Below, piece after piece: positions 1-64,000 of a stretch of 64,000 bases of DNA; the stretch's first letter is position 1; each line of letters starts with the position of its first letter. Origin of the DNA: Paracoccaceae bacterium (GTDB lineage: Bacteria; Pseudomonadota; Alphaproteobacteria; Rhodobacterales; Rhodobacteraceae); contig OY282431.1 in assembly GCA_958296035.1 (NCBI GenBank), forward strand, positions 2,464,037 to 2,528,036. The letters run 5' to 3'. The position numbers and the translations under genes are program-made. The notes under the pieces were generated by a model. That model worked only from the letters and a program-made list of their open reading frames with translations, ran no database searches and had not been told where the DNA came from.

Positions 1-489
1 GCCGTATGTATTGTCCCTGAAAGGCGCGAGGAGCGAACAACCGAGGCAGGACTGGATGTCCTTAACCACGAAGCGGCACTCAGGGTGTTCATACCGCCAC
101 TGCTGGAAGCAGGTTGCCGGGTCTCGCTTTTTGTGGGTGCAGACCCCGAACAGATCGATGCCGCGGTGCGCGTCGGCGCGGCGGTGGTTGAGCTGCACAC
201 AGGAAGCTATTGCGACGCCTGGCACGACGGCCGTCAGGCAGATTGCAGGGCCGAACTCGTACGCCTGACCAGGGCGGCAGCCCATGCTGAAGCCGTCGGG
301 CTGGAAGTCCATGCCGGCCACGGGCTTACCTATGAAACGGTGCAGCCCATCGCGCAGCTTCCGCAGATTGCGGAGTTGAACATCGGTCATTTTCTGGTCG
401 GAGAATCCATTTTCGTGGGTTTTGCCGCGGCAATCCGGCGGATGAACGAACTTATTGAAGACACGACAACCGTCGTGGAAGACGCGTGA
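1..489 (+). CDS. pdxJ: Pyridoxine 5'-phosphate synthase PdxJ (5' end outside window)
   Basis: PdxJ condenses 1-deoxyxylulose 5-phosphate with 3-amino-2-oxopropyl phosphate to give pyridoxine 5'-phosphate, the last step of the DXP-dependent vitamin B6 route in the cytoplasm. The frame is open from the first base and begins with the family segment VCIVPERREERTTEAGLDV. It continues through the TIM-barrel motifs LFVGADPEQI, VELHTGSYCD, GLEVHAGHGLTYE and ELNIGHFLVGESIFVG. About 162 residues are present; the family usually has about 240-250, so roughly the first third is missing. The TGA stop overlaps the GTG start of acpS (GTGA), which implies translational coupling in the pdxJ-acpS-lepB-rnc-era order typical of many alphaproteobacteria. 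Confidence 0.96.
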   Translation, partial: AVCIVPERREERTTEAGLDVLNHEAALRVFIPPLLEAGCRVSLFVGADPEQIDAAVRVGAAVVELHTGSYCDAWHDGRQADCRAELVRLTRAAAHAEAVGLEVHAGHGLTYETVQPIAQLPQIAELNIGHFLVGESIFVGFAAAIRRMNELIEDTTTVVEDA

Positions 490-932
490 TCATCGGAATT
501 GGCACCGACATCGTCAGTATTCAGAGAATTGACGCTGCGCTTGCGCGCTTCGGGCATCGCTTCCGCGAACGCGTATTCACCCCGAAGGAGCTTGAAAATG
601 CCGACCGGCTGATCGACTCCAGTGGATTTCTCGCCAAGCGCTGGGCGGCCAAGGAGGCCTGTTCCAAAGCCCTCGGGACCGGAATGACCCAGGGCGTTGC
701 CTGGCGTGACATTAAAGTTCATACCTGCCCCGGTACCATGCCTGAACTTTCGCTCTCCGGGAGAGCGCTGGAACGTCTGAAAACCCTTACGCCACCGGGA
801 TACAGGGGCCAGCTTCACCTTTCCATGTCTGACGACTATCCATGGGCAACGGCGTTTGTTGTAATCTCGCTTCTGGACTCCACCTGGCGCGGACAGGGCC
901 GCACCCTGAAGCCAGCGAAGAAAAACTCGTGA
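486..932 (+). CDS. acpS: Holo-[acyl-carrier-protein] synthase AcpS
   Basis: AcpS transfers 4'-phosphopantetheine from coenzyme A to a serine of apo-acyl carrier protein, activating fatty acid synthesis. The N-terminal IIGIGTDIVSIQRI motif contains the magnesium-binding Asp, and KRWAAKEACSKALGTG holds the second conserved metal/CoA segment. The 148 residues are slightly longer than the usual 120-140, because the C-terminus carries a basic extension that overlaps the next gene. The GTG start at 486 overlaps the pdxJ stop, and the gene's own TGA overlaps the GTG start of the following methyltransferase. I infer a single polycistronic transcript. Confidence 0.95.
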   Translation: MIIGIGTDIVSIQRIDAALARFGHRFRERVFTPKELENADRLIDSSGFLAKRWAAKEACSKALGTGMTQGVAWRDIKVHTCPGTMPELSLSGRALERLKTLTPPGYRGQLHLSMSDDYPWATAFVVISLLDSTWRGQGRTLKPAKKNS

Positions 933-1555
933 CCAAACCGCAAGAAGACTTCTTTTCCCGTGTTTATCGGCTCAAGACCGGTGCAGACACCCAGCAATTT
1001 TACAGCGACTGGGCAACCACATACGAAAGTGATGTAACGCGTAACGGTTATGAGTCACCGCGGCGCTGTGCCTCGGCGCTGGCGCAATGTGTGGAGAATA
1101 AATCGGCACCGCTTCTGGACTTTGGATGCGGCACGGGCCTGTCGGGTCAGGCACTGTTGGAAGCTGGCTTTAGCAATGTCAGCGGCACCGATATAAACCC
1201 GGAAATGCTGTCTGCTGCACAGTCCAAATCGGTTTATCGTAATCTCATCCTTGCATCCGTCGAAGATCCCGTGCCAGAGAACATTGGCAGCTTCGGCGCC
1301 ATAGCTGCCATTGGGGCCATCGGGATCGGCGCGGCACCTGCTGCTGTTCTTGCCCGGTTGCTCGAATCCATGCGCCGTTCGGCACTGCTGGTCATGTCGC
1401 TCAACGATCATACATTGCAGCATCCCGAATTTGCAGACGCAATTGCACGCTTTACCCGAATTGGAAGTCACGAGCTTGTGTTCGAGAAAAACGGTCCCCA
1501 TTTGACAAGGCTCGCGCTCTGCTCGAGGGTCTATGTCTTGCGGAGGGTCGGCTAG
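929..1555 (+). CDS. Class I SAM-dependent methyltransferase
   Basis: This is a predicted 208-residue S-adenosylmethionine methyltransferase of unknown substrate. Motif I, LLDFGCGTGLSGQAL, and the following acidic residue in VSGTDINPEMLSAA form the SAM-binding Rossmann half. The N-terminal FYSDWATTYESDVTRNGYESP resembles the cap of small-molecule methyltransferases of the UbiE/COQ5-like superfamily. A longer in-frame reading starts at 842, but it would lie inside acpS. The GTG at 929 gives a GTGA overlap with the acpS stop, as at neighbouring junctions, so I chose it. Its position between acpS and lepB suggests only co-transcription and does not identify the substrate. Confidence 0.85.
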   Translation: MTKPQEDFFSRVYRLKTGADTQQFYSDWATTYESDVTRNGYESPRRCASALAQCVENKSAPLLDFGCGTGLSGQALLEAGFSNVSGTDINPEMLSAAQSKSVYRNLILASVEDPVPENIGSFGAIAAIGAIGIGAAPAAVLARLLESMRRSALLVMSLNDHTLQHPEFADAIARFTRIGSHELVFEKNGPHLTRLALCSRVYVLRRVG

Positions 1556-1566
1556 ATCATGACAAG

Positions 1567-2388
1567 GTGCGTCCGGAACTGCCCACACCGGCTGCAATTG
1601 TAGACCGGGGTAGATCCGAGTTGAAACAGTCCCTCATAAACAACGCCAAGACAATAGTCTACGCCCTGCTGATTGCAGGATTGTTCAGAACACTCTTTTT
1701 CCAGCCATTCTTCATTCCATCCGGATCCATGAAGGAAACGCTCCTTGTAGGTGACTTCCTGTTCGTGAACAAAATGGCTTACGGCTATTCTCGCCATTCC
1801 TGTCCATGGTCGATGTGTCCATTCTCCGGGAGACTTCTGGCAAGTGAACCCGAAAGAGGGGACATCATTGTTTTCAAGCATCCGGTATCCGGTCAGGACT
1901 ATATCAAACGCCTGGTCGGTCTGCCTGGTGATCGGATTAGCGTGGAGGATGGCGTGCTGCACATAAACAACGCACCGATGCCTGTTGCGGAGGACGGTGC
2001 GTTTGTCGAACCCTTCCTGCCTCAGGGAAGAGCCGGTTCATATCCTCGCTGCGCCAATCGTCCTGCCAGGGGCGAGGACTGCGTCAAGCACCGCTTCGTT
2101 GAAGCGTTTCCCGAAAGCGGTCCACATACCATTCTCAATATCACCGATCAGGGTTTCGGCGACAACACGCTCACCTACCTTGTTCCTCAGGGAGAGTACT
2201 TCTTCCTAGGCGACAACAGGGACAACAGCCAGGACAGCCGCGTTGCGCAATCCTTTGGAGGCATTGGCACCGTGCCGTTTGAGAATCTGTTGGGGCGAGC
2301 GGACAGGGTTGTCTTTTCGTCGGAAGGTCGATCGCTGCTGTATTTCTGGACATGGCGCAAGGACCGAATATTCAAGGCATTAGAGTGA
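1567..2388 (+). CDS. lepB: Signal peptidase I LepB
   Basis: LepB is the inner-membrane serine protease that removes signal peptides from exported proteins. A single hydrophobic anchor (about residues 28-47) precedes the catalytic serine in PSGSMKETLLVGD (Ser54). The general-base lysine lies in DYIKRLVGLPGD (Lys114), and the C-terminal box GDNRDNSQDSR is present. The 273-residue length fits gram-negative family members. The start assigned is GTG 1567; a TTG at 1621, just before the anchor, is an alternative. The stop overlaps the GTG start of rnc. Two Cys residues within the 75-90 region (HSCPWSMCPF) are typical of many proteobacterial LepB proteins. Confidence 0.95.
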   Translation: MRPELPTPAAIVDRGRSELKQSLINNAKTIVYALLIAGLFRTLFFQPFFIPSGSMKETLLVGDFLFVNKMAYGYSRHSCPWSMCPFSGRLLASEPERGDIIVFKHPVSGQDYIKRLVGLPGDRISVEDGVLHINNAPMPVAEDGAFVEPFLPQGRAGSYPRCANRPARGEDCVKHRFVEAFPESGPHTILNITDQGFGDNTLTYLVPQGEYFFLGDNRDNSQDSRVAQSFGGIGTVPFENLLGRADRVVFSSEGRSLLYFWTWRKDRIFKALE

Positions 2389-3071
2389 GTATACCAGCCA
2401 GGTGTTTGGCACTTGAGGATCGTATCGGCTACAAATTTGCCGACCGCGGTCTATTGCATCTGGCCCTGACCCATCGTTCGAGCCAATCTGCAACGGGCAA
2501 CTCCGAAGTGCTTGAGTTCTTGGGAGACCGGGTTCTCGGGCTTTGCGTGGCCGAGGCGTTGACAAATCGGCATCAAGAGGCGCGTGTTGGTGAGATTGCA
2601 GCGCGGTTCAATCTGCTTGTCTCGGGCAAGTCGTGTGCGGACGTCGCCGACACGATTGACCTCGGAGCGGCTGTAATTGTAGGCAGCGGTGTCCGCCGCG
2701 CCCGTGAGAAGATTACGCGCAAGGTCCTTGCCGAGACCGTTGAGGCAGTCATCGCGGCCGTCTACCTGGATGGAGGGCTAGGTGCTGCACGTGACCTGGT
2801 CGGGCGATTGTGGCATGACATGCTTGACGTTAAATGCATTGAGGTCAACGACTACAAGAGCCAGCTGCAAGTTCTGCTGCAAAAGCAGTTTCGTAAGCCG
2901 CCCGAATACGAAACAGTCTCGCGCAAGGGCGCGGCCCACAAACCAGTGTTTCGGATCAGGGTGACTTCTCCTTGCGGTGCAACAGCCACCGCGTCCGCTT
3001 CCTCCAAGCAGCGTGCCGAAAAACTGGCGGCGCAGAGATTACTGGAGCGTTTCAACGATGAAAATGCCTGA
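2385..3071 (+). CDS. rnc: Ribonuclease III
   Basis: RNase III cleaves double-stranded RNA during rRNA and mRNA processing. The signature NSEVLEFLGDRVLGL supplies catalytic acidic residues of the nuclease domain. ETVEAVIAAVYLDGG supplies the second metal-binding Glu/Asp set. A C-terminal double-stranded RNA-binding domain follows (DYKSQLQVLLQK, then KQRAEKLAAQRLLERF). An ATG at 2352 lies inside lepB. The GTG at 2385, which overlaps the lepB stop as GTGA, gives 228 residues with the usual N-terminus and is preferred. The gene overlaps the start of era by about 14 bases, consistent with the known lepB-rnc-era operon. Confidence 0.95.
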   Translation: MSIPARCLALEDRIGYKFADRGLLHLALTHRSSQSATGNSEVLEFLGDRVLGLCVAEALTNRHQEARVGEIAARFNLLVSGKSCADVADTIDLGAAVIVGSGVRRAREKITRKVLAETVEAVIAAVYLDGGLGAARDLVGRLWHDMLDVKCIEVNDYKSQLQVLLQKQFRKPPEYETVSRKGAAHKPVFRIRVTSPCGATATASASSKQRAEKLAAQRLLERFNDENA

Positions 3072-4026
3072 GTCCCGTTTCGGAACCGCCTGCCTGGTCG
3101 GCAAACCCAACGTGGGGAAATCCACCCTTCTCAATCAGCTGGTTGGACAGAAGGTCTCGATAGTCAGCCACAAGGCCCAGACAACCCGCCAGAACATTAC
3201 CGGGATTCTCGTAAGTGGAGAGTCCCAGATCGCCTTTGTCGATACGCCGGGGATTTCATTTTCGCGTCGAACCCATGACCGCCGGCTGGTTGCTACGGCG
3301 TGGAACGGCGTTGCAGGAGCCGACATAGTGCTTCTGATGGTTTCGGCTGCCAAGTCACCCACACCGGAATCCTCGGCACTGATTGAAACATTTTCCGGGT
3401 TCACAACCGAGCATCGAAGACGTGCTCTGGTCATCAACAAGATCGATCTGGTTCGCCGATCTCTCCTGTTGCCTCTCACCCGTCGACTGACCGCGTCGGT
3501 AGAATTCGATGCCGTCTTCATGGTCAGCGCCAGGACCGGTGACGGTGTAGACGATCTCACTGCCTGGCTGGCAAGCAATGTTCCTGCGGGTCGATGGCAA
3601 TACGACAAGGATCAGGTTGCTGACATGTCGGTGCAATTTGCGGCCTGCGAGATCACCCGGGAAAAACTCTTCCTTCGCCTGCATCAGGAAGTGCCATACC
3701 AGCTCACTGTCGAGACGGACCAGTGGGAGGAAAAGGCCGATGGTTCGGTTCGCATCAGTCAGTTCATATCCGTTCCCAGAAAGTCCCAGCAGAAGGTTGT
3801 GGTTGGAACCGGAGGAGCGGTACTCCTTGAAGTTGGCAAGCGTTCTCGCCAGGAGATTTCCGCCATGCTCGGAAGGCCAGCCCATCTCTTTCTGCGCGTG
3901 CGCGTGCGTGAAGGAACGGCCCCACCGGTCTGCGCTGGCAGTATGGCGCGTTCGGGGGACGGTGGGCCGGTTCAGAACATTGGTACCTCGAAGCGGCAAC
4001 ATGGTGGGCTTGCGCAACGTCGATAG
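3058..4026 (+). CDS. era: GTPase Era, unusual C-terminal tail
   Basis: Era is an essential GTPase that binds the 3' end of 16S rRNA during 30S subunit maturation. The G1 box is GKPNVGKST, G2 lies around KAQTTRQNITGI, G3 is DTPGI, G4 is NKID and G5 is SARTGDG. A KH domain follows (EITREKLFLRLHQEVPYQL through LGRPAHLFLRVRVREG). ATG 3058 overlaps rnc; ATG 3064 is a close alternative. In most Era proteins the final segment after VKVRE reads roughly W-x-[DE]-D-x-x-x-Y-x-x-x-G. Here it is replaced by about 37 Gly/Arg/Pro-rich residues, and no obvious frame correction restores the family ending. The core is intact, so I call it functional with a divergent tail. Confidence 0.93.
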   Translation: MKMPESRFGTACLVGKPNVGKSTLLNQLVGQKVSIVSHKAQTTRQNITGILVSGESQIAFVDTPGISFSRRTHDRRLVATAWNGVAGADIVLLMVSAAKSPTPESSALIETFSGFTTEHRRRALVINKIDLVRRSLLLPLTRRLTASVEFDAVFMVSARTGDGVDDLTAWLASNVPAGRWQYDKDQVADMSVQFAACEITREKLFLRLHQEVPYQLTVETDQWEEKADGSVRISQFISVPRKSQQKVVVGTGGAVLLEVGKRSRQEISAMLGRPAHLFLRVRVREGTAPPVCAGSMARSGDGGPVQNIGTSKRQHGGLAQRR

Positions 4027-4320
4027 CCGCGAGGGCCACAAGGGTCAGGGGTCCAGTGCAGGCTGTGCCCTACATTGATCAGTGAATTTACGGTTGACTG
4101 TCCGACCCAAGAGTCGTCAAGGGGCTGCTGCCTGGAGCCATGCGTAATCACCGCAAGTTGCTCTGGGAATTGTAGCGGGCCAGGCCTGCTACACTATCCT
4201 CGACTCGACCTGGAACGTGATCCGGGTAGTCGATTGCCAAGGCGGGGAACCCCGATAATTTCGGTCATCCGGGGGCGACACCCTGGTCTGGACCTGCACA
4301 GGAATTCCGACTCTTGCGGA
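4027..4320. other. Intergenic region between convergent era and fpr
   Basis: No convincing gene was found here. Reading frames of up to about 100 codons lack a recognisable domain. recO, which often follows era in alphaproteobacteria, is absent. The only clear structure is the hairpin at 4171-4193. Confidence 0.6.
4171..4193. terminator. Hairpin between convergent genes, candidate bidirectional terminator
   Basis: TGTAGCGGGC pairs with GCCTGCTACA across a CAG loop. The stem is 10 bp and includes one G-U pair. It sits between the converging era and fpr genes. No clear U-tract follows on either strand, so termination is an inference from position and stem strength. Confidence 0.45.
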
Positions 4321-5154
4321 TTATCCTACAAATGCCCGTTCAACGACATAGTCGGCTGGCGAACTGTTTGACCCTTCGACAAACCCTCTCGCTTCAAGAA
4401 TCTGTTTGGTATCCTTCAGGAACGCCATTGAACCACAAATCATGCACCTGTCTACCGATCTTGATAGTGGCGGCAGGTCCAGATCGTCGAATAGCTGTCC
4501 GGATTCAATGCGGGAAGTTATGCGCCCCCGCATTGAAGAGGGCTCCTGTGTCGTTGTCGGATAACGGATTAACCGTTCCCTTGCTTCCGCTCCGACGAGC
4601 GGATCATCCAGCGTGTCCGCGACCACGTCCTGACTGTATTTGAGCTCAGCGGCCTGGCGGCATGTATGTGTGAGAATGATCTGGTCAAATTTCTCGTAGG
4701 TCTCTGGATCACGTATTATCGAAGCAAATGGTGCAATTCCGGTCCCAGTCGAGAAAAGATATAGCCTGCTGCCGGGAAGCAAGGCATCATGGACCAGTGT
4801 TCCAGTCGGTTTTCGCCTCATGATGATTGTATCACCCGGTTGAATCTTCTGCAGATGCCGGGTCAACGGGCCATCGGGTACCTTGATGGAGTAGAACTCC
4901 AACTCGTCGTCCCAGCTTGGGCTGGCGATCGAGTAGGCACGGTAGATCGGCCTCAAGGCATTGGGTAGACCGATCATCACGAATTCTCCGGACCGAAATC
5001 GAAAACTCCGCGGTCTCGTAATGCGAAACATGAACAGCCGATCGGTAAAATGTCTGACGGACATGACCGTTTCGGCGAAGACCCCGGCCGGCAAGGGATA
5101 ATCTGCACTTGATACAGGCAGCTGCTGTGCCAGACTTGCTGCTCCATCCAGCAT
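4321..5154 (-). CDS. fpr: Ferredoxin/flavodoxin-NADP+ reductase
   Basis: This FAD enzyme exchanges electrons between NADPH and ferredoxin or flavodoxin in the cytoplasm. The FAD-binding motif is RAYSIASPSWDDELEFYS. The NADP-binding half carries GTGIAPFASIIRDPETY and the CGS motif in MICGSMAFLKDT. The C-terminus YVVERAFVG matches the bacterial Fpr ending. Translation could be extended upstream to 5211, but the ATG at 5154 is preceded by GGAGGA at good spacing and yields 277 residues, close to the family length. Upstream lies a TTGACA box and an inverted repeat identical to one before the molybdenum-hydroxylase operon at 31.8 kb. I infer joint regulation and a role feeding electrons to the ferredoxin-type reductase encoded there. 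Confidence 0.93.
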   Translation of the reverse strand: MLDGAASLAQQLPVSSADYPLPAGVFAETVMSVRHFTDRLFMFRITRPRSFRFRSGEFVMIGLPNALRPIYRAYSIASPSWDDELEFYSIKVPDGPLTRHLQKIQPGDTIIMRRKPTGTLVHDALLPGSRLYLFSTGTGIAPFASIIRDPETYEKFDQIILTHTCRQAAELKYSQDVVADTLDDPLVGAEARERLIRYPTTTQEPSSMRGRITSRIESGQLFDDLDLPPLSRSVDRCMICGSMAFLKDTKQILEARGFVEGSNSSPADYVVERAFVG

Positions 5155-5225
5155 TCGCTGTTCCTCCACATCGCAGTCGCAACGCTGTGACCGGATCGGG
5201 CGCCCGATCACCGGTCAAACATTCA

Positions 5226-5265
5226 TTAGTGTACTAACAAATAATGGGCACCACTGCTTTGTCAA
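5226..5265 (-). promoter_or_regulatory. fpr promoter with inverted-repeat operator
   Basis: The inverted repeat TTAGT-GT-ACTAA occupies 5226-5237. On the minus strand a perfect TTGACA (-35 type) occupies 5260-5265, 22 bases upstream of the repeat. A weak -10 (TATTTG or ATTTGT) lies at 16-17 base spacing next to the repeat. The identical 12-mer, also behind TTGACA, occurs at 31779-31790. A dimeric regulator of the MarR type, such as the one encoded at 22413-22874, is the natural candidate; this is inference. Confidence 0.6.
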
Positions 5266-5402
5266 GATGTGCACCGGCATCGAATCAGACAACCCGCTTG
5301 CGAACCCTGCCATTGGCATCAGACGTTTCCAACAAGTTTGACTTGTAGCCGATTGAGCCAATAGGGTTGTTACAACCGGGTCAGGGTGCGGGGTTGTTGC
5401 AA

Positions 5403-6413
5403 ATGATTGCCATTGGATTGATCGGTGCAGGACGAATAGGTGCCCTGCACGCCCGAAACATTGCCGAAAGTCGAAAAGTGGAGCTCTTGCTTGTCCACGA
5501 TGCGGACAATCTGCGGGCAGAGCGCGTTGCGTCGGATTGCGGGGCACGCGTCGCGGCAACTGCCGAAGAGGTTATCACCAACAGTGCCGTTCACGCCGTT
5601 GCCATCTGTTCCCCGACCGATACACATGTAGATCTTGTAAGTTCTGCCGCCGCCGCGGGGAAAGCAGTCTTTTGTGAGAAACCTCTTGACCTGGACCTCG
5701 TGCGAGCGACCTCCTGCCTGGACATTCTTGCTCGCCATCCAGTTCCGTTCACTATCGGATTCCACCGACGTTTCGACCCGCATCACCTTGAGCTGCGCAA
5801 CAGGGTGCAGAGCGGCACCATCGGTGATGTCGAGCAGATTCGAATCGTTTCGCGCGATCCGTCCCCGCCGCCAGTCGATTATGTTAGGCGGTCGGGAGGC
5901 ATTTTTCGGGATATGATGATTCATGACCTTGACCAGCTACGGTTCCTTTTGGGCAGGCGGGTCGTCGGTGTGTTTGCGCATGGCTCTGTCCTGGTGAACG
6001 CCGCGATCGGCGAGGCCGGTGATTTTGACACGGCCACGGCCGTGTTCTGGACTGAAGATGGGGCAACTGTAACAGTCCACAACAGCCGCCGCGCGAGTTA
6101 CGGGTTCGATCAGCGCATTGAAGTGTTTGGCTCGCGTGGATCAGTCTCAATGGATAATGTTCCGGCGACCCAGACTGTAATTGCTGACGCCGGTGGGTTC
6201 ACCGTGCCCAGAAATCCGGGCGCATTCCAGGAACGGTATGCCACAGCCTACAAGTACGAGATTGAGGCATTCGCTGCGACCCTTGAGGCGGGCGGGAGCC
6301 CTGAACCAACAGCATTTGATGGTGTAATGTCATTGGCCCTCGCAGATGCGGCTAATGCCTCCGCTCGCAGTGGCCAACCAGTGAACATCGAATATCCGCA
6401 CCTTCGCAAGTGA
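5403..6413 (+). CDS. iolG: Inositol 2-dehydrogenase-like oxidoreductase (Gfo/Idh/MocA)
   Basis: The predicted product is an NAD-dependent myo-inositol 2-dehydrogenase, oxidising inositol to scyllo-inosose. The N-terminal GLIGAGRIGALHARNI is the dinucleotide-binding fold. The catalytic Lys lies in FCEKPLDL (EKP at residues 92-94). GFHRRFDP and DMMIHDLDQLRFLLG (His174/Asp175) follow, then NSRRASYGFDQRIEVFGSRG, which is characteristic of IolG. The ATG at 5403 gives 336 residues. iolD lies 1.9 kb downstream, supporting the inositol assignment, although iolB, iolC and iolE are not in this window. Related enzymes oxidise scyllo- or chiro-inositol, so exact specificity is uncertain. Confidence 0.87.
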   Translation: MIAIGLIGAGRIGALHARNIAESRKVELLLVHDADNLRAERVASDCGARVAATAEEVITNSAVHAVAICSPTDTHVDLVSSAAAAGKAVFCEKPLDLDLVRATSCLDILARHPVPFTIGFHRRFDPHHLELRNRVQSGTIGDVEQIRIVSRDPSPPPVDYVRRSGGIFRDMMIHDLDQLRFLLGRRVVGVFAHGSVLVNAAIGEAGDFDTATAVFWTEDGATVTVHNSRRASYGFDQRIEVFGSRGSVSMDNVPATQTVIADAGGFTVPRNPGAFQERYATAYKYEIEAFAATLEAGGSPEPTAFDGVMSLALADAANASARSGQPVNIEYPHLRK

Positions 6414-6743
6414 ATACCCGCTCATGCAGGTCGGTGAATCCGGCAGACTTCGATGAACACTTATGGAGCGCAACACATTATTCGACCGTTCAGCGGCAAG
6501 TACAAGCCGCCCACCGGACACTTAAACATGGATTAGGCTGTACATGGCTGTATTAAGGGCCAGATAGGCTGCAACCGGATAGGCGCGGCACCGACAACAC
6601 GGCCAGTTATCGGTTGCGGGAGAACATGCTCCCGGAGCGGCATCAGGAGTCAGCGGCGGAGATCGCCCTTTGCGCTGGTAATGCCATAACACGATGCAGG
6701 ACTAACAAGAAAGCCGCCTCAATTGCCCTGACTACCAGCCCCA
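6414..6743. other. Gap downstream of iolG with no recognisable feature
   Basis: I see no gene, repeat or clear promoter here. The stretch leads into the decayed ATPase fragment and probably belongs to the material that separates iolG from iolD. Confidence 0.5.
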
Positions 6744-6761
6744 ATGACTGAGCGATCCATG

Positions 6762-7151
6762 GCTTACCCATTGCATCTACCTTCGCTTTCCGTCGAGGGT
6801 TTCCGGGGCATTAGTTCCCTTGAACTTGTTAACCTCGGCCGCATTACATTGCTGGCCGGGAAACACGGTGTCGGCAAGACCACCATCCTTGAGGCCATTA
6901 AGGTGTTCGCCTCCAGAGGCGATTACCGGACGCTTTCCGAACTTCTTCGTAAACGCGAGGAATTCGTTACAGGCAGAGACGAGGATGGTGATACAATTTA
7001 CTTCCCGGATCTTGCATCATTGTTTCACAACTATTGTCCTGGAGATGGAAACAATTCTCCGTCAGCCGGCAGGATGTCACAACTTACACCGAGTATTGAT
7101 TCGGTAGCGCCGCCACCCAACCTCACACAACCACCAGATCATGCGACTTGA
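6762..7151 (+). pseudogene. Truncated AAA-type (SMC/OLD-like) ATPase, N-terminal fragment
   Basis: The fragment starts LHLPSLSVEGFRGISSLELV and carries a Walker A motif, AGKHGVGKTTILEAIKVF. It is followed by the helix ASRGDYRTLSELLRKREEF, typical of AAA15/OLD-like ATPases that often act in defence or DNA repair. The frame ends after about 130 residues, whereas family members have 350 or more. A shifted frame stays open from 7141 to 7425 without recognisable Walker B or signature motifs. I infer a frameshifted, 3'-deleted gene, possibly once part of a mobile island inserted between iolG and iolD. The ATG at 6744 is an alternative start. Confidence 0.6.
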
Positions 7152-7421
7152 TCTGGATGAAAGCAATAATCCAGTGTACACCGCCCAAAAGCCACGATCC
7201 CGTTCATCCGCGTCGAACGTTGCCCCAACTGGCGAAGCCGCGCTTCCATTCACATTCGCCAATCATGAAATTTGGGAGTTTGAACTCGGAAGAAGTCACC
7301 TACGCATCTCACCAACCACCCCGGTATTATCGGAACATTCCGATAATGGTCATGAACAATGCACTCCCGGGTACGCCCGTTCCCGCATCCGGCTCATCTC
7401 CACCAATCGTGACGCAAGCAT

Positions 7422-7676
7422 TTAACCGCTGCTGCATATCCGTACCACGCGTTTGTCCCTGATCCGGTGCTCCCGGGTGCGGATCATCCATTCCCGGTCC
7501 ACTTGGTCAGGGAACCTGGCCATCTCGGTATCCACCACCCGGTTGATGCGCGGCTGCTCTATCCCGACCGCCCGCGCAGTAACGGCATCATGTGCACCTT
7601 GCTGTGATCGGAACGCGTAGCTGAAACCGAGGACCTCCCTCTCCAAGACTGGCTCCGGAATAGCCTTCGTTGACAC
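7422..7676 (-). pseudogene. Group II intron reverse transcriptase remnant
   Basis: The minus-strand reading EVLGFSYAFRSQQGAHDAV, then INRVVDTEMARFPDQVDREW, then MIRTREHRIRDKRVVRI, follows the finger/palm order of group II intron maturases (GFRPGRSAHDAL, WxxDADIxxFFD, LxRFLEHRIxDRR). It resembles the fragment at 53850-54420, where the corresponding segment reads AWMIRFLEHRIGDRRVVRL. The YADD catalytic box and both ends are missing. No intron domain V was recognised nearby. This is a non-functional relic. Confidence 0.6.
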
Positions 7677-8322
7677 TTTCTGGAGGATCTTGTCGTAGCG
7701 TGATGGCTAACCTTCTCCTTCTCGAGGCACTTTCTCGCGCAGTCCGAATACCGGTAGACCTGGCGCACTCTCCGTTGCCTTACAACCACCACCTTCCACA
7801 TGTGACACCGCCGATGCTCCAGCGTGAACAATTCTGTGAACTTGTCACTTGCTTCCTGACCCATTTGCGGCCCTCCCTAAAAACAGCAAGGTCGGCTCTG
7901 GCAGCCTCATTCTGCGAGACCCGCTCGACATTCACTCACATTCTGGCCCGTTAAGTGGCTTATCCGCCTTACGTATCGCTTTGATACGAAGGTGCATCGG
8001 CATACATCGGTACCACCACAAACCGCCTTGGCTGCTCCCTACCGACGCGACAATTGCTGCGTGGGACTTGCTAGCACAAGGTGGTTGCGTTTCTTACGCG
8101 GCCCGCTGTGACAGTCTTGTAGGGACCATGAATACCTGCCTCGGACGTTATGAAGGGGACAACAGACTCGAACTACTCCGTTCGAATCTGTCGAGGTGGG
8201 GCAAGAAGAGGGAATTCCTGGCGCATGACCAAAATGGGCCCCAACCGATTGACAAGCGATAGGTAATTTTCAATTCAGGAATTCAGGCTGGTTCTTCGGA
8301 CACTCAATCAAGGGACAATACC
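7677..8322. other. Decayed region upstream of iolD
   Basis: There are several overlapping reading frames of 80-137 codons, none with a recognisable domain. The stretch is probably eroded mobile DNA continuing from the reverse transcriptase relic. The last 50-60 bases should include the leader of iolD; no clear promoter boxes were identified. Confidence 0.4.
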
Positions 8323-10218
8323 GTGAAATTCTATTCTGCTGAAAAGACCGAACGACTGACGCTGTCTCAAGCCATCGTCAAATATCTCCAGGTTCAGTAC
8401 AGTGAACATGACGGCGTGCAGCAAAGGCTTGTGCAGGGCATTTGGGGCATATTCGGGCACGGCAACGTGTCCGGCCTGAGCCAGGCACTGGTCGAGTATG
8501 GGCGAGATCTGCCCTACTTTCAGCCTGCCAACGAGCAATCCATGGTCCACGCTTCGACGGGTTTTGCACGCAGCATGCGGCGCAAGGCGACAATGGCCTG
8601 CACAACCTCGATCGGGCCGGGCGCAACCAACATGATCACCGGAGCAGCGACGGCGACAATTTGCCGCATTCCGGTGCTACTGTTGCCCTCCGACTATTAC
8701 GCCAACCGCTTTGGCGGGACGGTTCTGCAGGATATCGAGCACCTGACCTCGGACGACATGTCGGTCACGGATACATTTCGTGTCGTGAGCCGGTTTTTCG
8801 ACCGGGTCACGCGGCCCGAGCAGATACTGACCTCCCTGCCCGAGGCCATGCGCGTCATGACGTGTCCGGCCGAGACCGGAGCGGTGACGATTGCGCTTCC
8901 CCAGGACATTCAAGGCTATGCATTTGACTACCCGTCGAAGTTCTTTGCGCGACGTGTATGGAGGATCGAGCGTCCGCAGCCCGACCCGATGCGGATCAAG
9001 GAGGCAGCATTGGCACTGCGAGAAGCCGAGCGGCCGTATATCATTGCCGGCGGTGGCATCCACTATTCGGAGGCCTGGCGGGAACTTGCGGTGTTTTCGG
9101 AGAGGTTCGGCATTCCAGTAGGCGAGACCCATGCAGGGCGGGGGGCGCTGCGAGAGGATTCGAGCATTCTGCTGGGCGGCACAGGGCATCTGGGCACGCC
9201 GGCTGCGGCGCGGATTGCAGAGGAGGCCGATCTGGTATTTTGCATAGGCACGCGCCTGAAGGACTTCACAACAGGCTCCAATTCCGCCTTTCAGAACCCG
9301 GATGTGCAATTTGTTTCTGTGAACGTCAACGGCCGCGATGCCTACAAGCTGGGCGCGTTGCCGATTATGGCCGATGCCAAGCTGGCGCTGGCGGCGCTGG
9401 ACGAGGCGGCTGCAGAATTTGAGGTCGCGGTCAATCCGGCCTGGACTGCCCGGGCCAGGCAGCTGCGCGCCGATTGGGACGCAGTCAAGAGCACAAGGGT
9501 TTTTGTGCAGCGGCACAACGAGAAAGTCAGTCAGGGCCAGCTGGTCGGCATTCTGAACCAGGAAATGCAAGGTGGCGACACACTGGTTGCCGCTGCCGGA
9601 ACGATCCCGGCCGACCTGACCAAGCTGTTCGATGCCACAGGAGGGAAAAACGTTCACATCGAATTTGGCAATTCCTGCATGGGATACGACATTCCGGCCG
9701 CCATAGGTGTTTGCCAGGCGGGCGGCGACGGGGAGGTGCTGGTATTGATGGGTGACGGCAACTACCAGATGCATCCGATGGAGCTGGTCACGGCCATGCA
9801 GGAAGGCGTGAAGATCACGATCATTCTCAACGTGAACTACGGTTATCAATCAATCCACGGGCATCAAAAGGCGCTGGTAGGTCATTCGCTGGGCAACGAG
9901 TTCAGGATTAGGGACCAGGCGACGCGGTTGCTTGACGAGGGGCAGTTCATTGAGGTGGACTATGTGAAGAATGCCGAGAGCATAGGCTTGCGGGCGTGGC
10001 TGGCGGAAAGGGAGGAGGACATTGTCCAGGCGTTGCGAGAGGCGCGGGCCGAAAGCCGTTCATGTATGATCGTGGTTCCGACAGAGAAGTACCGTTTTCC
10101 ACCGGATTCGGGCGTCTGGTGGGAAGTTGTAGGAGCGGAGGTGACGAATGATCCGAAGACGAAGGCGCTCGTGGCAGAGCGTGAAGCGGGTCGTCGCAAA
10201 CAGCGACTGTACTATTGA
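8323..10218 (+). CDS. iolD: 3D-(3,5/4)-trihydroxycyclohexane-1,2-dione acylhydrolase IolD
   Basis: IolD is a thiamine diphosphate enzyme that opens the six-membered ring in myo-inositol breakdown, giving 5-deoxy-glucuronate. The 631 residues match the family length. The N-terminal TPP domain shows GIWGIFGHGNVSGLSQAL and the cofactor glutamate region NEQSMVHASTGFAR. The central domain has LVFCIGTRLKDFTTGSNSAF. The C-terminal TPP-binding motif is VLVLMGDGNYQMHPMELVTA to LNVNYGYQSIHGHQ (GDG near residue 478). The 8323 ATG follows a purine-rich stretch (AAGGGACAA). It lies in the same orientation as iolG but is separated from it by decayed DNA. Confidence 0.95.
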   Translation: MKFYSAEKTERLTLSQAIVKYLQVQYSEHDGVQQRLVQGIWGIFGHGNVSGLSQALVEYGRDLPYFQPANEQSMVHASTGFARSMRRKATMACTTSIGPGATNMITGAATATICRIPVLLLPSDYYANRFGGTVLQDIEHLTSDDMSVTDTFRVVSRFFDRVTRPEQILTSLPEAMRVMTCPAETGAVTIALPQDIQGYAFDYPSKFFARRVWRIERPQPDPMRIKEAALALREAERPYIIAGGGIHYSEAWRELAVFSERFGIPVGETHAGRGALREDSSILLGGTGHLGTPAAARIAEEADLVFCIGTRLKDFTTGSNSAFQNPDVQFVSVNVNGRDAYKLGALPIMADAKLALAALDEAAAEFEVAVNPAWTARARQLRADWDAVKSTRVFVQRHNEKVSQGQLVGILNQEMQGGDTLVAAAGTIPADLTKLFDATGGKNVHIEFGNSCMGYDIPAAIGVCQAGGDGEVLVLMGDGNYQMHPMELVTAMQEGVKITIILNVNYGYQSIHGHQKALVGHSLGNEFRIRDQATRLLDEGQFIEVDYVKNAESIGLRAWLAEREEDIVQALREARAESRSCMIVVPTEKYRFPPDSGVWWEVVGAEVTNDPKTKALVAEREAGRRKQRLYY

Positions 10219-10344
10219 CACCCGATCGAAGCACGACGTGTCGGCAATTGTCCGGCCCTTGCGATTCTGAAACGCTGGATACTTTGCTACTTTCAGCTCG
10301 GCAGATAGGTTGCCAATGAAGGACCTGGAGAGGAGGAGCTCATT

Positions 10345-11154
10345 GTGAGATTCGATAACAAGGCAATTGTTGTAACAGGTGGAACGCAGGGCGTTGGCCG
10401 CGCCACTGCAAAATTGCTGGCCCGACGAGGCGCAAGAGCAGTTGTGATTTGTGGACGATCAGCCGACAAGGGGAACTCGGTAGCTCAGGAAATCACAGCA
10501 TTGGGGACTGAAGCACTCTTCGTGAAGGCAGATTTGTCGCTTCCCGAAGACTGTTTTGCCGTCATTGATCGCGCCGAGGCGTTATTCGGCGATCTCGACT
10601 GCCTTGTCAATTGCTGCGGCTGCACGACTCGAGGAACACTGGAAAGCACCACGCCGGACCTCTGGGATTACCTTTTCAATGTCAATGCGCGGGCGCCGTT
10701 TCTGCTTACGCAAAGAATTGTGCCCAATATGCGCCAACACGGAAAGGGCGGAACGATTGCGAATATCGGCTCCGTTGCAGCACATGGAGGACAACCGTAC
10801 ATTACCGCTTACAGTGCTGCAAAGGCTGCCCTTCTCACATTGACCAAGAATCTGGCCAATTCCTTGCGCTGGGACAAGATACGGGTCAATGCACTCAATA
10901 TAGGCTGGACCGCGACGCCGACCGAACACGATTTGCAGGCCAACTACCATGGCTATGGCGAGGACTGGCTTCAATCGGCCTCGGCAGCGCAACCCTTTGG
11001 ACGCCTGCTTATGCCGGAAGATGTCGCAAAGGCACTGGCGTTCCTGCTGTCCGACGAATCCGGTCTCATGACCGGTTCGATTGTGCATTTCGACCAAACT
11101 GTCATCGGCGCGGTCGATGACAATCCTGTTGGAGATTCCGAGGCAAATGCTTGA
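10345..11154 (+). CDS. Short-chain dehydrogenase/reductase
   Basis: This is a classical SDR of 269 residues with the NAD(P)-binding motif TGGTQGVGRA (residues 11-20). Its catalytic set is Ser143 (NIGSVAAHGG), Tyr156 and Lys160 (YSAAK). LVNCCGCTTRG corresponds to the NNAG region, with the Asn-Ala-Gly partly replaced. It starts with GTG preceded by GGAGAGGAGGAG, a strong ribosome-binding site. It lies between iolD and a sugar ABC importer in the same direction, so a role in oxidising a cyclitol or sugar is likely. Substrate and cofactor preference cannot be read from the sequence. Confidence 0.88.
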   Translation: MRFDNKAIVVTGGTQGVGRATAKLLARRGARAVVICGRSADKGNSVAQEITALGTEALFVKADLSLPEDCFAVIDRAEALFGDLDCLVNCCGCTTRGTLESTTPDLWDYLFNVNARAPFLLTQRIVPNMRQHGKGGTIANIGSVAAHGGQPYITAYSAAKAALLTLTKNLANSLRWDKIRVNALNIGWTATPTEHDLQANYHGYGEDWLQSASAAQPFGRLLMPEDVAKALAFLLSDESGLMTGSIVHFDQTVIGAVDDNPVGDSEANA

Positions 11155-11244
11155 TCATCACACATTGTACGCTTGCCTGGCGACGACGCCATGTGCGCGT
11201 AGCACCGAAACAAGGCTGAAGACAGGCCATACGGGGCCAGTTTC

Positions 11245-12780
11245 ATGCCGGATGTGAGTTCTCCGTCCAGTCGCCGGTTGTTGTGTGCATTGCGCAACGT
11301 TTCAAAACACTTCGGCAACATCCAGGCTTGCCAGGATATCGACCTGGAATTGTATTCGGGCGAGGTCGTCGCGGTTGTCGGAGAAAACGGTGCCGGAAAA
11401 AGCACTGTTTCCAAGTGCCTGTATGGCCTCTACTCTCCAAGCAGGGGTCATGTGGAAGTCAACGGCAAACCGGTAGCATTCAGAAATGCTAGCGATGGAG
11501 AGAAAGCCGGAATTGTAATGATTCCGCAGGAGCTGGATCTGTTTCCTGAACTCTCGGTCGTTGAAAATATCTGGATGGGGCTGGAACGCCCCCGATACTG
11601 GCACGGCGCTTTCAATAGCAGCGCCATGGAAAGGAGAGCGCGCCAGCTGTTGCACCAGTTGGGACTGATTGTCGACGTCACGACACCTGCTAAACTTCTT
11701 TCGGCAGCAAACGGAAAACTCGTCGAGGTCGCACGCGCCCTGAATGCCAACGCGCAGGTGATAATCATGGATGAACCCACCGCGTCGCTGACAGAACGTG
11801 AGGTGTCCAATCTGTTTTCCGTTGTGCGGGCACTCAAGCGAAGCAACGTCGCGGTGCTCTACATTACCCACCGACTGGAAGAAGTTTTTGAAGTCTGTGA
11901 CCGGACGGTTGTGTTAAGGGACGGCAAGATGATCTCGGACCGTCCTGCAGACCAGGAAACGGAGGCCGGACTTGTCAAGAAGATGGTCGGCCGTCCCGTT
12001 GAGCAACTCTTCGTAAGGCATTTCCATGAGATTGGTGACGTCGTACTGGAGGTCGAGGGATTGCATTCGGGGAGCACGTTTCAAGATGTTTCGTTTCAGC
12101 TCCACAAAGGTGAAATTCTTGGAATATCGGGTCTGATCGGTGCAGGTCGGTCAGAAATCGTCGAAACGCTATTCGGGCTGCGAGACCGTACCGCCGGAAC
12201 AATCAGGCTGCATGGAGAGGTTGCCAATATATCTTGCGTAAGGGAAGCATTCGACCATGGAATTGGCATGGTTCCCGAGGAACGCAGGACGCTTGGGTTG
12301 ATCCTTCCTTTCTCGGTCAAGAACAATGTTACATTTTCCAGCCTGCTCAGATTCACACGAGGTATTTTCATTGACACTGCGGCGGAGGACAAGTTTGCTG
12401 AAAAGGCTGCCAGGGAGGTCACGATTGTTGGCGCCGGACTTGACGATCCTGTGTCAGCACTGTCCGGAGGTAACCAGCAAAAGGTCGTCGTCGCAAAGGC
12501 ACTGGCCCGCAATCCAAGGATTCTGATTCTTGATGAACCGACACGCGGGGTGGATATCGGCGCCAAGTCCGAGATCTATCGCATTATCGACGGCCTGGCG
12601 AAGCAAGGACACGCGGTCCTGATGGTTTCTTCGGAACTCAACGAGATTCTTGCCATGTGCGATCGTACCCTGGTCATGCGCGAGGGAAGACTTGTCAGCT
12701 CATTCGATCGAAAGGACTTTTCGCCGGATGAAATCGGTTCGGCAGCAGCAGGCGTGGCGGTGAACCCAAGTGTCGCATAA
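11245..12780 (+). CDS. Sugar ABC transporter ATP-binding protein (ribose/xylose type)
   Basis: This 511-residue protein has two nucleotide-binding domains, as in RbsA/XylG/MglA. Domain 1 has Walker A GENGAGKST and Walker B VIIMDEPTAS, but its signature region reads LSAANGKLVEVARAL instead of a normal LSxGQ/LSVGQQQ. Domain 2 has a degenerate P-loop (GLIGAGRSEI, normal for this family), the intact signature LSGGNQQKVVVAKAL and Walker B ILILDEPTRGVD. It is followed by two permease genes with 4-11 base overlaps. It powers uptake of a monosaccharide or cyclitol; placement near iolG/iolD suggests an inositol-like substrate, which is inference. Confidence 0.93.
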   Translation: MPDVSSPSSRRLLCALRNVSKHFGNIQACQDIDLELYSGEVVAVVGENGAGKSTVSKCLYGLYSPSRGHVEVNGKPVAFRNASDGEKAGIVMIPQELDLFPELSVVENIWMGLERPRYWHGAFNSSAMERRARQLLHQLGLIVDVTTPAKLLSAANGKLVEVARALNANAQVIIMDEPTASLTEREVSNLFSVVRALKRSNVAVLYITHRLEEVFEVCDRTVVLRDGKMISDRPADQETEAGLVKKMVGRPVEQLFVRHFHEIGDVVLEVEGLHSGSTFQDVSFQLHKGEILGISGLIGAGRSEIVETLFGLRDRTAGTIRLHGEVANISCVREAFDHGIGMVPEERRTLGLILPFSVKNNVTFSSLLRFTRGIFIDTAAEDKFAEKAAREVTIVGAGLDDPVSALSGGNQQKVVVAKALARNPRILILDEPTRGVDIGAKSEIYRIIDGLAKQGHAVLMVSSELNEILAMCDRTLVMREGRLVSSFDRKDFSPDEIGSAAAGVAVNPSVA

Positions 12781-13780
12781 CCCGGACACCGAAACCTTCG
12801 CTGGCAACCCGAGCAATAGGCGGAGAGGTTCCGCTTACTTCAACACATTGCTGGCGCGCCCCGAGTCACCTGCCCTCCTTTTCCTGATTCTGTTGCTGGT
12901 CGTTTTCTCCGTGACGACAAACGGTTTTTTCTCGGCGAGCAACTTTCTCGGCATTCTTGAGCAGGTCGTGATCATTGCCATCGTGGGCCTGGCGGTCAAT
13001 CAGGTCATCCTGTCGGCAGAAATTGATGTTTCCGTGGGCTCTGTGCTGGCGGTTTGTGCCTTCATATACGGAAACATTGCCATGGCATACGGTGGCAACC
13101 TGTTGCCACTTTTCGCGGCTCTGGCGGTCGGAACCGCCATCGGGTTCTTGAACGGCGTCCTTTCGACCTATGGCAGGGTGCCATCCATAATTACAACGCT
13201 TGGCGCCCTGTTCATCTATCGTGGTCTAATCCTGCTGCTTGCCGGGGCGCAGGTTCTCAACGTGCCCAAGTCATCAAGGGTTCTCGGATTGTCGGATCTC
13301 GCCGGCATTCCTGTATCGGTGATAGTCCTCACAGTGCTTACTGCAGCATTTTACTGGGTCAGCAACAACACCAATTGGGGAAGAAACATTTATGCCGTCG
13401 GAGGGAACGAAAGCGGCGCCAATACCCTCGGACTTCCTGCGTATCGCACCCGTCTGATTGCATTTGTGTTGTCCGGTTCGGCTTGCGGTCTTGCGGCGGC
13501 GGTTTTCCTGGGTCAGATTGGCCAGTTGCAGGCAACCGCGGGAACATCCTTCGAGCTAAGGGTCATAACTGCCGTTGTGCTGGGTGGCACGAGCATTCGA
13601 GGGGGAAGGGGGTCCGTCTTCTCTCCGATTGTCGGTGCCCTGCTTGTCGGTGTCATATTGAACGCCATGACTCTCAACAGGGTTCCCGGCACCATGGAGT
13701 TGTTCGTTCTGGGCGTCCTGATACTCTTGTCGGTTTCATCCGAGGGCCTTCGACAGAGATACCTGGAAAAGAAGATATGA
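12770..13780 (+). CDS. Sugar ABC transporter permease 1 (RbsC family)
   Basis: This integral membrane subunit of 336 residues has about 8-10 hydrophobic segments and RbsC-family landmarks. These are VVIIAIVGLAVNQVILSAEIDVSVGSVLAV (seen from about residue 65), IITTLGALFIYRGL, and the C-terminal AVVLGGTSIRGGRG, which contacts the ATPase. The GTG start at 12770 overlaps the end of the ATPase gene, and the TGA overlaps the ATG of the next permease (ATGA). It likely forms a heterodimeric channel with the following gene product, as in transporters of the rhamnose/AI-2 subgroup, which also carry two different permeases. Confidence 0.92.
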   Translation: MSHNPDTETFAGNPSNRRRGSAYFNTLLARPESPALLFLILLLVVFSVTTNGFFSASNFLGILEQVVIIAIVGLAVNQVILSAEIDVSVGSVLAVCAFIYGNIAMAYGGNLLPLFAALAVGTAIGFLNGVLSTYGRVPSIITTLGALFIYRGLILLLAGAQVLNVPKSSRVLGLSDLAGIPVSVIVLTVLTAAFYWVSNNTNWGRNIYAVGGNESGANTLGLPAYRTRLIAFVLSGSACGLAAAVFLGQIGQLQATAGTSFELRVITAVVLGGTSIRGGRGSVFSPIVGALLVGVILNAMTLNRVPGTMELFVLGVLILLSVSSEGLRQRYLEKKI

Positions 13781-14760
13781 CTGGAAACAATACAAGGGCT
13801 GCCCGGGCGGGAGGTCTGCTGACCAACCCGTTCAGCAAACTCGGTCGAACCACTGTCCTGGCAATCATATTTGTGCTTCAGATAACGCTTACCAGCTTGC
13901 TGGTTCCCGGTTACTTCAGTGTTTGGGGGCTACTGGATGCATCCCGGGCGTTTGTCGAAGTCGGCTTCATTTCCCTGGCGATGACCCTGATCATCATAAC
14001 GGGTGGCATTGACTTGTCGGTCGGCGCCTTGCTGGCCCTTGTGTCGGTCACCATTGGGTTTTCCTACCAGGCAGGACTCCCCCTGGGGGCCGCATGCGCG
14101 TTGGGTGTACTTGTCGGCGTTGCCGGTGGCACACTCAATGGTCTGATCACCACTTATTTCAGACTGCATCCGCTCGTCGTTACCCTCGGCACGTTCGCCT
14201 TGTTTCGAGGCATTGCCTTTGCTGTATCCGATGCTGATGCTGTTTCCAGTTTTCCCCGGTGGTTTTCGTTTTTTGGTCAGTACAAGTTTGGCGGCATGGT
14301 CCCGGCCCAGCTTGTCTTGCTCGGCATATGCGCGGTGATCTTCTGGCTCCTTCTCGCGAAGACACCGTTCGGGCGGTATGTTTACGCACTCGGCCACAAT
14401 CCTACGGCGAGCCGGTTTTCCGGCGTTGCCACGGAAAAAGTGACCGTTGCCGTCTACGCGATCATGGGATTGATGGTCGGTCTGGCCGGCCTGATCCATA
14501 CGTCGCGTATTTTCAGTGCACGGGGGAATGCTGGGTTCGGACTGGAACTCGTCGCAATTGCAATTGTGGTTATGGGCGGTGCCAGAATACTAGGCGGGTC
14601 AGGTACGATATGGGGAACGGTCGTAGGGCTGCTCATACTTTCGTATCTCCAGGATGGTCTCAGTTTTGCCGGTGTGCGAGGGGATATCGGTCTTACAATC
14701 ATCGGCTTTGCCCTGATTCTCGGCGTATTCCTAAATGAGAATATCCAGAAAATCCGCTGA
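13777..14760 (+). CDS. Sugar ABC transporter permease 2 (RbsC family)
   Basis: This second membrane subunit has 327 residues. Family landmarks are GFISLAMTLIIITGGIDLSV, VVTLGTFALFRGIAF, YALGHNPTASRFSGV and VVMGGARILGGSGTIWG. The frame is open much further upstream, but that part lies inside the first permease gene. The ATG at 13777, which overlaps the preceding TGA, is the natural start. The pair of dissimilar permeases, one two-domain ATPase and a later periplasmic binding protein make a complete importer. Confidence 0.92.
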   Translation: MTGNNTRAARAGGLLTNPFSKLGRTTVLAIIFVLQITLTSLLVPGYFSVWGLLDASRAFVEVGFISLAMTLIIITGGIDLSVGALLALVSVTIGFSYQAGLPLGAACALGVLVGVAGGTLNGLITTYFRLHPLVVTLGTFALFRGIAFAVSDADAVSSFPRWFSFFGQYKFGGMVPAQLVLLGICAVIFWLLLAKTPFGRYVYALGHNPTASRFSGVATEKVTVAVYAIMGLMVGLAGLIHTSRIFSARGNAGFGLELVAIAIVVMGGARILGGSGTIWGTVVGLLILSYLQDGLSFAGVRGDIGLTIIGFALILGVFLNENIQKIR

Positions 14761-15445
14761 TTTTATGCACCGGCCGATTCGAAACTGTGGATGCGAACCA
14801 GACGCGTGTCTCCGGATTCCCTTCGCAGTCAGGCCTCTTGCCGACCCTGACATTCAGTGACAGAACCAGGGTAAGGCAACAAGATCCGGTTAGCCGCGTC
14901 TGGCTGATACAACAGTTACTCGGACACGCCGATTCTGGACCACAACCGCCGGTCCGACTTCTTCACAGTGACGGATTTCATTCTTGAAGCCTTGCGCAGA
15001 ATCCCAAGCGCCAGCTGCGCGGTCGTTCTCGACTACTGTTATCCCTCCGATTTGGGCCTGGTGATGATCATGGGGCGGGTTTGGCCGACCGGGCGCTACA
15101 AGACTATTGTCCGGTTCGGTTTACCAACTGCTTTCGATACGATGCGTGGCTAATCCGCCTTTGACGCGCTGAACCCTTCGGGAGGACGGAACATTGACTT
15201 CAAGCGCAGGTTTCGGCATCGGCAACCACCCGACAACCCTGCCGAACCGACATGGCGAACAGCACTTTTACGTTACAGAATGGTTTGATGAAACCTGGCC
15301 TCTTGAGTAAATGAACCCTCGGAGGAGGACAGATTGCACGATTTGCGTCTCCCGGAATATTGAACTCATGATTTGACAGGCTGTCTTGTGAACCGCAGCA
15401 CAGCTGAGTTCGCTTGGCAGGCTGCAAGCATCAACAGGAGAAAGT
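14761..15445. other. Long gap between permease and binding-protein genes
   Basis: No gene was recognised. A frame around 14930-15153 (+) reads like eroded protein (RRIPSASCAVVLDYCYPSDL), but I cannot assign it. The distance to the binding-protein gene suggests that gene has its own promoter; AACAGGAGAAAG, a good ribosome-binding site, ends just before 15446. Confidence 0.4.
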
Positions 15446-16477
15446 ATGTATAAATCTATGATTGTCAGGCTGTTTGCATGTTTAGGCACCAAGCTCAGAA
15501 CAGCTCTTGTCTCTTCTTTCGTGACGGGACTCATGATCGCATGGGTCTCATCCGTTTCGGCGGAGGGCATCACCATCGGTTTGATACCGAAATTTACCAG
15601 TGATCCATATTTTGTTGCAGCCAACCAGGGTGCCCAGGAAGCTGCCGAGGAACTTGGAGTCACCGTCGAATTCAATGGTCCTGTCGGCGCCGACGTGACC
15701 GAACAAGCGAACATCATCGATCGCTTTGTTCGCAGAGGCTTTGATGTCATCGCTGTCTCTGCAAACGATCCGGATGCATTGGCACCTGCAATGCAGCGTG
15801 CCCGGGATGCAGGGATCATAACCATGACCTGGGACGCTGACGTCAATCCGGATGCCCGGTCGCTGTTTCTTAATCAGGCCACATTCGAAGGCATGGGACG
15901 AACCTTTGTCGAAATGATGGTACGCTCTGCAGGAACCTCCGAGGGGGATTTCCTGATTGTCACAGCCGTACTGACAGCGCCGAACCAGAATCGCTGGATC
16001 AAGGAACTCAAGGAGTATGCAGCCGCAAATTATCCCGGCATGAATTTCATGGCTACCTTGCCCGGGGATGAAGACCTCGAGAAGAGCAAGAATGTGACGC
16101 TCAACTACCTTCAGGGACATCCGGACACCACCGGTGTGTTCACGGTGACGGGCATTGCAACACCCGGGGTTATCGAGGCTGTCAAACAGCTTGGACTTGA
16201 AGAAAAGGTCGCGGTCACAGGCCTTGGTGTACCGAGCCTCATCCGCCCCTATCTCAAGGACGGCTCGCTAACCGAAGCTGCGCTCTGGAGCCCGATCGAT
16301 ATTGGCTATGGAGCGATCTACATTGCCAAGGCCCTGCACGACGGCACAGTGAAGCCGGGTGATGCGTCGATGCCAGCTGGCAGGCTCGGTGATCTTCAAT
16401 TCATAAGCGAGGATACTATCCTGTTGGGTGATCCCTTCATCTTCACTGCAGAAAACGTCGACGATTTCGACTTCTGA
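15446..16477 (+). CDS. Periplasmic sugar-binding protein of the ABC importer
   Basis: This is a 343-residue Peripla_BP_4 protein. The first about 38 residues form a signal peptide: a basic start, the hydrophobic core ALVSSFVTGLMIAWVSSV, and the AxA-like cleavage region SVSA-EG. The mature part begins ITIGLIPKFTSDPYFVAANQGAQ and contains RGFDVIAVSANDPDALAPA, the pattern seen in LsrB/RhaS-like binding proteins. GVFTVTGIATPGVIEAVKQLG and IDIGYGAIYIAKAL follow. It most likely delivers the substrate to the ATPase/permease set encoded upstream. Annotation pipelines may call such proteins autoinducer-2 binding; near iol genes, a cyclitol or sugar is equally plausible. Confidence 0.9.
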   Translation: MYKSMIVRLFACLGTKLRTALVSSFVTGLMIAWVSSVSAEGITIGLIPKFTSDPYFVAANQGAQEAAEELGVTVEFNGPVGADVTEQANIIDRFVRRGFDVIAVSANDPDALAPAMQRARDAGIITMTWDADVNPDARSLFLNQATFEGMGRTFVEMMVRSAGTSEGDFLIVTAVLTAPNQNRWIKELKEYAAANYPGMNFMATLPGDEDLEKSKNVTLNYLQGHPDTTGVFTVTGIATPGVIEAVKQLGLEEKVAVTGLGVPSLIRPYLKDGSLTEAALWSPIDIGYGAIYIAKALHDGTVKPGDASMPAGRLGDLQFISEDTILLGDPFIFTAENVDDFDF

Positions 16478-16488
16478 GTTTCTGTATG

Positions 16489-16512
16489 CTGCGAGGCTCC
16501 TGAGCCTCGCAG
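16489..16512 (+). terminator. Strong hairpin after the binding-protein gene
   Basis: CTGCGAGGCTC and GAGCCTCGCAG form a perfect 11-bp stem; a real loop requires opening the innermost pairs. It lies 11 bases after the stop codon. No U-run follows, so it may be a terminator or an mRNA-stabilising structure, as is common downstream of abundant binding-protein genes. Confidence 0.6.
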
Positions 16513-16592
16513 TATCCATCCACACCGGTATCGCCCTGAAGCTGCAATGGATGTGACTGTATGGGCAATTTCCCGAACCCTCCCTGACCGGC

Positions 16593-17822
16593 ATGACAGT
16601 GGCGCACAACTCCGACATTGACGGTCTCCGGACCGAATTCGGACGCAGGTTGCGTCTTGGGTTTGTCGGGGGCGGTCGCGATTCGGTAATAGGCAGTACA
16701 CATCTGGCTGCCTCGCGGGTCGATGGTCTATACGAACTGACCGCAGGCGTCTTTTCAGTTGATCCAGCCGTTTCCCTGGGCACTGCAAAGGCCGAGTATG
16801 TGGCCGCCGACAGGGTGTATTCGCACTTTGGTGAGATGGCGCGGCGCGAATCGGAACATGGCCACGGAATCGACGTGGTCTTGATTGCCACACCGCCGAA
16901 CCTGCACTTTCCGGTCGCCACGGCGTTTCTCGAAAACGGCATCGACGTGATTTGCGAGAAGCCGATGACGCGCAATCTATCGGAGGCAAGGGAGCTGGAC
17001 CGGTTGGTGTCGGCAAGTGGCCGGTTGTTCTGCCTGACATATTGCTACACCGGCTACCCTATGGTCCGACATGCACGGGAGCTGGTAAGGTGCGGTAAAC
17101 TGGGGGCGATCAGGATTGCAGAAGGTGAACTGGCTGCCGGCGACCCCGGAGTCAGTTTCGAGCCCGAAAACCCTGACGATCGTCATTGGAGATTCCGACC
17201 AGGCACGATGGGCGAAGGTGCCATATTGGGAGAGGTTTCCTCCCATGCACACCACCTCCTGACCTACATTATCGGCGATGATGCCAGGGAGGTTTCTGCT
17301 GAACTGAATGCGTTCGTGGAGCGACGAGAGGTATTCGACAATGCCTATGTCACGCTCCGGTTCGGAAATGGTGCCCGCGGTCGGGTCTGGGGAAGCTATG
17401 TCGCAGCAGGAAATGATCACGGCCTGTGGTTCAGAATCTTTGGCGACAAGGGGAATCTGACCTGGGTGCAGGAGGAACCGGAAATTCTCTGGTTCAAGCC
17501 GATAGGCGGTGCTGCCACAAGACTTGCCAGGGGCTACGACCAGCTTTCGGATGCAGCTGACCGTTCGACGCGACTCAGGCCGGGGCACCCCGAAGGCTAT
17601 ATCCTGGCTTTTGCAAATCTCTACTCGGATTTTGCATGTGCAATAATGGCAAGGAAACTCGGAAAGCCCTACAAAGTCTTTCTGGAACCGCTACCCGATA
17701 CCCTGGACGGTCTGCACACGATGGCACTTATCGAGGCCGCGGTCGAGTCGAATAGCAGCAACGGTGAATGGGTGACGGTAGCCCCGCTGCGCAAGGCACC
17801 GGACCGAAGCGTTGAGGCGTGA
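16593..17822 (+). CDS. Gfo/Idh/MocA family oxidoreductase
   Basis: This NAD(P)-dependent sugar or cyclitol dehydrogenase has 409 residues, larger than iolG. The nucleotide-binding start is LRLGFVGGGRDSVIGSTHLA, followed by VVLIATPPNLHFPVA and the catalytic lysine in ICEKPMTRNLSEA. The HWRFRPGTMGEGAILGEVSSHAHHL stretch (from about residue 190) carries the substrate-site histidines, and WGSYVAAGNDHGLWFRIFGDKG is typical of the scyllo-inositol/glucose-oxidoreductase subgroup. It follows the sugar importer after the hairpin, so it probably oxidises an imported compound. Confidence 0.88.
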   Translation: MTVAHNSDIDGLRTEFGRRLRLGFVGGGRDSVIGSTHLAASRVDGLYELTAGVFSVDPAVSLGTAKAEYVAADRVYSHFGEMARRESEHGHGIDVVLIATPPNLHFPVATAFLENGIDVICEKPMTRNLSEARELDRLVSASGRLFCLTYCYTGYPMVRHARELVRCGKLGAIRIAEGELAAGDPGVSFEPENPDDRHWRFRPGTMGEGAILGEVSSHAHHLLTYIIGDDAREVSAELNAFVERREVFDNAYVTLRFGNGARGRVWGSYVAAGNDHGLWFRIFGDKGNLTWVQEEPEILWFKPIGGAATRLARGYDQLSDAADRSTRLRPGHPEGYILAFANLYSDFACAIMARKLGKPYKVFLEPLPDTLDGLHTMALIEAAVESNSSNGEWVTVAPLRKAPDRSVEA

Positions 17823-18202
17823 AGCCTTGAATATCCTGCCATGACCGAACGGGAATTCCCGGTGTCCGCAGAATAGCTGACCGTATAGGCGTAGATCCTG
17901 CCTCGCCTGTGGACACGTCGCTGGGTCTCGCGCACCTGCTCCCGGACCGGCCGCGTGCTTCGCTGCTTGAAGTGAACACCGAATTGCACGAGAGCATTTC
18001 CGTCGGCGCTGTGATCGTCGCACCAAAACGGCGCCTGGAGGCCAATATGGGCGTCACGCCCGCGAGAGAAGGGACTATAGGGAGAATGACCGATCGATCT
18101 GTCCACGAGTCACGACAGGAGATCTGGCGAGGCAAACGCCAACTATCCCCCTTTTCCATCTTTGGCTGTGCAAATTGAACCACAATTGAGGAGTGTCCCG
18201 AA
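17823..18202. other. Gap upstream of the enamidase gene
   Basis: An 89-codon frame (17909-18178, +) and an antiparallel frame are open but match nothing I recognise. A purine-rich site (TTGAGGAGTG) sits 9 bases before the enamidase ATG. I did not find the TTAGT..ACTAA operator here. Confidence 0.4.
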
Positions 18203-19378
18203 ATGACAAAGCCAACACGTAAACTGGTGATCAGGAATATTGGTCTGATGCTGTCCGGCAAGCTGGAGCAGCCGATCCTTGATGGCAATTGCGTGGTTGC
18301 AATTGACGGCAAGATTGCCGAATTCGGTTGTGAGGCAGACCTGGACACCGGAGCTCCGGACACCCTTATTGATGCTAACGGCGTTGCCTTGTGTCCCGGC
18401 TTGATCGACAGCCATGTTCATCCGGTAGTAGGAGATTACACGCCCCGTCAACAACAGTTGCACTGGATAGACTCGACCCTGAACGGCGGTGTGACCACAA
18501 TGATTTCCGCCGGCGAAGTACACATGCCCGGGCGACCAAAGGACATCGTCGGTCTCAAGGCAATGGCAATTGCATCACAACGCTGGTACGAAAATTTTCG
18601 GCCCTCCGGAGTCAAGGTTCTGGCAGGTGCGCCCGTCATCGAGCATGGCATGGTCGAACAGGATTTCAAGGACCTGGCTGATGCCGGCGTAAGACTGCTC
18701 GGCGAAGTCGGGCTTGGTTCGGTCAAGGACGGGCCGACCGCATCCCGGATGGTTGGCTGGGCCAGGAAATACGGCATTCAAAGCACCATTCATACCGGGG
18801 GGCCCTCAATTCCGGGATCTGGCCTGATCGACAAGGACATTGTGCTCGAAGCCAATACAGACGTTATCGGGCATATCAATGGCGGTCACTCGGCCCTTCC
18901 AGACGATCAGATCGTTTGCCTCTGTGAAAGCTGCCAACGAAGTCTGGAGATCGTCCACAATGGCAATGAGCGTGCAGCTCTCCTGACGCTGAATACTGCA
19001 CGCGAACTTGAACAGCTCGAGAGAATAATTCTTGGAACCGATGGTCCGGCCGGATCCGGCGTGCAACCACTAGGCATCTTGCGGATGATCGCCATGCTTT
19101 CCAGTCTTGGCAATGTGCCGGCCGAGACCGCCTTCTGCTTTGCAACCGGAAACACGGCGCGCATGCGCAGCCTTGATACCGGCCTTGTAGAAGAAGGCTA
19201 TTGCGCTGATTTCGTGCTGATGGATCAGGCACAGCACGCACCAGGCAAGACGCTGCTGGATTCGGTCGGTCAGGGAAACCTGCCCGGCGTCGGCATGACT
19301 GTTATCGACGGTGAGGTCAGAACCCTGCGTAGCCGTAACACTCCACCAGCCGAACGACTGCCAGGTGTTTCCGGCTAG
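18203..19378 (+). CDS. ena: Enamidase (1,4,5,6-tetrahydro-6-oxonicotinate hydrolase)-like amidohydrolase
   Basis: Enamidase hydrolyses 1,4,5,6-tetrahydro-6-oxonicotinate to 2-formylglutarate and ammonia in the nicotinate pathway described in Eubacterium barkeri. The 391-residue sequence follows that family closely: NIGLMLSGKLEQPIL, then GLIDSHVHP (metal His71/His73), and VVGDYTPRQQQLHWIDS. It continues with GGVTTMISAGEVHMPGRPKD, GVRLLGEVGLGSVKDG (Glu168), IHTGG (His197), VIGHINGG (His224) and ILGTDGPAGSG (Asp280), ending in RSRNTPPAERLPG. The surrounding 6-hydroxynicotinate reductase-like and molybdenum-hydroxylase genes support the assignment. Related amidohydrolases could act on other cyclic enamides. 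Confidence 0.86.
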   Translation: MTKPTRKLVIRNIGLMLSGKLEQPILDGNCVVAIDGKIAEFGCEADLDTGAPDTLIDANGVALCPGLIDSHVHPVVGDYTPRQQQLHWIDSTLNGGVTTMISAGEVHMPGRPKDIVGLKAMAIASQRWYENFRPSGVKVLAGAPVIEHGMVEQDFKDLADAGVRLLGEVGLGSVKDGPTASRMVGWARKYGIQSTIHTGGPSIPGSGLIDKDIVLEANTDVIGHINGGHSALPDDQIVCLCESCQRSLEIVHNGNERAALLTLNTARELEQLERIILGTDGPAGSGVQPLGILRMIAMLSSLGNVPAETAFCFATGNTARMRSLDTGLVEEGYCADFVLMDQAQHAPGKTLLDSVGQGNLPGVGMTVIDGEVRTLRSRNTPPAERLPGVSG

Positions 19379-19577
19379 GACCGCGCCAGACAGGTTTGCG
19401 CTCTTCCCGGCACCGCCAGCCTGCATGTCGGCAGACATTTCCCTCACTATGCCCTCGGCGGTTGCAGGTGCGTTCACAACGTCGTGGTCGGGAAGAAAGT
19501 GCAATTCAGACAAGTTGTGTATTTGAACCTGGACTCCGAAGGGGTCGATCGTGTTCGACCATAAAGACTGCAAACCG

Positions 19578-20645
19578 CTAGTCAGGTGGGAGGGGCTGTC
19601 CCAGCGGCGTGATGTCCAGTGTCTTCCCCGTACGTGCTGCAACTTGAACTGCCTCGACGACCTGCAGCGATCGCAAGCCCTCAATTCCTGGCACCAGCGG
19701 TGATTCCCGACCACGAATTACCTTTGCAAAATGGGATACCTGAAGAACAAGTGGGTCTGCTGACCTGGTTTTCAGCGATCTTTGTTCAATCGGCGACCAC
19801 CAGTCGGGGTTTCCCTTGTGTGACCAGACTCGAAGATCGGGTATGGACAGCGACCCGTGGCTTCCGCCCATCAGATAACAGCTTTCGGTGGTTCTTGGAT
19901 AGACCGGGTTTTCGCCGGTTGTCAGTTCCCAGCTCCAGGGCGCGGCAATTGCATCTGCCACGGACACTGTTGCCACCACTCCCGACCGGAAGCTGAGTAT
20001 CGCAGCAGCAAGATCCTCGTTTTCAAATCCACGTATTGCTGGAACGGACTGCGCCTGAACGCGCACAACCTCACCACAGAAATGGCGGAGCAGATCCACG
20101 TCGTGCACGAGGTTGACTGAGACTGGTCCGAGATTCCTGCGTGTTCGCCAAGGTGCTGTCGTGAAGTAGGAGGCTGGCTTGTAAAGCCAGCAGGTCGCCT
20201 GAACGGCCCGCAGCCGACCGATCATGCCGCCATCAATCGCGGCTCTGGCGGTCTGGACTATATCATTGTACCTTCTGTGGTGACCCACAAGCAGTGCAAC
20301 GCCCTGTTTCCTGGACGCAGCGATCAAGCTCTGTGCTTCATTACAGGTGACGGCAATCGGTTTCTCGACCAGAACCGGGCATCCGTGCTCAATGCAGGCA
20401 AGTCCGTGCCTCACGTGCAAAGGCGTTGGCGTCGCGACAATGGCACCGTCGACCATTCCGTCGTCGAACAAATCGTCAAGCCTGTTGAAACAGGGAACCG
20501 CCAGATCAGCTGCCAGTGACAGTGCGCTGTCATCCGGATCAACGATTGCCGCAAGCTGCGCATCCGGAGCATGCTGAATTGCCTCGACATGCCGCCTGCC
20601 GGCCAGCCCGCATCCAATCACTGCGATGCGCGTGTTGTCAGTCAT
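19578..20645 (-). CDS. Gfo/Idh/MocA family oxidoreductase
   Basis: This is a third dehydrogenase of the family, 355 residues. Its dinucleotide fold is RIAVIGCGLAGRRHVEAI, with ATPTPLHVRHGLACIEHG and the catalytic lysine motif VEKPIAVTCNEAQSL. GHHRRYNDIVQTA and NLVHDVDLLRHFCGEV mark the substrate domain. It converges on the enamidase gene and lies apart from the iol/ABC cluster. It may reduce or oxidise a pathway intermediate such as an aldehyde or hydroxy acid, but family membership alone does not say which. Confidence 0.85.
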   Translation of the reverse strand: MTDNTRIAVIGCGLAGRRHVEAIQHAPDAQLAAIVDPDDSALSLAADLAVPCFNRLDDLFDDGMVDGAIVATPTPLHVRHGLACIEHGCPVLVEKPIAVTCNEAQSLIAASRKQGVALLVGHHRRYNDIVQTARAAIDGGMIGRLRAVQATCWLYKPASYFTTAPWRTRRNLGPVSVNLVHDVDLLRHFCGEVVRVQAQSVPAIRGFENEDLAAAILSFRSGVVATVSVADAIAAPWSWELTTGENPVYPRTTESCYLMGGSHGSLSIPDLRVWSHKGNPDWWSPIEQRSLKTRSADPLVLQVSHFAKVIRGRESPLVPGIEGLRSLQVVEAVQVAARTGKTLDITPLGQPLPPD

Positions 20646-20944
20646 CTAACCACATCCGCCGGCAGGGAGTTCAATTGCCGATCGGCCCTTTCCAGTCACA
20701 TGTGCCTGTGTCGGCATGAATTTGCGCCGCTGCCCTGCGCCGGTTGATTGGGCGCAAGCAGTCCACGACCAAACTGAACTCGGATCCCTGCCCAGTGATC
20801 TCGAGGCAACTTTCCGTCCAGGGTCCAATAATTGTCCATCGGGTAGAATGGGTTCAATACGCACTACTCCTGCCGCCTGTTGTGAGCGACTGGAAAACAG
20901 TCAGACTTCTTGCAGCCTGGAGCCAATGCGTTCCAACCCTGGTT
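20646..20944. other. Gap between oxidoreductase and YbdK-like gene
   Basis: No gene, repeat or clear hairpin was found in these 299 bases. Confidence 0.4.
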
Positions 20945-22108
20945 CTACGAGGCTTCCACAACCTGCTCCTGGGTCTCGGCAATCACCATATCGACAACCC
21001 GGTGCAGTGCCTCGCTGTCGTCATCACCCTCCAGCTGGCACTCCCGAAAGAGGTCGATCTGGCGGTCGGCGCCTGTCCCCTCCCTGACGATGTTGAGCGC
21101 GTGGGAGATCTCCGCCTCGCATTCCAGTGCTTTCGCATCGTCTGCAAGCAGTGCCAGGAGTTCGGCAAGGTAGTCAAGGATATCCACCCGTCCGTCAGCG
21201 GAGTTTCGATCACCAAAAAAGGCAAAGATCCCGTAACGCTGTGCAAGCCACCGATCCTCTGCAATAATTTCGGTCAAGGGTTCCGGTGGCAGTGCGCGCG
21301 CCGTGTCCTGGCGGGCGAGCCAGCGGATCAGGCACGCGTAGAGTGCTGCCACACACACTGCGTCCTCGACCCGGGGGCAAATGTCGGTAATCCGCAATTC
21401 AATGGTAGGATAGGCATGCGAAGGACGAATATCCCACCAAAGTTCACTACCGTTTTCGATGAATTTCATGTGCTGGTATTGGGCAACAAGGCGGTCGTAT
21501 TCAGCGCGGGATTGCAGCGGACCTGGCATTCCGGTTCGCGGAATTCCTCCGACCAGGCTCAGCCGATAGGATTTGAAGCCGGTGTCATATCCCCCGTTGA
21601 AAGGAGATGATGTGGACAAGGCATGTAGTAGAGGAAGGTAGCGGCGGAGCGCGGTCATTACCCTGATTCGCTGTTCGGCATCTCCGAATCCGGCATGAAT
21701 GTGCATGCCTCCGATTACGAACCGCCGTACGCCCTCCTGAAACGTTACCGCAAAACGCTCGTAACGCTCGCCAGGCGTGATTTCCAGGTCCCGCCAATGT
21801 GAACTGGGATGGGTTGAAGCCGCTATCACCGCGACCCCGTACCGGGAAGCTGCATCAATGACGATCCGCCGAGTTTCGATCAGTGCAGCTCGCAGTTCCG
21901 CAACTGAACCGCACACGCGCGTCCCGGTCTCGATCTGAGAACGGATAAATTCCCGCACGATCTTGTGAGGGCCCTTGTTTTTCCGGCACGCCTCGAAGAT
22001 ACCTTCATCGGGTTTGATCAGGAGGTTGCGGGTCTTTGGATCGACCAGAAACAATTCCTCTTCGATGCCAAGCGTGATCTCAAAGGATTCGTCGAAGTTC
22101 TTTGTCAT
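20945..22108 (-). CDS. Glutamate-cysteine ligase type 2 / carboxylate-amine ligase (YbdK family)
   Basis: This 387-residue ATP-dependent carboxylate-amine ligase belongs to the GCS2 family. The hallmark N-terminus is FEITLGIEEELFLVDPKT. It is followed by VREFIRSQIETGTRVCGSVAELRAAL, ASTHPSSHW, GGMHIHAGFGD (active-site His) and the C-terminal WWDIRPSHAYPTIELRITD. YbdK itself has weak glutamate-cysteine ligase activity in vitro, and relatives make other gamma-amides. The gene lies between the oxidoreductase and the MarR regulator and has no clear link to them. A role in glutathione-like synthesis or in processing an amino or carboxylic acid from N-heterocycle breakdown would be inference. Confidence 0.9.
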   Translation of the reverse strand: MTKNFDESFEITLGIEEELFLVDPKTRNLLIKPDEGIFEACRKNKGPHKIVREFIRSQIETGTRVCGSVAELRAALIETRRIVIDAASRYGVAVIAASTHPSSHWRDLEITPGERYERFAVTFQEGVRRFVIGGMHIHAGFGDAEQRIRVMTALRRYLPLLHALSTSSPFNGGYDTGFKSYRLSLVGGIPRTGMPGPLQSRAEYDRLVAQYQHMKFIENGSELWWDIRPSHAYPTIELRITDICPRVEDAVCVAALYACLIRWLARQDTARALPPEPLTEIIAEDRWLAQRYGIFAFFGDRNSADGRVDILDYLAELLALLADDAKALECEAEISHALNIVREGTGADRQIDLFRECQLEGDDDSEALHRVVDMVIAETQEQVVEAS

Positions 22109-22412
22109 GGGATCTCACTCAATGATTTCATTCTTGTTTGTCGTGACAGATGTTACATGATTGACGCCTGTAGCGACGCTCATGGTCGCAGCAGGTCATT
22201 CCCCTCTATCTCGTAATTGCCGGCACACAACTCACGTCTGGATCGAATGATTTCCGGTCACGGCGTGGATTCAACAAGCGAACGTGGTCATGCGCTGTCC
22301 AAACAGCTCCGCCGGCCAGACGCTCCAGAACACTCCCAGGCGTTAGGATGCCTGCCGCCTGCACCGGGATGTCCTCCAGTCTTGAGTCGCAAACGCAATC
22401 CTCCCGACGTGT
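22109..22412. other. Gap between YbdK-like gene and MarR regulator
   Basis: I recognised no gene. The first part should contain the promoter of the YbdK-like gene (minus strand), but no good -35/-10 pair stood out. Confidence 0.4.
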
Positions 22413-22874
22413 TCAGACGACCCGCTTGAGCAGGTTCTGAATTGTCCTTTGTTCATCACCGGACAATGGTTCCAGCGTCTGTGCTGTAATCTCGTGGCCA
22501 ATCCGCTTGAGGTCGTCGATCACCTCGGCTCCTGTGCTTGACAATACTATGACTCTCTGGCGTCGATCAGCCGGATTCTCCCTCAGGCCAACCAGCCCTT
22601 TGGCCAGCAATCGATCGACAACGCCCTTTATGGTTGCGACATCCATGTGCGCCCGGCGACCAAGGTCGTTTTGGGAACACCCACCAGTCTCGCTCAAGCG
22701 AATCATGGCAGAAAACTGCGTGGGGGTCAGATCGAGCCCCATTCGCTGGTGGAATATGGAAAGATGACGCTGACTGGCCAGCCGCAAAAGATAACCAAAC
22801 TGGTCATCAAGTATATAGGGCACGTCTTTTTCGGGCTGCACAACGTCTTTCGCTGCCTGCCTATCACCGCTCAA
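22413..22874 (-). CDS. MarR family transcriptional regulator (NicR-like)
   Basis: This is a 153-residue winged-helix repressor. Core segments are FGYLLRLASQRHLSIFHQRM, DLTPTQFSAMIRLSETGGCSQNDLG, the recognition helix MDVATIKGVVDRLLAKGLV and the wing NPADRRQRVIVLSSTG. The arrangement recalls NicR of Pseudomonas and BpsR of Bordetella, which control nicotinate catabolism in response to 6-hydroxynicotinate; this similarity is from memory, not an alignment. It sits inside the catabolic region, just downstream of the DUF1185 pair on the same strand. It is the best local candidate to bind the TTAGT-GT-ACTAA repeats at 5226-5237 and 31779-31790. Confidence 0.88.
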   Translation of the reverse strand: MSGDRQAAKDVVQPEKDVPYILDDQFGYLLRLASQRHLSIFHQRMGLDLTPTQFSAMIRLSETGGCSQNDLGRRAHMDVATIKGVVDRLLAKGLVGLRENPADRRQRVIVLSSTGAEVIDDLKRIGHEITAQTLEPLSGDEQRTIQNLLKRVV

Positions 22875-22962
22875 CGTGCATTTCCCGGTCGCGGCCCGCA
22901 GTCTTCAGCTTGATCAGGTGACATGTCCAGATGTCCGGCAGTTCGACCTGCAATTGTAACTG

Positions 22963-23547
22963 CTACCGCAATCCGTCTTCTCCCTTCATGTCGTCGACCG
23001 TCAGGCCTCCCACTCGGGGCAACGGCCTTCCGCTGTCGGTAATTGCCACTGCCACAACAATCTCATTGGCGCGTGGGGCATCATTGATTCTGATTTCCAT
23101 GCCGTCGAAGTGCGACCGAACGTAGGCGGCATCCTTGTGGCCAAGTGGAATGTCCAGAACTTGCCCCATGCAGCCTATCTTCTTGGTAGAGGGAACAAGG
23201 GCTGCGCCCCCGGACACAGCCCTGCGCAAAGGTGCTCCCAGCTTCGGGTGCAGGATTGCAGCGGCATGTTCCAGCTCTCCGTTTTCGCCGACCATCGCAG
23301 ACTTGCCGTAACTGTGCGCTTCTTCCGGGGCTATACCGAGGGCTGCGACGCATTGCTGCCCGAGCATTCCGCCCAACTCCGCACCGATCTCCATAAGTAC
23401 CGACAGGTCCCCCACGAACTTTCCCGCAAAGGGATTGTCGATGACTGCTGCGGCTGCAGCTCGGCGGGTGGGTGGTTCAACCGCCTGGCCCGCTTCCCAG
23501 CGCGTTTCTTCAAGCCATACACAGGTTTTGCGAATTTCTGCTTTCAC
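22963..23547 (-). CDS. DUF1185 (amino acid synthesis family) protein, copy 2
   Basis: This 194-residue protein belongs to Pfam AA_synth (DUF1185). A crystal structure of a Bordetella member shows a variant chorismate-mutase-type fold, but no reaction is established. Conserved stretches are AAAAAVIDNPFAGKFVGDL, SYGKSAMVGENGELEHAAA, ALVPSTKKIGCMGQVLDIPL and AAYVRSHFDGMEIRINDAPR, then NEIVVAVAITDSGRPLPRVGG. The ATG overlaps the stop of the upstream paralogue (ATGA), so the two are translationally coupled and probably form a heteromer. Co-occurrence with the 6-hydroxynicotinate reductase-like gene suggests a step in N-heterocycle degradation. Confidence 0.85.
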   Translation of the reverse strand: MKAEIRKTCVWLEETRWEAGQAVEPPTRRAAAAAVIDNPFAGKFVGDLSVLMEIGAELGGMLGQQCVAALGIAPEEAHSYGKSAMVGENGELEHAAAILHPKLGAPLRRAVSGGAALVPSTKKIGCMGQVLDIPLGHKDAAYVRSHFDGMEIRINDAPRANEIVVAVAITDSGRPLPRVGGLTVDDMKGEDGLR

Positions 23548-24146
23548 CTCAATCCATCCTTTCCCTCGATATCTGCCGCTGCCAGTCCCAGTGCCCGGTC
23601 ATGAATTCTAGGCCCCGTGCCCATAGCAATTATCAGGCATATCTCATTGCGACGGGGACTGTCATTGCAACTGACTTCGATAGTATCGAAATGGCTACGC
23701 ACATAGGCGGCGTTGATATGGGCAAGCGGGACGTCAAGCCTAGTGCCGGGCATACCTACTTTCTTTGTGGAAGGCACGATTGCCCTGGCATTGCCGAGGA
23801 GCTCTCGCATAGCGTACCCTCCGGGTGCGTGCCACAACGCACCGTGCTCGATTTCACCTTCGGCACCGACAATGGCTCCTTTGCCATATGACTCAATTTC
23901 GGCCGGGTTTCCTCCCAGGGCATTGATCATCCGTCTTGCCATCAGCAATCCGAGCGGTTTCAACTCGTCCATGAATGGCGCAATCTCGTCAACAAATCGC
24001 CTCGCGAAAGGATTTTCGATGACTGCCAGGGTTGCGCCCTTGCGAAGCGGGATCTCTGGCCGCGGTCCACCCTCGTGCAATATTGTTTCGACCCGCGAAA
24101 TCAGTTTGCGTATGCGAGGTATGTCTGTCATCCCCTTGCCATCCAT
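23544..24146 (-). CDS. DUF1185 (amino acid synthesis family) protein, copy 1
   Basis: This paralogue of the following gene has 200 residues from ATG 24146, or 195 from ATG 24131. The upstream start has GAAAGG at about 4 bases and is slightly favoured. It shares the family pattern ATLAVIENPFARRFVDEI, SYGKGAIVGAEGEIEHGA, AIVPSTKKVGMPGTRLDVPL, AAYVRSHFDTIEVSCNDSPR and NEICLIIAMGTGPRIHDR. The two copies differ most in the N-terminal 60 residues and around the middle. Tandem duplication followed by divergence, or a two-subunit enzyme, are both possible. Function is unknown. Confidence 0.83.
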   Translation of the reverse strand: MDGKGMTDIPRIRKLISRVETILHEGGPRPEIPLRKGATLAVIENPFARRFVDEIAPFMDELKPLGLLMARRMINALGGNPAEIESYGKGAIVGAEGEIEHGALWHAPGGYAMRELLGNARAIVPSTKKVGMPGTRLDVPLAHINAAYVRSHFDTIEVSCNDSPRRNEICLIIAMGTGPRIHDRALGLAAADIEGKDGLR

Positions 24147-25049
24147 TTTGCCTTTCTTATCCGGTCGAACGGCGTGCCCGGCTGCTTGCCAGGATTCCCG
24201 GTGCGCGCCGCGATCGTACGGGCGGCGGTCGCCCGCCAAAGGCGCAAACAAGAAACGACTTTCGCAGGGACCTATCACAAATTGACAAATCCGGCGTTGT
24301 TGTCGCTATGTCCCAAATCAGGGCTGTCAGCGTCCAATCAATTGCCTGAGTTCGAATGAGCCTGGCATTCGGGCTTGGGCTGAGTACCCGACCGACCGTA
24401 AATCTGCAATGCCACCTCTGGTCCTGAAGGCCCTCAACAAAGCAACATTCCAGTTGAATGCCGCACTGGGAGACGCCGCGGGGCTGCTCGCGAATGACTT
24501 CTTCGATGGAGCGGATGAACCTGCCAATCGGAAACGACGCTCCAGGTATCCAGTCAACATGCTGTGTATTTACCCAAATACCCAATCCACGGTTCACGGG
24601 TAATTGCGGCGAATGTCCGTCCCTCCTCGGCCGCCTGGGCGTCAGTGTAATGACTTCTCTCCCTGTCCAGTGGATTCCAGCATGTCCATGACACTCGAGA
24701 AGGCACTGGCCGCATTGACCGCCAGGACAATGCCTCGCTCAAGCGCAGGTCCGAGAAACGGATGTACGACAGTCCAGAGCAGGGCCCCGATATGTTCGAG
24801 GCCGGCGGCGTTGATTCCGGCAGCACCGCCTCGCCATCATCGGATGATGACCAGCAGGATGACGACCAGTCGGCCTGTGCCTGTCAGCAAGGGCAGAAAA
24901 ACTGTCAGATAGGCCTCGACAAATGGTCAAGAATCGGGTGTCCTCCACGCCACATTACTAACCAGATGGCGACCCGAACGGACGCCATGACTTTGCAAGG
25001 CGGTGCTCCCGATGAGGCCATCGCAACTTGATGCCGAACTGTGCAACAT
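24147..25049. other. Decayed region between DUF1185 genes and a Panacea-domain relic
   Basis: No intact gene was found. On the minus strand around 24650-24830 a frame reads LLWTVVHPFLGPALERGIVL, which looks like former coding sequence but was not identified. This block interrupts what would otherwise be a continuous catabolic operon from 31.8 to 22.9 kb. Confidence 0.4.
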
Positions 25050-25267
25050 CTATGGCAGGCCGCCACCCGACAGCGCCGAGGCCACAATTCCAGGCCTCTG
25101 CGAACTCGTCGGCAAACAACGGATCTTCACGAATTGCCAGATGCCAACCGTGCGCGATGTACACCAGCTTCTGGATCTTGAGCGGCGAAATGCCACTTTC
25201 CCCCGTACTTCTTCAGAAAGCAATTGGCGACGGCCTTTGCAGAATAGCCCACGATAGTCTTGTGCAT
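25050..25267 (-). pseudogene. Frameshifted Panacea-domain (SocA/DUF4065-like) antitoxin fragment
   Basis: From ATG 25267 one frame reads GYSAKAVANCFLKKYGGK, and a second frame then continues ISPLKIQKLVYIAHGWHL and AIREDPLFADEFAEAWNCG. Together these rebuild the start of a Panacea-type protein (pattern YSAxxVANxFL, then SPLKLQKLxYxAHGWxLA, then LFxExxxAWxxGPV). The single frameshift and the loss of everything after AWNCG mark it as a dead gene. Such antitoxins normally sit beside diverse toxins; none is recognisable here. Confidence 0.6.
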
Positions 25268-25723
25268 TATGACCGGCTCGCAGGTCAAGGCGTGACAGAG
25301 CCGTCGGGGCCGCCGCAGTGCTCACAGGTGGAGCAGTCAGGGGTTTCCGAACCCGTTAAGACCCTGCCGGGTTAGTACCAGTGACTACGCCTTCCCTCCT
25401 TTATACCCTCTTTCGAAGTCAAATTCCTTCTCTCCACCGGCATGAACCGGCTACTCCTGTATACCGAGCATGTCCCGCCTCCCGGCCGGTGCCAAGGCCC
25501 ATATGTACACGGTTCAGACTCTGCGCGAAGACTATAGACTACGACGATGTGTGTAATTTACTTCCGGCTTGCGCAGGATGGACGGCAGCCGAACCTGAGG
25601 GTGCGTGCTGCTGGGCCTGAGGCTATCCTGGCCTTGACAGGCATCCCGCTGTGCTGGAAAAAGTGCTCACAGCGATCATACTGCCGTGAACTGGAGGGCA
25701 TTACAGGCTCGCGCCAGCGCCAA
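25268..25723. other. Gap without recognisable gene
   Basis: No coding region, repeat or regulatory site was identified between the Panacea relic and the end of the UPF0280 gene. Confidence 0.4.
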
Positions 25724-26638
25724 CTAGTGTGTCATGGCCAAGGCGGCATTGACCCGTTGTGATCGGGCGCCAAGGTGAAACAGGCGATCGGCATTCATAT
25801 CGACGGCACAGACAGTTTGAAATTCGCTTTTCAAGAACAGCGCGGCAGCATTTATGTGTCCGTCATCAACCATATTCTGCGCTACAGCCCTACCCCGTTC
25901 AAGTGCCGATTCAACGTCTTCAATCTCCAATACACCACAGCCGACAACCACCTTGCGGTGTCCCAGATCCGTTGTTTCGTCTAGCCGGCGAGCAGAAACA
26001 CGCCTGACCGCAGGATGCCCAGGAAGGTCTACCGCATTGGCGATCAATGTTGCCGCAACATCAGCCTGCGCTGCCGAGCTGGCGAGCACGGTAACCGAAT
26101 CGGCAATGCCAAGCGTCATGCTCTTCCCGCCCCTGCCGCTTGTTGCGATACCACCCACGCCATCCATTGCCGACACCTGGACCCTGGCCAGCTCCTGGTT
26201 CGAAAGATTGCGGACGCTGACACGACATGTCCTCTCGCCCCGCACATGCAACGCAATATCTCCCCCGTTGTTCACCATGATCTTGTCTATTCGAACATGG
26301 CGCATCACGCAGGCCAACACCTCGTCGGCGACCGCGCCGGCGACCGCAGCCATCGGGGTCACAAATGCAAGGTCGGCAAACACTTTTGCTGCTAAGTGCA
26401 TGCGACGCGCCACCGGTCCTTTCGGAACAGCGACTTTCGATGAAACTGGAGCCTTCAGTATTGGAAGTTCAGACACAAGCTCGGACAACAAGGTACCAAA
26501 CCGTTGTGTTGCAACAAACTCGGCCGCTCTTCGATCCCTTTGGTCAGCGGTTTCAAGTGAAAGGACAAGATTGATTGGCCCATGCTGGAGCAACAGTCGG
26601 CCGTCTGCCAGCTTGTTGCAGAGTGCCGTGCCTGCCAT
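25724..26638 (-). CDS. UPF0280 family protein (ApbE-like fold)
   Basis: This 304-residue protein belongs to UPF0280, whose fold is related to the flavin transferase ApbE; no biochemical function is established. Segments seen are GPINLVLSLETADQRDRRAA, FVTPMAAVAGAVADEVLACV, VNNGGDIALHVRGERTCRV, GIATSGRGGKSMTLGIADSV and ANAVDLPGHPAVRRVSA. The frame is open far upstream inside the reductase gene, but the ATG at 26638 starts one base after the reductase stop and gives the expected length. The ApbE-like fold, and the flavin expected in the neighbouring reductase, make a flavinylation or cofactor-handling role worth testing. Confidence 0.85.
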   Translation of the reverse strand: MAGTALCNKLADGRLLLQHGPINLVLSLETADQRDRRAAEFVATQRFGTLLSELVSELPILKAPVSSKVAVPKGPVARRMHLAAKVFADLAFVTPMAAVAGAVADEVLACVMRHVRIDKIMVNNGGDIALHVRGERTCRVSVRNLSNQELARVQVSAMDGVGGIATSGRGGKSMTLGIADSVTVLASSAAQADVAATLIANAVDLPGHPAVRRVSARRLDETTDLGHRKVVVGCGVLEIEDVESALERGRAVAQNMVDDGHINAAALFLKSEFQTVCAVDMNADRLFHLGARSQRVNAALAMTH

Positions 26639-26639
26639 T

Positions 26640-28136
26640 TCAGCTCGAATCGCTCCTGGCCCACGAAAAGTTCTGGTGACTGGCGGGATCAGGAGAGTGC
26701 TCTGCGGTTGCAATCCTGCGGATATCTGAATGCATGACACTGTCCAGCGGCTGTACTGCATCGACATGCCCGCCAAGGCTTTCGTAGTCGGAATGTCTGA
26801 GTGTGAATTCAATCGGGGCCACCAAGGCCGGCGTCGGTACGTAACCAAACGAATTGGCAGGCATGTCCAGAACGTCAACCATGAGCGTAATGCCGCCACC
26901 CGGCCAAATGTATGTCTGGGCTCCTCCGCAGCTGACATAGGTCAGTGCTCTCCGTACAGAATGCGTCAGCCTGACCGGGTTGTCAGTGACCCCGGCGCGC
27001 AAGGATCCTCCAGCGCCCGCCATAAAGAGAACCGAACAGGTTGAAGGCTCGCAATTTTCGGCGATGCGTTTGGCACTCTCGAGGAGTGGAGTTGAGATTT
27101 CTGCCGGTTTTGGCAGCAAGTCATCATCAAGCACAAAGTAGGCCCACTGCTCCCCGGTGGTCGACACCATCAGGAGACGCAAACCTGCCCAGGCATACCG
27201 CCTGTCGATACGCTTTACTATGTCCAGCGGGTCTTTGACGTTGGTACCGCCCCAACCCGTCCCCGGTTCGGCAACCTGGAAATAGCGGCCCGGTGTCGAC
27301 CGGCGACCCGAAACGCGAATTCCTGCCAGCGGCATGCCTAGCTGCTTTCCTGCCTCATGTTCCGTCAGCACGCCGGTGATATGATCGTCTACAACAATGA
27401 CTTCGTCGACATGGGGTTGCCACTGACGAGCAAACATGCCGATTGCTGCAGAGCCACAGCCAACCCGCATCAGTCTTTCCCTCTCTCCGTCGATAATCGG
27501 CGGTTGGCCTGCCTGTATAACCAGGTCGGCACCCTCGTCGATTTGCAGCTCCACTGCCTCACCGTTGCACAGATCAAGAAGCGTGTCGCAGGTTACGCGT
27601 CCCTCTTTCTTTGAGCCACCGGTCAAGTGATCCACACCGCCGAGGGACAACATCTTCGAACCATATTCACTGGTGGTGACATGGCCCACTGACTCGCCCT
27701 GGGCACAGATCTGGGCGCGTTCTGCCCCCACGTGACGATCAGTGTCTATCTTTACCTTGGCACCGCAGTAACTAAAGATGCCCTCGGTGACTACCGTCAC
27801 CATGTCTACACCTTCAACTTCCTGACTGACTATGAACGGCGCCGGTTTGTAATCGGGATAGGTGGTTCCGGCCCCGATTGCTGTAACGAAGGGACGTTCC
27901 CTGCCCACAATCCTGCCGTCCCAATCCGGATCTTCGCCAACCGGAAGAAACGGAACAGCCTGTCCGCCCTTGTTGCCTACAGCCTCGATCACCGTCAGCG
28001 GATCAAGCCGAACCAATTTGCCGTCTTGATTGGCGTATCGATCACATGCCCCGGACCGCCCCTCGGCAATATAGCACATGACGGGACATGCATCGCATCT
28101 GATCTTCGGTGGCCTGGTTCTTTTCCTAACGGTCAT
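26640..28136 (-). CDS. hnr: 6-hydroxynicotinate reductase-like iron-sulfur protein
   Basis: The family reduces 6-hydroxynicotinate to 1,4,5,6-tetrahydro-6-oxonicotinate with ferredoxin electrons in the Eubacterium barkeri pathway. The 498-residue protein opens with a cysteine cluster, RCDACPVMCYIAEG then GACDRYAN (Cys14, Cys17, Cys21, Cys31), typical of an iron-sulfur centre. Other segments are LVRLDPLTVIEA, FIVSQEVEGVDMVTVVTEG, YCGAKVKIDTDRHVGAERA, VTTSEYGSKMLSLGGVDHLT and TPGRYFQVAEPGTGWGGTNV. The ATG at 28136 follows AGGAA at 8 bases and overlaps the hydroxylase stop by 11 bases. The product would be the substrate of the enamidase at 18.2 kb. Electrons could come from NADPH through Fpr (4321-5154), whose promoter shares an operator with this operon. 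Activity on a related azaarene is possible. Confidence 0.85.
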   Translation of the reverse strand: MTVRKRTRPPKIRCDACPVMCYIAEGRSGACDRYANQDGKLVRLDPLTVIEAVGNKGGQAVPFLPVGEDPDWDGRIVGRERPFVTAIGAGTTYPDYKPAPFIVSQEVEGVDMVTVVTEGIFSYCGAKVKIDTDRHVGAERAQICAQGESVGHVTTSEYGSKMLSLGGVDHLTGGSKKEGRVTCDTLLDLCNGEAVELQIDEGADLVIQAGQPPIIDGERERLMRVGCGSAAIGMFARQWQPHVDEVIVVDDHITGVLTEHEAGKQLGMPLAGIRVSGRRSTPGRYFQVAEPGTGWGGTNVKDPLDIVKRIDRRYAWAGLRLLMVSTTGEQWAYFVLDDDLLPKPAEISTPLLESAKRIAENCEPSTCSVLFMAGAGGSLRAGVTDNPVRLTHSVRRALTYVSCGGAQTYIWPGGGITLMVDVLDMPANSFGYVPTPALVAPIEFTLRHSDYESLGGHVDAVQPLDSVMHSDIRRIATAEHSPDPASHQNFSWARSDSS

Positions 28137-30882
28137 CTGCACTGTTCCTGATAGCCGCCATTATTCGGGCAGGAGTGGCAGGCAATTGCCGGATTCGGAC
28201 GCCGCAGGCGTGGTGAATGGCGTTTAGAATGGCTGGTGCCGTCGGGATCAGTACGTGCTCTCCCAACCCTTTGGCTCCCAGTGGTCCGTGGGCATCGGGC
28301 TCTTCGACAATTATGGTCTCGACTGGCGGCATGTCACCGATTGTCGGGATAAGATAATCGTGGAGGTTATCTGTCACGCCGGGAACGAAATCTTCCATCA
28401 AGGCCATTCCCAGACCCTGCGCAATGCCGCCGTGAATCTGCCCTTCGACCAGCGTCGGGTTGATGGCCTTCCCAACATCATGGGCAGCAACAAAGCGCAC
28501 AGCTGAAACCGTCCCAAGACTTGTATCTACATCGACTGTGGCAATCTGCGCCGCGTAACCAAACTGTGCGTATGGTTCTCCCTGCCCGTTTTCGTCCAGG
28601 TTCGTAGTCGGGGGACTGTAGGTCTCACAGGCAACAAAAACATATCCTGACTCATTTGCGGACACTGTAGCCAGGTCCAGCCGGCGCCTGTCACCTGAGT
28701 CCTTCACCTCAATCCAGTTGCCATCGATCGACAGGCAAGCGTCCTCTCCCGCGTTGAGGGCGCGTGTGATTTGCCGACGAAGCGCAAGCGCACACAATCT
28801 GGCAGCATTGCCGGAAATATAGGTTTGACGCGAGGCAGAGGTTTTTCCAGCATCAGGTGTTTCGTCGGTGTCGGCCCCGACAAGTCGAATATCGGCATTC
28901 TCGATCGCCAGGGCATTGGCAAAGATCTGAGTAATCACCGTATCCGATCCCTGACCGATATCAATGGCGCCCTGATGCAGAACCACCGTACCGTCGGACC
29001 GAATTCCCGCCTTGTATGTTGACGGGTTGGGAAGAGCCGTGTTGCCACATCCATACCAGGCCGCCGCCAATCCGACCCCCCGCCTTGTCGAATCCTGTCG
29101 GCGGACCCGCGCTGCATTGATACTTGCGGCCTCATTTCTGGCAGATGTCCAGTGCTCCCGAACTGCTTGCAGGCAGGCTTTGATACCAACACCTGTTTCA
29201 AAAACCTGGCCACAAACCGTTGGCGCGCCATTGGTCAGGCAATTGCGCAACCTGAACTCAAGTGGATCCATACCAATCTTGTTGGCCAATTCATCGATCG
29301 CTGTTTCCAGTGCAGCAGCCGACTGCGGGACTCCGAATCCGCGGAATGCTCCCGCCGGAACGCGATGCGTATGAACGGCGTGTGAGGTCGCAAGGTAGTC
29401 CTTGACTGCGTAGGGCCCCGAAGCATGAACCGGAACCCGGCTAATGACAGCAGGCCCCCAGGAAGAATAGGCACCGGTATCGAATTTGCCGTTATACTTG
29501 AGCCCCGAAATCTGTCCGTCACGCGTAGCACCCACTCTAAGCGATATTCTTGCGGGGTGCCGTTTGGTTGTCGACCGCATCGACTCGGAACGGGAATAAC
29601 ACAGGCGCACGGTCTTTCCTGTCCTGAGCGCCGCCAGTGCCAGATAGGGCTGAACCGACAAATCCAGTTTCGAACCAAACCCGCCGCCTACAGCGGTTGG
29701 AACAACTCTGATCCGGTCGGTGGACATGGCAAGGATTTCGGAGAGTGAGTCGAGGTCCAAATAGGCGGACTGTGTCCCCGCGTGCACAGACAGCCTGCCA
29801 TTCTCAACTCGGGCAAATCCTGCTTCGGGTTCTATATAGGCGTGCTCCACGAACGATGTCCTAAAGCTGCTGCTTACGGTCGCTGCGGCCGCGGCCAATG
29901 CCCTGTCGGCGTCGCCGGTACGCACCTTCCCGCGACAAAGCGTGTTGCGGGCCCGTGTCTGGTGCAACTGTGGTGCTCGAACCATCAACGCGTGTTCGAT
30001 ATCAGTAACGGCCTGCCGTTTGTGCCAGGTAACTGGAAATTCTTCGCTGTCGAACCACCACATCGTATCGGGCTCGCCAACGACCGCCGCCACCGCTTCA
30101 CCGACAAAGCGGGCTTCACCTTCGGCAAATACCGGCTGATCGACGAATTGCGGAAAAATTCCAAAACTGTTTCTGCCGGGCACATCTTCGGCCGTCAGCA
30201 CACAGGCAATCCCTTCATGGCTGGCCACGAACCTGTCGAGGTCACCAAACCGAAAGGAAGTTCTTGCGTGGGGTGAACGGATGACTTTTACGACCAGCGC
30301 ATTGGCAGGAGCGGCATCATCGCCAAAGACTTCTTCGCCCGTGATCTTCCGCTCGCCGTCGATGCGATTCATACGGACTCCCGGACTGGCCCATTCGGCA
30401 CTGGAAGGAGGCAGGCCTCCGGTCTTCCGGGCATGATGCACAGCGTCAAGAATCTTGCGGTATCCCGTGCAGCGGCACAGGACGCCGCCAAGCGCATCCT
30501 GAATCGAGTCTTCGTCTCTTTCAAGACCGTTTGTGGAAATCGCTGTAGCCGAGACCAGCATGCCGGGCGTACAGATTCCACACTGTGCAGCTCCTCCGAG
30601 ATGGAATGATCTGGCTAACCGCGCGGCATCGCGATTTCGGGCAACCAGTCCAGAGCTTGTTTCCACATGCCGGCCGCTGACCTGAAAGGACAGTGTGAGG
30701 CAGGCACAAACAGGCTTGCCATCCAGTAGCACCGTGCAGGCACCGCAATCGCCAGCATTGCAACCGATCTTGACATCGCGTTGCAAGAGCCGCTCTCGCA
30801 ATGATTCAGAAAGACGCTCGGCGGCCCGCACGCCGGGCGCAACCACGTCCTGTCCGTTAAGTGTAAACCGCAGCTGGTTCAT
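28126..30882 (-). CDS. Molybdenum hydroxylase, fused [2Fe-2S] and molybdopterin subunits (nicotinate/xanthine dehydrogenase type)
   Basis: This 918-residue xanthine-oxidase-family protein joins the small iron-sulfur subunit to the large molybdopterin subunit. Residues 1-160 carry the plant-type cluster CNAGDCGACTVLLDG (Cys41, 46, 49, 61) and the second cluster CGICTPGML and CRCTGYRKI (Cys101, 104, 136, 138). From about residue 170 the Mo domain shows VEHAYIEPEAGFA, PTAVGGGFGSKLDLS, VPAGAFRGFGVPQ, DIGQGSDTV and the active-site glutamate near GPLGAKGLGE. The ATG at 30882 overlaps the FAD-subunit stop (ATGA). Together they would hydroxylate an N-heteroaromatic ring, most simply nicotinate to 6-hydroxynicotinate given the next gene. 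E. barkeri uses separate subunits, so the fusion is notable. No XdhC-like maturation gene is in the window. Confidence 0.88.
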   Translation of the reverse strand: MNQLRFTLNGQDVVAPGVRAAERLSESLRERLLQRDVKIGCNAGDCGACTVLLDGKPVCACLTLSFQVSGRHVETSSGLVARNRDAARLARSFHLGGAAQCGICTPGMLVSATAISTNGLERDEDSIQDALGGVLCRCTGYRKILDAVHHARKTGGLPPSSAEWASPGVRMNRIDGERKITGEEVFGDDAAPANALVVKVIRSPHARTSFRFGDLDRFVASHEGIACVLTAEDVPGRNSFGIFPQFVDQPVFAEGEARFVGEAVAAVVGEPDTMWWFDSEEFPVTWHKRQAVTDIEHALMVRAPQLHQTRARNTLCRGKVRTGDADRALAAAAATVSSSFRTSFVEHAYIEPEAGFARVENGRLSVHAGTQSAYLDLDSLSEILAMSTDRIRVVPTAVGGGFGSKLDLSVQPYLALAALRTGKTVRLCYSRSESMRSTTKRHPARISLRVGATRDGQISGLKYNGKFDTGAYSSWGPAVISRVPVHASGPYAVKDYLATSHAVHTHRVPAGAFRGFGVPQSAAALETAIDELANKIGMDPLEFRLRNCLTNGAPTVCGQVFETGVGIKACLQAVREHWTSARNEAASINAARVRRQDSTRRGVGLAAAWYGCGNTALPNPSTYKAGIRSDGTVVLHQGAIDIGQGSDTVITQIFANALAIENADIRLVGADTDETPDAGKTSASRQTYISGNAARLCALALRRQITRALNAGEDACLSIDGNWIEVKDSGDRRRLDLATVSANESGYVFVACETYSPPTTNLDENGQGEPYAQFGYAAQIATVDVDTSLGTVSAVRFVAAHDVGKAINPTLVEGQIHGGIAQGLGMALMEDFVPGVTDNLHDYLIPTIGDMPPVETIIVEEPDAHGPLGAKGLGEHVLIPTAPAILNAIHHACGVRIRQLPATPARIMAAIRNSADDR

Positions 30883-31775
30883 TCTGCCCGCATCAACCGC
30901 TGGTGCCCAGGTCCATCGAGAACCCTGTCTGCAGCTTTCAGGACTGCCTGTCGACACAATTCCGCCGCCGCGTGCAAGCGATAGCCTGCCGGTCCGCGCA
31001 CATCATCGATCGGTGAAAGGCAGTTCATATGCCGTGTGCTAACCTTCAGGGTTGTGGCAAGAGATTCTGCCGGCAATCCCAGCAGCCCTGCCTCCAGACC
31101 TTCCATTCTCTTTGCAACAGGCGAGCACGCACCGACTGCAATTCTGGCGTCATTAATCAATCCAGCCCGATCGATCCCGATGACAGCCGCTGCCATGGCA
31201 ATCGAAATTACCAGGTATTTTCGGCTGCCAAGCTTGACAAAACTGCTTCCATGCCTGTCTGATAAAGCCGGCACGAGTACGGCCGTTACAAGATCTCCAG
31301 GCTGCAGCACTGTCCTTCTCACGCCGGTCAGGAAGTCGCCCAGGGTCACGAGTCTTGCTGTCTCCTGGTTCCTGATTTCCAGCCTCGCATCCAGGGCCAG
31401 CAACGGCGGCACACCGTCTGCAGCGGGAGATGCATTGCAGATGTTGCCTGCAATTGTGCCGGAATTCTGAATCTGGACCGATCCGACTTCACGGGCGGCG
31501 AGTTTCAGGCCGTCGAAATACTCTGGAAAGGGATACTTGAGAATCTCCGACCAGGTTGCGGTCGCACCAATTCGCCACATGCCATCGACGAAGCGGATAT
31601 CTGAAAGTCCGTGGACCCTGGTAATATCGACAAGGCGGCCGACGCTGCTTCCCTGTCGAAGGGCGGGCAGGAAGTCCGTACAGCCGGCCACAATCCTGTA
31701 GTCGCCATTCAACTGCGAAGTCGCATCTGCGAGTGTGGATGGGCAAATGTATTTCAACTGCAATACCCGGGTCAA
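30879..31775 (-). CDS. Molybdenum hydroxylase FAD-binding subunit
   Basis: This is the medium FAD subunit of the xanthine-oxidase family (CoxM/NdhF type), about 298 residues. It carries the FAD-binding motifs RIVAGCTDFLPALRQG and NSGTIAGNICNASPAADG, then VPPLLALDARLEIRN and VKLGSRKYLVISIAMAAAVI. Its likely role is to pass electrons from the iron-sulfur clusters to NAD or another acceptor. The start is uncertain: TTG codons at 31775, 31763 and 31757 are candidates and no ATG precedes the conserved region. The first overlaps the operator palindrome, so one of the later two may be real. It heads the operon FAD subunit - fused FeS/Mo subunit - reductase - UPF0280. Confidence 0.87.
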   Translation of the reverse strand: MTRVLQLKYICPSTLADATSQLNGDYRIVAGCTDFLPALRQGSSVGRLVDITRVHGLSDIRFVDGMWRIGATATWSEILKYPFPEYFDGLKLAAREVGSVQIQNSGTIAGNICNASPAADGVPPLLALDARLEIRNQETARLVTLGDFLTGVRRTVLQPGDLVTAVLVPALSDRHGSSFVKLGSRKYLVISIAMAAAVIGIDRAGLINDARIAVGACSPVAKRMEGLEAGLLGLPAESLATTLKVSTRHMNCLSPIDDVRGPAGYRLHAAAELCRQAVLKAADRVLDGPGHQRLMRAE

Positions 31776-31816
31776 TTGTTAGTGTACTAATAATTGGCGT
31801 GACCATTGACTGTCAA
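31773..31816 (-). promoter_or_regulatory. Promoter and palindromic operator of the hydroxylase/reductase operon
   Basis: On the minus strand TTGACA (31811-31816) is followed after 17 bases by TTATTA (31788-31793), a near-consensus -35/-10 pair. The -10 box lies in a 24-bp palindrome (31773-31796) with arms CAATTGTTAGT and ACTAATAATTG around GT; 10 of 11 arm positions pair. The inner 12-mer is identical to the one before fpr. A repressor bound here would cover the -10 and start site. The transcript would have a very short leader, fitting a TTG start close by. Confidence 0.7.
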
Positions 31817-32789
31817 TTCCTACTTCGCGGGAATCAATCCGGAGAGCCTGGACTTCCACTTCAGTCTACAGGATTCTGGACGGTCAAGTGCAGGTGCTTC
31901 GGTAGTTCCAGGATAAGATGCGGGACGAACCAAAGCGATTTAACAGCAAGGGCGAAGCCATCCATGTGGAACACCTGCAGGGAGTTGAGCCAGTAGATTT
32001 CAACCAATGACCATCGGCTGTTGACCGAGATGCTGTTATTCGAGCGAGAATTCGCCCTGCGGCATTTTGGTAAGCCTCAGGCCATCAATACTGGCAGTTC
32101 ATACGGTATTGTTCTTGTTGCAGAATAGTTCACCAACACCATCTCGACCGACAGTTTGTTGTCGACACAACAGCATCGGTGCCATGGCCGCATTGGCTAC
32201 CCAAATCAGCGGGGTCTTGAGTTCGATTCAATATTCCGATGTCTTTCTCTGGCCACGATTTTGCGCGAACTGGGAATGGCGAGAATTGCGTTCACGCTTC
32301 GCGTAACGCTATCGTTCTTTCCCAGTCCTTGGCCAATTGCTGAGATCTACCCAGCCAGGCAAGACTCCGCTTCACCACACAGGTGCTCGACGACCACGAA
32401 ACCGGTGACACCCGGCAGAGGTTTCACAACTTCTATGGTCGGACAGCCACGGAATTTCGCGCCGTCCTGGAGCGTCTCGACCGAGGCCGCTTGAGCGGCA
32501 AAGAGATGTTCAAGCAAACGCCAACTCCAACCAGCCATGGCAATGACATCAGCGGCGACATAGAGTTCCAAATCCAACACCTCCGTAAACTGGGCAGTCA
32601 TTCGGTGTCGGTAAACCTGTCACCGGATGTGTATATCCTAAACAGAAAGAATTCGGTTGCTCAGTTGACCGCTCTGCCTTGCATTCCTATCTCTCAACTA
32701 TGTCGGGGGAACGACACCATAGATGGCTTCCTGTTAATTCGGGCGCCCTATTCGGGATGCAGTGCAAGGTACGAAGGAGAACTTAGGCA
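31797..32789. other. One-kilobase gap with transposase-like relic
   Basis: No intact gene was found. Around 32292-32342 on the minus strand QQLAKDWERTIALREA resembles the C-terminal RLVKDWExTIASxxAW segment of IS5-type transposases and ends in a stop. The promoter of the hydroxylase operon occupies the first bases. The remainder shows only short unassigned frames. Confidence 0.4.
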
Positions 32790-33119
32790 GTGTCGGAAAC
32801 AGCTGCACATCGTCGCGCAAAGAAGCGCGCCGCTGGACCCGGAGGCAGAACCGAGGTTCCATTGCGCGGCAAACAGCGCCTTGATGCACTAACAAGAGGT
32901 GGTGGGCGAGCTACGGAAGTTGAGCGTAGTGGTTCGTCGACGCGGCTAAGAACTGCTGCCCATAGGTTGAAAAAGAGTGGAGCGCCGCGAAGAGTTCTGC
33001 AGGTCCCGCAGAAGGATATGGGTAGCGCAGTCAAGGCTATGCGAAAGGCCGGAATCGGTGGAACCGTAAAGAATATGAGCGGCACAAGACACCGGCGTGT
33101 CCGTCCGCCAAGAAAGTAG
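32790..33119 (+). CDS. Small basic hypothetical protein
   Basis: This 109-residue, strongly basic protein has no membrane segment. It reads as conserved blocks: VPLRGKQRLDALT, GRATEVERSGSSTRLRTAA, RLKKSGAPRRVLQVPQKDM and AMRKAGIGGTVKNMSGT. I recall similar proteins annotated only as hypothetical in diverse bacteria. The repeated helix-like pattern and charge suggest nucleic-acid binding, which is inference. The GTG start is preceded by AAGGAG at about 10 bases. No functional neighbour is apparent; it lies next to decayed DNA. Confidence 0.6.
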   Translation: MSETAAHRRAKKRAAGPGGRTEVPLRGKQRLDALTRGGGRATEVERSGSSTRLRTAAHRLKKSGAPRRVLQVPQKDMGSAVKAMRKAGIGGTVKNMSGTRHRRVRPPRK

Positions 33120-33858
33120 TCCTTCAGGCTAGACTGGCTGCTAGGCCGTGACGTCGTTGGTAGTCCATCTTTCTGTCACTATACCGTTCATATCAGGTAT
33201 AAAAGGTGAATATTGGTACCAAGTAGTAAGATAACCGAATACTTATTGGGTTACAGGATGTCGCTGGAAAGAGCAGGTCAGGCCATCAGAAGAGGTGTTT
33301 GACGTTCCCGATGTGATGAGATTGACACAGGACAAATTGCCCTTTGACTTACCAGTTTGCCCGCTTGCACGTTGTCGGCGCAAAGCGGGACAAATTGTCC
33401 CACACCGTAATGGATTAATCTGAGAATCTACTTGGGAAACAACAGCCCGGCTCAGACCGGTAGGCTCAGGCGACCTGATACGTGTCTATTACTGGTCGTG
33501 GCAAGGCCGATGGAAAGATGTCGGCGACATGGGCGGCCTCGTGCTCCCGCTTGACGAAGCCCTTGATGAAATCGCCAATACCGACATCTTCTGGACGTGG
33601 ACCTGAGCGAGAAAATGTACGAAGTCGAGCTAAGGCTCAAGGTTTGCTTCGATGCTGCAACTAGGCGCATAATCTGTCCAAATCCGTATCCGAAGAGATT
33701 CCAGTATCGATAGAGATCGACCGTGTCAGTACCCTTCAGAGCGCCCAGATGATGGTGGAACAGCTTCACGAGAGTCCGAAGTTGAACTAACCCCTGTTAT
33801 CGGACCAGACCCGTCCCAACGAATTGGTGCACTACAAACACGTTGTGCAGAAAGAGCG
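33120..33858. other. Gap with palindromes and a protein remnant
   Basis: A plus-strand frame ending at 33606 reads GDLIRVYYWSWQGRWKDVGD and GGLVLPLDEALDEIANTDIF before its stop. It has no start codon and looks like the tail of a lost gene. Two related sites, GGACAAATTGCCC at 33330 and the perfect palindrome GGGACAA-A-TTGTCCC at 33387-33401, lie 58 bases apart and could be regulatory. Confidence 0.4.
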
Positions 33859-35712
33859 ATGATGAAACAACCAAACTCGGGAGCAGACGGGCCGCAGCAA
33901 CGCGCGATGATGGTCACCGGCGATGAATTCGCGGCCATTGATGTCGAAGCCCCGATTCGCGACAACAATAAAGTAGATAGCTGGAGCCTAGGCGAACTGT
34001 ATATGGCAGCCGCCTGCGAGCAGGACGAAGGAGATAACGCGACTGCCGCCCGTGTTTTTGGACTGCTCTCCGCCATCCTGAAAATTCCACACGGTGCCGA
34101 AGACAGGTCGGATCCCTACGTCTCTCTATTCTTCAGTTCTGATCTACGAACGATGATCCCTGCCGAACTCCGGGACGATCAATCCGCCGTCCTTGCCAAG
34201 CTCATTCCCAGCCTTAAGAATCCCGGCCTCCGCGCACGACTGGCAGACATCATCTGGTTCAAGAATAAAGTGCTCGCGGACATGGCGCACACTTCCATCG
34301 ACTCCTACTGCAAAGCCCTCCAACTTGTTCTCGCCGGCAAGGCGACAATCTACGACGAGAAATGGACCGCAAGCGGCACTTTCGGCTGCCACATGCTGGG
34401 ACGTGCGTGTAAGATCGCCCGCGCGACCGGATGGAAAGACCCTGTAGCCTCACGACTGAAAGCCCTGGTTTACGCTGTCATCACGGATGCCGTTACTCGC
34501 CAGGACCACAGCGACTTTTTCAGATCCGCCGATGTTGCGCTGCATTTCGCCATCGACGCTATCAAATTCTCCGAGATCGCCGCCAACGCCGAGGCCTTCG
34601 CAGTATCGAGGAACGTCGACCCACATGGGTCCCACGACCTGTGGAACCTTGCCGCTCGCGCTCACAAAGCCTTGGGCAACCAACAGGACCGCAATCGCTG
34701 CCTGGAAAGTGCTGCCGAAACCCACATTGCAATCGCTGACGCTCACGGGGGCGTGGGGTTTATCGCCGCCAGAACCATCGTGGACGCAATCCAGGAGCTC
34801 CGGCATGTTCCGCACACCGAGGAGAGGCGACATGAGCTCAAGAAGAAGCTTCGTCACGCGCAGGCCCCTGTGCCCGACCAGATGATCAGCATATCAACGC
34901 CGCTCGACCTAACCAGGAACGTCAAGCGTACCCGACAATGCATGAGCGGCTTGAGCTTGCCGCAAGCACTCCTGGCGTTTGCACGATTGGTATCTTCTCG
35001 CGATCCCGACGCCTTGCGCGAAGAAGCACGACGCATCGCCAAAGAGTATCCTCTGATGAGCATCATTCACACCACGATGATTGACAAAGACGGGAAGTTC
35101 GTCTCCAAATCTCCGGAAATGCCGGGAGACCGGACAGATTTTGCCATCGCCCGGCACGAGCAACTGCACAGACGTGCCAACGTTTACGGATTGATCGAGC
35201 CTGCCCGACACCTGATCCAGCGGGAGCATTCTCTCCATCAGCACCACCTCCGCCTTATCGTTGAAATGACGCCCTTCGTCCCCGGTGATCGTGTGGGTAT
35301 CGTCACGACGGGCTTTGCGCACTTCTTCAGCGGCGATTTCGTCTCAGCGATCCACATTCTCGCTCCGCAGCTCGAGGACTCCCTTCGCCACATCCTGACG
35401 CAAGCCGGCGTGGAGCCATCCGTCATCAAGAGCGATATGACGCAGGAAAGCCGCACCTTGTCCGCCATGCTTGACAAGGAGCGCACGCCGCTTGAAAAAA
35501 TACTGGACCCGGCCATCGTCTTCGAGATCAAGAATCTGTTCGACTCTCGAGCTGGCCCGGCCCTCAGGCATGAGATCGCGCATGGTAAGTTATCCGAAAA
35601 TGATTGCAACAGCACAGACTCGATCTATGCCTGCTGGTTCATATATCGACTTTGCTGCCTGCAGTTATTTCCTCATTGGGAGGAGGTCACCCAACGACTG
35701 GACCAGCTTTAG
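33859..35712 (+). CDS. DUF4209-type large hypothetical protein
   Basis: This is a 617-residue soluble, mostly helical protein. The C-terminal block ALRHEIAHGKLSENDCNS followed by YACWFIYRLCCLQLF is the RxxxAHG-type motif of DUF4209 and related abortive-infection-like C-terminal domains. The N-terminal 350 residues (SLGELYMAAACEQDEGDN, LAKLIPSLKNPGLRARLADI, NLAARAHKALGNQQDRNRC) look like helical repeats. RHxxxHG-type motifs occur in HEPN-like RNases, but here it reads R-H-E-I-A-H-G, so nuclease function is uncertain. It sits alone between transposase-like relics, as accessory or defence genes often do. No toxin or antitoxin partner is visible. Confidence 0.7.
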   Translation: MMKQPNSGADGPQQRAMMVTGDEFAAIDVEAPIRDNNKVDSWSLGELYMAAACEQDEGDNATAARVFGLLSAILKIPHGAEDRSDPYVSLFFSSDLRTMIPAELRDDQSAVLAKLIPSLKNPGLRARLADIIWFKNKVLADMAHTSIDSYCKALQLVLAGKATIYDEKWTASGTFGCHMLGRACKIARATGWKDPVASRLKALVYAVITDAVTRQDHSDFFRSADVALHFAIDAIKFSEIAANAEAFAVSRNVDPHGSHDLWNLAARAHKALGNQQDRNRCLESAAETHIAIADAHGGVGFIAARTIVDAIQELRHVPHTEERRHELKKKLRHAQAPVPDQMISISTPLDLTRNVKRTRQCMSGLSLPQALLAFARLVSSRDPDALREEARRIAKEYPLMSIIHTTMIDKDGKFVSKSPEMPGDRTDFAIARHEQLHRRANVYGLIEPARHLIQREHSLHQHHLRLIVEMTPFVPGDRVGIVTTGFAHFFSGDFVSAIHILAPQLEDSLRHILTQAGVEPSVIKSDMTQESRTLSAMLDKERTPLEKILDPAIVFEIKNLFDSRAGPALRHEIAHGKLSENDCNSTDSIYACWFIYRLCCLQLFPHWEEVTQRLDQL

Positions 35713-36202
35713 ACCATCTTCGAAGGCCGTCCGTTCAGAATGAACTGATGGAGGGACTCATTGTGTAAATTGAGGACCAGACACAGCTCGAACTGCACAG
35801 GGTCCGGTGGAGAAAGCAGGAAACGGGTAGGTACGCCACCCACACGACAACGGATTGTAACCGCCTTGAGAGTCCAATTCAGAATTCCGGCACCATTTTT
35901 CTGGCGACGAATCTGCTCGACCTGCGAATAGTAGAAATGAGCGCCCATGCTTTGGATGAATCTATCGTCTTTCCAGACCTTGGCCAATCGCCTGCTTCGA
36001 CCGCGCCTTACCGACAATCTCCAGCCATCCAACCTGATGATCAAGTAAGAGAACTGCTTCCTTGAGGAATGACCGGCCTAGGCTCGTCCTGGGTCAGGGG
36101 GCAGAACCTCAGCAAGAATTCGCGTCCACCCTGCTTGAGAAATTGCCCCGGAGTACTCATTCAATTGCGGAACTGCGTGCCCGCATGGCTTGAATCTATC
36201 CA
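35713..36202. other. Gap with possible IS5-type transposase relic
   Basis: A minus-strand frame (35709-36044) contains RRLAKVWKDDRFIQSMGA, which weakly resembles the RRLAKDWExTIxS tail of IS5-like transposases, as does the relic near 32.3 kb. Nothing else was recognised. Confidence 0.35.
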
Positions 36203-37309
36203 TTAACGCCAGCTGTGGTTGCGCCGACGAAGCAACCATATGAAGAAAACGCCCCCCACCAGACCGGTCACGATGCCTATGGGAATTTCGCTTGGCGCCA
36301 GGATTGATCGGGCCACGATGTCCGCCCAGAGCAGAAAAATGCCGCCGAACAAGGCCGAGGCGGGGATGATCAGAAAATTGTTGCCGCCGACAAACATCCG
36401 TGCAATGTGCGGTATCATCAATCCCACAAATCCGATAACACCCGAGTATGCGACCAGGACAGCGGTCAGCAGGGCGCCAACGGCGAAGGTCAGATAGCGG
36501 AACTGAACCACCCTTATGCCCAGTGTCGAAGCAGTCTCGTCACCGACGGTCAAGGCATTGAGTGCGCCTGCATTGAACCAAAAGAAGGTGCCGGATGCGA
36601 CGAGAACAACGGCGGGATATACGAGATGCTGCCACTGCGCCAACCCCAGACCGCCAAGCATCCAAAAAACGACAGTGTGAGCCGCACGCGCCTCGCCAAG
36701 ATAGATCAGCAGGTTCGACATTGCCGTGAGAACAAAGGCAACTGCAATACCGATAAGTACCAGACCCGACGCAGTCGCAGAACTTGTAAATCTTGCTGTC
36801 AACAGCACGATAACCGTCGCACAGAGTGCTCCGGCAAATGAAAGCAGCGGCACCGTCGCCGGGCCCCAAACCAAACCAACATGAAGCAACGCTACAATGG
36901 CTCCCAACGCACTGCCTGAGGAGATTCCCAGGAGGTGGGGATCGGCAAGCGGGTTTCTGGTAACCGACTGCAGACTGGCCCCGATGACCGCCAACCCGGA
37001 TCCTACGAAACATGCCAGAATGCTTCGAGGCAGTCGGAGATCCCAGATTATCGCCTCCTGACCCGTCGACCATGCAACCCGGCCGTCGCTGATCCCCAAT
37101 CGATACAGCAGAATATCGCCAACAACCCCTGACGGTATCGGTACAACACCGATTACCAGTGCCGACCATAGAGACATGACGAGTACGACGGTGGCGGCCA
37201 CGAATGTCATTGCCTGCCTCCTGCCTTGTGCAATCTGCCTTGTTTCTGGCTCGGAGGCTGTATTCTGCCCTAATCTGCTGCTTGCGGCATGTTGTCTTCC
37301 TGTCTCCAT
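36203..37309 (-). CDS. ABC transporter permease, FecCD/BtuC family
   Basis: This inner-membrane permease of about 368 residues has around ten hydrophobic helices. Family landmarks are WDLRLPRSILACFVGSGLAV, GASLQSVTRNPLADPHLLG, ISSGSALGAIVALL, GVIGFVGLMIPHIARMFVGG and the C-terminal EIPIGIVTGLVGGVFFIWLL. The ATG at 37309 begins two bases after the binding-protein stop; ATG 37210 (MTFVAATVV) is a shorter alternative. With the ATPase and binding protein upstream and a cobalamin riboswitch at the head, it should import cobalamin or a precursor such as cobinamide. The fold alone would also fit haem or siderophores. Confidence 0.9.
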   Translation of the reverse strand: METGRQHAASSRLGQNTASEPETRQIAQGRRQAMTFVAATVVLVMSLWSALVIGVVPIPSGVVGDILLYRLGISDGRVAWSTGQEAIIWDLRLPRSILACFVGSGLAVIGASLQSVTRNPLADPHLLGISSGSALGAIVALLHVGLVWGPATVPLLSFAGALCATVIVLLTARFTSSATASGLVLIGIAVAFVLTAMSNLLIYLGEARAAHTVVFWMLGGLGLAQWQHLVYPAVVLVASGTFFWFNAGALNALTVGDETASTLGIRVVQFRYLTFAVGALLTAVLVAYSGVIGFVGLMIPHIARMFVGGNNFLIIPASALFGGIFLLWADIVARSILAPSEIPIGIVTGLVGGVFFIWLLRRRNHSWR

Positions 37310-37310
37310 T

Positions 37311-38255
37311 CTATCTTGTGTGGAAGGCTGCAGAGAGCTTCCGGATAGCGCCAATATTCTGTGGTCCCGGTGTGGCTTCTATGTAGTCAAGCACAACAAA
37401 CCGATTGTTCCGGACAGCTGTAAGATCCCGGAAAGCTGGATTTGTTATCATGAATTGCCATTTTTGTTCGGCAGTCACATTTCCATAGTCGACAATGACA
37501 ACGATTTCCGGATCGCGGTCAATCACCGCTTCCCAGCCAACAGTGGCCCAGCTCCTGTTGAAGTCGTCGAACACGTTGCGTCCGCCCGCAGCTTCGATCA
37601 AGGCAGTCGGCATTGCATATCGACCGGCCGTGAAAGGTGTGTTCTCGCCACTGTCGTAAACAAAGACCCGGACGCTCTCCCGGTCAGCGCTGGCGGAATC
37701 TCTCAATTCGCGCAGCTGCCTGCGGTAGCTTGCAACCAGGTGCTCGGCCCGCCTCTCGACCCCGAATATCTTCCCAAGATTGAGTAGGTCAGCATACAGG
37801 TCGTTGATCGACGCTCGTGTCTTGGGGCCGACATGTATGCAAGACTCTGTCAGTTCATAAACGGCAATGCCGAATCTCTCCAGATTCTCGGGAGTGACTT
37901 CGCCGCCTACTGTGAGTCCGTAATTCCACCCCGCAAAGTAGAAGTCAGCCCCGGCTTCAAGCAGCACCTCTGCGGTTGCCCTGTCCGGCGACAGGGATTT
38001 GAGATTCGACAGCTGTGGTCGCAATTGAGGAAGAAAACCCGTTTCGTCTGGTACATCCGTGTAGCCGACCATGTGGCCCTCGAGACCCAGCACCAGCATC
38101 ATCTCGGTAATGTTGATGTCGTTGGATACTGCTGCGCGGGGAGGCCGCTCGAATACCAGGTCCCTGTCGCAACTGCGGACCTCGACTGGAAAGGCAAATG
38201 ACTGACTAGCGAGAAGCACCACGACGAGCGGAGCAAGCAGCGTTTTGATGCACAT
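37311..38255 (-). CDS. Periplasmic binding protein of a cobalamin-type ABC importer (BtuF/FepB family)
   Basis: This 314-residue class III binding protein has a signal peptide of about 22 residues (KTLLAPLVVVLLASQSFA). After it, RPPRAAVSNDINITEMMLVLGLEGHMVGY is the conserved entry to the first lobe, read across residues 38-66. SPDRATAEVLLEAGADFYFAG and DRDPEIVVIVDYG are further Peripla_BP_2 landmarks. It lies between the ATPase and permease genes on the minus strand. Specificity is inferred from the riboswitch upstream; the sequence itself resembles both vitamin B12 and iron-siderophore binding proteins. Confidence 0.88.
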   Translation of the reverse strand: MCIKTLLAPLVVVLLASQSFAFPVEVRSCDRDLVFERPPRAAVSNDINITEMMLVLGLEGHMVGYTDVPDETGFLPQLRPQLSNLKSLSPDRATAEVLLEAGADFYFAGWNYGLTVGGEVTPENLERFGIAVYELTESCIHVGPKTRASINDLYADLLNLGKIFGVERRAEHLVASYRRQLRELRDSASADRESVRVFVYDSGENTPFTAGRYAMPTALIEAAGGRNVFDDFNRSWATVGWEAVIDRDPEIVVIVDYGNVTAEQKWQFMITNPAFRDLTAVRNNRFVVLDYIEATPGPQNIGAIRKLSAAFHTR

Positions 38256-38268
38256 GACCCGCCTGCAA

Positions 38269-39039
38269 CTACAGGTGAAACGTCAGGTACGATGTGCCGC
38301 CGTCGGGACTCCGCCTGCGGCGTGCCCGGACAGAGAATGCTCGTTCGATCAAACTGGTATTCAACACTTCACCAGCGTCTCCATGTGCCAGCATTCTGCC
38401 CTTGTGAAGAACCAGAAGCTGGTCTGCAAAGTCGGCTGCCATATTGAGATCGTGCAGGCTGCAAATCACGGTCACGCCGAGTTCGCGAACAATTGCGAGA
38501 ATTTCGAGCTGGTTCCTGATGTCGAGATGATTGGTAGGTTCATCAAGAACGAGGAGATCAGGTTCCTGCACCAGTGCTCTCGCCAGCATGACTCGCTGGC
38601 GCTCGCCTCCGGACAATGTGCTCAGGATTCTGTTACGCAGTCCCGCCAGCCGCAGCAGCCGTAACACGCGGTCGGTGATAACTTCGTCCCCGGTTCTGCC
38701 AGATACAATTCCGCGCCGGTATGGCACCCTGCCGAGGGCCGCGATTTCAGCTACGGTCAATGCAAATTCGGCCGGTTGTTCCTGCAGTACAACGGCCACG
38801 GTCCTGGCAGCCGCTGGCGCGCCGATGTTCCAGATGTCCGTGTCATCAATCAGGACTGAACCGCTGCTCGGTCGCAAGTAGCGATAAACCAAACGCAGCA
38901 GGGTCGATTTTCCTGCACCGTTCGGGCCGACCACAACCAGCCGCTGACCGGGTTCAAGCGTGAATTTCAAAGGGTGCAGGACGGTTGGCAATCCAGGTGG
39001 ATTCCAGCTCGCATTTCTGACCTCCAGCCTGGCTGCCAT
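38269..39039 (-). CDS. ABC transporter ATP-binding protein (BtuD/FecE family)
   Basis: This is a 256-residue ATPase with Walker A VVGPNGAGKSTLLRL, Q-loop VVLQEQPAEFALTV, signature LSGGERQRVMLARALVQEP and Walker B LLVLDEPTNHLD, followed by the switch histidine in VICSLHDLNMAADF. It is the first gene after the cobalamin riboswitch and is followed by the binding protein and permease. A GTG at 39045 is an alternative start; ATG 39039 has GGACGG a few bases upstream. Confidence 0.92.
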   Translation of the reverse strand: MAARLEVRNASWNPPGLPTVLHPLKFTLEPGQRLVVVGPNGAGKSTLLRLVYRYLRPSSGSVLIDDTDIWNIGAPAAARTVAVVLQEQPAEFALTVAEIAALGRVPYRRGIVSGRTGDEVITDRVLRLLRLAGLRNRILSTLSGGERQRVMLARALVQEPDLLVLDEPTNHLDIRNQLEILAIVRELGVTVICSLHDLNMAADFADQLLVLHKGRMLAHGDAGEVLNTSLIERAFSVRARRRRSPDGGTSYLTFHL

Positions 39040-39149
39040 GTACACCGTCCAAGTCCGTCATTTCTTTGAATGGAGGTCGGGAAGGAAGCGCTGAACCAGC
39101 CAGTTGCCGATCCTGAATTGCCGCTTCCGGACAACCCCCGTCCGGTTAG

Positions 39150-39372
39150 ACACATTCCTACGGCAGGTCTCCTGACTCGCGGATTAGTGCTGCCTTCACG
39201 CCTTCCCGGTCAATTCCGACCAGTGGCTGTGCTTGAAGGCAACTCGCCGCCAACAGTTGCGGGGGCAGTCACGGAATTGGCACCTTTTGGTTACACCGCA
39301 CCGTGTTCCCTATTATCCCGGATGCATGTTCGCCATCGCGGGAACCGTGGTGCCCGGTTATCACAGATACCA
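39150..39372 (-). ncRNA. Cobalamin riboswitch
   Basis: Read on the minus strand, the region has the B12-riboswitch order. GGATAATAGGGAACACGGTG is followed by ATTCCGTGACTGCCCCCGCA and ACTG, then AGCACAGCCACTG, GGGAAGGCGTGAAGGC and the near-invariant GCGAGTCAGGAGACCTGCC. It lies about 110 bases before the ABC ATPase gene on the same strand. Binding of adenosylcobalamin to this class normally represses translation or transcription of uptake genes. Ends are approximate. Confidence 0.92.
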
Positions 39373-39454
39373 AAGTCAGGTAAAGCCGAAACCGGCCACC
39401 CGGCCGGTATTGCTGCGGCAACCGGTTTTTACAAGGCAGCGCCAATCAGCCTGT

Positions 39455-39739
39455 TCAATCCAGGTCTTCAGTAGACACGTTCTTGATGTCATCCAATGGT
39501 ACCGATTCAACCTCATCCTCTGAGTCTAATACAGCATCGTCATCGTCGGCTTTCTGATCCTCAAGTTGACTGTTAACCTGTCGGTTCACTTTCTTTTGGC
39601 GGACTTGCAAAGTGCTCTCAAGGTGTGCGCTTGCAGTTTTGCCGCACTGAGGGCAGTTTATTGTACTGCGCAGAAGGTCATAAAAGCGCGCACCGCAATC
39701 TTCACAGCGATGCTTGGTTCCCCATTCCGGTCGTGGCAT
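39455..39739 (-). CDS. TIGR02300 (FYDLN acid) family protein
   Basis: This 94-residue protein is of a family known from alphaproteobacteria and has unknown function. The N-terminal zinc-ribbon-like part reads RPEWGTKHRCEDCGARFYDL then NCPQCGKTA, so two CxxC pairs are present. It is followed by a basic stretch (QVRQKKVNRQV) and a very acidic tail (ADDDDAVLDSEDEVESVPLDD). The family name comes from a FYDLN motif; here the Asn is Leu (FYDLL). The gene sits alone between the riboswitch and lpdA. Confidence 0.88.
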   Translation of the reverse strand: MPRPEWGTKHRCEDCGARFYDLLRSTINCPQCGKTASAHLESTLQVRQKKVNRQVNSQLEDQKADDDDAVLDSEDEVESVPLDDIKNVSTEDLD

Positions 39740-39852
39740 TAATCCCTCAAATTGTACTGCGTTGTGTGGCGCGCCACTGCTTCAGCGCGCTACCAGAAGT
39801 CAACGAGATTGTGGAGAGTCTAAGCGTTAATCCACCATTGTCTTGTTGCGAA

Positions 39853-41241
39853 TCAGGCATGAATGGCTCCGTCTCCGCAGGCAAGAGCAGCTTCCCTCAC
39901 GGCTTCCGAGTAAGTGGGATGGGCATGGCAGGTCAGCGCTACATCCTCAGCAGAAGCGCCGAACTCCATAGCAAGAGATATCTCCTGAATCATGTCGGAT
40001 GCAGAGGGGCCAATCATGTGACAACCGAGAATCCGGTCGGTAAACCTGTCGACGAGCAACTTGACGAATCCATCGGCGGCGAAGATTGCCTTTGCGCGGG
40101 CATTGCCGAGAAACGGAAACTTGCCAACCCGGTAGGCCCGCCCTTCCTCTTTCAGTTGTTCTTCAGTCTTGCCAACGGCCGCCACTTCCGGATGAGTATA
40201 AATTACGCCTGGGATGATGTCGTGGTTAATGTGTGCCGCTCGCCCAGCGATAGTCTCGGCAACCGCCATACCTTCGTCTTCTGCCTTGTGCGCCAGCATA
40301 GGCCCTGCAACAACATCACCGATAGCGTAGATTCCCGCTACATTGGTCCGGAGAGATCTATCGACAACAACCTGACCTCCCTTGCTGGTTTCAATCCCGA
40401 TCTGCTCCAGCCCCAGTCCCTCCGTCTGCGGCCGTCGGCCGGTGGCAACCAGGACCACGTCGGCAGTGCATTCCTGTTCCTTGCCGGTTTTCCGATTCAG
40501 GTAGCGAATCTGCTGACCGCCATCAGTCGCGGTAACCGATTTCACCTCGACACCCAACTGGAATGCCAGCCCCTGTCGTTTCAGCAACCTCTGCAGGATC
40601 TTCGCAACCTCTCCGTCCATGCCGGGCGTAATGGCGTTGAGATACTCAAGGACATTGACCCTGGTTCCCAGGCGGCTGTAAACCGACCCCAGCTCCAGCC
40701 CGATCACACCGGCCCCGATCACCGTCATTCGCTGCGGAACCTGTTCCAGCTCAAGAGCGCCGGTCGAGGTTACAATCGACTTTTCGTCCACCTCAATGCC
40801 TGGCAAACTGGCCGCATCGGAGCCAGTTGCAATAACAATGCTGCCGGCGTCGTGAACCTCTTCACCGACCTTGACCTTTCCTGGGGAGACGATGCTGCCC
40901 CAGCCCTTGAGCCAGGTGACCTTGTTCTTCTTGAACAGGAACTCGATGCCCCCGGTATTGGCAGAGATTGTACCGTCCTTGTAGGAAAGCATAGCCGGCC
41001 AATCGACCGAAATTTCGGGGGCCAAAAGTCCCATGCGGGAGAAATTGTGCGTGGCCTCATGGTACTGATGAGAGGCATGAAGCAACGCCTTTGACGGTAT
41101 GCAACCAACATTGAGGCACGTTCCCCCGAGCGTATTCCGACCCTCTACACAGGCCGTCGACAACCCTAGCTGCGCGGCGCGGATCGCACAGACATATCCG
41201 CCCGGTCCTCCACCGATAACGATTACATCATAACCTGCCAT
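39853..41241 (-). CDS. lpdA: Dihydrolipoyl dehydrogenase (E3)
   Basis: This FAD enzyme reoxidises dihydrolipoyl groups with NAD+ in the 2-oxoglutarate dehydrogenase complex and possibly the pyruvate complex. The 462 residues include the FAD motif [20 protein letters not shown] and the redox disulfide [16 protein letters not shown]. They also include the NAD motif [19 protein letters not shown], the second FAD motif [21 protein letters not shown] and the C-terminal catalytic His/Glu in [16 protein letters not shown]. It is the last gene of the suc operon, 124 bases after sucB. Confidence 0.96.
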
Positions 41242-41365
41242 TGAGATTCTCCACCATTCGGTTGCTTTTCGGAGATTCGTGCAATCCCCACCGGACCGTA
41301 CAACTCACCTGCGTTGCCACTGCGCTGTGTGGTCGGAAAGCAACGCTCTCCACGAAACACAAAGC

Positions 41366-42610
41366 CTAGATGTCGAGTAACAATCTTCCGGGGTCTTCGA
41401 TTGAATTCTTGACACGCACAAGGAACGTCACTGCTCCCTGACCATCCACAATGCGATGGTCATAGGAAAGTGCGAGGTACATCATCGGTCGAATCACGAC
41501 TTCACCATTCACGGCTACCGGACGCTGCTGGATCTTGTGCATACCCAAAATGCCAGACTGGGGCGGATTGAGTATCGGTGAGGACATCAGAGAGCCATAA
41601 ACGCCACCATTCGATATCGAGAAGGTTCCGCCCTGCATGTCGGCCATGGTCATCTTGCCCTCTCGGGCCCGCCGACCAAGCTCGCCAATCCTGCGCTCGA
41701 TATCGGCAAACGACATTTGGTTGGCATTGCGCAGAACCGGAACAACCAACCCTGTCGGCGTTCCAACCGCGACCCCCATATTGACGAAACTACGATAGAC
41801 AATGTCATTGCCTTCCAATTCGGCATTCACTTCGGGAACCTCGATCAATGCTGTGCAACAGGCTCTCACGAAGAACGACATGAATCCCAGTTTGACCCCA
41901 TGCTTGCTCATGAAGGCATCCTTGTACGTCGCACGCAGCTTCATTACGCGCGACATGTCGACCTCGTTGTAGGTTGTCAGCATGGCCGCAGTATTCTGGG
42001 CATCCTTGAGCCGCCGGGCAATGGTACGGCGCAGGCGCGACATCGGCACGCGTTCCTCATGGCCGGCGGCGCCCTTGGCCGGCGGCGCCTGCTGAGCAGC
42101 GGCCGCTGCTTCGGCGGCGGCCTTGGCAGCAGCAGAGGTTTCTGCAGCAGCCGCTTCAGCTGCTGCCAGCGCTGCCTGGACATCTTCCTTCATCCGGCGA
42201 CCCTGACGGCCGGTGCCGGCAACGGCGCTCGGCTCCACCTTGTGTTCAGCCATCATTCGCTTTGCCGAGGGCGCATCTTCGACATCCCGCTTTGCCGCCG
42301 ACACTGTTGCCACATCAGCAGGCTTAGGTTGGGACGCTGGAGGGGCAGCCGTCTTGGACGGCGCTGCAACCGCACCTTCGGCAATTGTTGCCAATAGGGC
42401 ATCGACACCGACCGTGTCTCCCTCGTAAGCAACGATCTCTTCCAATGTGCCGGACACAGGAGACGGAACTTCGATGGCCACCTTGTCGGTTTCAAGTTCG
42501 CACAGGATCTCATCAGCGGCTACCGATTCCCCGGCACTCAACATCCAGCTTCCGACTGTGGCCTCGGTGATGCTCTCACCGAGCGTGGGCACGCGTACTT
42601 CAGTAACCAT
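41366..42610 (-). CDS. sucB: 2-oxoglutarate dehydrogenase E2 (dihydrolipoyl succinyltransferase)
   Basis: This 414-residue E2 core transfers succinyl groups to CoA. The lipoyl domain (residues 1-75) carries Lys43 in [14 protein letters not shown]. The peripheral subunit-binding domain is around residues 105-145 ([19 protein letters not shown]). A long Ala-rich linker follows ([20 protein letters not shown]). The catalytic domain ends with the active-site His385 in [14 protein letters not shown] and the C-terminus LLLDI. It starts three bases after the sucA stop. Confidence 0.96.
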
Positions 42611-42613
42611 GGA

Positions 42614-45580
42614 TCAGGCATCCCCTATCGTAATCGCTTTTTTCACAAGAGTATCTTGTTCCTTGCGGTGCCGGCCGAATAGGCCGGTTGCCGGGGCGGC
42701 TGCAGCCGCCCGGCCAACATAATGTGGGCGTCGTGCCTGGCTGCCAATTCTCTTGAGCACCCACTCGATATTGGCGTCAATGTAATTCCAGGCACCCTGG
42801 TTCTTGGGTTCCTCCTGACACCAGACGATTTCGGCTTGAGGAAATCGTTTCAGTTCCTGGATAAGGCTGCGCGCCGGAAAGGGATATAACTGCTCAACGC
42901 GCATCAGGTATACGTCGTCGAGCCCGAGAGCATCTCTTTCGGCCAGCAGGTCAAAGTAAACCTTTCCTGAGCACAGCACGACACGTCGAATATCCTGATC
43001 TTCAACCAGCTCGGTATCGGAATTGCCGAACTGTGCATCGTCCCAAAGGACGCGGTGAAATGAAGTTCCTTCGACGAACTCATCAAGTCGTGATACGGCC
43101 TTCTTGTGACGAAGTAACGACTTTGGTGTCATTATGATGAGTGGCTTGCGGAACCTGCGGTGCAGCTGGCGCCTAAGAATGTGGAAATAGTTGGCCGGCG
43201 TCGTGCAATTGGCGACGATCCAGTTCTCCTCGGCTGACAACTGCAAGACTCTTTCCAGCCGTGCCGATGAGTGCTCTGGTCCCTGTCCTTCAAATCCGTG
43301 GGGCAGCAAGACGACCAGCCCGGACATGCGCAACCATTTGCGTTCGCCCGGTGCTATAAACTGATCGAACATGATCTGCGCGCCATTTGCAAAGTCTCCG
43401 AACTGAGCTTCCCACATGACAAGAGTATTGGGTTCAGCAAGCGAATACCCGTACTCAAAGCCCAATACAGCAAACTCCGAAAGCATCGAGTCTATGACTT
43501 GATACCGCTCCTGCTTCGTCGCGATGTTGTTCAGCGGATAATACATTTCCTCGGTGTTCTGATCGATGAATGCCGAGTGGCGCTGGCTGAACGTGCCTCT
43601 CGTACAATCCTGCCCGGACAGCCTTACTGGAAATCCTTCGAGCAAGAGACTGCCAAAGGCCAGCGCTTCACCCATCGCCCAGTCGCAGTTGATTTCGGTC
43701 TCGAAGATCTTGCCTCTTGTCTTCAACAGGCGCTTAAGTGTCGGATGAATGGCGAAGTCGTCCGGCACCTTGACCAGTGCATTGCCGATTTTCTTGAGCG
43801 TAGCCATCGGCACGCCGGTTCGGCCGCGCTCGTATATCGCCGAAGTCGTCTTCATATCCGACCAACGGCCATCCAGCCAATCGGCTTCATTCGGTCTATA
43901 GCGATTGCTTGCTTCGAATTCCCTGTCCAGGCGCTGTCGGAATTCGACCTTCATCTCGTCGATGTCATCCGGTGGAATCAGCCCTTCACTGACTAGGGTC
44001 TCCGAGTAGAGTTCAAGGGTCGACTTGTGCTGCTTGATGTGACGATACATCCGAGGCTGCGTAAACATTGGATCGTCACCTTCATTGTGTCCGAACCGCC
44101 GGTAGCAGAACATGTCAATAATCACGTCCTTGTGAAATTTCTGGCGAAACTCGGTTGCCACCTTGGCAGCGTGCACCACTGCCTCGGGATCATCGCCATT
44201 GACATGGAAAATCGGGGCTTCGGTCATAAGGCCGATATCGGTCGGATAGGGCGATGACCTGGAATGATGGGGTGCAGTGGTGAAGCCGATTTGATTGTTG
44301 ACAATAATATGAACGCATCCACCTGTCTGGTGTCCGACCAGACCGGACAGGCCGAAACACTCGGCGACAACACCCTGGCCTGCAAACGCTGCATCGCCAT
44401 GAAGTAACAGAGGCATGACGCGGGTTCGATGCGCATCGGAGAGTTGCTCCTGTTTGGCTCTGGCCTTGCCGAGGACCACCGGGTTGACGGCTTCAAGATG
44501 CGACGGATTGGCGGTCAGCGACAAATGAACCCTGTTGCCATCAAACTCTCGATCTGCCGACGCGCCCAAATGATACTTGACATCTCCAGAGCCCTCAATG
44601 TCGGTCGGCTTCGAACTTCCTCCCTGAAACTCGTTGAGAATCGCCCGAAATGGCTTGCCCATGACACTGGCCAGCACATTCAGCCGTCCGCGGTGTGGCA
44701 TTCCGATGACAATCTCCCGCACACCGAGAGACCCACCCCGCTTGATGATCTGTTCCATTGCCGGAATCAGCGCCTCGCCACCATCGACGCCGAAGCGCTT
44801 GGTGCCGGTGTATTTCAGTTGCAGAAACTTCTCGAGCCCTTCTGCCTCAACCAACTTGTACAGGATGGCCCGGCGACCCTCGGAAGTGAACTGGATCTCT
44901 TTTCCATAACCCTCGATGCGTTCCTTGAGCCAGGACGACTGCTCCGGGTTGGAAATATGCATGTACTGGAGCGCAAACGTGCCACAGTAGGTCCGGCGTA
45001 CCAGGGCGATGATTTGCCGCAATGTGGCGGTTTGCAAACCGAGAACATTGTCGATGAATATCGGCCGATCCATGTCGCCTTCGAGAAATCCGTAGGTGGC
45101 CGGATCAAGCTCTGGATGTGGCTGGTTGCCCTGCAATCCAAGCGGGTCCAAATTGGCGATACGATGGCCGCGAATGCGATAGGCACGGATGATCATCAGT
45201 GCACGTATGGAGTCGATGACGCGCTGGTTCATCTCCTCTTCGTCGACCGCGATTCCGCCATGTAAGGCCCGTGCCTCGATTTTCTGGCGAATATCCCTAC
45301 CGGTTCCAGAATATAGGAGCGACCCTTGATTGATGAATGCCGCCGTCACTTCGTCGGGATGCAATTCTGGCCAGTCGGTTCGTGCCCAGGAGGCGCGCTG
45401 TCCGCCATTACCCCGGTCATCCTGATCACCACCGAGGGCAGCAAAATAGTCTCGCCATGATGCATCAACGGCCCCGGGGTTGTCCCGATACCTGGCTTCA
45501 AGGTTTTCGATGTAGGCTGCGTTGGCACCGCTCAGGAAACTGGTCGAGTGAAACTCGGAATTGGATCGCGAAGTATTCAT
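42614..45580 (-). CDS. sucA: 2-oxoglutarate dehydrogenase E1
   Basis: This thiamine-diphosphate E1 of 988 residues decarboxylates 2-oxoglutarate. It opens with the E2-binding-like segment SFLSGANAAYIENLEARYRD. It includes FGVDGGEALIPAMEQII, GMPHRGRLNVLASVMGKP, the TPP/Mg site HGDAAFAGQGVVAECF with NNQIGFTTAP, and the C-terminal transketolase-like part (LPHGFEGQGPEHSSARLERV). It is co-oriented with sucD upstream, with 87 bases between, and sucB downstream. The order mdh-sucC-sucD-sucA-sucB-lpdA is common in alphaproteobacteria. Confidence 0.97.
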   Translation of the reverse strand: MNTSRSNSEFHSTSFLSGANAAYIENLEARYRDNPGAVDASWRDYFAALGGDQDDRGNGGQRASWARTDWPELHPDEVTAAFINQGSLLYSGTGRDIRQKIEARALHGGIAVDEEEMNQRVIDSIRALMIIRAYRIRGHRIANLDPLGLQGNQPHPELDPATYGFLEGDMDRPIFIDNVLGLQTATLRQIIALVRRTYCGTFALQYMHISNPEQSSWLKERIEGYGKEIQFTSEGRRAILYKLVEAEGLEKFLQLKYTGTKRFGVDGGEALIPAMEQIIKRGGSLGVREIVIGMPHRGRLNVLASVMGKPFRAILNEFQGGSSKPTDIEGSGDVKYHLGASADREFDGNRVHLSLTANPSHLEAVNPVVLGKARAKQEQLSDAHRTRVMPLLLHGDAAFAGQGVVAECFGLSGLVGHQTGGCVHIIVNNQIGFTTAPHHSRSSPYPTDIGLMTEAPIFHVNGDDPEAVVHAAKVATEFRQKFHKDVIIDMFCYRRFGHNEGDDPMFTQPRMYRHIKQHKSTLELYSETLVSEGLIPPDDIDEMKVEFRQRLDREFEASNRYRPNEADWLDGRWSDMKTTSAIYERGRTGVPMATLKKIGNALVKVPDDFAIHPTLKRLLKTRGKIFETEINCDWAMGEALAFGSLLLEGFPVRLSGQDCTRGTFSQRHSAFIDQNTEEMYYPLNNIATKQERYQVIDSMLSEFAVLGFEYGYSLAEPNTLVMWEAQFGDFANGAQIMFDQFIAPGERKWLRMSGLVVLLPHGFEGQGPEHSSARLERVLQLSAEENWIVANCTTPANYFHILRRQLHRRFRKPLIIMTPKSLLRHKKAVSRLDEFVEGTSFHRVLWDDAQFGNSDTELVEDQDIRRVVLCSGKVYFDLLAERDALGLDDVYLMRVEQLYPFPARSLIQELKRFPQAEIVWCQEEPKNQGAWNYIDANIEWVLKRIGSQARRPHYVGRAAAAAPATGLFGRHRKEQDTLVKKAITIGDA

Positions 45581-45667
45581 TCTTCCTCCATCTTGTTCTT
45601 TCCTGGAAATCCTGGACCGGATTTGGCACGTTCCTATTCGCCACGCGGGAATTGTGCCCGTGTTTCC

Positions 45668-46552
45668 CTACAGCTTCAGTGCCTCAAGAACTGCCTCGCC
45701 CAGCGTGGCCGGACTGTCGGCAATGGCGATGCCGGCTGACTTCATCGCCTCGATCTTGTCCTCGGCGCCTCCCTTGCCACCCGAAATCACAGCTCCGGCG
45801 TGGCCCATCCTGCGGCCTGGCGGGGCCGTTCGCCCGGCTACAAATCCGGCGATTGGCTTGCTGCGGCCGCGCCGTGCCTCATCCCTGACAAACTGGGCGG
45901 CGTCTTCCTCGGCACTGCCCCCGATCTCGCCGATCATGATGATTGACCTGGTCGCGTCGTCGGCCATGAATTTTTCGAGCACGTCGACGTGCTCACACCC
46001 CTTTATCGGGTCGCCACCAATGCCGACACATGTCGACTGACCAAGTCCGATATCCGTTGTCTGCTTGACGGCTTCATAGGTCAGTGTCCCGGACCGGGAA
46101 ATAACGCCCACTGTGCCCTGCTTGTGAATATGCCCCGGCATAATGCCGATCTTGCAGGCACCAGGCGTAATGACGCCAGGGCAGTTTGGGCCAATCAGGC
46201 AGCAGGTCGAAGCCTGCAGCGCTTTCTTGACTCTAACCATGTCAAGAACCGGGATGCCCTCGGTAATGCATACGATCAGCGCGATTTCGGCATCAATAGC
46301 CTCCATGATGGCATCAGCAGCAAATGGAGGCGGTACATAAATGACCGTGGCATCTGCTGCGGTTGTCTGTACGGCTTCGTGAACGGTATCAAAGACCGGC
46401 AAATCCAGGTGGGTCTGCCCGCCCTTGCCGGGCGTCACGCCGCCGACCATGCGTGTGCCATAGGCAATGGCCTGCTCCGAATGGAAGGTGCCCTGCGAAC
46501 CCGTGAAGCCCTGACATATGACCCTGGTCCGACTGTCAACAAGAATTGCCAT
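45668..46552 (-). CDS. sucD: Succinyl-CoA synthetase alpha subunit
   Basis: The alpha subunit (294 residues) binds CoA and carries the phosphorylated histidine. The CoA-binding Rossmann part includes [17 protein letters not shown] and [13 protein letters not shown]. The second half shows [37 protein letters not shown] and the phospho-His segment [20 protein letters not shown]. It forms a heterodimer with SucC, encoded directly upstream on the same strand. Confidence 0.97.
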
Positions 46553-46645
46553 CTGCGTTAGTTTCCTTCGGTAGTCCGTTTCTGGCAGAAATTCAGCGCC
46601 GTGTTTCTGGCCTGTGACAAGGCCAGGCCCTTTCCCGGCTGTATG

Positions 46646-47839
46646 TCAGGCACCAACAGCCGCCACAATCCTCCGGGCGGCGTCGCCGAGATCATTGGCG
46701 GCAATGACATTGAGCCCGCTTTGGTCAATGATTGCCTTTCCCTGGTCCACGTTTGTGCCTTCGAGGCGCACGACAAGCGGGACGCCCAGACCGACGTCCC
46801 TGACGGCCTCAACAATGCCGCTGGCAATGATGTCACAACGCATGATGCCACCGAAAATATTGACCAGAATTCCCTTCACCTTGTCATCGGAGGTGATGAT
46901 CTTGAAGGCCTCGACGACCTTTTCCTTGGTTGCACCACCACCGACATCCAGAAAGTTGGCGGGCTCCGAGCCGTACAGCTTGATTATATCCATCGTGGCC
47001 ATTGCCAGTCCGGCGCCGTTGACCATGCAGCCAATTTCGCCGTCTAGTGCAATGTAATTGAGGTCGAACTTCGACGCCGCCAGTTCCTTTGGATTCTCCT
47101 CCGATTCATCTCGCAGGGTCAGAATGGCCGAGTTGCGGTAGAGGGCGTTGGAATCGAATGCCATCTTGCAGTCCAGACACCGCAGCTTGCCGGAACTGGT
47201 CACGATGAGAGGGTTTATCTCGATCAATTCAGCGTCCAGCTCGAGGAAGAGGTTGTAAAGGATGGAAATAATCCTGACACACTGGCGGATCTGAGTACCG
47301 GTCAGTTCAAGAGCTGCCGCGGCGCGGCGGCCGTGAAACGCCTGTATGCCTGTGGCCGGATCAACGGTGAAGCTATGAATTTTCTCGGGGTTTGTCCTCG
47401 CAACTTCCTCAATGTCCATTCCGCCTTCGGTCGAACACACGAAGGAGACACGAGAGGAGTTTCGGTCTAGCAGGACGGCCAGGTACAACTCGCGCGCGAT
47501 GTCCGCGCCTTGTTCGATATAGATCCTGTTGACCTGCTTGCCAGATGGGCCCGTTTGGTGGGTCACCAGCGTTCTGCCCAGCATGCGGCGCGCTTCGATC
47601 GCCGCCGCTTCAACCGAGCGGGTTAGGCGCACGCCGCCTTCGGTACCGGCATCGCGTTCCTTGAACTTGCCTTTGCCGCGTCCCCCGGCGTGGATCTGGG
47701 CCTTGACGACCCATACTGGCCCGTCCAGCTCAGCTGCTGCCGTCTTGGCATCCTCGGCGCGCAGCACAGCGCGGCCATCGGCCACCGGTGCTCCGTGGGC
47801 GCGGAGGAGTTCCTTGGCCTGGTACTCGTGTATGTTCAT
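46646..47839 (-). CDS. sucC: Succinyl-CoA synthetase beta subunit (ADP/GDP-forming)
   Basis: This 397-residue ATP-grasp subunit begins [20 protein letters not shown]. It contains [72 protein letters not shown] and [20 protein letters not shown]. It makes one ATP or GTP per succinyl-CoA in the TCA cycle. It is followed by sucD after a 93-base spacer. Confidence 0.97.
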
Positions 47840-48058
47840 TGACCACGTTCCCGCAATGTCGAATCCTGCCTGCCCGCTGCCTTCATTCGCTGCGGATCGC
47901 GGCGGGCACCATACTTGGTGACTGCCTTACCTGCAATGACTTCATCACCGGCCGGGCCTGCAATGAGTCCATCCGGCCAGTGTCGCCCACATTCCGTCGC
48001 AGCAAACGAACCGACACGGCATCAATAGCCGACCAGGATTTGCGTCGTGAACAAGGTA

Positions 48059-49807
<1,749 letters not shown>

Positions 49808-49960
49808 ATGCACACGACGCTGGCGGTCAATGAGGCGGGGGTCCCGCTGGGCATCCCGCGTATTGAGTTTGCCTGTCCGGCTGTCACCGGTGGGGGCGAC
49901 AGGCCGCCCGAGGAGCGCAAGACGGGGCGTGTAGCGGAGGAGATGGGAGCTGCGTGGTGA
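49808..49960 (+). pseudogene. IS4-family (Tn5-like) transposase fragment
   Basis: MHTTLAVNEAGVPLGIPRIEF, followed by PPEERKTGRVAEEM, matches the HTTLAVxxxGxPLGI...ERK segment near the first part of the DDE domain of Tn5-like IS4 transposases. About 50 residues remain. A C-terminal piece of a related transposase lies in the opposite orientation at 60988-61410, so the two relics flank the accessory island. Confidence 0.55.
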
Positions 49961-50651
49961 GATAGAAGAGGAGGCGTTGTCGGAGTTGCGGGCAGATTGC
50001 GCGGGAAGCGGTTAGTTCTTCGGTGATGTTGGACGGCGTGATGCCGAATTTGCGTGGCGGCAGGCAGGAGAACGATACGCGTGGCTGGCGCGAGGCCTCG
50101 TGCAGCGCGGTGTCGTTTTCTTCCACATTTTGCGAATATTGCAATTGTCCAACAGGGCTACAAGTGGCCGATGTAGAAATGTCGAGGTTTTCAGGAAAGA
50201 GAAGAGATCCTGCGAGGACTCATTTGAAACTTCAATTCCTTCATTGCCGGCAATATGTTTCAGTTCGTCAATCCGATTTGCAATCGGCGACGCAACCTGA
50301 GGGTTATGTGCATTTGCAGCTGTGTGCTCCTGACACATGCAAATTCCAGATAACTGCACTTGATTGTCGTTAGACGCACTAAAGCACGATGGGTTGCCTT
50401 ATGTTTTTCTTTCGTGAGTTCCATAGTTCGAAAATGACAATCTGTAACTGCGGGTCAAGTGACTTCCAGTTTTGCGAGGAAAGTGTCTACCCGTGATGGA
50501 GACATTGCCTCCGTCATCAGCATTAGAGCATTCTATTGTGTCATTAGTGGTTTCTGATCAGGCGTAGGGGCGAGTAGTTGCGCCTGCACAAGAAAAACCG
50601 GCAGCGCTTTCGGGCGCCGCCGGTGTTGCCAGCCGGCCAGTCTGAACGTTG
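49961..50651. other. Gap between IS4 relic and DUF2852 gene
   Basis: No gene or ordered repeat was recognised in about 690 bases. Confidence 0.4.
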
Positions 50652-51017
50652 TCAGGCGTTGGCGGATTTCTGTTCCCGTTGCGCCATGAACAGGTCGAAT
50701 TCAGCCTGGTCTTTCGCCGTTCGCAGGCGATCCAGAAAGTCTTCGAATTCCTTCTGTTCCTGCTTCAGGCGGTTGAGTGTTTCGGATTTGTAGCTTTCGA
50801 AGGCCGTGTTCCTGGTGTTTTTCATTCCCGCGGCATTTCTACGCGACCTGAAGAATTTCTTTCCCATGCGATTGCTCCATATCAGGAAAAACAGTACGGC
50901 CAAGCCCACCGGCCAGGCGAAGATAAAACATACGACCATAAGCGCGATCCACGCCTTCTTCCCGTATTGGTCCATCCAGCCTATGGCTTGCGACAGCTTG
51001 CTTGTGACCACATCCAT
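50652..51017 (-). CDS. DUF2852 membrane protein
   Basis: This 121-residue protein starts at ATG 51017, which has GAGGA 7 bases upstream; in-frame ATGs at 51137 and further upstream are less typical. Residues 20-45 form one hydrophobic segment, AWIALMVVCFIFAWPVGLAV, with the Trp-Pro-x-Gly-Leu-Ala pattern of DUF2852. A long charged helix follows (LNRLKQEQKEFEDFLDRLRT), probably a cytoplasmic coiled coil. Such proteins are common in alphaproteobacteria, with no known function. Confidence 0.8.
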   Translation of the reverse strand: MDVVTSKLSQAIGWMDQYGKKAWIALMVVCFIFAWPVGLAVLFFLIWSNRMGKKFFRSRRNAAGMKNTRNTAFESYKSETLNRLKQEQKEFEDFLDRLRTAKDQAEFDLFMAQREQKSANA

Positions 51018-51158
51018 GCGAATGTCCTCACCAAACCGCTTAAGTCTATGTGGTGCGTGTGTGAATTCGGTGTCCGACGGCCGGGCTTGCCCAGCCTGCG
51101 GATATCTCCCGGAAGGATCTTTCATAATTGATTCCATGTCCTTGTCCCTTCGCTCCAT

Positions 51159-51179
51159 GTTAATGTTAATTACATTAAC
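51159..51179. promoter_or_regulatory. AT-rich inverted repeat upstream of DUF2852 gene
   Basis: GTTAATGT and ACATTAAC form 8-bp perfect arms around TAATT. The element lies 142 bases before the preferred start of the DUF2852 gene. It could be an operator or an AT-rich promoter element; only the symmetry is observed. Confidence 0.4.
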
Positions 51180-51955
51180 ACAGGAGAGATAGGGCTTGCA
51201 AGCCAAGGTTCAAGTCCGGGCAGAGAATTATTTTTTCCTGTCCAGTGCCAGCAAGCCGAGGCCGCGCAAGATTCCCAACCCGCTCTTGAGAAGGTCTTCG
51301 GCACTGTCAATTGGCAGGCTGGTGAGCAAGGTCCAGTTGGCCGCATCACCCACGTGCGGCCGCCCAGCTCCCTGGCCGGATGGACCGTGTCGTTGAAGCC
51401 CCGGAGCAAGTGTTGCGTTTTCAAGGGCCGTCTCTTCTTCTTCCGGCCACCCGAAAGCGTCCAAACCCGCGTTTGCGGCCTTGCAACCACAAATGACAAG
51501 ATAAGGATTCCCCCGCACATCATGAAACGCATGGTCGAGACGCTATGCTATGCTGCAAGAATGTATAAGGTCGAGCTTGAGGTTGCGGCGAGGCGAAAGC
51601 AGTGCGGGTGTTTGGGCAGCTACGATGATCTGCCACTTTATGAGTGTTTTCTCGCGTCTGGCTGAATAAAAGCGTGACTGGCAGGATTTTGCAATATGTG
51701 ATGAGACCTCATCCTTGATCGTGCACAAATGTTAGCGGGAATTGCTGCCTCGGCACCAGGTTGACCCAGACTAGTCTAACTCAGGAAGCTACCAGGGTCA
51801 GTCGTGCTGAAGTGCAAAATCCCCCTGGTGGCCAGCGATCGGTGCGGATTCTCGCGCCGGCAATCGTGTGATCATTGAGATTTGGGTTCTCGGTTGGGTG
51901 GCAGTGCTTTGGCAGAACGGATTGCTTCAGAATGTCGTAGCAATAGACTTGACAC
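51180..51955. other. Gap between DUF2852 promoter and HigA-like gene
   Basis: A minus-strand frame at 51228-51518 reads as plausible protein (SLPIDSAEDLLKSGLGILRG) but was not recognised, and no good start or neighbour supports it. The rest is unassigned. Confidence 0.35.
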
Positions 51956-53038
51956 CTAACATGTCCATTCTAACCGAACTTTGAGATTATTGAGATGCGA
52001 CCAGGGGAGGTGCCTCTTGTGCTGGAGCATGCCGACGACAATGCCAGGGGCGATTCCCTGATTGGCAGCGAATGTCTTGACGCGTTGCTCGCTGAGCGGA
52101 GTTGCGACTAACTCCTCCCACGCCGGTTTGGGAACAAGGGTGCTTGACGCCCACTCGTTGGCCTCTTTCTCTAGCTCGGACTCGTTGCTGTTGGCTTCGT
52201 CGACGAAAATGCCTTTCTTGCTGTGAAGCAAAATATGCGCTGCCTCGTGAAAGAAGCTGAACCAAATATGGTCATCGGCCATGTGTCGAGCGGTCAGTTG
52301 AATGACAGCCTTTCTGGGCGACAACCACCGGGCTGCGCCACTGAGTGCCGTCCTCGGTAATGGCCGTTCCACCACCAGCGCAACCCCGGCCTCATTGCAC
52401 AGCCTTGCGGACTGTTGCAAAGCCTCTGTGATTGGTTCACGGGTCAGGGAACGAATGCTCTGAATAGCGAGTCTAAACCTGCTCTTGCTGTATTCCGCAC
52501 AAACTTGGTGTTCGGCTTCGATCTCGCCGAGCCGGAGCCACGTAGCCAAAGCAAATTCATCGCTCCCGAATGTCGGGGAGTGGCGATAGGCCACATTGGC
52601 ACGGCCATAGCGTGCAGTCCAGGCTTCGACTGAACCCACACCAAAAAACGCCAGCAATTTGGCTAAGGTGTCGGCATCCGATTCCGGGCGCTGAAAGCAG
52701 TTTCGCCTTATCAGGTCCTTTACCGGGAAGGCTTTGATCCATACTGCGAAGGCAGCAGAATTCTCAGCCTCGGCTTTTCTGGCCCGGTGTAACTGATATT
52801 CGGATTCAATCCCGAGCCAGATGCTGGCATCCATGCCAAACACCTTCTCCAACTGCAGTGCGGTTTCCGGTTCAAGCGGTGCCTTGCCCGAAATGATCTC
52901 GCTGATCAGTTTGGGCGAACGACCACAGCGGCGCGCAAGTTCAGCTTGCGACATTTCCTTAACCTCAAGGTATTCCTCAAGGAGCCATCCAGGTGGGACC
53001 GAATAGTCTGGGATAAAGTGGTTCTTCGCCGTCGCCAT
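51956..53038 (-). CDS. HigA-type antitoxin fused to ImmA/IrrE metallopeptidase domain
   Basis: The N-terminal helix-turn-helix is of HigA type: PPGWLLEEYLEVKEMSQAEL, ARRCGRSPKLISEIISGKAP, then ALQLEKVFGMDASIWLGIES. From about residue 195 an ImmA/IrrE (DUF955) domain follows, with the zinc motif HEAAHILLH (about residues 264-272) and a downstream ELEKEANEWASS carrying the third ligand. Total length is 360 residues from ATG 53038, which has GGAGG 8 bases upstream; ATG 53053 overlaps the toxin stop. It is the antitoxin of the upstream HigB-like toxin, with a peptidase domain that in relatives cleaves or senses regulators. Confidence 0.88.
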   Translation of the reverse strand: MATAKNHFIPDYSVPPGWLLEEYLEVKEMSQAELARRCGRSPKLISEIISGKAPLEPETALQLEKVFGMDASIWLGIESEYQLHRARKAEAENSAAFAVWIKAFPVKDLIRRNCFQRPESDADTLAKLLAFFGVGSVEAWTARYGRANVAYRHSPTFGSDEFALATWLRLGEIEAEHQVCAEYSKSRFRLAIQSIRSLTREPITEALQQSARLCNEAGVALVVERPLPRTALSGAARWLSPRKAVIQLTARHMADDHIWFSFFHEAAHILLHSKKGIFVDEANSNESELEKEANEWASSTLVPKPAWEELVATPLSEQRVKTFAANQGIAPGIVVGMLQHKRHLPWSHLNNLKVRLEWTC

Positions 53039-53052
53039 TTGTCTAACCTCCA

Positions 53053-53388
53053 TCAGTGATAGTCGGCCACTTCGAGGATCGTAATTGCCGTCACTTGTTC
53101 CGTATTGATCCCACCATCGACCTTACGCGGAACCGGATCGTGATTGACTTCGAAAAGGAGCCGTTTCGGGTGAACGAGATCGACAGCAAACTGTTCGCGT
53201 CGGTCCCCGCTGAGTTGATGCCGTCTAACTGGCGGAGTGATTGGCACCAACGAAAGGTTGGGTGCCGCTCCGAGCACAACCATTCGCAAAGTGATGACCC
53301 TTGCCATCCTTGACCCATAGGCCTTCTCTAGGGCTACCGCACTATTGTAGCACTTTCTAAGTTTGCGGGTTCGGAAGGCGATGTTAAT
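53053..53388 (-). CDS. HigB/RelE-like toxin with apparent non-standard start codon
   Basis: The C-terminal part HQLSGDRREQFAVDLVHPKR followed by PVPRKVDGGINTEQVTAI and ILEVADYH matches the RelE/HigB 'killer' toxin family. The family N-terminus AFRTRKLRKCYNSAVALEKA is encoded in the same frame upstream of the first ATG (53307). No ATG, GTG or TTG exists in frame before it. An ATT at 53386-53388, 8 bases after AAGGAA, is the best start and gives 111 residues, the family length. Starting at ATG 53307 would delete the first helices. Stop and antitoxin start are coupled (TGATG). Confidence 0.7.
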   Translation of the reverse strand: MNIAFRTRKLRKCYNSAVALEKAYGSRMARVITLRMVVLGAAPNLSLVPITPPVRRHQLSGDRREQFAVDLVHPKRLLFEVNHDPVPRKVDGGINTEQVTAITILEVADYH

Positions 53389-53404
53389 TGTAAAGGTTCC
53401 TTAT

Positions 53405-53423
53405 CGTTACATGATAGGTAACG
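53405..53423. promoter_or_regulatory. Inverted repeat upstream of the toxin-antitoxin operon
   Basis: CGTTAC and GTAACG are perfect 6-bp arms separated by 7 bases, 17 bases before the inferred toxin start. The position fits an operator for autorepression by the HigA-type helix-turn-helix; this is inferred from symmetry and location. Confidence 0.5.
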
Positions 53424-53579
53424 CTTTAGTTGTGCTTGTCAATGCAATTGAGTGAGTTCTTAACAAGAGGAAAATTGGTTACCGAAGGCTCGATTGGGGT
53501 AAGCGTTCGGCCCTTTACCGCGGCCTTGCGGCGCTCGGGGAGGCGCGCTGTAAGACATTGATAGGTCGTCGAGGCAGCT

Positions 53580-53762
53580 AACAAGATGCTGGTAACGGAG
53601 CGCATGAAGCGCTCTGGAATGCAGTGGAACATCGGCGGCGGACTGGCGATATTGACCTACCGGTCGTTGGCGCAGTCGGCTCGACTTGATGCTGTGCGGG
53701 CGCATCTGATGGCCCACAGAAAAGGTCGGTTTGCGGCCGATAGCGGTCCCTGCGAGAAGTAG
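53580..53762 (+). pseudogene. Transposase C-terminal fragment (ISKra4-like)
   Basis: KMLVTERMKRSGMQWNIGGG followed by LAILTYRSLAQSARLDAV resembles the C-terminal RMxxSGMRWxxxGAxAxLxLRAL segment of ISKra4-family transposases and ends in a stop. About 60 residues remain; the rest is absent. It abuts the group II intron relic. Confidence 0.5.
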
Positions 53763-53833
53763 ACACTTGGGGTCAACTTGAGGCATTCGATGTCGTCGCG
53801 GCAGGGCCGTCCGTTGCCCGACGCCCCCGCACA

Positions 53834-53865
53834 GATCCGGACGTGCGCGTTAACGCATCCGGCTC
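53834..53865 (-). ncRNA. Group II intron domain V (degenerate)
   Basis: The minus strand reads GAGCCGGATGCG, loop TTAA, then CGCGCACGTCCGGATC. This follows the domain V layout (GAGCCGxATGCG ... GCACGTxCGGxTC), but the GNRA tetraloop is TTAA and one terminal pair is mismatched. A GC-rich stretch resembling domain VI follows to about 53780. It marks the 3' end of the intron relic. Confidence 0.6.
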
Positions 53866-54420
53866 ACGCGCTTGCGGGTCCTGGCGCAGTAATGCGTCAT
53901 GCCCAGAAAGTCGAAAGTCTCCGGCTTGCCCGCCCCGCGTCGCCAACGATTTGCCGCCGCAAACCGTCCGAACTCCACAAGGCGGCTCTTCCCGGCGTTC
54001 AGCGACAGCCCGAACCGGGCCAGCCGCTCCCCGGGGTCTTCGAGAAAGCGTTCTGCATCGGCCTTGTGCTCCAAACCGCATACGAAGTCGTCCGCAAAGC
54101 GGACCATGATCGCATCGCCCCGAGCAACCGTCTGGCGCCAATAGTGATGGAACCACACATCAAGCACATAATGCAGGTACGTATTCGCCAGAACAGGCGA
54201 TACTGTCGCCCGCTGTGGCGTGCCCCTGCCGGTGTCCGACAAGGCCCCGTCGGTCATGACGCCGGCGTTCAACCACTTGCTGCACAGCCGGACCACGCGC
54301 CTGTCCCCGATCCGGTGCTCCAGGAAGCGGATCATCCACGCCCGGTCCACCATGTCGAAGAACCTGGCGATGTCAGCATCAACAATCCAGTTGATCCGCC
54401 GCCGCTTGATCCCGACCGTC
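53850..54420 (-). pseudogene. Group II intron reverse transcriptase/maturase fragment
   Basis: Reading from about 54420: VGIKRRRINWIVDADIARFF, AWMIRFLEHRIGDRRVVRL, GRGTPQRATVSPVLANTYLH, the catalytic box MVRFADDFVCGLEHKADAER (FADD replacing YADD) and FDFLGMTHYCARTRK. The N-terminus is lost; a shifted frame continues upstream to about 54591. After the RT palm, the protein jumps straight into intron domain V (RVSRMR, stop), so the X/thumb and any endonuclease domains are deleted. It cannot encode a working maturase. Confidence 0.75.
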
Positions 54421-54591
54421 AGCGCATGGCTGGCCCATTGCGTTGTGGCGGTCAGTATGGAATTTGAGGTCTGCCATGAATTCCTGCCCGGTCAGGCAGC
54501 ACATGGACCCGAGAGAAAAACAATTGTGTGCACGGCCGCGGGCAGTGGCAGTTGCCAAGGGGTCTAGGGGTGTGATCGCAATAGCCGACAA

Positions 54592-55155
54592 CGCATTTCA
54601 ACGCCCAACCCTGCATCGGGTTAGTGTTTGGGCAAGAGTCACAGGTGGTCGGTACGGCAACTGAAGAGCAGCGTCGATTGTTGTGAGGGGCCGACAGTAA
54701 GGACGAGCAGAGAGCAGAATCTACAAATTGACAAACCGGGACCGTTTAGGCCATATATCTGGTAGAGTTTCGCTAAAAAAATGGATATAGCTTGATTCCG
54801 GTTCTGTCACCGTGTCAGGGCAGTGTCGTGCAGTCGTTTTGACCACAGGGGATAGCATGGCACCGTCACGCCGGTTAAGAGTTCCATGGCTCTGTAGGCA
54901 GAGCGGGCAGTTTTTCCTCAGTGATTGGCTCCAGGAACGCGTTGCCATGGGTATGGCGAGTGGGCTTCGCATTTCGCCAGTACACAAGGCATCAAGGATG
55001 ATCTGGCATACAAATCGGCAGCATGGTGGAGGCAACAGCCGAGACTTCCGCCCATGTGACTCACCATGCAGCTGCCTGCTCCTTGCGGCCCGGTATTTGA
55101 TTTGCGTCTTGGATGGCGGCGCAGCCAATACTGTCTTCAGGACGGAAGGTCATTC
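54592..55155. other. Gap upstream of the Shango-like operon
   Basis: No gene was recognised. The operon promoter should lie here; no confident -35/-10 pair was assigned. GGAAGG, 6 bases before GTG 55156, is the ribosome-binding site used to choose the start of the first gene. Confidence 0.4.
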
Positions 55156-57426
55156 GTGAACGAAATAAGGAAGATGGACGCTATCATTTCGTCAATGCAT
55201 TCTAGCGGCATTGACCCCGAGCGAGTCGCCGAGATAATCCAGCAGGAATACAGTCCGGATGAGCACCCGTCCTTCAATTCGCTTGAGCCGCGCGGCTACC
55301 GGAAATCGCAGCCAAGAAAGACGCTCCCGAAACGGAAAGGAAGGCAGAAGAATTCCGGGGGACCGCCGACGCTCAGATGGATTCCGAAAGCCCGGAGCGT
55401 CCGTCTTGCCGGGCGGAGTCTTGGCGGCATGATCTACGTCGGCCCATCATCTTCCGTGATGCATCCGGTCGTGAATGTCAGCGCCATCAATCCCAAGCTC
55501 AGGATTGCGGCCAGAGGTCTAGATTTTTCAAAACGCGGGATGTCCGATCCTCCCAACTATGAAATTGCCAGTCCGGCCTCACGTGTTACATACCTTGACT
55601 GGCTGGCACGTGGCAGGTCTGAGAAGCGCTGCAGCATCGAATACCCACTCCTGTACTTCTCGGGCCTTGAATACCGCTTGATGGTCGAACGCACGACAAG
55701 TCATGAGCGCAGGCAAATCGTCACCGAAGCTAGGAGATTGCTAGCGGTGTACGGCGCAAATCCCGCGCTGGGACGTCCAGTTAAACGGTTCCTGGCTGCT
55801 GTCGACTATCTGTTCAACGCCTCCGATATTCGGCCTGTTTTCAAGCCGGGCAAAGGCAAGATTCCGACTCCGGTTCTGGTCGGACTCGGTTTGCAGATTG
55901 CGCGCACGCAATCGCTTACTGCGGACTGGCTTCTTTCCTGGCTGATGTGTACCAGTTATAAAGCGCTTCGAGTGCCGGCCAGGCGCGCCTTTCCCGAATT
56001 CAAGGCCTCTTTTCGGGTCGAGTTCGACAGGCTGTTCCCGCTTGGAATGGAGGTCGACGTGCCGCATGAAGAGGTGCGCCTGACGTACCAATCGCCATCG
56101 AGAAGGTTTTATGTCGACATTGCTGACGTTCTTGGGGGTATTCCCGATGTGTCATTCGACAGGAAGCCTCCGGTCATCGCACTCGAACTGGCCCACAGGA
56201 GCTGTAAAGCGATCGATAAATATAGTCGATACATTGGCAAAAGGCCGCAATCCAGAGGGAAGATCGAGGCACATGTATACCTGCCCAAGGAATTGTGGTC
56301 GAAAATTTCTTGTTCAAACAGGAGCGAGTTGAGAAATTGGACACAGCAGCGCGTGAGGGCTGGCGGCTTAACACCGTTCACCGACGTCATTACTGCCCTT
56401 CAAGGCCACGTACCTGACAAGCTCAGAAAACTCCAGATCGACAACGTTTCTGATGTCTTGGCCCACTTCAATGTGGGCATGGCACCAGACCCGAGGCACG
56501 GTGGACCGAAGCCGAAAACCGGCGAGTCGGTTGTTCTGTTCAAGCTGGCCGGCAATCGTGCAGATCCGAAGGCCTCGACCGAGAGTTTTCGGTATGCCTT
56601 TCTCGGCCTGATTGTTGGCACCATGGTAGCGCACGCTGAAGGTCAGAATGCCGGCGCCAAGCGAACTCATCTGGCCAGACAAATCGGCACCAATAAGACA
56701 TTGAACGTAGCTCAGCGGAAGATACTGCGCGCATACCTTGACCTTTGGAGCACTTCACCGCCCAAGTTGGGCCTGATGCGCAGCGAACTACGCAAGTCAA
56801 GAATTGACATCAGGCGGACGCTGGGCTGGGTGGCCATCTTCACCGCCCAGGCCGGAGGCGATGTTTCCCGGGCCGAGATTCGGGTACTCGAAAAACTCTA
56901 CACAACATTGGGTTTGGGCTCCGAGAACGTCTATAATGACCTGCTGCGTATCTCGTCCGGGCCGGGACCGGTAACTGTGCGGCCAGCCCGCAAAGGAGAT
57001 CGCGATGTTGCTCTCCCGGCTCCGCAGATTGAGACGAACACAACCTTCACTTTGGACAGCGAGCGCGTTGCGGCCATCATCGCAGATACAGCCAATGCCA
57101 GCCACATTCTCGGTGAGATTTTTGAAGACGAAAATGCCGAGCAACCTGATACCCCTGGATTGGAGTCTGAAGGGGAAGGCATGCTAAGCGGTCTCGACAA
57201 TTCTCATCGTGCTATTGCCATCAAGCTGGCCTCTCGCCCTGAATGGACGGAATCCGAGGTCTCTGAACTTGCCTCGCAGTACCAGCTGATGGTTTCGGGA
57301 GCACTCGAGACCATTAACGAATGGGCATTCGAGAGGTATGGAGATCTTCTCGTTGAAGAGTACGACGGCTACGAAACAAACGACGACGTAGCACAACAAT
57401 TGACAAGCATTGAACTCGAAAAATGA
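55156..57426 (+). CDS. sngA: TerB-domain protein (TerB_N/TerB/TerB_C), Shango SngA-like
   Basis: This is a 756-residue protein. The TerB N-terminal domain spans roughly residues 60-300: TLRWIPKARSVRLAGRSLGG, MIYVGPSS, SRVTYLDWLARGRS and YPLLYFSGLEYRLMVER. A central TerB-like helical domain follows near residues 525-640 (RTLGWVAIFTAQAGGDVSRA, EIRVLEKLYTTLGL). The C-terminal part (FTLDSERVAAIIADTANASH; YQLMVSGALETINEWAFERY) matches TerB_C. GTG 55156 has a good ribosome-binding site; ATG 55174 is an alternative. With the following ATPase and helicase it matches the three-gene Shango anti-phage system. How TerB acts there is not settled. Confidence 0.82.
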   Translation: MNEIRKMDAIISSMHSSGIDPERVAEIIQQEYSPDEHPSFNSLEPRGYRKSQPRKTLPKRKGRQKNSGGPPTLRWIPKARSVRLAGRSLGGMIYVGPSSSVMHPVVNVSAINPKLRIAARGLDFSKRGMSDPPNYEIASPASRVTYLDWLARGRSEKRCSIEYPLLYFSGLEYRLMVERTTSHERRQIVTEARRLLAVYGANPALGRPVKRFLAAVDYLFNASDIRPVFKPGKGKIPTPVLVGLGLQIARTQSLTADWLLSWLMCTSYKALRVPARRAFPEFKASFRVEFDRLFPLGMEVDVPHEEVRLTYQSPSRRFYVDIADVLGGIPDVSFDRKPPVIALELAHRSCKAIDKYSRYIGKRPQSRGKIEAHVYLPKELWSKISCSNRSELRNWTQQRVRAGGLTPFTDVITALQGHVPDKLRKLQIDNVSDVLAHFNVGMAPDPRHGGPKPKTGESVVLFKLAGNRADPKASTESFRYAFLGLIVGTMVAHAEGQNAGAKRTHLARQIGTNKTLNVAQRKILRAYLDLWSTSPPKLGLMRSELRKSRIDIRRTLGWVAIFTAQAGGDVSRAEIRVLEKLYTTLGLGSENVYNDLLRISSGPGPVTVRPARKGDRDVALPAPQIETNTTFTLDSERVAAIIADTANASHILGEIFEDENAEQPDTPGLESEGEGMLSGLDNSHRAIAIKLASRPEWTESEVSELASQYQLMVSGALETINEWAFERYGDLLVEEYDGYETNDDVAQQLTSIELEK

Positions 57427-58745
57427 CAGACCCAAGAATCAAGCGTCGGGAACGAGACACGATCCTCCAGGCACTGCGAGCCGGCGTGGTGCCGAAACTT
57501 GGACTGCGACACATCCAGGTTGGGCGCTCCCGCGAAATTCTGGAAATGGTCCGCGACGTTGAACGGATCTGCGAGGGTGGATCCTCTATACGCCTGGTGA
57601 TTGGAGATTATGGATCTGGCAAGACATTCTTTCTGAATCTGGTTCGGCTTGTGGCTCTTGAAAAAGGTCTGGTAACGCTTTCAGCCGACCTAGCACCTGA
57701 CCGCCGCCTCTTTTCCACTGGTGGCCAAGCACGTTTTCTCTATGCGGAACTTGCGCGAAATGCCTCTACCCGAACCAAGCCGGACGGTGGGGCGCTGGCC
57801 AGCATCGTGGAACGGTTCGTCACGACCGCGATGCGGGAAGCGGACTCTTCTGGTCGACCAACTGGCAGCGTAATCCGCGACAAGCTGCAGCATCTCGAGG
57901 ATCTGACAGGTGGTTATGAGTTTGCCACTGTCATCGACAAATACTGGCAGGGGTATGAATCGGGCAATGAAAGGTTGCGTGCAAGTGCCCTGCGATGGCT
58001 ACGGGCCGAATTTGCCACGAGAACTGACGGGCGCAAGGCATTGGGTGTGCGAACTATCATTGACGACATCAGTATCTATGATCATCTGAAGCTCATGTCC
58101 GCCTTCGTACGAGAGGCGGGTTATGGCGGCTTGCTTGTCCTTCTCGACGAGCTGGTCAATCTTTACAGGCTTGTCCACAGCCGGTCGCGCAATTCCAACT
58201 ACGAACAGATTCTTCGCATCCTGAACGATGTACTTCAGGGCAGTGCTTCCCATATCGGATTTGTGATGGGCGGCACGCCGGAGTTTCTGATGGACTCGAG
58301 ACGGGGGCTCTACAGCTACGAGGCTCTTCAATCGCGCCTTGCCGAGAATACTTTCGCACGAGAAGGGCTTATCGACTTGTCCGGACCAATCGTACGGTTG
58401 ACAAGTTTGTCGCGGGAAGATCTCTACGTACTGTTGACCAATGTCAGACGTGTCTTTGGAGGACAAATTGCCGAGTCACTGCCCGATGAGGCCTTGCAGG
58501 CCTTCATGACGCATTGTTCACAGCGAATTGGTGATGCCTATTTCCAGACACCGCGCAACACGATCGCGGCTTTTGTGAACATGATGTCGGTTATCGAACA
58601 AAATCCAGGGACAACTTGGCAGAGTTTGCTTGGTGGCGTCGAGATCGCCGAGGATTTGGGAGATGGCCTAGGCCAGGGTAGCGGCAAGGGATCTACAAAC
58701 GGTGGACGAAAGCGTAGCGACTCGCTCACGACCTTCCGCCTCTGA
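57423..58745 (+). CDS. sngB: BrxD-like P-loop ATPase (DUF2791), Shango SngB-like
   Basis: This 440-residue STAND/ORC-like ATPase is of the family called BrxD in BREX systems. Walker A is VIGDYGSGKTFFLNLVR (Gly61-Thr68) and Walker B is GLLVLLDELVNLYRL (about residues 236-250). A sensor-like segment, SHIGFVMGGTPEFLMDSRRG, follows, with YSYEALQSRLAEN-type helices and a C-terminal helical part (CSQRIGDAYFQTPRNTIAAF). The ATG overlaps the sngA stop (ATGA), and the end overlaps sngC by 44 bases, so the three products are probably made in fixed ratio. It likely drives a helicase complex on invading DNA. Confidence 0.85.
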   Translation: MTDPRIKRRERDTILQALRAGVVPKLGLRHIQVGRSREILEMVRDVERICEGGSSIRLVIGDYGSGKTFFLNLVRLVALEKGLVTLSADLAPDRRLFSTGGQARFLYAELARNASTRTKPDGGALASIVERFVTTAMREADSSGRPTGSVIRDKLQHLEDLTGGYEFATVIDKYWQGYESGNERLRASALRWLRAEFATRTDGRKALGVRTIIDDISIYDHLKLMSAFVREAGYGGLLVLLDELVNLYRLVHSRSRNSNYEQILRILNDVLQGSASHIGFVMGGTPEFLMDSRRGLYSYEALQSRLAENTFAREGLIDLSGPIVRLTSLSREDLYVLLTNVRRVFGGQIAESLPDEALQAFMTHCSQRIGDAYFQTPRNTIAAFVNMMSVIEQNPGTTWQSLLGGVEIAEDLGDGLGQGSGKGSTNGGRKRSDSLTTFRL

Positions 58746-60969
58746 GCCGAAGTCGAGTGCCTTCGACCTGCTGGCAGAACCTGTCAGGCGCTGGATCTGG
58801 CGCCGTCGATGGACCGGTCTGAGGGACATCCAGGAACAGGCCATTCCAAGGCTGATGCACGCCGACGGTGACCTGATTCTTGCCGCGGCAACAGCTGCCG
58901 GGAAAACCGAGGCAGCCTTTCTGCCATTGATTTCCCAGGTTCACGAAGATCACTCGGGACCGGGTTTCGATCTCGTATATATCGGCCCACTTCGCGCCTT
59001 GATCAACGATCAATTTCGCCGGTTAGAAGACTTGTGCGAAGCCCTGAAGATGAAGGTACATCCCTGGCACGGTGATATTCCTGCTATCCGCAAGAGGAGG
59101 GCCCGCGAGAACCCGCGGGGGATACTACTCATTACGCCTGAGTCACTGGAAGCGCTGTTTGTCCTGCGAGGCGTGGAGATTCCTCGCCTCTTTGCTACAA
59201 CCCGCGCAATCGTGATCGACGAGCTGCATGACCTGCTGGATTCCGAGCGCGGGGTTCATCTTCGATCTCTCCTGACACGCATGGAGCTGGCGGTTGGCCG
59301 CCGAATTCGGCGAATTGGATTGTCGGCAACCCTGGGTGACATGGCGCTGGCAAGTGCCTACCTGCGACCGGAAGCGCCTGACAGGGTTGAGCAACTGATC
59401 AGCCGCGCCTACAGAAGCGAACTGCGAGTCGAGCTGCGCGCCTATGCCTCCAGCCAACCTGCCGACAGGACATTCCTGGACGAGGACGAAGACGGCGGCC
59501 GTGGAAACGCCTCGGCGCCAGGAGCAGTTGGCGAGCACATCTTCGAGAATTTCCGAGGGCAGAGCAATCTGGTCTTCGCCGGGTCGCGCCGAGAGGTTGA
59601 GTCGTATTCGGATGTTCTTCGTACAATCAGTGAACGGAAACGCATCCCTGTTGAGTTCTTTCCCCATTATTCGGGATTGACACGAGAACATCGTAACTTT
59701 GTCGAAAAGCGGCTCAAGGAGGGCAAGATACCGACAACGGCCGTCTGCACCTCTACCCTCGAACTTGGCATCGACATTGGCAGCGTTGACTGTGTCGGGC
59801 ACATTGGTCCTCCCTGGTCGGTTGCATCCCTTCGCCAACGCCTGGGACGTACCGGGCGGCGTCCCGGTCAACCTGCCGTGTTACGGATGTATGCCGTTGT
59901 TCCGCAGCTTCATGCCCGCCTGCGTCCAGTCCAGTTATTGCAGTTGGGACTGGTGCGTTCAATCGCCATGATCGACCTGCTTGTCGATGGATGGTGCGAG
60001 CCGCCAGCAAAGGATGCCCTCCATCTTTCGACATTGACGCATCAAATCCTCTCGGTGATTACGGAAAGGGGAGGCGCATCGGCACAGCGGCTCTACGATA
60101 CGCTGTGCATCCGAGGGCCCTTTCGGACTGTCGACACGCAGGTGTTTGCAAGCCTTCTGCGGCAACTCGGCAGTCTGGACAACGCGCTGATCGAGCAGGC
60201 GTCCGATGGTTCGATCCTCCTTGGTCGCCAAGGCGAACGAATCGTCGAGCATTACAGCTTTTATGCGGCATTCCAGACACCACAGGAGTTTCGGGTTGTG
60301 CACAGGTCGACAGCCTTGGGAACCATTCCCGTGACCATTCCGCTTTCAAAGGGAATGACGATCATACTTGTCGGCAAACGCTGGAGGATTGAATTCATCC
60401 ATTTCCGTGAACGGACTATTGAGGTGGAGACTGATACGCGTGGCGCGCCGCCGATCTTTGGAGGCTATCCGGGAGCGGTCCACGATACAGTTGTCCAGAG
60501 AATGCGAGACGTGTTGAGTGATGAAGCAATGCCTCCTTATCTCGATTCTGTGGCACAAGAGGTTCTTATTGCAGCCAAGGCCGCATACAGGCAATCAGCA
60601 CTGGAAGATCGGCCTCTTGTGCGGCTTGCAGATGACCGATATCTGCTCGCCACCTGGACAGGAACAATCAAGAGCATGACGTTGGCGATTGTCTTGACTG
60701 CCCTCGGCAACAGTGTCGAAGTCTTCGACGGCATGCTCGAAGTTTCGCCATTAGACCCGGACATTGATCTAGTTGACCAACTCAAGGCTATTGCAACTGG
60801 ACAGGTGAATTTGTCCAGCCTTGTGAAGGTTGGCGAAGGGGTATTGGAATTCGAGAAGTTTCATCGCTTCCTCAATACAGACTTGTTGGCCATTGACGCT
60901 CTATCGACACGACTTGATCTTGATGCCGTACCCGAAATCGCCAGACTGTGCGTCGGTCCTCTTGACTAG
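58702..60969 (+). CDS. sngC: Lhr-like superfamily 2 helicase, Shango SngC-like
   Basis: This is a 755-residue DEAD/DEAH-type helicase. The Q-motif-like region is WTGLRDIQEQAIPRL. Motif I is AATAAGKTEAAFLP (residues 62-75), Ia is YIGPLRALINDQFRRLED, and motif II is AIVIDELHDLL (DELH at 173-176). Motif III is GLSATLGD, motif V is VCTSTLELGIDIGSVD and motif VI is RQRLGRTGRRPG. A long C-terminal region, related to Lhr/BrxHI helicases, follows. The GTG start lies inside sngB. The same BrxD-like ATPase plus Lhr-like helicase pair occurs in some BREX types, but no pglX or pglZ is present here, and TerB defines the Shango-type arrangement. Confidence 0.87.
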   Translation: MDESVATRSRPSASEPKSSAFDLLAEPVRRWIWRRRWTGLRDIQEQAIPRLMHADGDLILAAATAAGKTEAAFLPLISQVHEDHSGPGFDLVYIGPLRALINDQFRRLEDLCEALKMKVHPWHGDIPAIRKRRARENPRGILLITPESLEALFVLRGVEIPRLFATTRAIVIDELHDLLDSERGVHLRSLLTRMELAVGRRIRRIGLSATLGDMALASAYLRPEAPDRVEQLISRAYRSELRVELRAYASSQPADRTFLDEDEDGGRGNASAPGAVGEHIFENFRGQSNLVFAGSRREVESYSDVLRTISERKRIPVEFFPHYSGLTREHRNFVEKRLKEGKIPTTAVCTSTLELGIDIGSVDCVGHIGPPWSVASLRQRLGRTGRRPGQPAVLRMYAVVPQLHARLRPVQLLQLGLVRSIAMIDLLVDGWCEPPAKDALHLSTLTHQILSVITERGGASAQRLYDTLCIRGPFRTVDTQVFASLLRQLGSLDNALIEQASDGSILLGRQGERIVEHYSFYAAFQTPQEFRVVHRSTALGTIPVTIPLSKGMTIILVGKRWRIEFIHFRERTIEVETDTRGAPPIFGGYPGAVHDTVVQRMRDVLSDEAMPPYLDSVAQEVLIAAKAAYRQSALEDRPLVRLADDRYLLATWTGTIKSMTLAIVLTALGNSVEVFDGMLEVSPLDPDIDLVDQLKAIATGQVNLSSLVKVGEGVLEFEKFHRFLNTDLLAIDALSTRLDLDAVPEIARLCVGPLD

Positions 60970-60987
60970 ACAATTGCGCAATTGGAT

Positions 60988-61410
60988 TCACACATTTCCA
61001 GCCATGCCACAGCCGATCCGGATGGCCCTGAACTGGTATAGACCCCGCAACATCACCACAGGACCGGGCTTGCCATAAGAGCCGGTCCATCCACCTGGAG
61101 GAGCGCACACCCATGCTGCATAGACCAGCGATCCTCTCGGATGCGTGTTCTTCTGCTTCTCTGTTTTCCCCACCGGTGTTGCCGATACCGCTTCCAGCGC
61201 CTCGCGGTCCGCAGCGTCAAACACATCCGCAAGCGGCTGCTTGCCCGCACCATCGCGGTCCTGCACAAGCTGCAGGCAGGAGACGCCGGCAACCAGCGTC
61301 AGCGCACACAGCACCGCAAAGCGTGCCGCCTCTATTGATACCCGTTCAATGGCAAAGCCACGCGTCCTGACAGTTCTGAACAGCTGCTCGAAAGACCAAA
61401 ATACATACAC
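60988..61410 (-). pseudogene. IS4-family transposase C-terminal relic
   Basis: The minus strand reads VYVFWSFEQLFRTVRTRGFA, IERVSIEAARFAVLCALTLV, AGVSCLQLVQDRDG, ADVFDAADREALEAV and YGKPGPVVMLRGLYQFRAIR. This follows the C-terminal WxIExFFRxLKSG ... GxPGPxxLWRGLxRL pattern of Tn5-like IS4 transposases. The catalytic Glu region reads FWSFEQLFRT. Upstream frames are broken. A related N-proximal fragment lies inverted at 49808-49960. Confidence 0.6.
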
Positions 61411-62051
61411 CGATAGACTTGACAAAGCCCACCGATCCTGTCGACCTGCCGGCGCAGGTCCTACGTAATCTGGTAGCGTGGCATGAGAACCGTCAGCCAG
61501 AACGTCAACGAGCAGGCAATCCGGATAGAACGTCCGGAGGCGAAGCGGCAAAACGGGGCAGCGTATCCGGAGTTGAGACTCTCGACTTCTGTCCCAAGGG
61601 ATGTCATCCCGATCTTGCATCAGTCAGCAAGACGAACAGGGAAGCCCGTCGGGTGTACTTATCGCGGACATTGTCGTGATTATCAGTGGCGCAAACCACG
61701 TTTGGATCGGCAGGCCGTGCCGGTGCAGACGACGTCGAAGAAACACAGGGGTACCCGCTGCACCAACCGTTTATCGTTTCACGCTCACCGGTTCCTTTAT
61801 CCAGAACCTGTGAGGGCCTCTAGAGCCAGCCATAAACCCACTCACAGACTTGTTATACGGTTTGCGTACCAATTACTTTCACATTGCTCCGGAACCGATT
61901 ACTGCCCTTGCAGTTCTTGGCGGCAAGGTATTTCCTCAGCTGTCAGTATCGAACACAGCGCTCCGGCTGAAGTTCGCATCGGAATCTGATTGACGCAAAT
62001 GCCGGGTTTTCAGACGGGGCAATCCCTAGGTCATTGCATTTGGAGAATACA
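61411..62051. other. Decayed region before the bufferin operon
   Basis: Minus-strand pieces such as LFVLLTDARSG hint at further transposase erosion but are not assignable. The last part should hold the promoter of bufA1. Confidence 0.4.
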
Positions 62052-62339
62052 ATGAACACAAAAATCAGATCGCTTGCAGTTGCAAGCGCTGTGGCCGCGG
62101 CCTTCGCTGCCCAGGCCATTCCTGCATCCGCTGCAGAAAACGAAAAGTGCTTCGGTGTTTCACTAGCCGGTGAAAACGATTGTGCTGCCGGTGAAGGCAC
62201 AACCTGTGCCGGAACTTCGACGGTTGACTACCAGGGAAATGCTTGGACATTGGTGCCGAAGGGCACCTGCGAGAGCATGGAACTTCCGGGCGATCGCATG
62301 GGTTCGCTTGAAGAGCTTGCTCGCGACCTTCCCAGTTGA
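62052..62339 (+). CDS. bufA1: Bufferin-type metallophore precursor BufA1 (DUF2282)
   Basis: This 95-residue DUF2282 protein has a signal peptide of about 28 residues ([21 protein letters not shown]). The mature peptide has Cys in [26 protein letters not shown] and [11 protein letters not shown], the four-cysteine pattern of bufferins. Known bufferins are modified to thiooxazole-bearing peptides by a BufB/BufC pair and protect against copper in the periplasm. ATG 62052 is preferred over ATG 62034 because it begins a normal signal peptide. bufB and bufC follow. Confidence 0.88.
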
Positions 62340-62380
62340 ACCAATCCCAATCCGACCAACAGCTTCACTGCTTGTTCGGG

Positions 62381-62405
62381 GGTGCGCCTCACCAAGGGGC
62401 GCACC
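62381..62405 (+). terminator. Attenuator-like hairpin between bufA1 and bufB
   Basis: GGTGCGCC and GGCGCACC pair perfectly (8 bp) around a 9-base loop and are followed by TTT. The structure lies 41 bases after the bufA1 stop and before bufB. Partial termination here would give more precursor peptide than modifying enzyme; that role is inferred. Confidence 0.6.
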
Positions 62406-62438
62406 TTTCACGCCAAGACATGGAAAAGCATCGAAACC

Positions 62439-63314
62439 ATGACCTCGGGACACGGGCGCGGGTCGACACTTCCGCCAGCACCTGGCGTTGGTTACAAGGC
62501 AGCGCATTACAGAGACATTATTGATCGAGCCGGATGTGTCGAATGGCTGGAAATCCATGCCGAGAACTACATGGGTGCAGGCGGCCGTCCCCTGGCTCAA
62601 TTGCGTCGGTTGCGTCGTGATTTTCCGTTTTCCTGTCATGGTGTCGGCCTGTCGATTGGCGGGGAAGAGCCGTTGGACCAGGACCATCTGCAACGGCTGA
62701 AGTTTCTAAACAGTTGGTTGGAGCCGGCCGCTTTTTCCGAACATCTGGCCTGGTCAACCCATGAAGGTCAATACTACAACGATCTCTTGCCGCTGCCTTA
62801 CACCGGCAAGACACAGTCCAGGGTCTGTGATCACATTGATCAGATTCAGGAGACCCTGGGGAGGCAGATGCTGCTCGAAAACCCCTCGACCTACATTGAA
62901 TTCGCCGACAGCGAAATGGATGAGATCGAGTTCATCAGCGGCATTGCAGAACGCACAGGGTGCGGGTTGTTGTTTGACGTGAACAATGTCTACGTCTCGG
63001 CAGTCAACCACGGGCGTGATGCCGCGGCCTATGTCTCTGCGTATCCGCTTCATCTTGTGCAGGAAATCCATCTGGGCGGCCACGAAGATGACCACGACGA
63101 CGACGGCAACAAGCTCTTGATCGACAATCATGCCAGCGAAGTAGTTGATCCTGTCTGGACTCTCTACAACCAGACACTTTCCCTGGCTGGACCAATTTCG
63201 ACCCTGATCGAGTGGGACAACGATGTCCCCGACTGGGATACACTGGAAGCCGAGGCCCAACGAGCCCAGATCGTCTTGATGAGCGGCGACCACGAGAACC
63301 GCATGGCAGCCTGA
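62439..63314 (+). CDS. bufB: DUF692 multinuclear iron enzyme BufB (MbnB-like)
   Basis: This 291-residue TIM-barrel protein is of the MbnB/DUF692 family. Visible motifs are GVGYKAAHYRDII, LEIHAENYMGAGG, SCHGVGLSIGG (metal His), EHLAWSTHEG, MLLENPSTYIEF, GLLFDVNNVYVSAVNHG and LVQEIHLGGHEDDH, then LLIDNHASEV and LIEWDNDVP. In known systems it oxidises precursor cysteines using a multi-iron centre together with its partner. An open frame extends upstream to 62382, but that would start inside the hairpin; ATG 62439 yields the usual N-terminus. Confidence 0.9.
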   Translation: MTSGHGRGSTLPPAPGVGYKAAHYRDIIDRAGCVEWLEIHAENYMGAGGRPLAQLRRLRRDFPFSCHGVGLSIGGEEPLDQDHLQRLKFLNSWLEPAAFSEHLAWSTHEGQYYNDLLPLPYTGKTQSRVCDHIDQIQETLGRQMLLENPSTYIEFADSEMDEIEFISGIAERTGCGLLFDVNNVYVSAVNHGRDAAAYVSAYPLHLVQEIHLGGHEDDHDDDGNKLLIDNHASEVVDPVWTLYNQTLSLAGPISTLIEWDNDVPDWDTLEAEAQRAQIVLMSGDHENRMAA

Positions 63315-63315
63315 A

Positions 63316-64000
63316 TTGCATCAGTCCGAGTTCATTGCTTCGGTCTGCGACCCGAATCGGGCGGTGCCGGCCTTTATCACCAGCCGTGCCAACCGTCATG
63401 ACAAGCGGTTTTCCGTCTACCGCAACAATGTCATTGTCAATCTGATCGAGGTTCTTGAACGCGGATTTCCCCTTGTACAGAAGATTGTCGGGGAGGAATT
63501 CTTTAGAGCCGCGGCCGGTGTCTTTGTCAGATTGCATCCACCGAAATCCCCGATTCTGTCCCTGTTTGGCGAAGATCTGCCGACCTTTCTGGAGACCTTC
63601 GAACCTGTTCAAGGTTTACCTTACCTTGCGGATGTTGCCCGCCTGGAAATCGGCCTGCGCCGCTCATACCATGCCGCCGACCATATCCCTGCACCACCGC
63701 GGGCACTCCTGGAGTTGACACCGGAAACTGTGGCCGAGGCTCGCCTGCAAATCGCTCCCTCGTTCATGCTTCTGCGATCCCGTTTTCCGATCTACGGTAT
63801 CTGGCTTGCCAATACAGGTGGTGACATGAAACCTCGTCCCGGCGCTGAAGATGTCGCTATCATCCGCAAGGGCTTCGACCCGGAACCCAGGCTGCTTGGC
63901 GAAGGAGAGTACGAGTTCCTGCAGGCGATACGAGATGGTGCGGCGCTCGGCGATGCCTTCGAACGTGCAATAGCGATCAGTGACGGCTTTGGTCTTGACG
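63316..64000 (+). CDS. bufC: BufC/HvfC-type partner protein (DUF2063), 3' end outside window
   Basis: The partial gene encodes 228 residues to the window edge. The N-terminal DUF2063 segment reads VPAFITSRANRHDKRFSVYR and NNVIVNLIEVLERGFPLVQK, then GEEFFRAAAGVFVRLHPPKS and LPYLADVARLEIGLRRSYHA. The family partners the DUF692 enzyme in peptide modification. The likely start is TTG 63316, two bases after the bufB stop; no ATG or GTG is available in frame nearby. The operon bufA1-bufB-bufC is therefore complete in order, with bufC truncated by the window. Confidence 0.87.
   Translation, partial: MHQSEFIASVCDPNRAVPAFITSRANRHDKRFSVYRNNVIVNLIEVLERGFPLVQKIVGEEFFRAAAGVFVRLHPPKSPILSLFGEDLPTFLETFEPVQGLPYLADVARLEIGLRRSYHAADHIPAPPRALLELTPETVAEARLQIAPSFMLLRSRFPIYGIWLANTGGDMKPRPGAEDVAIIRKGFDPEPRLLGEGEYEFLQAIRDGAALGDAFERAIAISDGFGLD

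Follow-up and report, generated by a model that had tools for sequence, protein, structure and literature searches.

How does a bacterium that breaks down nicotinate reductively obtain the low-potential electrons for ring reduction? The Eubacterium 6-hydroxynicotinate reductase takes its electrons from ferredoxin, and in Eubacterium barkeri the reduced ferredoxin comes from fermentation enzymes and is not known to come from a ferredoxin--NADP(+) reductase (Fpr). For the reductive nicotinate route, i.e., the reduction of 6-hydroxynicotinate followed by the action of an enamidase (PMC3511419, PMC9304392), the source of low-potential electrons was not stated in the passages of the literature that we examined, and papers mentioning both 6-hydroxynicotinate and ferredoxin drew, in the parts available, no link between them. 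Here we analyse a 64,000-nucleotide stretch of a Paracoccaceae bacterium genome (contig OY282431.1; hereafter, the window), in which a first-pass annotation had noticed the same palindrome before fpr and before an operon for a hydroxylase and 6-hydroxynicotinate reductase (hnr). We put at roughly three in four the probability that the two promoters form one small reductive-nicotinate regulon, in which a MarR-family protein represses both until 6-hydroxynicotinate appears, and which would thereby couple electron supply to ring reduction.

The window encodes the reductive nicotinate route, with enzyme activities that are predicted: a molybdenum hydroxylase, hnr and an enamidase are all present (Table 1). 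Behind site 2 the operon runs in the order FAD subunit (moM), fused FeS/molybdopterin subunit (moL), hnr, UPF0280, two amino acid synthesis family (AA_synth) genes and MarR. About 1.4 kb without recognised genes lies within it, upstream of the MarR gene, and none of three frames between 24.2 and 25.3 kb had a Pfam match. The best PDB matches of moL are aldehyde oxidoreductases (E 8.5e-100), with nicotinate dehydrogenase 3HRD lower (E 1.3e-68), and its substrate is for this reason taken from the operon context, which points to a nicotinate hydroxylase. The Hnr protein matched nothing over cut-off in NCBIfam and Pfam and nothing of weight in the PDB; its name comes from 26 plasmid matches, 17 of them annotated as 6-hydroxynicotinate reductase, three as hypothetical and six without annotation. 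The conserved part of the UPF0280 reading frame begins near residue 106, and amino acid synthesis family protein A matches an uncharacterised protein in the PDB (2QTP, E 7.6e-95).

The product of fpr carries FNR-type FAD- and NAD-binding domains over the Pfam cut-off (FAD_binding_6, PF00970; NAD_binding_1, PF00175). Against the NCBIfam equivalog PRK10926 it reaches E 9.5e-36, yet its 123 bits fall below the cut-off of 390, and we call it Fpr-like on its domains and neighbourhood. It is the single fpr detected in the window's genome. Ferredoxin domains (PF00037) gave 16 Pfam matches in the genome and none inside the window.

Table 1 Features of the two promoters and their genes in the window
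Feature	Positions	Strand	Remarks
Operator 1, 20-bp palindrome TTTGTTAGTACACTAATGAA	5222..5241	-	24.9 bits; matrix trained on hydroxylase promoters only
Operator 2, 20-bp palindrome ATTATTAGTACACTAACAAT	31775..31794	-	26.2 bits; promoter was part of the training set
-35 box TTGACA, fpr promoter	5260..5265	-	sequence reading; 22 bases upstream of TTAGTGTACTAA
-35 box TTGACA, hydroxylase promoter	31811..31816	-	sequence reading; 20 bases upstream of TTAGTGTACTAA
-10 box TTATTA	31788..31793	-	inside operator 2; 17-base spacer from TTGACA; sequence reading
fpr, ferredoxin--NADP(+) reductase, 277 aa	4321..5154	-	ATG 5154 after GGAGGA ribosome site
moM, molybdenum hydroxylase FAD subunit	30879..31757	-	Pfam FAD_binding_5 4e-40; start TTG 31757 inferred
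moL, molybdenum hydroxylase fused [2Fe-2S] and molybdopterin subunit	28126..30957	-	Pfam Fer2_2, MoCoBD_1/2
hnr, 6-hydroxynicotinate reductase	26640..28142	-	60-71% identical to 26 plasmid places
UPF0280 protein	25724..26938	-	NCBIfam PRK04334 E 1e-99; operon member in relatives
aasB, amino acid synthesis family protein B (PF06684)	23544..24278	-	E 4e-67
aasA, amino acid synthesis family protein A (PF06684)	22963..23547	-	E 5e-71
MarR-family regulator	22413..22874	-	Pfam MarR PF01047 3e-13; 49.8 bits vs cut-off 24.6
Enamidase-like amidohydrolase	18203..19378	+	2VUN enamidase the sole PDB match at E 1e-5 (E 2.6e-101)

The promoter reading of the first-pass annotation holds. The repeat TTAGTGTACTAA lies exactly where it was placed, at 5226-5237 and 31779-31790 (the window has it twice, whereas 100 shuffles gave 0.02 matches on average), and no third place resembling it was found within the 64-kb window with up to two mismatches allowed. 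The minus-strand TTGACA boxes described 22 and 20 bases upstream are there, and both sites head minus-strand genes, site 1 fpr (from its ATG) and site 2 the hydroxylase FAD subunit gene (with TTG the likely start). The near-perfect 24-bp palindrome reported over a -10 box at 31.8 kb spans 31773-31796, where 10 of 12 positions pair and the TTATTA box is overlapped; in the 24 bp surrounding site 1, 8 of 12 positions pair.

A genome-wide scan for TTAGT-N2-ACTAA, which the first-pass annotation had proposed as a check, returned no exact copy besides sites 1 and 2 in the single contig of 3,644,635 bases (3.64 Mb). Rarity alone is nevertheless weak evidence because the backwards control pattern occurs five times, and conservation in relatives must therefore carry the case. 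The longer degenerate palindrome WTYRTTNGYRYRCNAAYRAW likewise fits exactly at sites 1 and 2 only. With one mismatch it was found at one place, which was rejected as a further operator because it is intragenic, inside a helicase-like reading frame; with two mismatches there were 26 further places, of which 12 belong to a single dispersed repeat and 14 do not, against five places at up to two mismatches for its backwards control.

To follow the operator through relatives, a symmetric 20-bp matrix (consensus ATCGTTTGTATACAAACGAT) was built from 72 hydroxylase promoters, of which 59 were used. Dinucleotide shuffles served as the null (n = 4290; 8 reached 15 bits, maximum 19.5), and the threshold for a site was set at at least 15 bits; random windows of the same loci had been replaced as a null as true sites contaminated them. 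From 126 stretches with genes mapped, 10 stretches and, separately, 9 duplicates were removed, and the remaining 107 with the window gave 108 scored loci. There were 142 hnr genomes, 81 scored hnr loci including the window, and 72 readable moM promoters. Loci came from the top of match lists and are thus non-random, the fpr rows being best matches.

A site precedes moM in 57 of the 72 promoters, a count from the training set and so not independent. Neither fpr nor enamidase was trained on as such, and sites precede them in 17/43 and 20/28 cases, respectively, some of these being identical with those of a divergent moM or with each other's (fpr is divergent from moM in G294 and G250). Counts were 10/81 before hnr and 12/41 before marR, and inside the operon sites were found before upf in 0/80, moL in 0/73, aasB in 0/64 and aasA in 1/66. 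The window's fpr site, itself untrained, scores 24.9 bits against the shuffle maximum of 19.5. No operator stands ahead of the window's enamidase (score -5.8), nor ahead of that in G003 (-0.6), a genome of the same genus that has exactly two copies of TTAGTGTACTAA, at the heads of the two orthologous operons. The strict TTAGT-N2-ACTAA matches in 20 of 61 genomes, near hnr and fpr only in G000 and G003, and the wider conservation is visible with the degenerate palindrome only.

Beyond the family set, 82 titled plasmid or genome loci were scored, many of them metagenome bins, some overlapping the family set and one contig present twice (L228, L229); the site was found at 62 of the 69 moM promoters that could be tested. 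Rhizobium mongolense, a member of this set, lies outside the family. On the Sulfitobacter pontiacus plasmid pDSM110277_c the genes run enamidase (divergent), ferredoxin--NADP reductase (so annotated there), hydroxylase, hnr, UPF0280, two AA_synth and MarR; fpr is preceded there by two sites, at 28.0 and 16.2 bits, and the hydroxylase by one at 19.4 bits. The same operator thus stands at both promoters and is retained in relatives, which argues for the first-pass proposal that the two operons may share one regulon.

TTGACA, in 5 or 6 of its 6 letters, stands upstream of the operator at 52 of the 57 moM promoters (opposite strand 11/57), in 26 of those 52 at a distance of exactly 35 bases from the centre of the operator; the window's own distances are 32 at moM and 34 at fpr. 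With TTGACA at 35 bases, both the -10 box and the start lie under the operator, as they would for a repressor site. At fpr operators TTGACA was found in 11/17 with scattered distances (opposite strand 3/17), and at enamidase operators in 9/20, against 16/20 on the opposite strand, in line with a divergent fpr or moM on the other side.

Which protein reads this operator? It could be real and shared and yet be bound by a regulator encoded elsewhere, with the MarR gene a mere neighbour. Half of the testable titled operons without a MarR gene in the fetched stretch (7/14) keep the site at moM, as this would predict, alongside 55/55 of those with one; the search in these loci, however, covered the fetched stretch only (~10 kb or to the contig end). 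With MarR sought genome-wide, 57 of the 60 genomes that have it carry the operator at moM, and none of the 12 that lack it do (72 testable promoters). The three exceptions are G298, with no site, G333, at 12.6 bits, and G018, where a sub-threshold variant palindrome was seen by eye before the first operon gene. MarR is divergent from moM in nine fetched loci, and eight of these have a site between the two genes. On this evidence we hold binding by a regulator encoded elsewhere to be quite improbable. Relatedness weakens the association between MarR and the operator, as few contrasts are phylogenetically independent: there are eight on all branches and three on well-supported ones, too few for significance to be reached, and of these three, 2.8 on average run in the expected direction and none in the opposite one. 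Four genomes of the same genus (G001, G006, G007 and G008) have the operon, the enamidase and fpr with both MarR and operator absent, and the coupling is therefore dispensable rather than essential to the pathway. That the palindrome recurs by chance would be favoured by the five hits of the backwards control pattern, yet relatives, and loci outside the family as well, conserve it before the same pair of genes, which leaves chance next to no probability.

A further question is whether site 1 serves fpr at all, and if so, to what end. An inositol dehydrogenase gene, iolG (5367-6413, plus strand), is divergent from fpr across site 1, and the site could serve it or both directions, not mainly fpr. 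Its TTGACA is, however, directed toward fpr, the site is at least 125 bp from iolG, and the mapped gene opposite fpr in relatives (e.g., Sulfitobacter, G012, G415) is the enamidase, with the site still present; control mainly of iolG or of both directions is very improbable. Counted by genome, with the window's own among them, 17 of the 23 that hold hnr and MarR have the fpr operator, against none of the 8 with hnr and no MarR and none of the 12 that lack hnr. Of the six misses, five (G011, G018, G027, G035, G134) fall on the other side of the fpr tree, and the sixth is G016. In this tree of 78 proteins, midpoint-rooted and with a dividing branch of support 87/82 that is not starred, operator-bearing members make up 38/56 on one side and 1/22 on the other; the label requires 9 changes against a shuffled mean of 26.2, so that the operator is clustered on the tree, with repeated gain or loss rather than a single clean event. 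Co-regulation could also have another reason, e.g., the balance of NADPH or of redox state in general while nicotinate is used, with no feeding of 6-hydroxynicotinate reductase; the protein is the sole Fpr of its genome, and G002 and G004, of the same genus, have fpr and no hnr match, so that Fpr has other work as well. Set against this, ferredoxin is the donor of the Eubacterium enzyme, and fpr adjoins hnr in G294 and G250 (gaps of 140 and 153 bases) or lies between the enamidase and the hydroxylase in other relatives. It stands 0.14-10.2 kb from hnr on the same contig in at least 13 family genomes besides the window (rows picked by eye), and inside the fetched stretch of 28/82 titled loci, 23 of these with the site. 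In one of the 13 linked genomes, G022, hnr is degraded. The neighbourhood in these 13 genomes and 28 loci speaks for the electron supply from Fpr to ring reduction that had been suggested, and we give co-regulation for another reason a low probability.

The window's MarR is, from its sequence, the likely regulator that the first-pass annotation had put forward: the operator at moM tracks its presence, and it resembles BpsR. Its best solved relatives in the PDB are 2NNN (4e-33), 6PCP (3e-21) and 6PCO (5e-21), the latter two of which we take to be BpsR. The residue numbering of PMC6837509 fits this assignment. BpsR of Bordetella bronchiseptica contacts 6-hydroxynicotinate via Tyr15, His23, Arg26 and His32, and the ligand prevents DNA binding (PMC6837509, passages available). 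At these positions the window's MarR has Y20, Tyr28, R31 and H37, so that three of four contacts are kept; among 97 distinct MarRs from the relatives Tyr15 is conserved in 95, Arg26 in 97 and His32 in 95, and the His23 position is Tyr in 48, as in the window, Phe in 44 and His in 5. As it has Tyr in place of His23, we class the window's protein as BpsR-like rather than as BpsR itself.

For the MarR-controlled regulon that we favour, we infer the following mechanism of DNA binding, induction and electron flow. MarR would bind the 20-bp palindrome over the -10 region and start of both the hydroxylase/hnr operon and fpr, and so block RNA polymerase at both promoters. Hydroxylation of nicotinate would yield 6-hydroxynicotinate, which would bind the repressor and free both; this compound or a close analogue is proposed as inducer because three of the four BpsR contacts are kept in the MarRs. 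Fpr would then reduce ferredoxin with NADPH, ferredoxin would feed 6-hydroxynicotinate reductase, and the enamidase would open the reduced ring. That the Fpr of these operons is a dedicated donor specialised for this reductase, perhaps docking with it directly or via one fixed carrier, and that in the window's genome this nicotinate-controlled form has taken over as the sole Fpr of the cell, is doubtful.

Parts of this picture are already known, namely the repression of nicotinate genes by BpsR and by NicR, and the reductive nicotinate cluster. Like the regulator proposed for the window, BpsR has a MarR fold and guards nicotinate breakdown genes; it differs in guarding the oxidative nic pathway, and no fpr is named in the passages of PMC6837509 available. 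NicR of Pseudomonas putida is likewise a MarR-type repressor of nicotinate genes (PMC6837509, PMC10269826), but the 6-hydroxynicotinate contacts of BpsR are, according to the same passages, not conserved in it (PMC6837509). In Azorhizobium caulinodans and Bradyrhizobiaceae SG-6C, hnr is accompanied by the genes for steps one to three, by a transporter and by two genes of unknown function, whereas no fpr, operator or regulator is named in the available parts of the source (PMC3511419). Nicotinate fermentation by Eubacterium barkeri shares 6-hydroxynicotinate reduction and the enamidase (PMC9304392, PMC3511419, in part; PDB 2VUN), but in an anaerobe. In the literature searched, i.e., titles, abstract openings and passages with few subscription journals, we found neither the operator nor fpr in a nicotinate regulon, and both the motif and the inclusion of fpr appear to be new.

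Among 394 family genomes, 108 hold hnr and MarR, 27 hnr only, 10 MarR only and 249 neither, and the operator gives a handle on the regulon in those 108. It also provides a motif for a BpsR-like sensor, the precise DNA site of BpsR itself being called unclear in the passages available (PMC6837509). The pairing of the operator at both genes, kept in relatives, suggests how these bacteria may power ring reduction, and a conserved operator that links hnr with an NADPH-ferredoxin reductase would be a specific, testable answer to the question of where the low-potential electrons come from.

Within the nicotinate operon of the window lies a stretch of approximately 1.4 kb, at 24300-25700, in which no Pfam matches were obtained when three frames were run against Pfam. 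In the mapped relatives one of the two PF06684 genes, aasB or aasA, closely trails the UPF0280 gene at this place, and the stretch is probably an insertion or a product of decay.

Table. Features of the window
Feature	Coordinates	Strand	Remarks
PF06684 proteins	22963-24278		Recurrent in nicotinate operon of relatives (mapped loci); no assigned pathway step
UPF0280 protein	25724-26938		Weak ApbE match; recurrent in nicotinate operon of relatives (mapped loci); no assigned pathway step
TerB-domain protein, BrxC/BrxD ATPase, DEAD-box helicase, consecutive	55066-60969	+	BrxC/BrxD: PF10923, E 9e-144

The gene row at 55-61 kb has the appearance of an anti-phage defence module. Elsewhere, TTCGTCTGGATACCAACGAA is a dispersed repeat, occurring at 12 places in the window's own genome (e.g., C1:3133-3152, outside the window).

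In one relative, G022 (locus L075), the nicotinate pathway looks to be in decay: several stops degrade the 6-hydroxynicotinate reductase gene, the adjoining fpr has no operator, and MarR has no match anywhere in the genome. Four genomes of the window's genus (G001, G006, G007 and G008; loci L088-L092) carry the same genes as the window, with neither a MarR match nor the operator found in them, and their pathway genes would be under different control or constitutive.
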